A stretch of DNA of 34,697 nt from Acidobacterium sp. (GTDB taxonomy: Bacteria > Acidobacteriota > Terriglobia > Terriglobales > Acidobacteriaceae): contig PMUI01000059.1 of NCBI GenBank assembly GCA_003166955.1, forward strand, positions 1 through 34,697. Direction: 5' to 3'. Below, in pieces: positions 1 through 34,697 of this stretch. The notes below the pieces were generated by a model. It had not been told where the DNA came from. It was given only the letters and a program-made list of their open reading frames with translations, and did no database searches. The position numbers and the translations under genes were made by a program. Numbering within the stretch: position 1 is the first letter of the stretch; each line of letters opens with the position of its first letter.

Positions 1-88
1 TTGCAACTTCACAAATAGGGAACTGCGTGAAGCGTTCGGCGCTCGGTTTTCAGCGTTCAGAAAGACAGGGATTCGGGATTAGAAGCGA

Positions 89-160
89 CCCACCCTGGCG
101 CGCGAAACGGCCGCGCACCAGAATGGGGCACCCGGATTCATGGGGCATCCGGATTTTTCA
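89..160 (+). repeat. Hairpin repeat, copy 1
   Basis: Copy of the window's main interspersed element, just after the stop of the VWFA-related gene. The arms CTGG-C-GCGCG and CGCGC-A-CCAG pair around an AAACGGC loop; an outer CCCA/TGGG pairing and a GGCACCCGGATT tail follow. The tail is duplicated here (TGGGGCACCCGGATT then TGGGGCATCCGGATT). Bases 1-88 upstream hold no gene, only low-complexity GTTCGG/GGGATTAG-type sequence resembling that at 4260-4285 and 4864-4915. Confidence 0.85.
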
Positions 161-190
161 CCCGTCTGGGATCACGAACTCACCCGGGTT

Positions 191-3166
191 TTAGTTGGGG
201 AGTTTTTTGGATTCTTCTTTGGTGAGGACGCGGATTTGGGAGCCGAAGCGGCGGTAGTTGCGGAACTCGAATTCGTTGAGGACGGGGGCGTGTTTGGCTT
301 CGCGCAGGCTGATGGCGCCGCGGATGGGCAGGAGGTAGTCGTGGGTGCTGATGGAGATCCAGGAATAATCGATGGAGATGCTGGCGGCGCGGATGTCGAT
401 GGCCGGGGGGATATCGTCAGCCTCGACGGTGATGCGGCGGACGGCGCGGGTGGCGGCGTCGAGATAGAGGAGACCGTGGAAGCCGACCGGGCTTTGGCGG
501 TTATTTTTGTCGGATAACACGAAGCTGGAACTGGCGAGCGGGACGTTGAAGGTGAAGACCTGAACGGGGGCGCCATCGAGGACGTCGGATTCCTTCCAGG
601 CGAAGTCGGCGTGGGCGGAGGGATCGAAGAGGATGTGGAACATGGCGCCGAATTCACCGACGGACCAGGCGAACTGCAACTGGTCGGGGTGAATGGTGCT
701 GGGTTCTCCGTTGAGCTGGAGGGTGCTGCGGGTCTCGTGGTGATCGACGTAGCGAATGAGCTCGACGAGGGTGTCCTTGTGTTTCCAGTCGCCGTTGCCG
801 GTGGCGTCGGTGGAGTGGTTGGTGACTTCGACGCAGAAGAAGTTCTCGAGGGAATCGAACCAGGAGAGGGCGCGCTGACTGGCGGCTGTAATGATGTCGT
901 GGACTTCGGCATCGGTAGGCGGGGCGATGGGATGGGCGGGGCTGACGATGACGAAGAGGCTGCCGCGGATGGCGTCGGCTGAGGCAAGCTGGCGGGCTGC
1001 GGCATCGGACGATGCGGTGATGGATGCGGCGGGCGCGGTGGAGGCGGCGATGGTTCCTTCGACGGAGAACGTCGCAGTGCTTGTTACAGATTGGCCGTCC
1101 TGGGTGAGAACGGCTTCGACCTGATAGTTGCCGGGCGGGAAGACGCGGCCCTGGAGGGTGCCGTAATACGGGATAGCGGCACCGGTACCGGAGACTTTGT
1201 GGAGATCGAGGGGAAGGACGCCGAGGGATTCGCCATTGCGGCGGATGCGCATTTGGAGCTGGGGCTGGGCGGTGCTGCCGGCGAGGGGATGGACCATGAA
1301 GAAGAAGGAAAGCGCGCTGGTGTTCTCCGGGAGCTCGGTGTTGAGGCTGGGGAGGATGCGGCCGTCTTCGTAGCGCATGGGGTCGAAAGCGGCGGTGTCC
1401 TCGTGGACGGGCTCGACTTTCTGAACCAGAACGAGATCGCTGAGCGCGGGGCCGGGCGGGACGGGGGCGATGGTGAAGGTGGTGCGCTGAGCTCCTGCAA
1501 CGTTGCCGTTCGCATCGGCAACAGCGGTCTCGAGGGTGTAGGTGCCGGGGTCGGCGGAGAAGTGGTGCTGCATGGTGATGACCTGGCCGGGATCTTTGCG
1601 GAGCAGGTCAGGGCTTTCGTGGAGCGGGACATCCTGGCTGAAGCGGCGGAGGACGGCTCCCTGGCCGTTCTTGACGAGGGCGAGGATGGTGGCGTGGGCG
1701 GAGGAGATGTGGGTGTTGGCATCCTCGCGAATCTGGAGCTGGGAGACGGGAACTTCTACGGTGAGGTCGCCGGTGTTGCCGTCGGGCAGCTGGCCGAGGT
1801 GGAGCACGGCGGTGCGGAAGGCGATGGCGGTGGGCAGTTGCGGGCTCAAAAGGATTTTGAGCAGCGACGCTTCCCAGGGAAGGATGCCGGCGCTTTTGTC
1901 GGGGGGGACGGCGAAATAACCGGCGCGGGTGCGGACGATGAGGTCTTTGCGCAGGGGTCGGATGGCGATGGGACGGAAGGCGCCGTTGTAGTCGGTGATG
2001 GGGGGAATGTAGGAGGCTTCGTAATAGCTGGTGAGGTCGTCGTGGAGTTGCTGGAGCTGATGTTTTGAGCTTCCGCCGGCGCGGAGGTAAATGCCTCCGG
2101 TGGCGGAGGCGAGTTTGAGGAGGGGACTTTGATCGGCGTCCATGGCGCCGAACTGGAAAGCGGCGGTGTTGCGCTCGGAAACGGGGTTGAGTTCGGCACC
2201 GGGGATGAAGCCGGTTGGTGCGCCGCCGGACGCAGTGCTGGAGGAGAGGGCGCCGCCCATGCCGATGGTGGACATGGCCATGGCGGCCTGCATATGACCG
2301 CCGACCTGCTGGTCGATGGCATTGGTATCGATGGGGGAGATGGTGACGCCGGCGCGGTTGGCTTGACCGACGATGGAGGCGATGGCGTCGCGGGCATCGG
2401 AATTGGCACGGATGCCCTGAGCGAACCAAAGGATGACTTTGCGGCCGGCGATCTGACGCTGGCTTTCGGCGAGAGCCTGGAGGGCGGCGAGGGAAAGGAT
2501 GGCGTGCTGCTCTTCGACGATACGCTGGGAGTCTTCGAGCGCGGCGAGCAGGAGCCTGGCGTTGGCGCGCTGCGATGAGTCGACGTTGAGGGAATTGCTC
2601 TGGACGATGTCGAAGAGATGCTTTTCCGCGGGAGTGAAGCTGGCGGAGGGAGGGGAGGGATTGGTGGGTGTTGCGGCTGCGATGGCGGAGTCAATTTGCT
2701 GGCGATTGGGGGTGAAGGTCTGGAGGAGGCGGAGGCGGCCGTTGATCTGCAGGACGGCGAGGGAGTAGCCCTTTTCCGGAATGGCATTGAGAATTTTGGC
2801 AGCGATGCTGCGAGCGGCGCGGGCGGAAGAAGGGTCGAGGCGATCGAAGAGGAGAGTGACGAGGCGGTCCGATTTGGAGTTGCCGCTGACGAGTTGAAGG
2901 CCGGAGAGGTTGACCGTGGAACCATCGTCGGTGATGGCGAGGTCGGAGGGCTTGAGGTTGAGGACGGGTCTGTTGTGTTTGGTGCGGACGATGAGGTCGA
3001 GGGAGACTTCATCGGCGTTGGCGGTGAGGGAGGGGACTGCGGAGGGTGCATGGGGGGAGGAGGGTGCTTGCGCGGGGGAGGCGGAAATGGAGAGAGCGGC
3101 GAGAACGGCGGCAGGGAGAGCGATGCTGGAGATGCGAGACGCGTGGTAAGGCCAGGTGCGAGACAC
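191..3166 (-). CDS. Secreted VWFA-related protein (acidobacterial type)
   Basis: Encodes about 991 residues. The first ~34 residues form a signal peptide (Arg/His n-region, Ala/Leu core, Ala-X-Ala-like end SPAQA), so the product is exported. The segment from about residue 52 (DEVSLDLIVRTKHNRPVL, then LAITDDG) followed by LVTLLFDRLD near residue 108 matches the VWFA-related domain common in Acidobacteria; the long C-terminal part is not recognised. The reading frame is open up to 3382, but that extension is translated from low-complexity repeat DNA. I prefer the GTG at 3166, which has an AGAGGGGA-like ribosome site just upstream and places the signal peptide at the N-terminus. Role unknown; probably protein-protein or adhesion-type interactions in the envelope. 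It is monocistronic, with repeat elements at both ends. Confidence 0.8.
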   Translation of the reverse strand: MSRTWPYHASRISSIALPAAVLAALSISASPAQAPSSPHAPSAVPSLTANADEVSLDLIVRTKHNRPVLNLKPSDLAITDDGSTVNLSGLQLVSGNSKSDRLVTLLFDRLDPSSARAARSIAAKILNAIPEKGYSLAVLQINGRLRLLQTFTPNRQQIDSAIAAATPTNPSPPSASFTPAEKHLFDIVQSNSLNVDSSQRANARLLLAALEDSQRIVEEQHAILSLAALQALAESQRQIAGRKVILWFAQGIRANSDARDAIASIVGQANRAGVTISPIDTNAIDQQVGGHMQAAMAMSTIGMGGALSSSTASGGAPTGFIPGAELNPVSERNTAAFQFGAMDADQSPLLKLASATGGIYLRAGGSSKHQLQQLHDDLTSYYEASYIPPITDYNGAFRPIAIRPLRKDLIVRTRAGYFAVPPDKSAGILPWEASLLKILLSPQLPTAIAFRTAVLHLGQLPDGNTGDLTVEVPVSQLQIREDANTHISSAHATILALVKNGQGAVLRRFSQDVPLHESPDLLRKDPGQVITMQHHFSADPGTYTLETAVADANGNVAGAQRTTFTIAPVPPGPALSDLVLVQKVEPVHEDTAAFDPMRYEDGRILPSLNTELPENTSALSFFFMVHPLAGSTAQPQLQMRIRRNGESLGVLPLDLHKVSGTGAAIPYYGTLQGRVFPPGNYQVEAVLTQDGQSVTSTATFSVEGTIAASTAPAASITASSDAAARQLASADAIRGSLFVIVSPAHPIAPPTDAEVHDIITAASQRALSWFDSLENFFCVEVTNHSTDATGNGDWKHKDTLVELIRYVDHHETRSTLQLNGEPSTIHPDQLQFAWSVGEFGAMFHILFDPSAHADFAWKESDVLDGAPVQVFTFNVPLASSSFVLSDKNNRQSPVGFHGLLYLDAATRAVRRITVEADDIPPAIDIRAASISIDYSWISISTHDYLLPIRGAISLREAKHAPVLNEFEFRNYRRFGSQIRVLTKEESKKLPN

Positions 3167-3293
3167 GACCGATATTCCCCTCTTCGGATGAGGTCCAGGA
3201 AGGCTTTGGGAGCCGTTGGAGGCGGGCTCCTGCGGGCAAACCAACGATACCGCTCGGGAGAGGGGATCATAAGAAAAGATCGCGTTGAGCGGT

Positions 3294-3321
3294 TGGGAGC
3301 GGGGAGCCTGGAGCCTGGGGA
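3294..3321 (+). repeat. Degenerate 7-bp tandem repeat (4 units)
   Basis: Units TGGGAGC, GGGGAGC, CTGGAGC and CTGGGGA, immediately upstream of the VWFA-related gene. This array produces the spurious Pro/Arg/Leu-rich N-terminal extension of that reading frame. It belongs to the same period-7 class as several other intergenic arrays here. Confidence 0.65.
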
Positions 3322-3365
3322 GCAATCGGGAGAAAGCAGACCAGAGACGGTAATCAGCCGATCCC

Positions 3366-3661
3366 ACTCTCCACCCCACCACGCCAACGTCGGGGGTGGC
3401 GGGGAGCCCGGCCTGCTCGCGCGAAAGAGCGCCGCGCGCCCAGGATGGGCACCCGGATTTTCACTGGTCACGAACTAGCCCACCCTGGCGCGCGAAACGG
3501 CCGCGCGCCAGAATGGGGCACCCGGATTTTTCACTGGTCATAGGATCACGAACTACCCCTCCCTCCACCCCATCACGCCAACGGCGGGCGTGATGGAGAC
3601 CCCACCCTGGCGCGCGAAAAGGCCGCGCACCAGAATGGGGCACCCGGATTTCGGGCACCCG
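3366..3661 (+). repeat. Cluster of five hairpin repeats between two minus-strand genes
   Basis: This gene-free stretch consists almost entirely of repeat copies. A degenerate hairpin lies around 3374-3405. A variant at 3412-3477 has CCTG/CAGG outer and GCGCG/CGCGC inner pairing. The copy at 3479-3540 has an uninterrupted 10-bp stem, CTGGCGCGCG with CGCGCGCCAG. At 3570-3596 a 10-bp perfect stem of different sequence (CCATCACGCC with GGCGTGATGG) surrounds an AACGGCG loop. A standard copy lies at 3600-3661. The copies at 3412 and 3479 share the tail GGATTTTTCACTGGTCA (one T shorter at 3412). The cluster lies between the upstream end of the VWFA gene and the 3' end of the thioesterase gene. Confidence 0.85.
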
Positions 3662-3680
3662 AAGTGTTTCCGGAGTGTTC

Positions 3681-4202
3681 TCAGATTTTGGCGGGTTCGA
3701 ATTTTGGGATGTGGCGGCGGCGGGCTTCAGCTTCGCGGATTTCGCGGCGGCGGCCGGCTTCTTCATAGCGGCGTTTTTGCTCGTCGGTTTCCACATTCAG
3801 GGGCGGGACGGGGACGCGGCGTCCCTGGGGATCGATGGCGACAAAGGTGAGGTAGGCGGACGCGACGTGGCGGTGAATGCCGACGATGGTGTTTTCGACC
3901 CAGGCTTTGACGCCGACCTCCATGGAGGTTTTGAAGGCGCGGTTGACGGAGGATTTGAGGATGATGAGGTCGCCGACGTGGACGGGGGCGATGAAGTCGA
4001 TGTGCTCCATGGAGGCGGTGACGACGTGGCTGCGTGCGTGGCGGTAGGCAGCCATGGCGCCGACGAGGTCGATGAAGTTCATGAGACGGCCGCCGAGCAG
4101 GTTGCCCAGAGTGTTGGTGTCGTTGGGCAGAACCAGCTCGGTCATTTCCGATTGCGAGATGGCCACACTACGCGCCGGCAGCGCGGGGCCGTTGAGGTCC
4201 AT
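3681..4202 (-). CDS. Acyl-CoA thioesterase, YciA/BFIT-like hotdog fold
   Basis: 173 residues. It probably hydrolyses acyl-CoA to free acid and CoA in the cytoplasm. The segment NDTNTLGNLLGGRLMNFIDLVGAMAA matches the hotdog helix of the acyl-CoA hydrolase family, with the Asp of FIDLVG at the usual catalytic position. HIDFIAPVHVGDLI and the later VENTIVGIHRHVASAYLTFVAID are the typical central strands. The charged tail (EEAGRRREIREAEARRRH) is a common extension. The single-domain length fits the family. It stands alone between repeat-rich gaps; chain-length specificity cannot be read from the sequence. Confidence 0.88.
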   Translation of the reverse strand: MDLNGPALPARSVAISQSEMTELVLPNDTNTLGNLLGGRLMNFIDLVGAMAAYRHARSHVVTASMEHIDFIAPVHVGDLIILKSSVNRAFKTSMEVGVKAWVENTIVGIHRHVASAYLTFVAIDPQGRRVPVPPLNVETDEQKRRYEEAGRRREIREAEARRRHIPKFEPAKI

Positions 4203-4545
4203 GCTTGTCTCCTGATATCAGGGTACAGAAAGACACGGAATAGGGAACAGGGAACAGGACGGCGTTCGGAGCTCGGCGTTAGCAAAAGGACCCCAACGTG
4301 GAAGGATTTGGGTCGTTGCTACGCGACGAGTCGCTCGCCACGGTTCGCGGGTCCTTCGACTGCGCGCCGGGAGATTGCATCGCATCGCTGAGAGGTCTGT
4401 TGCGGCGCTTCGCTCAGGATGACAACCTTAACTATGGGCCTGGAGCGTTCACAATAGAAAAGAGACGCCTGCAGAACTGATGTGCTGGTGCGCGAGACTG
4501 GAGGATGGGACATCATGAAGGGGCTGAGGAGGCGTGCGGACAAGT
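4203..4545 (+). repeat. Repeat-rich gap with heptamers and a 'CTTCGCTCAGGATGACA' element
   Basis: No gene was seen here. Bases 4237-4257 hold three 7-bp units (GGAATAG, GGAACAG, GGAACAG). Bases ~4311-4427 hold an element ending in CTTCGCTCAGGATGACA (4408-4424); the same 17-mer occurs at 9950-9966 inside the lhr gene. A short GCGAC/GTCGC inverted repeat sits at 4323-4334. AGGAGG at 4527-4532 is the ribosome site of the next gene. Confidence 0.7.
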
Positions 4546-4863
4546 ATGGATAAAGTGAGGGGACTGAAGGAGATTCTGGAGCAGGATCCGAAGAACGCTT
4601 TTGCTCGATACGGGCTGGCGATGGAATTTGCGGGACGCGGGGAGACGGAGGCGGCGCTGGAGGAATTCAGGCGGCTGCTCGAGGATCATCCGGACTACAC
4701 GGCGGGATATTTCATGGCGGCGCAGACGCTGGCGAAGGCGAGGCGCGAGGCTGAGGCGAAGCAACAGCTGGTGGACGGGCTGGTGTGCGCCAAGAGGACG
4801 GGGAATCAGCATGCGGCGCGGGAGATGCAGGCGATGCTGGACGAGATGGAGATGCCGAAATAA
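4546..4863 (+). CDS. Small tetratricopeptide-repeat protein
   Basis: 105 residues, without signal peptide. Two to three TPR-like helical pairs are visible: LEQDPKNAFARYGLAMEFAGRGETEAALEEF, then LLEDHPDYTAGYFMAAQTLAKARREAEA, with the alternating small and aromatic positions of TPR motifs. It probably acts as a small protein-protein adaptor; no partner is evident. ATG 4546 is chosen because AGGAGG lies upstream (4527-4532); the in-frame GTG at 4534 is too close to that site. The following gene is co-oriented 165 bp downstream. Confidence 0.75.
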   Translation: MDKVRGLKEILEQDPKNAFARYGLAMEFAGRGETEAALEEFRRLLEDHPDYTAGYFMAAQTLAKARREAEAKQQLVDGLVCAKRTGNQHAAREMQAMLDEMEMPK

Positions 4864-4898
4864 GACAGGGATTAGGGATTAGAGTTCAGGGATCAGAA
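4864..4898 (+). repeat. Degenerate 7-bp tandem repeat (5 units)
   Basis: Units GACAGGG, ATTAGGG, ATTAGAG, TTCAGGG and ATCAGAA begin directly after the stop of the TPR gene. The period is 7 with the AGGG core retained. Confidence 0.7.
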
Positions 4899-5028
4899 GA
4901 GCGAATGGCGTTCAGGAGACCGGAGAGAGGAGACGGAAGACAGGGCACGCGGGCTTGTTCAAAGAAAATGCGGTCGATTCTGCATTGTGCAAGACGGGGA
5001 GGCTGGACGCGGGCATAATGACTCAATC

Positions 5029-5634
5029 ATGAGAATTCCGCTGTTCCCGCTGGACCTGGTGCTTTTTCCTGGAGCGGCACTGCCGCTTCATATCTTCGAA
5101 GCGCGATATCGGGAGATGGTGGCGGAATGCCTGTCGGAGCGCAAGGTATTCGGAGTAGTGCGGTCCGATGGAGAACAGATGGCGATCATGGGGTGCACGG
5201 CGAAGATTGTGCGCGTGGTGCGGCGTTTCGACGACGGGAAGTTCGACGTTTTATGTGAGGGTGTGCAGCGGTTTGAAATTGAGGCGCTGGATGAGTCACG
5301 CAGCTTTCTGCAGGCCGATGTGGAAGTTTTCGAGGACGAGGGCGCGAGATCGACGCGGACGGATCGCGAGGACTGCGCGGCGCTGCATTTTGCGACGCTG
5401 CAGATGGCGGGGATTCAAATACCGGCGATGCATTTGGATCTGAACGCGCCGGTGGCGTTTCAGCTGGCGGACGCGCTGCCGTCGGATTTAGGGTTCAAGC
5501 AGCGTTTGCTGGCGAGCCGTTCAGATGCGGATCGGACGACGAGGCTGCGGGATTTTTATAACGAGATGCTGCCGCGGCTGCGCGCGAAGGAAGATGCGAG
5601 CCGAGCGGGGCAGGCCAGCTTCCCCATACACTAA
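5029..5634 (+). CDS. LON substrate-binding (N-terminal) domain protein
   Basis: 201 residues. The opening MRIPLFPLDLVLFPGAALPLHIFEARYREM is the hallmark start of the LON N-terminal/PUA-like domain. It is followed by FGVV and the GCTAKIVRVVRRFDDGKFDVLCEGVQRF strand region. No ATPase or protease domain follows, so this is a stand-alone LON-domain protein of unknown partner, perhaps substrate-binding in protein quality control. ATG 5029 is chosen because it puts the conserved RIPLFPLDLVLFPG motif at the very N-terminus; an in-frame GTG at 4987 would add 14 unconserved residues. A 15-bp repeat array starts 8 bp after the stop. Confidence 0.85.
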   Translation: MRIPLFPLDLVLFPGAALPLHIFEARYREMVAECLSERKVFGVVRSDGEQMAIMGCTAKIVRVVRRFDDGKFDVLCEGVQRFEIEALDESRSFLQADVEVFEDEGARSTRTDREDCAALHFATLQMAGIQIPAMHLDLNAPVAFQLADALPSDLGFKQRLLASRSDADRTTRLRDFYNEMLPRLRAKEDASRAGQASFPIH

Positions 5635-5642
5635 TTGCAGTA

Positions 5643-5717
5643 GTCAGCGAAAATACGGTCAGCGGAGAAGCGGTCAGCGAAGAAGCAGCCAGCAAAGAAA
5701 CGGTCAGCGATACGAGA
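5643..5717 (+). repeat. 15-bp tandem repeat array, upstream copy
   Basis: Five units of consensus GTCAGCGAAGAAGCG, at 5643, 5658, 5673, 5688 and 5703, each exactly 15 bp apart with 1-5 changes; the last unit is the most diverged. A related array lies on the other side of the AAA ATPase gene (7374-7429). Confidence 0.85.
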
Positions 5718-5811
5718 CGCTGCGACGGTGCGGGCGCAAAGGCGTCCAATAGAAAGCCACCGGATCGGCACAGACCAGGACAGGCACAGGACACAAGGGA
5801 CAGGAGCAGCG

Positions 5812-7371
5812 ATGGCGACTCGACAGACGACACCCAGCCGAACGGAGCATTCACGCGCGCACCTGCCGCAAACGCTGGGCGAGTTGCGGGGGAGCCGCGA
5901 ATACAGCGAGACGCGACTGCGGACGCGCATGGTGAAGGACGAGATGCGCGAGAACCTGATTTGCCGGCTGAAGGCAAAGCAGGCGGTGTTTCCAGGAATT
6001 ATCGGCTACGAGGACACGGTGGTGCCGCAGATTGTGAACGCGGTGCTGTCGCGGCAGAATTTTATTCTGCTGGGGCTGCGGGGGCAGGCGAAGAGCCGCA
6101 TTCTGCGCGCACTGACGGCGCTGCTGGACGAGCACATGCCGTATGTGGCGGGATGCGAGATTCGAGACAATCCTTATGCGCCGCTGTGCCGGCGTTGCAG
6201 GGATTTGATTGTGGAGTGCGGCGATGCGACGCAGCTGGGGTGGTTGTCGCGCGATGAGAGATATGTGGAGAAGCTTGCGACGCCGGATGTGACGGTGGCG
6301 GATCTGATTGGGGACCTCGATCCGATCAAGGCTGCGCGCGGCGGGCATGATCTGGCCAGCGAGATGACGATGCACTATGGGCTGCTGCCCAGGGCGAATC
6401 GCGGCATTTTTGCGGTGAACGAGCTGCCGGACCTGGCGGGGAAGATTCAGGTGGCGCTGTTCAACATCATGCAGGAAGGCGATGTGCAGATTAAGGGGTA
6501 CCCGGTGCGGCTGGAGCTGGATGTGGCGCTGGTGTTCAGCGCGAATCCTGAGGACTACACGGCGCGCGGGAAGATAGTGACGCCGCTGAAGGATCGGATT
6601 GGGTCGGAGATTCGCACGCATTATCCGGAGACGCTGGAGGAAGGGATTGCGATTACGGCGCAGGAGGCGTGGACGGAGCGCGAAAGCGGGGATGCGGAGA
6701 TTCCGCAGTATCTGCGGGAGGTGATCGAGCAGGTGGCGTTCACGGCGCGCGAGGACAAGAAGGTGGACAAGCGCAGCGGTGTGAGCCAAAGGCTGCCGAT
6801 TGCGACGCTGGAACTGGCGATGTCAAATGCGGAGCGTCGGGCGCTGCTGCATGGCGAGACGCGGGTGGTGCCGCGGGTGGGAGATTTGTATACCGCGCTG
6901 CCGGGAATCACGGGGAAGCTGGAGCTGGAATACGAAGGTGAGATGAAGGGCGCGGACACAGTGGTGCGGGATATTGTGCGCGCGGCGATTGGGAAGGCGT
7001 TCGATCGCTACTTTGGCGACGTGAACACGCAGCAGATCGAGCAGTGGTTCAATCTGGGCGGGACGGTGAAGATTTCCGACGTTCAGGCGGCGAAGGCGAC
7101 GCTGGAGGAGCTGAAGCAGATTCAGGGATTGATGGAGAAGCTGGCTCCGTTGGGGGTGAAAAGCGGGGATGGGGCGGAAATTGTAACAGCGGCTGCGGAA
7201 TTTCTGCTGGAGGGGATGTGCGCGCATCGACGGATCAGCCGGAATGAGGAGCGGAGCTTTTCCGCGCAGAGGAAGGCGCAGGAGAAGCCGGAGCGGGTGG
7301 AGAGGGCGGAACCGGAACGGGATTATGAGCAGTGGCAGAGTAGACGGACGCGGAGAGGGAGCTTTAATTAG
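5812..7371 (+). CDS. AAA ATPase, magnesium-chelatase/MoxR-like
   Basis: 519 residues. Walker A is GLRGQAKSR (residues 88-96), a variant with Ala where Gly is usual. Walker B is RGIFAVNELPDL (~197-208), with Asn-Glu in place of Asp-Glu. Sensor 1 is VFSANPEDY and DRIGSEIRTHYP is the arginine-finger region. Between Walker A and B an insert contains four cysteines (C115, C126, C129, C136) that could bind a metal. The family is the Mg-chelatase I/MoxR group, whose members usually remodel a target with a VWA partner; such a VWA gene follows 152 bp downstream. ATG 5812 has AGGAG six bases upstream; the frame is open further upstream to 5728 through repeat-like sequence. Substrate unknown. Confidence 0.85.
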   Translation: MATRQTTPSRTEHSRAHLPQTLGELRGSREYSETRLRTRMVKDEMRENLICRLKAKQAVFPGIIGYEDTVVPQIVNAVLSRQNFILLGLRGQAKSRILRALTALLDEHMPYVAGCEIRDNPYAPLCRRCRDLIVECGDATQLGWLSRDERYVEKLATPDVTVADLIGDLDPIKAARGGHDLASEMTMHYGLLPRANRGIFAVNELPDLAGKIQVALFNIMQEGDVQIKGYPVRLELDVALVFSANPEDYTARGKIVTPLKDRIGSEIRTHYPETLEEGIAITAQEAWTERESGDAEIPQYLREVIEQVAFTAREDKKVDKRSGVSQRLPIATLELAMSNAERRALLHGETRVVPRVGDLYTALPGITGKLELEYEGEMKGADTVVRDIVRAAIGKAFDRYFGDVNTQQIEQWFNLGGTVKISDVQAAKATLEELKQIQGLMEKLAPLGVKSGDGAEIVTAAAEFLLEGMCAHRRISRNEERSFSAQRKAQEKPERVERAEPERDYEQWQSRRTRRGSFN

Positions 7372-7373
7372 CG

Positions 7374-7429
7374 GTTCGCTGAAAAGTGGTTAACTGAGAA
7401 GCGGTCAGCTAGAAGCGGTCGGCGTTCGG
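7374..7429 (+). repeat. 15-bp tandem repeat array, downstream copy
   Basis: Units GTTCGCTGAAAAGTG, GTTAACTGAGAAGCG, GTCAGCTAGAAGCG (one base short) and a partial GTCGGCG unit, starting 3 bp after the AAA gene stop. They relate to the array at 5643-5717 (consensus GTCAGCGAAGAAGCG). Confidence 0.75.
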
Positions 7430-7464
7430 ATAAGCAGGAGATGGTAGACAGTCGACAGAAACTA

Positions 7465-7520
7465 CCACACCCTGGCGCGCGAAAAGGCCGCGCACGAGAA
7501 TGGGGCACCCGGATTTTTCA
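7465..7520 (+). repeat. Hairpin repeat abutting the VWA gene start
   Basis: Standard copy with GCGCG/CGCGC inner arms and an AAAAGGC loop. The outer arm is altered (CGAG for CCAG). The GGCACCCGGATTTTTCA tail ends only 3 bases before ATG 7524, and the repeat carries an in-frame ATG at 7500. Confidence 0.85.
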
Positions 7521-7523
7521 ACT

Positions 7524-8759
7524 ATGAAGAGTGTTCGGTATACGAAGTTCACGGGCGATCTGGCGAGCGAGATGAGCATGGAGGATTTGCTCAAGGCGCT
7601 GTCGGATTATTTGCTGGACTCGGGATTTCAGAATCCGTATGCGGAGTTTCAGGACCTCGATCAGACGATGGAGGATCTGAAGGAGGCGGTGCGGCAGGCG
7701 CTGGAGCAGGGCGATGCGTTCGACGAGAGCATTCAGCAGAAGATCGACCAGATGGCCGCGGAGGGGAAGCTGGATGAACTGATCGATAAGCTGATCGAGC
7801 GGATGGAGAGGGAGAATTATATTTCGACGCAGTCTTCGCAGCAGCAGGGGCAGGTGACACAAGCTTCGGGGCAGATGGGCGGACCGCAGACGGACGCGCG
7901 TTTCGAGGTGACGGACAAGAGCCTGGACTTTTTGGGATACAAGACGCTGCGGGATTTGTTGGGGTCGCTGGGGAAATCGAATTTTGGGCGGCATGACACG
8001 CGACATTTTGCGACGGGCGTGGAGACGAGTGGCGGATCGCAGCCGTATGAGTTTGGGGACACGCTGAACCTCGATGCTGCGGCAACGCTGAAGTCGGCGA
8101 TTGCGCGCGAGGGGCTGACGCTGCCGTTGAATATGGAGTACAGCGACTTGCAGGTCCATCAGAGCGAGTATCAGAGCTCGTGCGCGACGGTGGTGATGCT
8201 GGACTGTTCGCACTCGATGATTTTGTACGGCGAGGATCGGTTTACGCCGGCGAAGAAGGTGGCGATGGCGATGGCACATCTGATCCGGACGCAGTATCCG
8301 GGAGACACGCTGTCGCTGGTGCTGTTTCACGATTCGGCGGAAGAGCTGCCGGTGTCGCAGCTGGCGCGGGTGAAGGTGGGGCCGTACTACACGAACACGC
8401 GCGAGGGCTTGCGGATGTCGCAGAGGATTTTGTCGCGGCAACGGAAAGACATGAAGCAGATTGTGATGATCACGGATGGGAAGCCGTCGGCGCTGACGCT
8501 GCCGGATGGGCGGATTTACAAGAATGCTTTTGGGCTGGATCCGCTGGTGGTGAGCGAGACGCTGGAGGAAGTGTCGCGCTGCAAGCGGCAGAACATCATG
8601 ATCAATACATTTATGCTGGCGTCGGATTTTGGGCTGGTGCAGTTTGTGCAGAAGGTGACGCAGATGTGCAAGGGGAAGGCGTACTTTACGACTCCGGAGA
8701 CCCTTGGGGAGTATCTGCTGATGGATTACATGCAGCGGCGGATGAAGACGATCCACTGA
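7524..8759 (+). CDS. VWA (CoxE/BchD-like) partner protein
   Basis: 411 residues. The N-terminal ~100 are helical and acidic ([18 protein letters not shown], then repeated [24 protein letters not shown]). A Gln-rich linker (~102-120) precedes a VWA domain with MIDAS motif D227-C-S229-H-S231 and a later ITDGK (Asp 318). It probably works as the metal-dependent adhesion partner of the upstream AAA ATPase, as in chelatase and MoxR-VWA pairs. The start is uncertain: ATG 7524 gives [11 protein letters not shown], whereas ATG 7500 inside the adjacent repeat would add MGHPDFST. Neither has a convincing ribosome site. Convergent with lhr. Confidence 0.85.
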
Positions 8760-8760
8760 G

Positions 8761-8795
8761 GGGCAGGGAGTAGGCAATAGGGAGTAGGGAGTAGA
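8761..8795 (+). repeat. Degenerate 7-bp tandem repeat (5 units)
   Basis: Units GGGCAGG, GAGTAGG, CAATAGG, GAGTAGG and GAGTAGA fill most of the 51-bp gap between the convergent VWA and lhr genes. No conventional terminator hairpin is visible there. Confidence 0.75.
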
Positions 8796-8810
8796 AGAGC
8801 TGAAGTCCGG

Positions 8811-13724
<4,914 letters not shown>

Positions 13725-13744
13725 GTCTGAGGTGAGGATACTGC

Positions 13745-13765
13745 GGGGGGCTGGGAGCTGGGACC
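13745..13765 (+). repeat. Short 7-bp tandem repeat (3 units)
   Basis: Units GGGGGGC, TGGGAGC and TGGGACC lie between the lhr start and the hairpin repeat at 13787, giving the heptamer-then-hairpin order seen elsewhere. Confidence 0.5.
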
Positions 13766-13786
13766 GAGTCGCGCTGACGCGCGACG

Positions 13787-13870
13787 CCCACCCTGGCGCG
13801 CCAACAGCAGGCGCACCAGAATGGGGCACCCGGATTCACGATGGGGCACCCGATTATCAATGGGGCACCA
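13787..13870 (+). repeat. Hairpin repeat with triplicated tail
   Basis: Arms CTGG-C-GCGCC and GGCGC-A-CCAG with an AACAGCA loop. The TGGGGCACC tail unit appears three times (13822, 13842, 13861). It fills the gap between the lhr start and the stop of cheR. Confidence 0.88.
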
Positions 13871-13880
13871 GGTTTATTTG

Positions 13881-14699
13881 CTAGCGGATGGGTTTGTACC
13901 AGACGGTTTTGGGGGTGAGCATGGTTTGCCAGTGGGAGTCCATGCGGGGCTGCTCGCTGAGACCGAGGAAGAGGATGCCGTCGGGGGGGAGGGCGCGATG
14001 CATGGTGAGGAGGACCTGGTGGCGGGTTTCCTGGGGGAAGTAGATCATGACGTTGCGCAGAAAGACGACGTCGAATTTATCCGGTGCGATGGCGGGCTGG
14101 CAGAGGTTGCGCTGCTGAAAGCGGCAGAGGCGTTTGATGTCAGGGTGGATTTCCCACTCATCGCCGGTGCGGACGAGGTATTTGACGAGGAAGCGGGCGG
14201 GAAGGCCACGGTTGATCTCGATGCGCTGATAGCGGCCGGCGGCGGAGCGGGAGACCATTTCGGCGGAGAGGTCGGTGCCGAGGATGTCGATGCGCCATCC
14301 GGAGAGAAGGGGGAAGTGCTCGCGGAGCATCATGGCGATGGAGTAGGCTTCCTGGCCGGAGGAGCTGGCGGCGGACCAGAAGCGGAGGCTGCGGGTATCG
14401 CGGCGGTTTTCGATGAGGGCGGGGAGCAGGGTTTCGCGGAGGTAGTCGAAGGTAGCAGTGTCGCGAAAGAAGCTGGTCTCGTTGATGGTCATGGCTTCGG
14501 CGACGGAACGCTCAAGGGCGGCGCCGGGGCCGGAGCGGAGGGCGGAGACGAGCTGGCTGAGGGACTGCATGCCGCGATTGCGGAGCAGACCTTGGAGGCG
14601 CGATTCGAAGAGATAGTCGCGGGAGGGGTCGACCTGATTGCCGGAGTTGCGCATCACGATGGTGCGGGGGTACTCGTAGTCGAGGGGGGAGGCGGTCAT
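13881..14699 (-). CDS. cheR: Chemotaxis protein methyltransferase CheR
   Basis: 272 residues. It would transfer methyl groups from S-adenosylmethionine to glutamates of chemoreceptors. The N-terminal helical domain (RDYLFESRLQGLLRNRG) is followed by TINETSFFRD, the SAM-binding strand LRFWSAASSSGQEAYSIAM, the LGTDLSAEMV acidic strand and FDVVFLRNVMIYF. These are all diagnostic of CheR. Its ATG overlaps the cheB stop (ATGA), so it is translationally coupled as the last gene of the che operon. No receptor gene is visible in this window. Confidence 0.95.
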   Translation of the reverse strand: MTASPLDYEYPRTIVMRNSGNQVDPSRDYLFESRLQGLLRNRGMQSLSQLVSALRSGPGAALERSVAEAMTINETSFFRDTATFDYLRETLLPALIENRRDTRSLRFWSAASSSGQEAYSIAMMLREHFPLLSGWRIDILGTDLSAEMVSRSAAGRYQRIEINRGLPARFLVKYLVRTGDEWEIHPDIKRLCRFQQRNLCQPAIAPDKFDVVFLRNVMIYFPQETRHQVLLTMHRALPPDGILFLGLSEQPRMDSHWQTMLTPKTVWYKPIR

Positions 14700-15793
14700 A
14701 GGGCGGCGGTCTCCGGGCGCGGCAGCCGGGGAGCCGCGGAGGTGGCGAGGCGAAGGATCTCGGCGGGGATGGCATCGAGGGGGAGGACTTTGTTAGCGAG
14801 GCCGGCGTGGACCACCGAGCCGGGCATGCCCCAGACAACGCTGGTGGGTGCGTCCTGAGCGAGGATGACACCACCGGCGGAGCGGATGGCGCGAGAACCG
14901 GCGACGCCGTCCGAGCCCATGCCGGTGAGGATGACGCCGAGGACGCGGCCAGCGCAGATTGCGGCAGCGGAGCGAAAGAGAACGTCGACGGAGGGGCGGC
15001 AGAAGTTTTCCGGCGGGTTCTGATTGAGGCGCAGGGTGAACTCGCGGGCGATCTCGAGATGGAAGTCGCCGCGGGCGATGTCGATGACGCCGGCTTGTGC
15101 GTGGGCGTCGGGCGAGGCTTCGCGGACGTGGAGAGGGCAGAGGCTGTCGAGGCGTTCGGCGAGGAGCCCGGTAAAGAGCCGCGGCATGTGCTGCACGATA
15201 AGGATGGGCAGCGGGAAGGTGGCGGGGATTTTGGGCAGCAGGAGTTCGAGCGCGGCGGGGCCTCCGGTGGAGACGCCGATGACGACGATTCTGGGGGGAT
15301 AAGACGAGGGAGGCGCGAGCGTGAGATGCGGCTCGGGAACGGGGGGAGCCGGGTGGGAGTCGGACGGAAAGAGGGCGAAGATTTTGGGGAGCAGTTCGTG
15401 GCTGAGGGTTTCGACGCCCTGGCGGACGCCGTTCTGAGCGCCGGGCTTGGTGACGTAGTCGGTGGCGCCGCGGGCGAGGGCCTCGATGGTGATGCGCGCG
15501 CCGCGGGAGGTGAGGGTGCTGCACATGATGACGGGGACGCGGCGATTTTGGCGGCGAATGCTGGAGAGGACTTCGAGGCCATTCATGCCGGGCATTTCGA
15601 TGTCGAGCAGGACGAGGTCGGGATGGATGCGCTCGAAGATGGCGAGACCTTCCTGGCCGCTGGAGGCAGTAGCGGCGATTTCGATGGAGGGCTGGGGCTC
15701 GAGGACCATGCGCAGGAGGCTGCGCATGACGGCGGAGTCATCGATGTGAAGCACGCGCACTTTGCGGCGCGCCGGCTGTTGGGCGAGGTTCAT
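14696..15793 (-). CDS. cheB: Protein-glutamate methylesterase/deamidase CheB
   Basis: 365 residues with two domains. The receiver (about 12-125) has phospho-acceptor D64 in LVLLDIEMPGMNG, and TDYVTKPG. After a Pro-rich linker, the methylesterase domain (about 165-355) has catalytic S175 (GVSTGGP), H202 (VQHMP) and D295 (TGMGSDG). It removes methyl groups from receptors, opposing CheR. It overlaps cheY upstream and cheR downstream by four bases each (ATGA). Confidence 0.96.
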   Translation of the reverse strand: MNLAQQPARRKVRVLHIDDSAVMRSLLRMVLEPQPSIEIAATASSGQEGLAIFERIHPDLVLLDIEMPGMNGLEVLSSIRRQNRRVPVIMCSTLTSRGARITIEALARGATDYVTKPGAQNGVRQGVETLSHELLPKIFALFPSDSHPAPPVPEPHLTLAPPSSYPPRIVVIGVSTGGPAALELLLPKIPATFPLPILIVQHMPRLFTGLLAERLDSLCPLHVREASPDAHAQAGVIDIARGDFHLEIAREFTLRLNQNPPENFCRPSVDVLFRSAAAICAGRVLGVILTGMGSDGVAGSRAIRSAGGVILAQDAPTSVVWGMPGSVVHAGLANKVLPLDAIPAEILRLATSAAPRLPRPETAAL

Positions 15794-16161
15794 AGTTCAT
15801 CGACTCCCGCCATGCGGAGCTTGTCGAGGAGGCCCGCTTCATCAAAGGGTTTGACGAGGTACTCATCGGCGCCGGCGAGGAGGGCGGCTTCGATGTGGTC
15901 GTTTTCGGCTTCGGTGGTGACCATCACGATTTTGGTGGCGTCGAGGTCATGGTCGGCGCGCGCGGCCTGAACCATCTCGATGCCGGACATGACGGGCATA
16001 TTCCAGTCGACGAGGGCGACGGTGAAGGGACCAGAGGTGCGGAGACAGGCAAGGCCCTGCTTGCCGTCGGCCGCCTCCATGCACTCGACGCCATGTTCGG
16101 CAAAGAGGGAGTGCAGGAAGTTGCGGATGAAGCGTGAGTCGTCGACGACCAGGGCGCGCAT
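15790..16161 (-). CDS. cheY: CheY-like single-domain response regulator
   Basis: 123 residues, a receiver domain only. The acidic pocket is D7/D8 and the phosphorylation site D52 (LVDWNMPVMSG). The conserved T82 is in MVTTEA and K104 in YLVKPF. It is the likely output of the CheA kinase here. An AAGGA ribosome site lies six bases before the ATG. It is 26 bp after cheW and overlaps cheB by four bases. Whether it acts on a flagellar motor or another output cannot be told, since no motility gene is in the window. Confidence 0.92.
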   Translation of the reverse strand: MRALVVDDSRFIRNFLHSLFAEHGVECMEAADGKQGLACLRTSGPFTVALVDWNMPVMSGIEMVQAARADHDLDATKIVMVTTEAENDHIEAALLAGADEYLVKPFDEAGLLDKLRMAGVDEL

Positions 16162-16187
16162 GGATTTCCTTTCGCTGCCCTCCGGCC

Positions 16188-16646
16188 TCAGGCGGGGAAG
16201 GCGCTGGCGAGACGCATCGGATCGAGGCGCTCGGGTTCGAGGCTGACCAGAAGGCGATCTTTGAGTTTCCAGGTGCCGTCGAAGAGGGCCTGGCGGCGGG
16301 CTTCGAGGGTGGCCGGATTGGGTTCATGATCGGCGGCAGAGACGTGGAGGACTTCGCCGACGGAGTCGACGAAGAGGCCGAAGAGGCCGTCACCGTTCTC
16401 GAAGACGAGGACATCTTCGGGGGATTTGGCGGACTCCATGCCGAGCAGGCGGCGGAGAGAGACGGCGGTCAGGACTTCGCCGCGGTAATGGACGAGTCCG
16501 CCGACGAAGTAAGGAGCCAGAGGGACGGGCTGGGTGGCGGGCTTGCCGAGGATTTCGAGCACATGGGCGATGGGGATGCCGAAGAGCGTGTCGCCGACGA
16601 CTACGGAACAGACTTCCTGGGTTGGGCTGGCGTGTGTGTCATTCAT
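16188..16646 (-). CDS. cheW: CheW-type coupling protein
   Basis: 152 residues, one CheW domain. EVCSVVVGDTLFGIPIAHVLEIL, PYFVGGLVHYRGEVLTAVSLRRLLGM and GLFGLFVDSVGEVLHV follow the usual CheW beta-barrel pattern. It would link receptors to CheA. Its start overlaps the cheA stop (ATGA). Confidence 0.92.
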   Translation of the reverse strand: MNDTHASPTQEVCSVVVGDTLFGIPIAHVLEILGKPATQPVPLAPYFVGGLVHYRGEVLTAVSLRRLLGMESAKSPEDVLVFENGDGLFGLFVDSVGEVLHVSAADHEPNPATLEARRQALFDGTWKLKDRLLVSLEPERLDPMRLASAFPA

Positions 16647-18943
16647 AGCGTTTGCTCCGCGTGCTGCTCGACGAGATTCTCGAGGGGAGGAATAGCGGCG
16701 AGGCTGACGATGCAGGTGACCTTCTCATGAAGGAGGGTGATGCCTTCGGCGACGAGGCCCGAGCCGGCCTCCTCGAGCTGGCGGCCGCCGGTCACGTCGA
16801 GGACCTGAGAGACGGTCATGCCGACGTGGCGCTGGCCATCGCGGCAGACGACGACGGTGGTCTGGGCCTCGGGGTCGTCGGTTTGGCGGATGAGGTCGCC
16901 GGCGGCATCGTCGAGGGGCAGAAGGGCACCCTCGAAGCGAAGGACGGGACGGGAGCCGGCACGCTCGATACGGGAGCGCGGAATACGCTCGATGCGGACC
17001 ACAGTTTCCAGCGGCAGAGCGGCGCGGCGGTCGCCGGTTTCGACGAGCAGGAAGTCATGCTGGCCCGCGCGGTTTTCGTCGGCCGCCTCTTCGATCTCAG
17101 CGGTGAGGCTGACGCCTGCGTTCTGGGCAATGGCGCCGGGATTGAGGATGAGAGCCATTTCGCCGTTGCCGAGGATGGTGGCGCCGGCATAGAGACCGAT
17201 TTCGCGCAGGACGGCGGCCAGCGGTTTGACGACGATTTCTTCCGGATCGGCGAGACCGTCCACGACCAGGCCAAAGCGGCGGCCATCGGCATTCAGAATG
17301 GCGATGTCGCAGGGAGCGCCGGGCTCGCGGGGAGACTGCTGGAGCAGGCGATCGAGAAAGACGAGGGGGAGCAGGCGTCCGCGGAGACGGTAGAGGGCGG
17401 CATTTTCGAGGCGCTCGATGCGGCCGTCGTTTTCGCCGGTGCTCAGGTGCACCAGCTCGGTGAGCGAACCCTGGGGGACGGCGAAGTTTTGTCCGCGGCT
17501 GCGCACGATGAGCGCGGGGATGATGGCGAGAGTGAGCGGTATACGGAGGCGCAGGACGGTGCCTTTGCCGGCGCGGCTGTCGACTTCGACCTTGCCGCCG
17601 ATTTTTTCCACGTTGGTGCGGACCACGTCCATGCCGACGCCGCGTCCGGAGACGCTGGTGACGGTGGCCGCCGTGGAGAAGCCGGGCAAAAAGATGAGCT
17701 GCAGGATTTCGCGCTCATTCATCAGTTCGGCGCGCTGCGGCGGGACGAGCTGCTTTTCGACAGCTTTTTGGCGGATCTTCTCGATGCTCATGCCCGCGCC
17801 GTCGTCGTGCACCTCGACGATGACGTGGCTGCCCTCGTGACAGGCGCGCAGGCGGACCACGCCTTCGGCGGCCTTGCCCTGCGCGACGCGGACATCGGGC
17901 ATCTCGATGCCGTGGTCGATGGAGTTGCGGATGGAATGGGTGAGCGGATCGCGGATGGCCTCGAGCAGGCTCTTGTCGAGCTCGGTTTCCTGGCCTTCCA
18001 TTTCGAGGCGGACTTTTTTATCGAGGCCGAGCGCAAGGTCGCGGACCAGGCGGGGGAAGCGCGAAAAGACGTGGCTGACGGGCTGCATGCGCGCCTTCAT
18101 CACGGATTCGCGGAGGTCGGCGGTGACCATATCGAGGCGGCGGCCAAGGATGGCGAAGCCGGCGTCGGCATTGGTGGCCTGAAGAATCTGGTTGCGGGTG
18201 AGGACCAGCTCGCCGACAAGATTCATCATGCGGTTGAGCAACTCGACGTCGACGCGCAGGGTGGAGTCGGCGGTGCCGGAGGTGGAGGGCGCCTGTGTTT
18301 CCGGCGCGGGCGATTCGCTCGCGGGCCGCGCCGGAAGCGAAGGTGCGGCGACAGCGGGGGCCGGAGAAGGTTCCGGTTCCGGCTCCGACGCAAGTTCTTC
18401 GGCTTCCGTGGGCGGCCCTGCCTCTCCGGAATCAGCCGGTGGAGGCGCACCCTGGTGGCTGCGCTTGCGGGGCGCGCGCGGTTTATGGGTCTTGCCGGGA
18501 TGACCGGGAGCCTCGACGGTGGTCGCGGCCAGCTCGGGTTCGGCAACGGCCGTGGATGTGTCGCCGAGTTGTAACTTTTCAAGGCGCGCGATCATGGCGG
18601 CATCCTGCTGCTGGCTTTCGCCCTCGGCGCCTGTGGTCTCGATGGAGCGAAGAACGCCGCGCAGTATGTCCATGAGAGAAAGCAGACCGCTGACGATGGC
18701 GGGGTTGGCGGCTAGCTTGCCGTCGCGGAGCAGGCCGAGAAGGTTTTCGCCGGCATGGGAGAGCGCCTCGAGGCGGCTGAATCCGAGGAATCCGGTGGTG
18801 CCCTTGATGGTATGCACGGAGCGGAAAATGTCGGCGAGCAGTTCCGCGTCGCCAGGGCGCACTTCCAGGTCAGTGAGGCACCGCTCCATGCGGTCCAGGC
18901 CTTCCTGGCTTTCGAGCAGAAATTCGCGAGTGAGGTCGTCCAC
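16643..18943 (-). CDS. cheA: Chemotaxis histidine kinase CheA with two CheW-like domains
   Basis: 766 residues. The HPt domain (1-105) has phosphorylatable H44 in SVHTIKGTTGF. An Ala/Pro/Glu linker (~125-225) lacks an obvious CheY-binding P2 domain. The dimerisation domain covers ~228-290 (VELLNRMMNLVGELVLTRN) and the ATPase ~310-470 (HSIRNSIDHGIE, DDGAGMS, SGRGVGMDVV). The first CheW-like regulatory domain spans ~475-610. A second CheW-like segment (~628-760) contains DFLLVETGDRRAALPL and GALLPLDD. The start is GTG 18943, with no ATG nearby and a weak ribosome site. It leads the operon; the 75-bp gap to the divergent cdd gene must hold both promoters. Confidence 0.93.
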   Translation of the reverse strand: MDDLTREFLLESQEGLDRMERCLTDLEVRPGDAELLADIFRSVHTIKGTTGFLGFSRLEALSHAGENLLGLLRDGKLAANPAIVSGLLSLMDILRGVLRSIETTGAEGESQQQDAAMIARLEKLQLGDTSTAVAEPELAATTVEAPGHPGKTHKPRAPRKRSHQGAPPPADSGEAGPPTEAEELASEPEPEPSPAPAVAAPSLPARPASESPAPETQAPSTSGTADSTLRVDVELLNRMMNLVGELVLTRNQILQATNADAGFAILGRRLDMVTADLRESVMKARMQPVSHVFSRFPRLVRDLALGLDKKVRLEMEGQETELDKSLLEAIRDPLTHSIRNSIDHGIEMPDVRVAQGKAAEGVVRLRACHEGSHVIVEVHDDGAGMSIEKIRQKAVEKQLVPPQRAELMNEREILQLIFLPGFSTAATVTSVSGRGVGMDVVRTNVEKIGGKVEVDSRAGKGTVLRLRIPLTLAIIPALIVRSRGQNFAVPQGSLTELVHLSTGENDGRIERLENAALYRLRGRLLPLVFLDRLLQQSPREPGAPCDIAILNADGRRFGLVVDGLADPEEIVVKPLAAVLREIGLYAGATILGNGEMALILNPGAIAQNAGVSLTAEIEEAADENRAGQHDFLLVETGDRRAALPLETVVRIERIPRSRIERAGSRPVLRFEGALLPLDDAAGDLIRQTDDPEAQTTVVVCRDGQRHVGMTVSQVLDVTGGRQLEEAGSGLVAEGITLLHEKVTCIVSLAAIPPLENLVEQHAEQTL

Positions 18944-19018
18944 GAGTTGGTTATCGGATGGAGCGGGAGGAACTTGAGTGCTGTTGCCGGTCGAGGGTGA
19001 AGCGGGTAGCCTCAGACC

Positions 19019-19435
19019 ATGTCAGGGATCGATGAAGGGACACTGGAACGGTTGCGAAAGGCGGCGATGGACGCCGCAGCGCACGCGTACGCGCCGTATT
19101 CGAAATTTTATGTTGGGGCGGCACTGCTGTTCGACGACGGGTCGGTGTACACGGGATGCAACGTGGAGAACGCCTCGTATGGATTGACGAGCTGCGCGGA
19201 GCGGAATGCCCTGTTTCGAGCCATCAGTGAGCGGGGGGCGGCGCCGAGAATCCAGGCAATTGCGGTGGTGAATCGCAACGGAGCGGCGGGGCCGCCATGC
19301 GGGGCGTGCCGGCAGGTGATGAGCGAATTTGTGACGGCCGATGCGGTGGTGAGTTTTCCTGGCGCTGAAGGACCGGAGACGCGGAGTTTTGCGGAACTTT
19401 TTCCGTGGAGCTTTGCGCTGGAGAGGCAGCCATGA
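19019..19435 (+). CDS. cdd: Cytidine deaminase
   Basis: 138 residues, the length of the homotetrameric type. It deaminates cytidine and deoxycytidine to uridine and deoxyuridine. Zinc ligands and the catalytic Glu are seen in TSCAERNALF (Cys-Ala-Glu) and GPPCGACRQ (two Cys). YAPYSKFYVGAA and GCNVENASYG are the substrate-binding segments. It overlaps the next gene by ATGA, coupling deamination to phosphorolysis. Confidence 0.95.
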   Translation: MSGIDEGTLERLRKAAMDAAAHAYAPYSKFYVGAALLFDDGSVYTGCNVENASYGLTSCAERNALFRAISERGAAPRIQAIAVVNRNGAAGPPCGACRQVMSEFVTADAVVSFPGAEGPETRSFAELFPWSFALERQP

Positions 19436-20796
19436 GCGCGGCGTTGCACGCGGTGGATGTGATCCGGAAGAAGCGGGACGGCGAGGAGCTTAGGCCCGAG
19501 GAGATTCGGTTTGTGGTGGAGGGGGCGGCGCGGGAGACGATTCCGGAGGAGCAGCTGGCGGCGTGGCTGATGGCGGTGTTTCTGCGCGGGCTGACGCTGG
19601 GGGAACTGGACACGCTGACCACGGCGATGCGGTATTCGGGCGAAGTGCTGGACCACACGGGGCTGGGGCGGAAGACGGTGGATAAGCACTCGACGGGAGG
19701 GGTGGGGGACAAGACATCGTTCCTGGTGGCTCCGATTGCGGCCGCGGCGGGGCTGGCGGATCCGATGATCAGCGGGAGGGCGCTGGGGCACACGGGCGGA
19801 ACGCTGGACAAGCTGGAGTCGATTCCTGGGTATCGGACGCAGCTTTCGCTGCCGGAGATGCGGAAGGTGCTGGAGAGGTGCGGCGCGTCGATTGTGGGAC
19901 AGACGAAGAATCTGGTTCCGGCGGATCGGAAGCTCTACAGCCTGAGAGACAGGACGGCGACGGTTGAGAATCCTTATCTGATTTGCGCATCGATTATGAG
20001 CAAGAAGCTGGCAGCGGGGCTGGACGGGCTGACGATCGATGTGAAGACGGGGTCGGGTGCGTTTTTGCGGAATGAGGAGGACGCGCGTTATCTGGCGGCG
20101 CTGATGGTGGAGACGGGCGAGCGCGCGGGAACGCAGACGGTGGCGGTGCTGACGGATATGAGCCAGCCGCTGGGGCGGATGGCGGGGAACTGGGTGGAGA
20201 TTGCCGAGTCGATGGAGTTGTTGCGCGGAGGGCGCGATCCGCTGAACGAGGATTTACGGGAGGTTTCGCTGATTTTGGCGGGATGGATGATTTATCTGGG
20301 CGGCAATGCGAGGAGCGCAGAGGCGGGGCAGCGGATGGCGGAGGAGAAGCTGGAGGACGGATCGGCGCTGAAGGTGTTTCGCGAGATGGTGGAGGCGCAG
20401 GGGGGCGATGTGCAGGCGCTGGATGCGGGGATGGAGTTTCACAAGCCGAAGTTTCGGCGAGAATTTCGCGCGATGCGGAGCGGATATTTTGTGTCGGCGG
20501 ACTGCACGAAGATTGGATGGGCAGTGCAGCGGCTGGGCGCGGGGCGGGAGCGGGCGGGCGAATCAGTGGAGGCGCATGCGGGGCTGGAGATGCATGTAAA
20601 GCTGGGGGCGAGGATTGAGGCTGGGCAGGTGCTGGCGACGTTGTTTGCGCAGGACGAGGAGAGGTTCGCGGAACCGGAGCATTTGCTGACGGAGGCGCTG
20701 AGGATTGGCGATGAGGCGATTGCTGCGCCGCCGCTGGTGCGGGAGATTATCTCGGCGGAAAACAAGGAGGTTTTTTTGGGGCGGATCAGCCGGTAG
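19432..20796 (+). CDS. deoA: Thymidine/pyrimidine-nucleoside phosphorylase
   Basis: 454 residues. It cleaves thymidine, deoxyuridine or uridine with phosphate to base and sugar-1-phosphate. The signature SGRALGHTGGTLDKLES and phosphate-site DKHSTGGVGDKTS are present, followed by KTGSGAF. The length fits family members with the C-terminal domain (HVKLGARIEAGQVLATLFA). I cannot tell thymidine-specific DeoA from broader Pdp. ATG 19432 overlaps the cdd stop. A 7-bp repeat array overlaps the stop codon. Confidence 0.92.
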   Translation: MSAALHAVDVIRKKRDGEELRPEEIRFVVEGAARETIPEEQLAAWLMAVFLRGLTLGELDTLTTAMRYSGEVLDHTGLGRKTVDKHSTGGVGDKTSFLVAPIAAAAGLADPMISGRALGHTGGTLDKLESIPGYRTQLSLPEMRKVLERCGASIVGQTKNLVPADRKLYSLRDRTATVENPYLICASIMSKKLAAGLDGLTIDVKTGSGAFLRNEEDARYLAALMVETGERAGTQTVAVLTDMSQPLGRMAGNWVEIAESMELLRGGRDPLNEDLREVSLILAGWMIYLGGNARSAEAGQRMAEEKLEDGSALKVFREMVEAQGGDVQALDAGMEFHKPKFRREFRAMRSGYFVSADCTKIGWAVQRLGAGRERAGESVEAHAGLEMHVKLGARIEAGQVLATLFAQDEERFAEPEHLLTEALRIGDEAIAAPPLVREIISAENKEVFLGRISR

Positions 20797-20812
20797 CTGG
20801 TTGCTGGGATGA
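20792..20812 (+). repeat. Short 7-bp tandem repeat overlapping the deoA stop
   Basis: GGTAGCT, GGTTGCT and GGGATGA; the first unit supplies the TAG stop of deoA (20794-20796). Confidence 0.45.
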
Positions 20813-20838
20813 AGAATGGATCGCGCCGGAGCGCGATG

Positions 20839-20902
20839 CCCACCCTGGCGCGCGAAAAAGCCGCGCACCAGAATGGGGCACCCGGGTTCCTTGGGGCACC
20901 CG
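20839..20902 (+). repeat. Hairpin repeat between deoA and the transporter gene
   Basis: GCGCG/CGCGC inner arms with an AAAAAGC loop and CTGG/CCAG outer arms. The tail is CACCCGGGTTCC, then a second GGGGCACCC unit. It sits in the 181-bp gap within an otherwise continuous nucleoside operon. Confidence 0.85.
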
Positions 20903-20966
20903 TGTTCGTGGCCGAGTTTTTGGCTGAGAAATTTTGGAAACCCGGGTAGGATGCAGAGAAAACCTT

Positions 20967-20972
20967 AGGAGA
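20967..20972 (+). promoter_or_regulatory. Ribosome binding site supporting a TTG start
   Basis: AGGAGA, five bases before TTG 20978, fixes the transporter start at a non-ATG codon. Confidence 0.75.
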
Positions 20973-20977
20973 ACAAT

Positions 20978-22237
20978 TTGGCGCGATTCACGGGTGTGCT
21001 GGGGCTGCTGACGATGCTGTTGCTGGCGTGGATTTTCTCGACCAACCGCAGGGCGATCCGGTGGCGCACCGTGGTGTGGGGGCTGGGGCTGCAGATTGCG
21101 TTCGCGTTTCTGGTGCTCAAGTCGACGGTAGGGCAGAGGGTGATGCACGCGGCGGGCGATACGGTGAACAAGCTGCTGGCGTTTGCGTTCAACGGATCGA
21201 GCTTTGTGTTTGGGGACCTGGGCGCGCAGCACTCGAAGATTGGCGCGGCGTTTGGGACGAACTTTTTTGCGTTCCAGGTGCTGCCGACGATCATTTTTAT
21301 TTCGGCATTCTTTGCGGTGCTGTACTACCTGGGCGTGATGCAGCTGGTGATTCGCGGCTTCGCCAAGGCGATGCAGTGGACGCTGAAGGTGTCGGGAGCG
21401 GAGAGCCTGAACGTGGCGGCGAGCATTTTTATGGGGCAGACGGAGGCTCCGCTGACGATTCGGCCGTTTTTGCCAGGGGCGACGCGCTCGGAGCTGATGA
21501 CGATTATGACGAGCGGGATGGCGCATGTGTCGGGTGGAATTATGGCGGCGTACATCCTGTACGGAATTTCGGCGAGCAGTTTGCTGGCGGCGGTGATTAT
21601 GACGGCGCCGGGAACGATTTTGATTTCGAAGATGCTGGTGCCGGAGACGGAGAAGCCGGCGACCGAAGGCGTGGTGCATATCCCGGAGGACGCGGAACAT
21701 AAGGACGAGAACCTGATCGGGTCGATTGCGCGGGGGACGATTGATGGAGGGCGGCTGGCGTTCAACGTGGGGATCATGCTGATTTCGTTTCTGGCGCTGA
21801 TTGCGCTGGTGGACGGGATTCTGGGCGGGATGCACAACTGGCTGGGGTGGCACCATATTCCGTTTCCGCATTCGCTTGATGCGATTCTGGGATTTTTCTT
21901 TGCGCCGGTGGCCTGGCTGATTGGGATTCCGTGGCATGACGCGCGGGCGGTGGGGAATTTGCTGGGGACGCGGATGGTGCTGAACGAGCTGGTGGCGTAC
22001 ACCTATCTGGGCGGACTGGCGAAGAGCGGCGCGCTGGCGGCGCGGTCGGTGACGATAGCGACGTTTGCGCTGTGCGGGTTTGCGAATCTGAGCTCGATCG
22101 GGATTCAGATTGGGGGGATTGGGGCTTTGGCGCCGAACCGGAGGAATGAGCTGGCGAAGCTGGGATTCCGGGCGATGCTGGCGGGGACGATGGCGAATTT
22201 GATGTCGGCGTCGATTGTGGGGATACTGATTCAGTAA
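20978..22237 (+). CDS. Concentrative nucleoside transporter (CNT/NupC family)
   Basis: 419 residues with about ten hydrophobic segments. It imports nucleosides with a cation. CNT landmarks: the N-terminal ILSWxFS-like LLAWIFSTNRRAIRW, GQTEAPLTIRPFL, MTSGMAHVSGGIMAAY, and near the C-terminus GTRMVLNELVAYTYL and FALCGFANLSSIGIQIGG. The start is TTG 20978 on the strength of AGGAGA. It lies between pyrimidine and purine nucleoside phosphorylase genes, which fits import followed by cleavage. Confidence 0.93.
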   Translation: MARFTGVLGLLTMLLLAWIFSTNRRAIRWRTVVWGLGLQIAFAFLVLKSTVGQRVMHAAGDTVNKLLAFAFNGSSFVFGDLGAQHSKIGAAFGTNFFAFQVLPTIIFISAFFAVLYYLGVMQLVIRGFAKAMQWTLKVSGAESLNVAASIFMGQTEAPLTIRPFLPGATRSELMTIMTSGMAHVSGGIMAAYILYGISASSLLAAVIMTAPGTILISKMLVPETEKPATEGVVHIPEDAEHKDENLIGSIARGTIDGGRLAFNVGIMLISFLALIALVDGILGGMHNWLGWHHIPFPHSLDAILGFFFAPVAWLIGIPWHDARAVGNLLGTRMVLNELVAYTYLGGLAKSGALAARSVTIATFALCGFANLSSIGIQIGGIGALAPNRRNELAKLGFRAMLAGTMANLMSASIVGILIQ

Positions 22238-22239
22238 CC

Positions 22240-23064
22240 ATGACTGATACGTTTGAGAAGGCCGTTGCGGCGGCGGGGTTTGTGGCTCGGAGAACGGTGC
22301 TGCGGCCGAAGATTGCGATAGTGCTGGGGTCGGGGCTGGGGGCATTTGCGGAGCAGCTGGAGGGGTCGGCGGCGATTGGGTTTGCGGAGATTCCGCATTT
22401 TCCGCAGTCGACGGTGCCAGGGCATAGCGGGAAACTGGTGATCGGTTTAGTTTCGGGCGTGCCGGTTGCGGTGATGCAGGGGCGGGTGCATGCGTATGAG
22501 GGGTACAGCTCGGAGGAAGTGACGTTTCCGGTTCGGGTGCTGGGGCGGATGGGCGTGAAGACGCTGGTGCTGACGAACGCTGCGGGTGGGATCAACGAGG
22601 GATTGAAGCAGGGGCAGCTGGTGCTGATCTCGGATCACATTAATTTTTCGGGGCGGAATCCGGTTTCTGGACCGAACGATGAGCGGTTTGGGCCGCGGTT
22701 CTTTGATATGAGCGAGGCTTACTCGGCGAGGCTGCGGGAGCTGGCGCATGAGGCGGCTCGGGCGATGGAATTTCGTTTGGACGAGGGCGTGTATCTGAGC
22801 GTGCTGGGGCCAAGCTTTGAAACACCGGCGGAGATTCGGGCGTTTCGGGCTTTGGGTGCGGATCTGGTGGGGATGTCGACGGTGCAGGAGACGATTGTGG
22901 CTCGGCACATGGGGATCGAGGTGCTGGGGATTAGTTGTGTGACCAACCTGGCGGCGGGGATTCAGAAGGAGCCGCTGAGCCATGAAGAGGTGATGGAGAC
23001 GGGGCGGGCTGCTGAGACGCAGCTGGCGGGGCTTCTCAGAAGTGTTGTCGAGAGGTTGGCGTAG
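22240..23064 (+). CDS. Purine nucleoside phosphorylase
   Basis: 274 residues, trimeric PNP family (PunA-like). It splits inosine, guanosine or their deoxy forms with phosphate. Motifs: IVLGSGLGAFAEQL (phosphate loop), VPGHSGKLV, GRVHAYEGY, LTNAAGGINEGLKQGQLVLISDHIN, and GPSFETPAEIRAFRALGADLVGMSTVQE. The ATG is two bases after the transporter stop, so they are co-transcribed. It is convergent with the S1/P1 nuclease gene, with only 19 bp between stops and no clear terminator. Confidence 0.95.
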   Translation: MTDTFEKAVAAAGFVARRTVLRPKIAIVLGSGLGAFAEQLEGSAAIGFAEIPHFPQSTVPGHSGKLVIGLVSGVPVAVMQGRVHAYEGYSSEEVTFPVRVLGRMGVKTLVLTNAAGGINEGLKQGQLVLISDHINFSGRNPVSGPNDERFGPRFFDMSEAYSARLRELAHEAARAMEFRLDEGVYLSVLGPSFETPAEIRAFRALGADLVGMSTVQETIVARHMGIEVLGISCVTNLAAGIQKEPLSHEEVMETGRAAETQLAGLLRSVVERLA

Positions 23065-23083
23065 GTGTAGGTTGTGACGCGTC

Positions 23084-24415
23084 TCATTTGGCGATGCGGG
23101 AATCGTAGAGGTGGAAGTCCACCTTGATGTTCACTCTCGTGGGGACCGGTTTGGCCTGGTAGGTTGCCGGTTGAAAGCGGTATTGCTGCACCGCCTTGAC
23201 AGCGTTCTCATCCAATCCCATCCCCAGGTGCGAAGCAGCCTGGACATCGTGCGTGTGGCCGTCCGTGCCGACGATGGCGGAGACAAGGACGCTGCCGGTC
23301 AGCTTTTTCCTGCGGGCTTCGTTCGAGTACTCCGGGTCAGGAGCCCAGACAATCACAGGGACGGTCATACCGGGGCGAACCTTATAAACGGGCCCCAAGG
23401 TGGGATCGATTTCCTCGATGTCTGGACCTGCCTCCTGAGGGGCGGCTGCGGCGGCCGCGGGGTCGCTGCCGGAAGCGGCAGCGGGTTGAGTGTGCTGGTC
23501 ATGCCAGTCGGGGACGGGTTCGGCGGATTTAATCCAGGCGGCTACGTAGAGGTCGCGGAGCATGGAGGCTCCGGCGGCTAGTCTTTCGGCGGTGAATTGT
23601 TTGGATTCGGGCGTACCTTCGGCGTCGAAGCCGTGCTGCTTGTCGAGTTGGTAGACGCGCTCGGTGAGGGAGCCGGTGTGGCGGAGGTAGGCGAGGTAAT
23701 CGTCCCACTCGTCGTTGATGGGATGGAGGGGCGCGAGGAGCGGCTGGACGTCGGAGACGTTGATAGCGGCGTCGACGAAGGCGGTTTCGAACTGGCTGTG
23801 AATCTTGTGGTCGGTGGTGTAGCCGTTGGGATTGGGGCCGACCCAGCCGTTGTACTGAATGGTGACGTGCAAAGGCTGCGAGCCGTCGCCGACGTAGTGG
23901 CCGAGCCATCCTGCATAGAAGAGGATGGCGGCTTCGACGGGTTTGGTGTCCTGATGGGCGGCGGAGAGGGTGCGGTAGTCGCGCATGGCGGACTTGAGGC
24001 GCTCCCAGACTTCGCTGGTGACGTATGGCTGGAAGCCGACCTTCTCGGGTTGGAGGTCGGCGGCGCGATCGGGGTGCGCGGCGATGTAGGCGTAGAGGGC
24101 GGCGATGTACTGATAGCGCTGGCGGGGCAGCGGGCCGATGAGGTCGGCGTACTCGATGTCGATGAAGTGGTCGGGGGCCTGGGCGGCGTTGAGTTCAGGC
24201 TCGGCGCGGGAACGCCAGCGGTCGGGCTCGGGGCCGAGGTAGGCGATTTCGTTGATGGCTTCGGGCGTGCGCATGAAGGCGGGCATGTCGGCGGGGAGGG
24301 ATTCCGCGGCGAGGCGGTTGATCATGGTGTGACCTTTGCTGCCCCATCCGAAGGAGGAAGGGACGGCGAGCAGCGGAAGCAGAACGAGAGCGAGATGCGA
24401 GCGGCGAGGTTTCAT
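23084..24415 (-). CDS. Secreted S1/P1-type nuclease fused to a TonB C-terminal domain
   Basis: 443 residues. A signal peptide ends near SSFG-23, leaving W24 as the mature N-terminus; in P1/S1 nucleases Trp1 and His6 ligate zinc, and H29 is exactly sixth. H83, then H173, D177 and H183 (spacing 4 and 6 as in P1) and H206 with E210 complete a plausible tri-zinc site. After an Ala-rich linker (~310-335), residues ~350-437 form a TonB C-terminal-like domain (PEYSNEARRKKLTGSVLVSAIVG, then AVKAVQQYRFQPATY). It would degrade single-stranded DNA/RNA outside the cytoplasm. ATG 24415 is preferred over the adjacent upstream TTG. Functional context: nucleoside uptake genes next door. Confidence 0.88.
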   Translation of the reverse strand: MKPRRSHLALVLLPLLAVPSSFGWGSKGHTMINRLAAESLPADMPAFMRTPEAINEIAYLGPEPDRWRSRAEPELNAAQAPDHFIDIEYADLIGPLPRQRYQYIAALYAYIAAHPDRAADLQPEKVGFQPYVTSEVWERLKSAMRDYRTLSAAHQDTKPVEAAILFYAGWLGHYVGDGSQPLHVTIQYNGWVGPNPNGYTTDHKIHSQFETAFVDAAINVSDVQPLLAPLHPINDEWDDYLAYLRHTGSLTERVYQLDKQHGFDAEGTPESKQFTAERLAAGASMLRDLYVAAWIKSAEPVPDWHDQHTQPAAASGSDPAAAAAAPQEAGPDIEEIDPTLGPVYKVRPGMTVPVIVWAPDPEYSNEARRKKLTGSVLVSAIVGTDGHTHDVQAASHLGMGLDENAVKAVQQYRFQPATYQAKPVPTRVNIKVDFHLYDSRIAK

Positions 24416-24440
24416 CAAGCGTGAGTATAGCGGGTGAAAA

Positions 24441-24475
24441 GCAGGAAGCAGGAAGCCGGAAGCTGGAAGCAGAAG
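24441..24475 (+). repeat. 7-bp tandem repeat (5 units)
   Basis: GCAGGAA, GCAGGAA, GCCGGAA, GCTGGAA and GCAGAAG, between the S1/P1 nuclease start and the aminopeptidase stop. Confidence 0.75.
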
Positions 24476-24493
24476 GCCTGAGATTTGTGCCGG

Positions 24494-25849
24494 TCATTGT
24501 GACTTATGCATGAGGGATTCGATAGCTTCGGCGGTTTTGGGGAGGGCGCAGGTGAGGCAGTTGAGGGTGCCGTCGGATTTGACGTAGAAAATATCTTCGA
24601 TGCGGACTCCGATTTTTTCTTCAGGGATATAAATGCCGGGCTCGATGGTGAAGAGCATGCCTTTGTCGATGGGTTTCGAGTAGTCCCAGGGGTCGTGGAC
24701 GTCGATGCCGACCAGATGGCCGATGCCGTGGATGAAGTATTTGCCCAGCGGCTCTCCATGGAGGTCTTTGCCGTGGGCGTTCATGGAGTTGAAGGCGGCG
24801 GTGTCGAGGGAGTCGGAGTAGCGGCGGTAAGGATCGTTGATGCGGGACTTGCCGGCAACGAAGGCTTCGATGGCGACGCGCTGGGCTCCGAGGACGATGT
24901 TATAGATTTCGCGCTGGCGGGCGGTGAAGTGGCCGTCGACGGGCATGGTGCGGGTGATGTCGGAGGCGTACATCGAGTATTCGCCGGCGGCATCGACGAG
25001 GAGAACATCGCCGGACTGCATGGTGCGGCTGTTTTCGGAGTAATGAAGGATGGTGGAGTTGGGGCCGGAGCCGACGATGGGGGCATAAGACGGGCGCTCG
25101 CAGCCGTTGGCCATGAGGCTTTGGACGATGATGCCGGCCTCGGCGCGCTCGGTGATGCCGGGATGGATGGCGGCGATCATGGCGAGCTGGGCTTTGACGG
25201 AGGCGTCGCTGGCTTTGCGGAGGAGGTCGAGCTCGCCGGGGTCCTTGATGGCTCGGAGCGGGGTGAGGAGCGGGCGGACGTCCTGGAGGGCGGGAGTCGT
25301 GTCCATGCCGAGGGTCGTGCCGGTCCACGCGGCGAAGGCGCGGGCCTGGGGGTTGTCGGGCTGGGAGAAGAGATTGAGGGCTAGGTAGCGATCGCTGCTG
25401 AGGAGCTTGCCGAGGATTGTCGGGAGCTCGGTCATGGGTTGGACTTCGTCGATGCCTGTGAGGCGAGGCGCGTCGGGGGCGGCTGCGTCGAGCTTGGGGC
25501 CGGTGTAGCGCTCTTCGCGAAGGTTGCGGGCGGGGAGGAAGAGGATTTCGCGGTAGGAGCGGGCGGGGTGGAGAGCGTCGGCGGCGGATGGGGCGACGAG
25601 GAGGAGGGCGGCTCCGGGCTGGTTCCAGCCGGTGAGGTAGTAGAAGTCGGAGTCCTGGCGGTAGGGAGTGAAGTCGGTTTCGGACTGTTCGGCGGCGAAG
25701 AGGACCGCGACGCCCTGGTTGAGGGATTCGCTGAGATGGACGCGGCGGGCGTGATAGTCGGCGGCGGGTTGGCGGTCGAGCGCGAGGAGGGTCGGAGCGG
25801 CCGCGAGGAGGAGAAGAGCGGCGAGGCGGGAAAATTTCGGAAATTTCAT
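24494..25849 (-). CDS. Secreted Xaa-Pro aminopeptidase (M24B)
   Basis: 451 residues. A short hydrophobic signal peptide (RLAALLLLAAAPTLLA) suggests export. The N-terminal creatinase-like domain (FYYLTGWNQPGAALLL) precedes the pita-bread catalytic domain. Its dinuclear metal ligands are D286 (VDAAGEY), D297 (SDITRTMP), H378 (HGIGHLVG), E403 (TIEPGIYI) and E418 (RIEDIFYV). It removes N-terminal residues before proline. Co-oriented with the S1/P1 nuclease gene 78 bp downstream; both appear to be exported hydrolases. Confidence 0.93.
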   Translation of the reverse strand: MKFPKFSRLAALLLLAAAPTLLALDRQPAADYHARRVHLSESLNQGVAVLFAAEQSETDFTPYRQDSDFYYLTGWNQPGAALLLVAPSAADALHPARSYREILFLPARNLREERYTGPKLDAAAPDAPRLTGIDEVQPMTELPTILGKLLSSDRYLALNLFSQPDNPQARAFAAWTGTTLGMDTTPALQDVRPLLTPLRAIKDPGELDLLRKASDASVKAQLAMIAAIHPGITERAEAGIIVQSLMANGCERPSYAPIVGSGPNSTILHYSENSRTMQSGDVLLVDAAGEYSMYASDITRTMPVDGHFTARQREIYNIVLGAQRVAIEAFVAGKSRINDPYRRYSDSLDTAAFNSMNAHGKDLHGEPLGKYFIHGIGHLVGIDVHDPWDYSKPIDKGMLFTIEPGIYIPEEKIGVRIEDIFYVKSDGTLNCLTCALPKTAEAIESLMHKSQ

Positions 25850-26096
25850 TGAAGGGAAGTGTAACGGGTCGCCCCAGGGGCGGGGCTCGCGTGAAGCTGT
25901 GTTTTCCCAAAATGGTCCAGGACAGTACTTTCGGACTGAACAGAGGGTCGATTCGTATTGACGATCGGGTCGTGGGGAGAGTCAGCTACTTGCTGTGGGG
26001 TGAACCTGGCCGTTCGCTGCTTTTGGGGGTAGCTTCTCTTTTTTTTCCGCCGGAGATCACACACTGGGCATCGCGCGCAGGCTGTAGAGGCGAGCT
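25850..26096 (+). other. Gene-free gap upstream of the aminopeptidase
   Basis: 247 bp between two minus-strand genes. It holds a CGCCCC-A-GGGGCG palindrome (25870-25882) close to the aminopeptidase start, and a T-run (26037-26046) that reads as a run of A on the transcribed minus strand. No promoter or terminator could be assigned with confidence. Confidence 0.4.
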
Positions 26097-27758
26097 CTAT
26101 ACGCCGACGGGGAAGGGTTTGGGGCTGGTGTCGTCCAGATTTGCTCCGGTGCGCCAGCGTTCGAAGCGGCCTTCCAGCAGGGACAGCAGGCCTGTGTACC
26201 AGTAGCCGACTACGAAAAGGATCAGGAAGGGGACGGTGAAGTAGTTTTCGTTGGCGACGGCGTACCAGATGCAGAGGGCGAAGTAGCCACCGACGATTAG
26301 TTCGAGGAAGGGGATGAGGCCGAGCCTCTTGCGGTATTTGGAGGCGCCCTTCGATTTTTCGCCGCGCTTCTGGACGCGGTATTTGGGGGTGCGCTTGAAG
26401 GCGCTCTGGATTCCGAAGAGGGCTTCCGTGACAGCGATGGTGTTGGTGATGGTGAGTCCGATGCCGAGGGACATGAGGAACGGGAGATAGAGGAAGGTGC
26501 GATACCAGTGGCGCGGGTAGAGTTCCTTTTGCGAGACGAGATAGAAGGACGAGATAGAGAAGGTGGAGGCGAGGAAGAGGGGGAAGTCGATGAAGAGCAT
26601 CTCCCACCAGCCCTGGTAGAAGCGGATGATCATGGCGGGCATGAGCAGGACGGAGAGCACGACCATGAGCGGGTAGCTGAGGTTGGCAGTGAGGTGATAC
26701 CAAGCTTCGATTTTGACCCGGAGAGGCACGTCGGAGCGGAAGAGGCGGGGCAGGATTTTTTTGGAGGTCTGGATGAGGCCTTTGGCCCAGCGCTGCTGCT
26801 GGGTTTTGAAGGCGGTCATCTCGATGGGGACTTCGGCGGGGCACTCGACGTCCTGGAGGTATTTGAATTTCCAGCCGACCATTTGAGCGCGGTAGCTGAG
26901 GTCGGTGTCCTCGGTGAGGGTGTCGTGCTGCCAGCCTCCGGCTTCGTCGATGGTGACGCGGCGCCACATGCCGGCGGTGCCGTTGAAGTTGAAGAAGACG
27001 CCGGAGCGTGCGCGGGCTCCGTGCTCGAGGACGAAGTGGCCGTCGAGAAGGATGGCTTCGACCTGAGTGAGGAAGCTGTAGTCGCGGTTGAGGTGGGTCC
27101 AACGGGTTTGGACCATGCCGATGCCCGGCTCAGCGAAGTGATGGATGACGCGCATGAGCCAGTCGGCGGGCGGGGTGAAGTCGGCGTCGAAGATGGCGAT
27201 GAATTCGCCGCTAGCGGTCTTGAGGCCTTCGTCGAGGGCTCCGGCTTTGAAGCCGTGGCGGTTGGTGCGGTGGAGATAGACGATGGGGTGGCCGAGGGCG
27301 CGGTAGCGTTCGACAATGACCTGGGCGACATGCTGCGTTTCGTCGGTGGAGTCGTCGAGGACCTGGATCTGGAGGAGGTCGCTAGGGTATTCGATGCGGC
27401 AGACAGCGTCGATGAGGCGGTCGATGACGAACTGCTCGTTGAAGATGGGGAGCTGGATGGTGACGCGGGGGAGCTGTTCGAAGTGCGAGGTGGGCTCGTG
27501 GGTGGCGTTTTTGCGGTTGTGGTAGTAGAGCCAGACGAGGGTGTAACGGTGGAGGCCGTACATCGCGAGGACGATCATCACGATGAAGTAGGGGGCAAGG
27601 AGCGCGGTGTCGAAGGAGAAGAACTGCCAGTGGTAGAGGTTCTGGAAAGTGCGGTCGCCGTAGTGGGTGCGGAGGTAGTGGCGGAGGTCGTTTTTGACAA
27701 AGAAGAGGCTGAGTGTCTGCGCGCAGGAGAGCAGGCGGGCCGTGGCAGCGAGGAGCAT
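26097..27758 (-). CDS. Membrane family 2 glycosyltransferase (cellulose-synthase/CslA-like)
   Basis: 553 residues. A membrane segment lies at ~50-80, then a cytoplasmic GT-A domain with DDS (135-137), DAD (191-193), TED (282-284) and QQQRW (320-324), the D,D,D,QxxRW set of processive beta-glycosyltransferases. Three to five membrane segments follow (~355-540). It probably polymerises a beta-linked polysaccharide such as glucan or mannan across the inner membrane; the sugar donor cannot be read. No PilZ domain or BcsB-like partner is in the window. ATG 27758 opens the conserved protein; the frame upstream is only repeat DNA. Confidence 0.88.
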   Translation of the reverse strand: MLLAATARLLSCAQTLSLFFVKNDLRHYLRTHYGDRTFQNLYHWQFFSFDTALLAPYFIVMIVLAMYGLHRYTLVWLYYHNRKNATHEPTSHFEQLPRVTIQLPIFNEQFVIDRLIDAVCRIEYPSDLLQIQVLDDSTDETQHVAQVIVERYRALGHPIVYLHRTNRHGFKAGALDEGLKTASGEFIAIFDADFTPPADWLMRVIHHFAEPGIGMVQTRWTHLNRDYSFLTQVEAILLDGHFVLEHGARARSGVFFNFNGTAGMWRRVTIDEAGGWQHDTLTEDTDLSYRAQMVGWKFKYLQDVECPAEVPIEMTAFKTQQQRWAKGLIQTSKKILPRLFRSDVPLRVKIEAWYHLTANLSYPLMVVLSVLLMPAMIIRFYQGWWEMLFIDFPLFLASTFSISSFYLVSQKELYPRHWYRTFLYLPFLMSLGIGLTITNTIAVTEALFGIQSAFKRTPKYRVQKRGEKSKGASKYRKRLGLIPFLELIVGGYFALCIWYAVANENYFTVPFLILFVVGYWYTGLLSLLEGRFERWRTGANLDDTSPKPFPVGV

Positions 27759-27763
27759 GAAGG

Positions 27764-27868
27764 TACAGGGTATATAGGGAACAGGGAATAGGGAATAGGG
27801 AACGTGGTAGCTGGTAGCTGGGAGCTGGGAGCGGGGAGCTGGGAGCCTGTAGCCGGTAGCGGGTAGCA
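27764..27868 (+). repeat. Long degenerate 7-bp tandem repeat (15 units)
   Basis: Fifteen consecutive heptamers drift from TACAGGG through GGAATAG to GGTAGCT, GGGAGCT and GGTAGCG with no loss of register. The array begins five bases upstream of the glycosyltransferase ATG and is followed directly by a hairpin repeat. Confidence 0.85.
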
Positions 27869-27873
27869 AACTA

Positions 27874-27940
27874 CCCCACCATGCTCGCGCGGAAAGGCGC
27901 CGCGCGCCCAGGATGGGGCACCCGCGTTTGAGGAACCCGG
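27874..27940 (+). repeat. Hairpin repeat (variant stem)
   Basis: Contains CTCGCGCGG and CCGCGCGCCCAGG arms around an AAAGGCG loop, resembling the variant at 3412-3444, then GGGGCACCCG. It ends six bases before the stop of the outer-membrane protein gene. Confidence 0.8.
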
Positions 27941-27946
27941 CGGTTT

Positions 27947-28726
27947 CTATTTGCGGCCGAAGCGGTAGACGAAGCCGAGGTTGCCGCCGAGGTTTTCCTG
28001 GAAGGCGGAGCCGTAGTTGGTGATGAGCTCGTTGGCGGCGAAACGCAGGGCGAGGCCGGGACCGAGGTTGTAGTCGGCGGCGACGCCACCGTTGAAGTTG
28101 AGTACGGTGCTGTCGGTGAAGAGGCCGACGAGCTGCGGCGGAAGGCCGTTGGTACCGGTGCCGAAGTTGCCGTGGCCGGCGCCGACGAGGGCCTCGGCGG
28201 TCCATCCCCAGTGCTGGCCTTTGAAGAATCGATAGCGGGGGCCGGCCATGAAGGTGTACTGGCTGATGGAGGGGTTGTAGGCCTGGGCGATGCCGTTGTA
28301 GATATGGGTGCCGGTGTAGGCGGCGCCGTAGTAGCCGCGGAAGTCGGCGGTGATGCCGAGGTCGCCGTGGAAGTAGTCGGTGAGGTCGATGTACCAGCCG
28401 GCTTCATTCATGCGCTGGAGGCTGTTGCCTGGGGTGAAGCGGAGGGAGCCGCCGCCGAAGTCGAGGTCGTATTTGTGGCTGTAGGTATCCTGGACGATTT
28501 GCTGAATGCGGATTTTGCGGCGGGCGTTGACGCGGGCCTGGGCTTCGCGGAGGACCTGAGCGCGGTCCTGCTGCGTGGATTCCTGGGGCTGGGTCTGGTC
28601 GGGCGCGGCCTGCGGGGCGGCGGGCGGCTGGGAGTTGGAATCCTGTGCGTGGATGAGGGCGGGGGCAAGGAGAAGGAGTGCGAAAAGCGGATACCGTGTG
28701 TATCCGGAGAACGTGCGAAAACGCAT
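27947..28726 (-). CDS. Outer-membrane beta-barrel-like protein
   Basis: 259 residues. A signal peptide (YPLFALLLLAPALIHAQ) is followed by a Gln/Pro-rich stretch and a charged helix (REAQARVNARRKIRIQQIV). Alternating aromatic/glycine strands (LDFGGGSLRF, GDLGITADFRGYYGAAYTG, YTFMAGPRYRF) end in GNLGFVYRFGRK, a typical barrel C-terminus. It is likely a small porin-like or OmpA-barrel-like surface protein; exact family unknown. ATG 28726 has GGAGG upstream. The divergent cytochrome c gene starts 201 bp away. Confidence 0.75.
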   Translation of the reverse strand: MRFRTFSGYTRYPLFALLLLAPALIHAQDSNSQPPAAPQAAPDQTQPQESTQQDRAQVLREAQARVNARRKIRIQQIVQDTYSHKYDLDFGGGSLRFTPGNSLQRMNEAGWYIDLTDYFHGDLGITADFRGYYGAAYTGTHIYNGIAQAYNPSISQYTFMAGPRYRFFKGQHWGWTAEALVGAGHGNFGTGTNGLPPQLVGLFTDSTVLNFNGGVAADYNLGPGLALRFAANELITNYGSAFQENLGGNLGFVYRFGRK

Positions 28727-28758
28727 GAACCTGGGTGCCTCCACTGCTTAGACGGAAT

Positions 28759-28835
28759 GTACAGAGTACAGGGTACAGGGTACAAGGTGCAGGGTACAGC
28801 GGGCAGGGTACAGGGTACAGGTGACAGGTGACAGA
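28759..28835 (+). repeat. 7-bp tandem repeat (11 units) between divergent genes
   Basis: Mostly GTACAGG units (GTACAGA, GTACAAG, GTGCAGG, GGGCAGG, TGACAGG variants), the most regular heptamer array here. It occupies the shared upstream region of the barrel protein and cytochrome c genes. Confidence 0.9.
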
Positions 28836-28927
28836 CCGTGGGGCACGCGCGGATTGCGGAAAGTTCGTGGGCATGCAAGGATGCCGTGGTGGGTGGTTGT
28901 CAATTTTCGGGCTGAGGTTGAGAGCGG

Positions 28928-29509
28928 ATGAGATTTTTGCTGGGGCTGATTCTGGGGGTGCTGATCGTTCCGATTGCGTTGATGATTTATTTTCACTTTG
29001 GACAACCGCCGGTGGCGGTGGCGGACAAGCCATTTCCGCTGGAGAAGCAGATTGTGGAGGTGCCGCTGGCGGCGCGCATCGACAAGGAGATGGTGGGGAG
29101 CGCGCCGATCGAAGCGAGCACGACGAACCTGGAGGCGGGGGCGCAGATTTATCGGCAGCAGTGTTCGGTGTGCCATGGGCTGTACGGACGCCCAGCGGAT
29201 ATTGCTGCGCACATGTATCCGCACGCGCCGCAGTTGTGGGCTCCGCATGGTGGCAAAGGGGTGGTGGGGGTGAGCGACGATCCGGTGGGAGAGACGGAGT
29301 GGAAGGTGGCGAACGGGCTCCGGCTGACGGGGATGCCGTCGTTTAACAAGGTGCTGAACGCTACGCAGATCTGGCAGGTGAGTCTGCTGGTGAAGAATGC
29401 GGGGCAGCCGATGCCGGCCGAGGTGACGAAGCTGCTGACGACGCCGCTGGATTTTGGGGTGTCAGGGACGGGGCAGGCTGGACCTGGTGCTGCGCCTCCG
29501 GCTCAGTGA
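28928..29509 (+). CDS. Membrane-anchored mono-haem cytochrome c
   Basis: 193 residues. An uncleaved N-terminal helix (LLGLILGVLIVPIALMIYF) anchors a periplasmic class I cytochrome domain. It has haem-binding C79-S-V-C82-H83 and probable axial Met136 in TGMPSFN. The C-terminus is Gly/Ala/Pro-rich. It probably transfers electrons in a respiratory chain; no oxidase or dehydrogenase subunit lies beside it, so the partner is unknown. Confidence 0.9.
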   Translation: MRFLLGLILGVLIVPIALMIYFHFGQPPVAVADKPFPLEKQIVEVPLAARIDKEMVGSAPIEASTTNLEAGAQIYRQQCSVCHGLYGRPADIAAHMYPHAPQLWAPHGGKGVVGVSDDPVGETEWKVANGLRLTGMPSFNKVLNATQIWQVSLLVKNAGQPMPAEVTKLLTTPLDFGVSGTGQAGPGAAPPAQ

Positions 29510-29523
29510 GGAGCGCCGGGACC

Positions 29524-29565
29524 AGAGTTTAGAGTTTGGAGTTTAGAGTTCAGGGATTAGGGAAC
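29524..29565 (+). repeat. 7-bp tandem repeat (6 units)
   Basis: AGAGTTT, AGAGTTT, GGAGTTT, AGAGTTC, AGGGATT and AGGGAAC, beginning 15 bases after the cytochrome c stop. Confidence 0.8.
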
Positions 29566-29907
29566 CGCTGGGCCAGCTCGCCCAATCCGGTTGCCCAACA
29601 GCCGACGCCCTCCGCCTCGGGTCGGGTCCAACTACCTCGGCCCTGTAGCAGATTGGGGCGAATTGTTCGCGCTTGCGAGGGAGCCTTGCCGCGATTGGCT
29701 CCCGGGTAGAAGTAATACAAAACAATCGCACAACGGGCGGTTCTGTCCTGATAACACAGGAAGAGGAGAGCGGGCATCGGACCGTTTGGGGAGAGGTTTC
29801 CCGAAAGGATACCGTATGTAGTTTGCTCTTCCGGCGTGTGATCTGAATCACGGAAACAACAGCGCGGGCGACCATATGCTGCGACTACCGGGCAATATAG
29901 GAGCAAA
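29566..29907 (+). other. 342-bp upstream region of feoA
   Basis: No credible gene was found; reverse-strand frames here show no recognisable protein. It contains a GGGAGCC/GGCTCCC inverted repeat (29679-29703, 11-base loop, no T-run), a Crp/FNR-like palindrome (29837-29852) and a ribosome site AGGAGC shortly before the feoA ATG. The transcription start was not identified. Confidence 0.6.
29837..29852 (+). promoter_or_regulatory. Crp/FNR-family-like operator upstream of feoA
   Basis: TGTGATCTGAATCACG matches the TGTGA-N6-TCACA pattern in all but the last base. It lies 55 bp before the feoA start. FNR- or Crp-type control of ferrous-iron uptake is known in other bacteria; here it is inferred from the sequence only. 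Confidence 0.55.
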
Positions 29908-30228
29908 ATGGTCGCAATTGCGCTATTATCGGATTTTGGAGTCGAGGATGGGGAAGAACTGGACCTGTCCGGAGCCTGGAAGTTGAGTCTCTTGAGCGAA
30001 TTGGCCATTGGAACGGTGGGCGTGGTGGAGTCGCTGGACCTGCCTGGGGAGATTCAGCATCATCTGATGCACATGGGATTTTTGCCTGAGGCGCGGGTGA
30101 TGGTGGTGCGGCGAGCGCCGGCGGGGGATCCGACGGTGTACTCGATTGACGGTTTCGAGGTAGCGCTCAGGCGCGACACGGCGCGGGCGATTCGGGTTCG
30201 GGAATGCGAAACACCGGATACGAGATAA
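29908..30228 (+). CDS. feoA: Ferrous iron transport protein FeoA
   Basis: 106 residues, a small SH3-like cytoplasmic protein that supports FeoB. LSLLSELAIGTVGVVESL, IQHHLMHMGFLPEARVMVVRRAPAGDPTVYSIDGFEVALRRDTARAIRV is the complete FeoA domain. About 26 residues precede it, longer than usual. ATG 29908 has AGGAGC five to ten bases upstream. feoB follows after 161 bp. Confidence 0.92.
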   Translation: MVAIALLSDFGVEDGEELDLSGAWKLSLLSELAIGTVGVVESLDLPGEIQHHLMHMGFLPEARVMVVRRAPAGDPTVYSIDGFEVALRRDTARAIRVRECETPDTR

Positions 30229-30294
30229 GGAAAAGAGCCGATGAAAGGCAGGAAACCTCAGACGCTAAAGCCCGGGACATTTGGGACCACTGAC

Positions 30295-30314
30295 GGCACG
30301 GCTGAAGCCGTGCC
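30295..30314 (+). repeat. Palindromic element in the feoA-feoB gap
   Basis: Perfect inverted repeat GGCACGGCT-GA-AGCCGTGCC. It could form a cruciform or an RNA hairpin in the 161-bp spacer, and may affect feoB expression relative to feoA. No T-run follows. Confidence 0.7.
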
Positions 30315-30389
30315 CCTTCAAGACGGCGGATTCTTGCAGCGTGGCTGTGAACGCGAATTTTTGCAGCCGGCTGTGAAGGCGAAATAAGC

Positions 30390-32297
30390 ATGAGCGATTG
30401 CTGCAGCACAACGGCGACGATTGAAGTTCCGGTTGAGCCCCGGGTTGCCGGGCGCATTCGTACGGTGGCTCTGGTGGGGCCGCCGAACTCGGGGAAGTCG
30501 ACGCTGTTCAATCGGCTGACGGGGCTGCGGCAGAAGGTCGCGAATTATCCTGGCGTAACGGTGGAGCAGCGCGTGGGCCGGCTGAACGGGATTGGCCGCA
30601 GCGATCTGACGCTGATCGATCTGCCGGGGATTTACGGACTCGATTCCTATTCGGAAGACGCGCGGGTTGCGGTGGAGGTGTTGCACGGCGAGATGCCGGG
30701 GACACCGGCGCCAGACGCGATTCTGCTGGTGCTGGACTCGCTGCAGCTGCGGCGGCAACTGATGCTGGCGGCTCCGGTGCTGGCGCTGGGATTGCCGACG
30801 CTGGTGCTGCTGAACATGAGCGACCTGATGGAGGCGCGCGGCGGGCGCGTGGATACGCTGGCGCTGGCGCAGGAGCTGGGCGTGCCGGTGGCGAAGATTT
30901 CTGCGACGCGGGGCGCGGGGCTGGATTCGATCACACACTTTCTGAATCGGAAGGCGGAGCCCGAGACGCCGAATGTGGCGCTGGCGGCGGGGCGGATTGA
31001 GCTGCCGGTGATGGGGAATCCGCGGTCGTACCGGCAGTGGGCGACGGGGATCAGCACGCGGACCAAGTACAAGGCGCCGATTTCGAATGAGTGGACGAAG
31101 CGGATTGACGGCGTGCTGCTGCACCGGATCTGGGGGCCGCTGATTTTTCTGGCGGTGGTGTTTGCGGTGTTCCAGGTGGTGTTTTCGATTGGGCAGCCGC
31201 TGAGCGATGGGTTTGGCGATGTGCTGAACGGCGTGGGCGCTCGGATTGGTGCTTTGATGGGGCCGGGGTGGGTCGAGTCGCTGCTGATTGATGGCATTTG
31301 GCGCGGCGTGGCTTCGGTGCTCGTCTTTTTGCCACAGATACTGTTACTGTTTCTGTTTATTGGCGTGCTGGAGGATTCGGGGTACCTTGCGCGGGCGGCT
31401 CTGATTGCGGATCGCGTGATGCGGTCGATTGGGCTGAATGGGAAAGCATTTATTCCGCTGCTGTCGGCGTATGCGTGCGCGGTGCCTGCGATTATGGCGA
31501 CGCGGACGATCGAGAACAAGCGGGACCGGTTCGCGACAATTCTGGTGGCGCCGTTCATGACGTGCTCGGCGCGGCTTCCGATTTACATGCTGATGATCGC
31601 GGCGTTCATTCCCAACAGGCCGATTCTTGGGGATTTGTTTGGGCTGCGGGCGGCGGTAATGCTGTCGCTGTACGTGCTGGGATTTGTGGCGGCGCTCGGG
31701 ACGGCGTGGCTGCTGAAGTCGTCGATCCTGAAGGCGTCGTCAGCGCCGTTCATTCTGGAGCTGCCGCAGTATCGGCTGCCTACGGTGCGGTCGCTGAGTT
31801 TGCGGCTGGTGGATCGCGGCAAGGTGTTTCTGCGCCAGGCGGGGACGGTGATTCTGGCGGTGACGATCGTGCTGTGGGTGATGAGCCATGTGCCTTTCCA
31901 TACGGACCTGGCGGGCAGCGTGATCGGACGGATCGGACAGTTCATTGAGCCGGCGATTAAGCCGCTGGGATTCAACTGGAAGATTGGGATTGGGCTCCTG
32001 ACGTCGGTGATGGCGCGGGAAGTGATTGTGGGCACGCTGGGCACGCTGTATGGAGCCGATCCGGCGACACAGTCGCTGGGATTGCAGGCGGCGCTGCGGC
32101 ATGATCTGACGCTGGGCGGTGCGATGGCGCTGGTGGTGTTCTTCGCGTTTGCGATGCAGTGCACGTCGACGATCGCGATTGTGCGGCGGGAGACGAACAG
32201 CTGGCGGTGGCCGGCGCTGCAGTTTGCTTACATGAGCGTGCTGGCGTATGTGGCGGCGCTGGCTACGAACCAGGTGATTTTGCATTTTGTGCGGTGA
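30390..32297 (+). CDS. feoB: Ferrous iron transporter FeoB
   Basis: 635 residues; shorter than E. coli FeoB (about 770) but within the family range. The N-terminal G domain has G1 GPPNSGKST (~30-38), a G2 Thr in YPGVTVEQ, G3 DLPGIYGL, G4 NMSD and G5 SATRGAG. The membrane part carries the two Gate motifs: LSAYACAVPAIMATRTI with FMTCSARLPIYML, and LLTSVMAREVIVGTLGTLYG. It imports Fe(II) under GTP control. A Cys pair near the N-terminus (SDCCS) precedes the G domain. The gene ends at a 7-bp repeat array. Confidence 0.96.
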   Translation: MSDCCSTTATIEVPVEPRVAGRIRTVALVGPPNSGKSTLFNRLTGLRQKVANYPGVTVEQRVGRLNGIGRSDLTLIDLPGIYGLDSYSEDARVAVEVLHGEMPGTPAPDAILLVLDSLQLRRQLMLAAPVLALGLPTLVLLNMSDLMEARGGRVDTLALAQELGVPVAKISATRGAGLDSITHFLNRKAEPETPNVALAAGRIELPVMGNPRSYRQWATGISTRTKYKAPISNEWTKRIDGVLLHRIWGPLIFLAVVFAVFQVVFSIGQPLSDGFGDVLNGVGARIGALMGPGWVESLLIDGIWRGVASVLVFLPQILLLFLFIGVLEDSGYLARAALIADRVMRSIGLNGKAFIPLLSAYACAVPAIMATRTIENKRDRFATILVAPFMTCSARLPIYMLMIAAFIPNRPILGDLFGLRAAVMLSLYVLGFVAALGTAWLLKSSILKASSAPFILELPQYRLPTVRSLSLRLVDRGKVFLRQAGTVILAVTIVLWVMSHVPFHTDLAGSVIGRIGQFIEPAIKPLGFNWKIGIGLLTSVMAREVIVGTLGTLYGADPATQSLGLQAALRHDLTLGGAMALVVFFAFAMQCTSTIAIVRRETNSWRWPALQFAYMSVLAYVAALATNQVILHFVR

Positions 32298-32298
32298 G

Positions 32299-32340
32299 GG
32301 AAGCCGGGAGCCAGTAGCCTGTAGCGGGTGACCCGTAGCT
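32299..32340 (+). repeat. Degenerate 7-bp tandem repeat (6 units)
   Basis: GGAAGCC, GGGAGCC, AGTAGCC, TGTAGCG, GGTGACC and CGTAGCT, right after the feoB stop and between convergent genes. Confidence 0.65.
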
Positions 32341-32378
32341 CACTACGCCTTTCGATGCAAACAGAAGACGCGCCTCAC

Positions 32379-33041
32379 TTATGAAGACAGGGCGTAGCGG
32401 AGGGGGCGGTGTCCGCTGCTTCTCCAGAAGTAGACGAGGACGATGACACTGGCGATGGCCGCGTACGCGCACCAGACCGACGTGACCGCATACTGCTTGA
32501 CTGCGGCTACGACGAGAAGAATTGCGAGGTTGGCCGCGCCGAAGACCACCATCGACCGGACCTTCGAGAAAAACAGCGAGCCGCAAGTGGCGATGATGTA
32601 CAGGATCGCAATGACCATATGGGCGGTTCCGGGATTGGTATACACGATGCTGTTTTGCCGGATGTAGATTTGCGTCGGAAAGGTCGCCAACGCCCACAGG
32701 ATGTAGAGTCCCGTTGCTCCGCCGATGACGAGGAAGGGCACCATGCGGGTGCGACTGCTGCCGTTCGGTTCGAAGAGCAGCACGCCGAGGGGTAAGAGGA
32801 ACGGAAGAAGCCCCTGCGCGTAGAGCATGTAGGCCGCACCCATATCGTGAGTGACGACGGGCGAGAGCCGGCCATCGAGGCCGAGCCAGACGAATCCTTC
32901 AATGAACTGATGGATGGCGAAGAGCGCAGGGAGCGATGCGAAAAGCAATTCGCGGCGGTGCTTGACCTTGGTCAGAGTGACGATGCCGAGGGCTCCAAGA
33001 ACTCCGCTGCCGACAAAGTTGGCGGTTGCTGAAAAGCACAT
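32379..33041 (-). CDS. Integral membrane protein, DUF6629-like
   Basis: 220 residues with about six to seven membrane segments. The N-terminus MCFSATANFVGSGVLGALGIVTL and the FAIHQFIEGFVWLGL segment resemble a family of uncharacterised membrane proteins beginning MCFSATA (DUF6629, from memory). Function unknown. Convergent with feoB and divergent from the phospholipase-D-like gene. Confidence 0.75.
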   Translation of the reverse strand: MCFSATANFVGSGVLGALGIVTLTKVKHRRELLFASLPALFAIHQFIEGFVWLGLDGRLSPVVTHDMGAAYMLYAQGLLPFLLPLGVLLFEPNGSSRTRMVPFLVIGGATGLYILWALATFPTQIYIRQNSIVYTNPGTAHMVIAILYIIATCGSLFFSKVRSMVVFGAANLAILLVVAAVKQYAVTSVWCAYAAIASVIVLVYFWRSSGHRPLRYALSS

Positions 33042-33130
33042 GAATCGTCGTCTCCCGTTCGTGGATTATACGGTTCGTCGCCGAACGCGGGAGACTGCTG
33101 CAGGGCGAAGGTGCCGCGCGGAATATGGAT

Positions 33131-33150
33131 GGCGTGAGCAAGCTCACGCC
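33131..33150 (+). repeat. Perfect palindrome upstream of the PLD-like gene
   Basis: GGCGTGAGC-AA-GCTCACGCC. It has the same 9-2-9 architecture as the feoA-feoB palindrome but a different sequence. The surrounding 33042-33298 gap has no gene. Confidence 0.65.
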
Positions 33151-33298
33151 GGCGTATTTGTTGCTGGCTAGCCTCTTCGAGCTACGCCAGCTTGCCTGCG
33201 GCAGCAAGGTGGGCGCTTCGCGCCGGTTTTTCTGAATGTTTCAAAACCTGATGAGCCTGTTGGATGGGCGATAATGGGCGACGCGAGGTGCAAGGCGC

Positions 33299-34150
33299 TT
33301 GCGAACTCTTCAAGGATTTAACCTCGGAAAGCAATTACGAAGCCTTTCCGACTCTGCGCGCGAAAGAGTGTGGATTATCTCGCCTTATATAGGCCGGTGG
33401 CCGGCGGTAACGCGACTTCTCGGAGGATCATGGTGGACAGGAAGCTTCGTCGATCTGCGCCTAATCACTGACTTGTCGGATCAGAGAAATGTCAACCCTG
33501 GCACTCTTGCGTGGCTATCGGACCGGGGGAAGGTTAGATCTCTTCCCGGCGTCCACGCAAAAGTCTATATATTCGACAATCAAGCAATTGTGACCTCCGC
33601 GAACCTCACAGAGACTGCTTTCACAAAGCGTAGGGAGATTGGGGTCTGGCTGTCCGCGGACGAGAGCCGGGAGACCGTCGAGATATTTGAGTCTTGGTGG
33701 GCCAACGAGGCGAGCGAAGTGAGCACTACCGAATTGGAGAGGTTCAGAGAGCGTCGCAAGGTTGGGGAATTCGACGAAATCGACGACGGCGCCTTCAAAC
33801 TCAAGAGACTCTGGGAATTGCCTGATAAGCCCGCTCTTCAGCTATTCGATATCAAAGAGGCAGAGAAGACCGGGAACTATGCTCAGTACCTGCAGAAGTA
33901 TCGGGAATTGGCACGACTGTATGAGTCGAAGCAACGGTTGTGGGAAGATGCTCCGCTATATCTGGAGGTGGACGCATTTCTAAATTTTCTGTTCCATGGA
34001 GGTGCTCGGCCGTCAGAACCCTTCAAGGGTTCGGCCAGGGCTCGGAGCTTGACGGATGAAAGCCGTGACAGAGAAGTCGGTGCCCTAGCGTCCTCGTTTG
34101 CATCGTGGCTGCAGAATCACGCAGATGATAAAGATTGGAGGGTGAGGTGA
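33299..34150 (+). CDS. Phospholipase-D-like (HKD) nuclease-type protein, N-terminal part
   Basis: 283 residues up to an in-frame TGA. A single HKD-like motif is seen: H86-A-K88-V-Y-I-F-D93, then T-S100-A-N102. It is preceded by RVWIISPYIG, the usual first strand of PLD-like nucleases. Downstream segments are RREIGVWL and a charged helical region. Codon and base use are less GC-rich than the neighbours, suggesting transfer. TTG 33299 starts the conserved strand region, as no ATG is in frame. Reading past the TGA gives more protein-like sequence in the same frame, so this is probably part of a broken gene. Possible role in defence or DNA processing; speculative. Confidence 0.7.
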   Translation: MRTLQGFNLGKQLRSLSDSARERVWIISPYIGRWPAVTRLLGGSWWTGSFVDLRLITDLSDQRNVNPGTLAWLSDRGKVRSLPGVHAKVYIFDNQAIVTSANLTETAFTKRREIGVWLSADESRETVEIFESWWANEASEVSTTELERFRERRKVGEFDEIDDGAFKLKRLWELPDKPALQLFDIKEAEKTGNYAQYLQKYRELARLYESKQRLWEDAPLYLEVDAFLNFLFHGGARPSEPFKGSARARSLTDESRDREVGALASSFASWLQNHADDKDWRVR

Positions 34151-34498
34151 CTTAGTACCGTTCGAGCGTTACTGTCCAAAGACAGAATTGACGAGCTTGA
34201 TATGGCCGGTGTTGAGGCTGTCTTGAATTGTATCCACGCGATGGGGGCGCTCCCGTGGCCCAGGATGGAGTTTCTTCGCTCAGATAGAAATAGCATAGAG
34301 GTGATCCGCGACGCATGGTCCAAGCTGCTATTCGGTGACGGCGGCGAGGAAAAACGGATCGAGCAATGTCAAAAACAGCTTCACAGCTTCGGCCCATCGA
34401 GCACACAGGAATTGCTTGGCTGTTTCTACCCGGAGAAGTACCCGCTCAAGAATTCGAACTCTGACGCTGGACTCCGATATCTCGGGTATGACGTTTAG
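34151..34498 (+). pseudogene. Probable C-terminal remnant of the PLD-like gene
   Basis: Same frame as the upstream gene, directly after its TGA. The translation starts LSTVRALLSKDRIDELD before the first ATG (34202) and continues VEAVLNCIHAMGALPW, DAWSKLLFGDGGEEKRI and SSTQELLGCFYPEKYPL, ending DAGLRYLGYDV. The coding-like stretch before any start codon argues that both pieces were one protein, with CGA (Arg) mutated to TGA. An alternative is a separate small gene starting at 34202. The FYPEKYPL...GYDV portion resembles sequences I associate with restriction or defence proteins; no firm assignment. Confidence 0.55.
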
Positions 34499-34697
34499 TG
34501 GTGATGCGCCAGGTTCGTGACAGGTGTTGTTGGGACGGTCAGCTGCAGCGATCTGCTCATCGATGGTCCTCTGCTTCGTCCTCATGACGATTTCGGAAGA
34601 TGAATATTGGGATTCGGCAAACCGCTCACGTCGGTGTGGAGTACGATCTCTTCGTGAAAAAGTCTGCTCGCTCGACCCTCTGACGTGCCCCCGAATT
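34499..34697 (+). other. 199-bp window end without recognised gene
   Basis: Only short frames are present. If one T is removed from GACGTTTAG at 34490-34498, the remnant would read on as VSGDAPGS before stopping, so a frameshift is possible. A minus-strand frame starting at 34585 (MRTKQRTIDEQIAAAD) has no support. Confidence 0.4.

What the first reader, a model, noticed from the sequence alone, without database searches (positions are those of the whole stretch)
89..27940. Interspersed hairpin element with compensatory stem changes
About ten copies (89, 3412, 3479, 3570, 3600, 7465, 12769, 13787, 20839, 27874) share the layout outer arm, CTGG/CCAG, one mismatch, 5-bp GC stem, 7-base loop, then a GGCACCCGGATTT tail. 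The inner stem is GCGCG/CGCGC in some copies and GCGCC/GGCGC in others: both sides changed together. One copy (3479) has a perfect 10-bp stem, and one (3570) an unrelated but perfect 10-bp stem around a similar loop. Covariation suggests the structure matters, for replication by a REP-type transposase or as RNA. This may be an undescribed REP-like family.
Basis: seen in the sequence. Interest (0 to 1): 0.8.

Follow-up and report, generated by a model that had tools for sequence, protein, structure and literature searches.

The report
Strand-locked mobile hairpins in soil bacteria
A short DNA hairpin is scattered through the genomes of a family of soil bacteria; it is very probably moved by a small transposase found beside it in relatives, its two arms change together, and it sits almost always on the G-rich strand, which points to movement through single-stranded DNA.

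Summary
The window, one contig of an Acidobacteriaceae draft genome, holds nine copies; the genome yields 82. The arms covary far beyond chance: 6.17 of 9 inner pairs against 3.66 (sd 0.24) when arms are swapped. It is a REP-type mobile element. In relatives, 27 of the 30 best loci of one clade of REP-associated tyrosine transposase (RAYT) carry hairpins of this design within 600 bp, with stems that differ between genomes and a constant GGGGCACCC foot. No gene of that clade was found in the window's own genome, so its copies look orphaned. (2) 78 of 79 copies lie on the locally G-rich strand. (3) One copy sits in frame inside an Lhr helicase gene; 9 of 11 genomes compared lack it. A related acidobacterial transposase group with flanking inverted repeats was reported in 2013 (PMC3733652), so this is a new variant of a known kind. 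Strand locking is the surprise; replication as its cause is inferred.

The parts
89..135 (+). copy 1, foot at 125-135; second foot 142-152
3407..3456 (+). copy 2, long-stem variant; foot one base short (3446-3456)
3479..3525 (+). copy 3, perfect 10-bp inner stem
3570..3596 (+). separate perfect 10-bp hairpin without the GGGGCACCC foot; not a member by the model
3600..3647 (+). copy 4
7465..7512 (+). copy 5
12726..12831 (+). copy 6 (hairpin and foot 12769-12816) with a partial head repeat before it and a second foot after it; inside the Lhr helicase gene, antisense, reading frame kept
13787..13872 (+). copy 7 (to 13833) followed by two more feet at 13843 and 13862
20839..20903 (+). copy 8 with a second foot at 20893
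27874..27925 (+). copy 9, long-stem variant
8811..13724 (-). Lhr-type helicase gene carrying copy 6 between its DEAD and Helicase_C domains (gene bounds from my own dicodon gene caller)

Best explanation
The element is a non-autonomous, REP-type mobile hairpin of Acidobacteriaceae. It is recognised as single-stranded DNA by one clade of REP-associated tyrosine (HUH, Y1) transposase. Shown: dispersal; the conserved foot; stems that change but stay paired; a stronger fold on the REP strand; the same design beside this RAYT clade in many genera; a site filled in some genomes and empty in others; orientation locked to the G-rich strand. Inferred: the RAYT binds foot plus hairpin, cuts and pastes single-stranded DNA, and meets its substrate or target on one strand only, because that strand is the one exposed at replication forks. 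The copies in this genome were probably spread by a RAYT that has since been lost or is missing from the assembly.
For: Of the 30 best loci of the RAYT clade (one per genome), 27 have hairpin plus GGGGCACCC within 600 bp; without the five loci used to build the search profile, 22 of 25; of 18 loci of the other RAYT clade, 2 anywhere in the locus. In 19 of 30 a minus copy lies upstream and a plus copy downstream. Clade proteins pass the NCBIfam cut-off for REP-associated tyrosine transposase (5 of 5) and the profile matches the solved TnpA-REP 4er8 at E 7e-15. Covariation. Polarity: 14 of 14 contigs with two or more copies are strand-uniform, 57 copies; 78 of 79 on the locally G-rich strand; 11 of 11 feet in 8 stretches of 4 relatives. 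A second REP-like family in the same genome is polar too, 13 of 14 GGCAC-type copies by sign. Copies sit a median 27 nt past the stop codon of the gene that runs into the foot, 49 copies, which is REP-like. In-gene insertion with empty sites.
Against: No RAYT of this clade was found in the own genome. G034 and G035 have 38 and 21 model matches but no match to the RAYT profile at E<=0.001. The foot is not the canonical GT[AG]G. The model also finds a match in one locus of the other RAYT clade (L226, E 1.3e-7), and three of 30 clade loci have no hairpin by the finder. The finder is permissive: it also accepts 3 of 14 single tail matches in unrelated named genomes. Two complete relatives show no replichore-scale GC skew in 20 samples each, so a link between skew and fork direction is not established. 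Orientation is not wholly free of genes: in tandem settings 35 copies are antisense to both neighbours and 17 sense (P 0.009). Polarity is weaker in 3-kb surroundings of other genomes: 40 of 47, weak matches and RAYT-flanking inverted copies included, 41 of 48 with one locus first left out. Seven of 77 copies fold no better on the REP strand with DNA parameters.
Confidence: 0.8

Rival explanations
1. The hairpins are strand-polar functional DNA sites (fork restart, chromosome orientation or nucleoid binding) kept by selection, and the RAYT association is ancestral.
For: 78 of 79 on one strand; 38 and 21 model matches in G034 and G035, where the RAYT profile finds nothing at E<=0.001; few copies in low-skew DNA, 3 of 79 against 20 of 59 windows from stretches I chose, Fisher P 3e-6.
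Against: Scattered presence at orthologous sites, insertion inside a gene and copies beside RAYT genes are what a mobile element does; polarity alone fits insertion bias.
Confidence: 0.1
2. An RNA element, such as a terminator or mRNA-stabilising 3' hairpin, with arms kept paired by selection on RNA.
For: Of 49 foot-side genes that run into the element, 36 end within 50 nt of it; in that direction the RNA would be the strongly folding strand.
Against: 26 of 75 foot-side neighbours run the other way, while orientation follows skew in 78 of 79. In window 1-20000 no terminator-like hit covers a whole hairpin. No Rfam family in the window at gathering scores.
Confidence: 0.08
3. The paired changes are not selected: template switching at quasi-palindromes copies one arm onto the other, so arms stay complementary in inert relics.
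For: A known mutational route (recalled, no call). Some copies have perfect inner stems.
Against: It predicts Watson-Crick perfection, but 74 of 77 copies keep a C-A (G-T on the complement) at the sixth pair (shared descent may explain part). It does not explain the conserved foot or the RAYT link.
Confidence: 0.07
4. Decayed ends of an ordinary IS200/IS605 element.
For: Hairpin ends and a Y1 transposase are shared features; strand preference is known for IS608 and ISDra2 (passages of PMC6006769).
Against: Clade proteins score below the IS200/IS605 cut-off and above the RAYT cut-off (5 of 5). No second kind of end at a fixed distance was noticed, but none was searched for.
Confidence: 0.03

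Closest known systems
REP sequences and RAYT/TnpA-REP (E. coli type; Quentin 2018 PMC6006769, Di Nocera 2013 PMC3733652, PMC8266576)
   Same: Short dispersed hairpin with a 5' foot in REP orientation, cognate Y1 transposase gene flanked by copies, copies just past stop codons, occasional insertion inside genes in frame.
   Different: Foot is 5'-CCGGGTG, not GT[AG]G; stems differ between genomes; copies in this genome are strand-uniform, not inverted pairs (BIMEs).
TIRYT / TIRtron of Acidobacteria (Di Nocera 2013 PMC3733652: T. saanensis 392, K. versatilis 1552 and 3447, A. capsulatum 645, G. mallensis 794)
   Same: Same phylum, RAYT-like genes flanked by inverted repeats, some of the repeats self-complementary; one set reported as a repeat family.
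   Different: The printed consensus GGGGWSAS does not fit GGGGCACC at its fifth base. The words 'leading' and 'skew' do not occur in its main text. The figure's sequences were not seen, so identity is untested.
IS608 / ISDra2 (IS200/IS605)
   Same: Y1 HUH enzymes working on single-stranded hairpins with a bias to one replication strand (passages of PMC6006769).
   Different: Here a non-autonomous hairpin; the strand relative to the fork could not be fixed.
REPINs (Bertels and Rainey 2011, PMC3116915; author names recalled)
   Same: RAYT-linked, with compensatory changes in a hairpin (passage seen).
   Different: REPINs are inverted REP doublets; these are mostly single units.

Membership tests
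REP of a RAYT (broad sense) | short hairpin dispersed mainly between genes | tested here: met
   79 copies placed, 75 outside called genes, 4 inside
REP of a RAYT (broad sense) | copies flank a cognate RAYT gene | tested here: met
   27 of 30 loci in relatives; not in the own genome
canonical GTAG REP | 5' GT[AG]G foot at 0-2 nt from the stem | tested here: not met
   foot is 5'-CCGGGTG before CCCC
canonical GTAG REP | binding and cleavage of single-stranded REP by its RAYT | not testable with these tools
   needs protein
BIME / REPIN | inverted pairs of REPs | tested here: not met
   14 of 14 multi-copy contigs of the own genome strand-uniform; inverted copies do occur around RAYT genes of relatives
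TIRYT of Acidobacteria | flanking inverted repeats with GGGGWSAS | tested here: not met
   inverted layout in 19 of 30 loci, but GGGGCACC breaks W at base 5 (consensus, which says that only some TIRs carry it)
TIRYT of Acidobacteria | protein belongs with tsa392, aba1552, acp645, gma794 | not tested
   named sequences were not fetched; the one scan of named genomes had been used
RAYT (protein clade) | HUH motif, Y1 domain, RAYT model above cut-off | tested here: met
   (5 of 5), MPEHVH invariant in the six aligned, 4er8 E 7e-15
IS200/IS605 | TnpA above the IS200 cut-off of 55 bits | tested here: not met
   23 to 44 bits in 5 proteins

The most novel reading that the evidence does not exclude
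RAYT-type elements insert so strictly into one exposed strand that their orientation is a genome-wide record of past fork direction in Acidobacteriaceae, whose GC skew is broken into domains; and where the transposase is gone, the intact strand-polar hairpins have been taken over as single-stranded sites acting at forks.
Probability: 0.12. Interest if true: 0.88.

Novelty: new variant of a known kind. Interest (0 to 1): 0.62.

Why it matters
How REPs are disseminated is called poorly understood (start of the abstract of PMC8266576, listing). A family with near-total strand polarity, a natural range of covarying stems and one constant foot makes two things directly testable: which strand the enzyme uses, and whether insertion follows the fork. 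It also gives a marker for the skew domains of these genomes.

Tried and rejected
RAYT link inside the own genome: the three RAYTs found carry other hairpins. Orientation by transcription: local gene-strand bias is positive in 17 of 41 stretches while GC skew is positive in 41 of 41; skew is similar in co-oriented and anti-oriented genes, 0.223 and 0.245, with third-position skew 0.405 and 0.536; a mild excess of copies antisense to both neighbours remains (35 against 17). Whole-chromosome replichores: in the complete genomes G032 and G047, 20 samples each, mean skew on the two sides of dnaA is -0.027 and -0.002, and 0.011 and 0.012. Near dnaA the sign fits a G-rich leading strand in G032 for about 30 kb but not in G047 or the own genome; elongation-factor genes gave no consistent sign. 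So which strand is the lagging-strand template stays open. Integron attC arrays were considered because of the uniform orientation and dropped by eye only; no attC consensus was searched for. The scan of named genomes returned 47 stretches: 26 titled Acidobacterium or Acidobacteriaceae, 4 other acidobacterial, 17 others; apart from one Phycisphaerae MAG (three stretches) the others are single matches, mostly without a hairpin.

Rows dropped: the reverse self-match C116:111792 and three copies (C109, C135, C34) whose surroundings I did not fetch, leaving 79 of 82. Two of 79 could not be parsed for arm tests, and at least one parsed insert is visibly wrong; inserts shorter than 22 bases were left out of the arm pairs. 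For alignment A1, two partial tails of the 49 listed were left out and one hand-set copy (window 3404-3463) was added; one tail without a head (L040) was not used. The control of 18 loci of the other RAYT clade left out L229 and the short or divergent L242, L243, L245 and L248. The 59 skew-control windows come from 20 stretches that I chose. The 8 stretches were chosen at model matches, and one of the 11 feet in them has no clear head. L099 was left out and added.
Full report
What was checked. The window is the whole of one contig (C88, 34,697 bases) of a 5.41-Mb draft genome in 142 contigs. The genome itself is unnamed. Two contigs of its genus mates have the lengths of named records: 61,664 (G064) and 7,362 (G061) match Acidobacterium sp. 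palsa_291 and palsa_123; hence my 'Acidobacteriaceae'. The ten listed places were read. Nine are copies of one element; the tenth (3570-3596) is a perfect hairpin with a similar loop but without the foot. There is no Rfam match at gathering scores and no tRNA in the window.

The family in the genome. A 19-base tail pattern with up to one mismatch gives 44 matches against 0 for its reversed control. A covariance model from 48 aligned copies (A1, R1) gives 83 matches at E<=0.001, one of them the reverse self-match of another copy; 150 of 6276 first-look candidates were scored. Inner stems are varied, 72 distinct inserts in 77 parsed copies, while GGGCACCC is invariant in A1. Some copies carry extra feet nearby: 14 of 79 (in the window at 142, 12821, 13843, 13862 and 20893). 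A small hairpin like GATCGCGC-n-GCGCGATG precedes the head in up to 21 of 79 (a class by end motif).

Covariation. In the alignment, cells that pair are 91.1% against 87.7% shuffled; 20 cells are changed on both sides against 4.9; 0 of 500 shuffles reach the covariation score. RNAalifold's own fold of A1 keeps only 9 pairs, 2 of them with both sides changed. A test that does not depend on alignment or pairing, with arms cut at the conserved anchors and swapped between copies, gives 6.17 of 9 pairs against a mean of 3.66 (sd 0.24, maximum 4.46 of 2000; 59 distinct arm pairs).

Which strand folds. On the complement these are G-T wobbles, and the example at 3600 folds as 17 unbroken pairs, -17.8 against -14.0 kcal/mol. 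Over 77 copies there are 166 C-A cells and 36 G-T cells, 23 of the latter at the outermost position, with 150 other non-pairs. The complement is the more stable in 70 of 77 (DNA parameters) or 73 of 77 (RNA parameters), and in 26 of 28 elements that I picked from other genomes. Shared descent makes these cells non-independent. In this orientation the element reads 5'-CCGGGTG, then hairpin: the anatomy of a REP with an unusual foot.

The transposase. The own genome has three RAYT genes; they are flanked by other hairpins, not by this element. The same search in the genus showed a second RAYT clade whose genes are flanked by this design. A profile of that clade (A2, six sequences) matches 126 of 150 genomes, the other RAYT clade included; in the own genome it gives only three matches, best E 3.1e-18, while the 30 loci fetched have E 6e-69 or better. 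Of these 30, one per genome, 27 have a folded hairpin ending in GGGGCACCC within 600 bp; 22 of 25 if the five loci behind the profile are dropped. Stems differ between genomes (CCCACATCTGCC..., CCCAGGTTAGC..., CCCCGCCCTGTCTC...); the finder required pairing, so pairing in this set is not an independent test. In 18 loci of the other RAYT clade, 2 have such a hairpin anywhere in the locus, and the model R1 adds one (L226, E 1.3e-7). A minus copy upstream together with a plus copy downstream is seen in 19 of 30. Proteins of the clade pass the RAYT cut-off and not the IS200/IS605 one (5 of 5), and match TnpA-REP 4er8.

Distribution. R1 matches at E<=0.001 occur in 52 of 100 genomes: 12 of 12 of the genus (own included), 37 of 48 others of the family, 1 of 14 of another family of the order, 2 of 26 of the class. 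G034 (38 matches) and G035 (21) have no match to the RAYT profile at E<=0.001. So copies persist where this search finds no transposase, as in the own genome.

Strand locking. The 14 contigs of the own genome with two or more copies carry them on one strand only (57 copies). I called genes with a dicodon script and placed 79 of the 82 copies. GC skew of the surrounding stretch, read on the copy's strand, is positive in 41 of 41 stretches (several overlap or share a contig), while gene direction is not (17 of 41); in tandem settings 35 copies are antisense to both neighbours and 17 sense. With 3-kb flanks, 78 of 79 are positive, median 0.261; the exception is the weakest match (C55:1425). The skew is similar in genes of both directions. 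In other genomes: 40 of 47 loci with 3-kb surroundings, including weak matches and RAYT-flanking inverted copies (41 of 48 with L099), and 11 of 11 feet in 8 small stretches of four genomes chosen at model matches. As a comparison, another REP-like family of the same genome is polar as well: 13 of 14 GGCAC-type copies, or 15 of 16 hairpins with a TTCA or TGAA loop, by sign. In both families the strand with the 5' foot, read by eye for the second one, is the C-rich strand.

What the polarity means. Y1 enzymes act on single-stranded DNA, and IS608 and ISDra2 favour the lagging-strand template (passages of PMC6006769). Insertion into one exposed strand would lock orientation, and an inversion would turn skew and copies together. 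But the skew of this genome is a mosaic of domains: stretches near +0.25, 0 and -0.2 alternate within contigs, and two complete relatives have no replichore-scale skew in 20 samples each. Copies avoid low-skew DNA: 3 of 79 against 20 of 59 windows from stretches I chose. I could not fix which strand leads. Replication as the cause is therefore an inference.

Insertion sites. The copy at 12763 lies inside the Lhr helicase gene, antisense, between the DEAD and Helicase_C domains. Of 11 genomes compared there (12 searched, G067 not readable at that place), two carry an insert (own and G063) and nine do not; the insert keeps the frame and adds about 33 residues in the own genome against G061. G061, 94% identical to the own genome over the next 102 residues, is empty; G064, which shares G063's flanking residues by eye, is empty too. 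So there were two insertions at one place or repeated loss. The copy at 13780 has a counterpart foot in G064 and none in the other nine fetched loci of the gene, as far as those loci reach. Copies lie close behind stop codons: median 27 nt for the 49 foot-side genes that run into the element, 161 nt for the 26 that start away from it.

Comparison with print. Di Nocera 2013 (PMC3733652; sections 15 and 16 read, other passages by search) reports tyrosine transposases flanked by inverted repeats (TIRYT), a sharply defined acidobacterial group, and that of three K. versatilis genes only the repeats of one are members of a repeat family. Quentin 2018 (PMC6006769; section 12, part 1 of section 15 and passages) uses GT[AG]G for canonical REPs and finds atypical structures for some subclasses. 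PMC8266576 and PMC3116915 were seen as passages. Searches on REP or RAYT with strand, orientation or GC-skew terms, on TIRYT, on REP or RAYT or intergenic repeats with Acidobacteria, on Koribacter or REPtron terms, on acidobacterial GC skew and on IS200 strand bias listed no paper whose title or abstract start describes this hairpin or strand locking of REPs. Only the listed top rows were seen. The nearest hint is a passage in PMC3116915: REP tandem arrays in forward orientation near 2 Mbp and in reverse near 4 Mbp of one chromosome.

Verdict. It is a new variant of a known kind: RAYT-associated, REP-type, but outside the canonical foot. The strand locking and the strand-specific wobbles are the parts a specialist would not expect.

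Noticed in passing
G000 contigs C116, C121, C97, C79, C39 and the window: GC skew forms a mosaic of domains of tens of kb (about +0.25, 0, -0.2), with third-position skew up to 0.6 in genes of both directions; it flips within contigs (C116 near 70 kb). The abstract of SkewDB (PMC8941118, listing) gives about 2.5% as typical.
   Followed up: partly
window 30295-30314 and 15 further TTCA- or TGAA-loop hairpins in the fetched stretches: A second REP-like family (mostly GGCACGRC-TTCA-GYCGTGCC), seen beside RAYTs of the other clade, also strand-polar.
   Followed up: partly
L199, L208, L218 (Phycisphaerae MAG 8_bin.18): Three contigs of a planctomycete bin carry five exact tail matches, four of them after CCCCCACCCTTCCGCTCGCT, close to this design: a relative outside Acidobacteria, or mis-binned DNA.
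   Followed up: partly
window 3376-3412, 3570-3596; L037 near 3740: Another recurring hairpin (CGCC-AAC..CG-GGCG type) directly upstream of some copies, with GGGGA or GGAGA instead of the usual foot.
   Followed up: no
up to 21 of 79 copies, e.g. window 20815-20838: A small covarying hairpin GATCGCGC-nnn-GCGCGATG abuts the head of the element.
   Followed up: partly
window 24439-24472, 27805-27867, 28759-28821: Degenerate 7-base tandem repeats (AAGCAGG, TGGTAGC, GTACAGG).
   Followed up: no
Lhr gene, residues after FLGG, in L343, L347 and L349: A second, unrelated variable insert in the same gene in G063, G064 and G062.
   Followed up: no
L247, L248: Broken RAYT-type genes beside hairpins (G033) and beside other palindromes (G068).
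   Followed up: no
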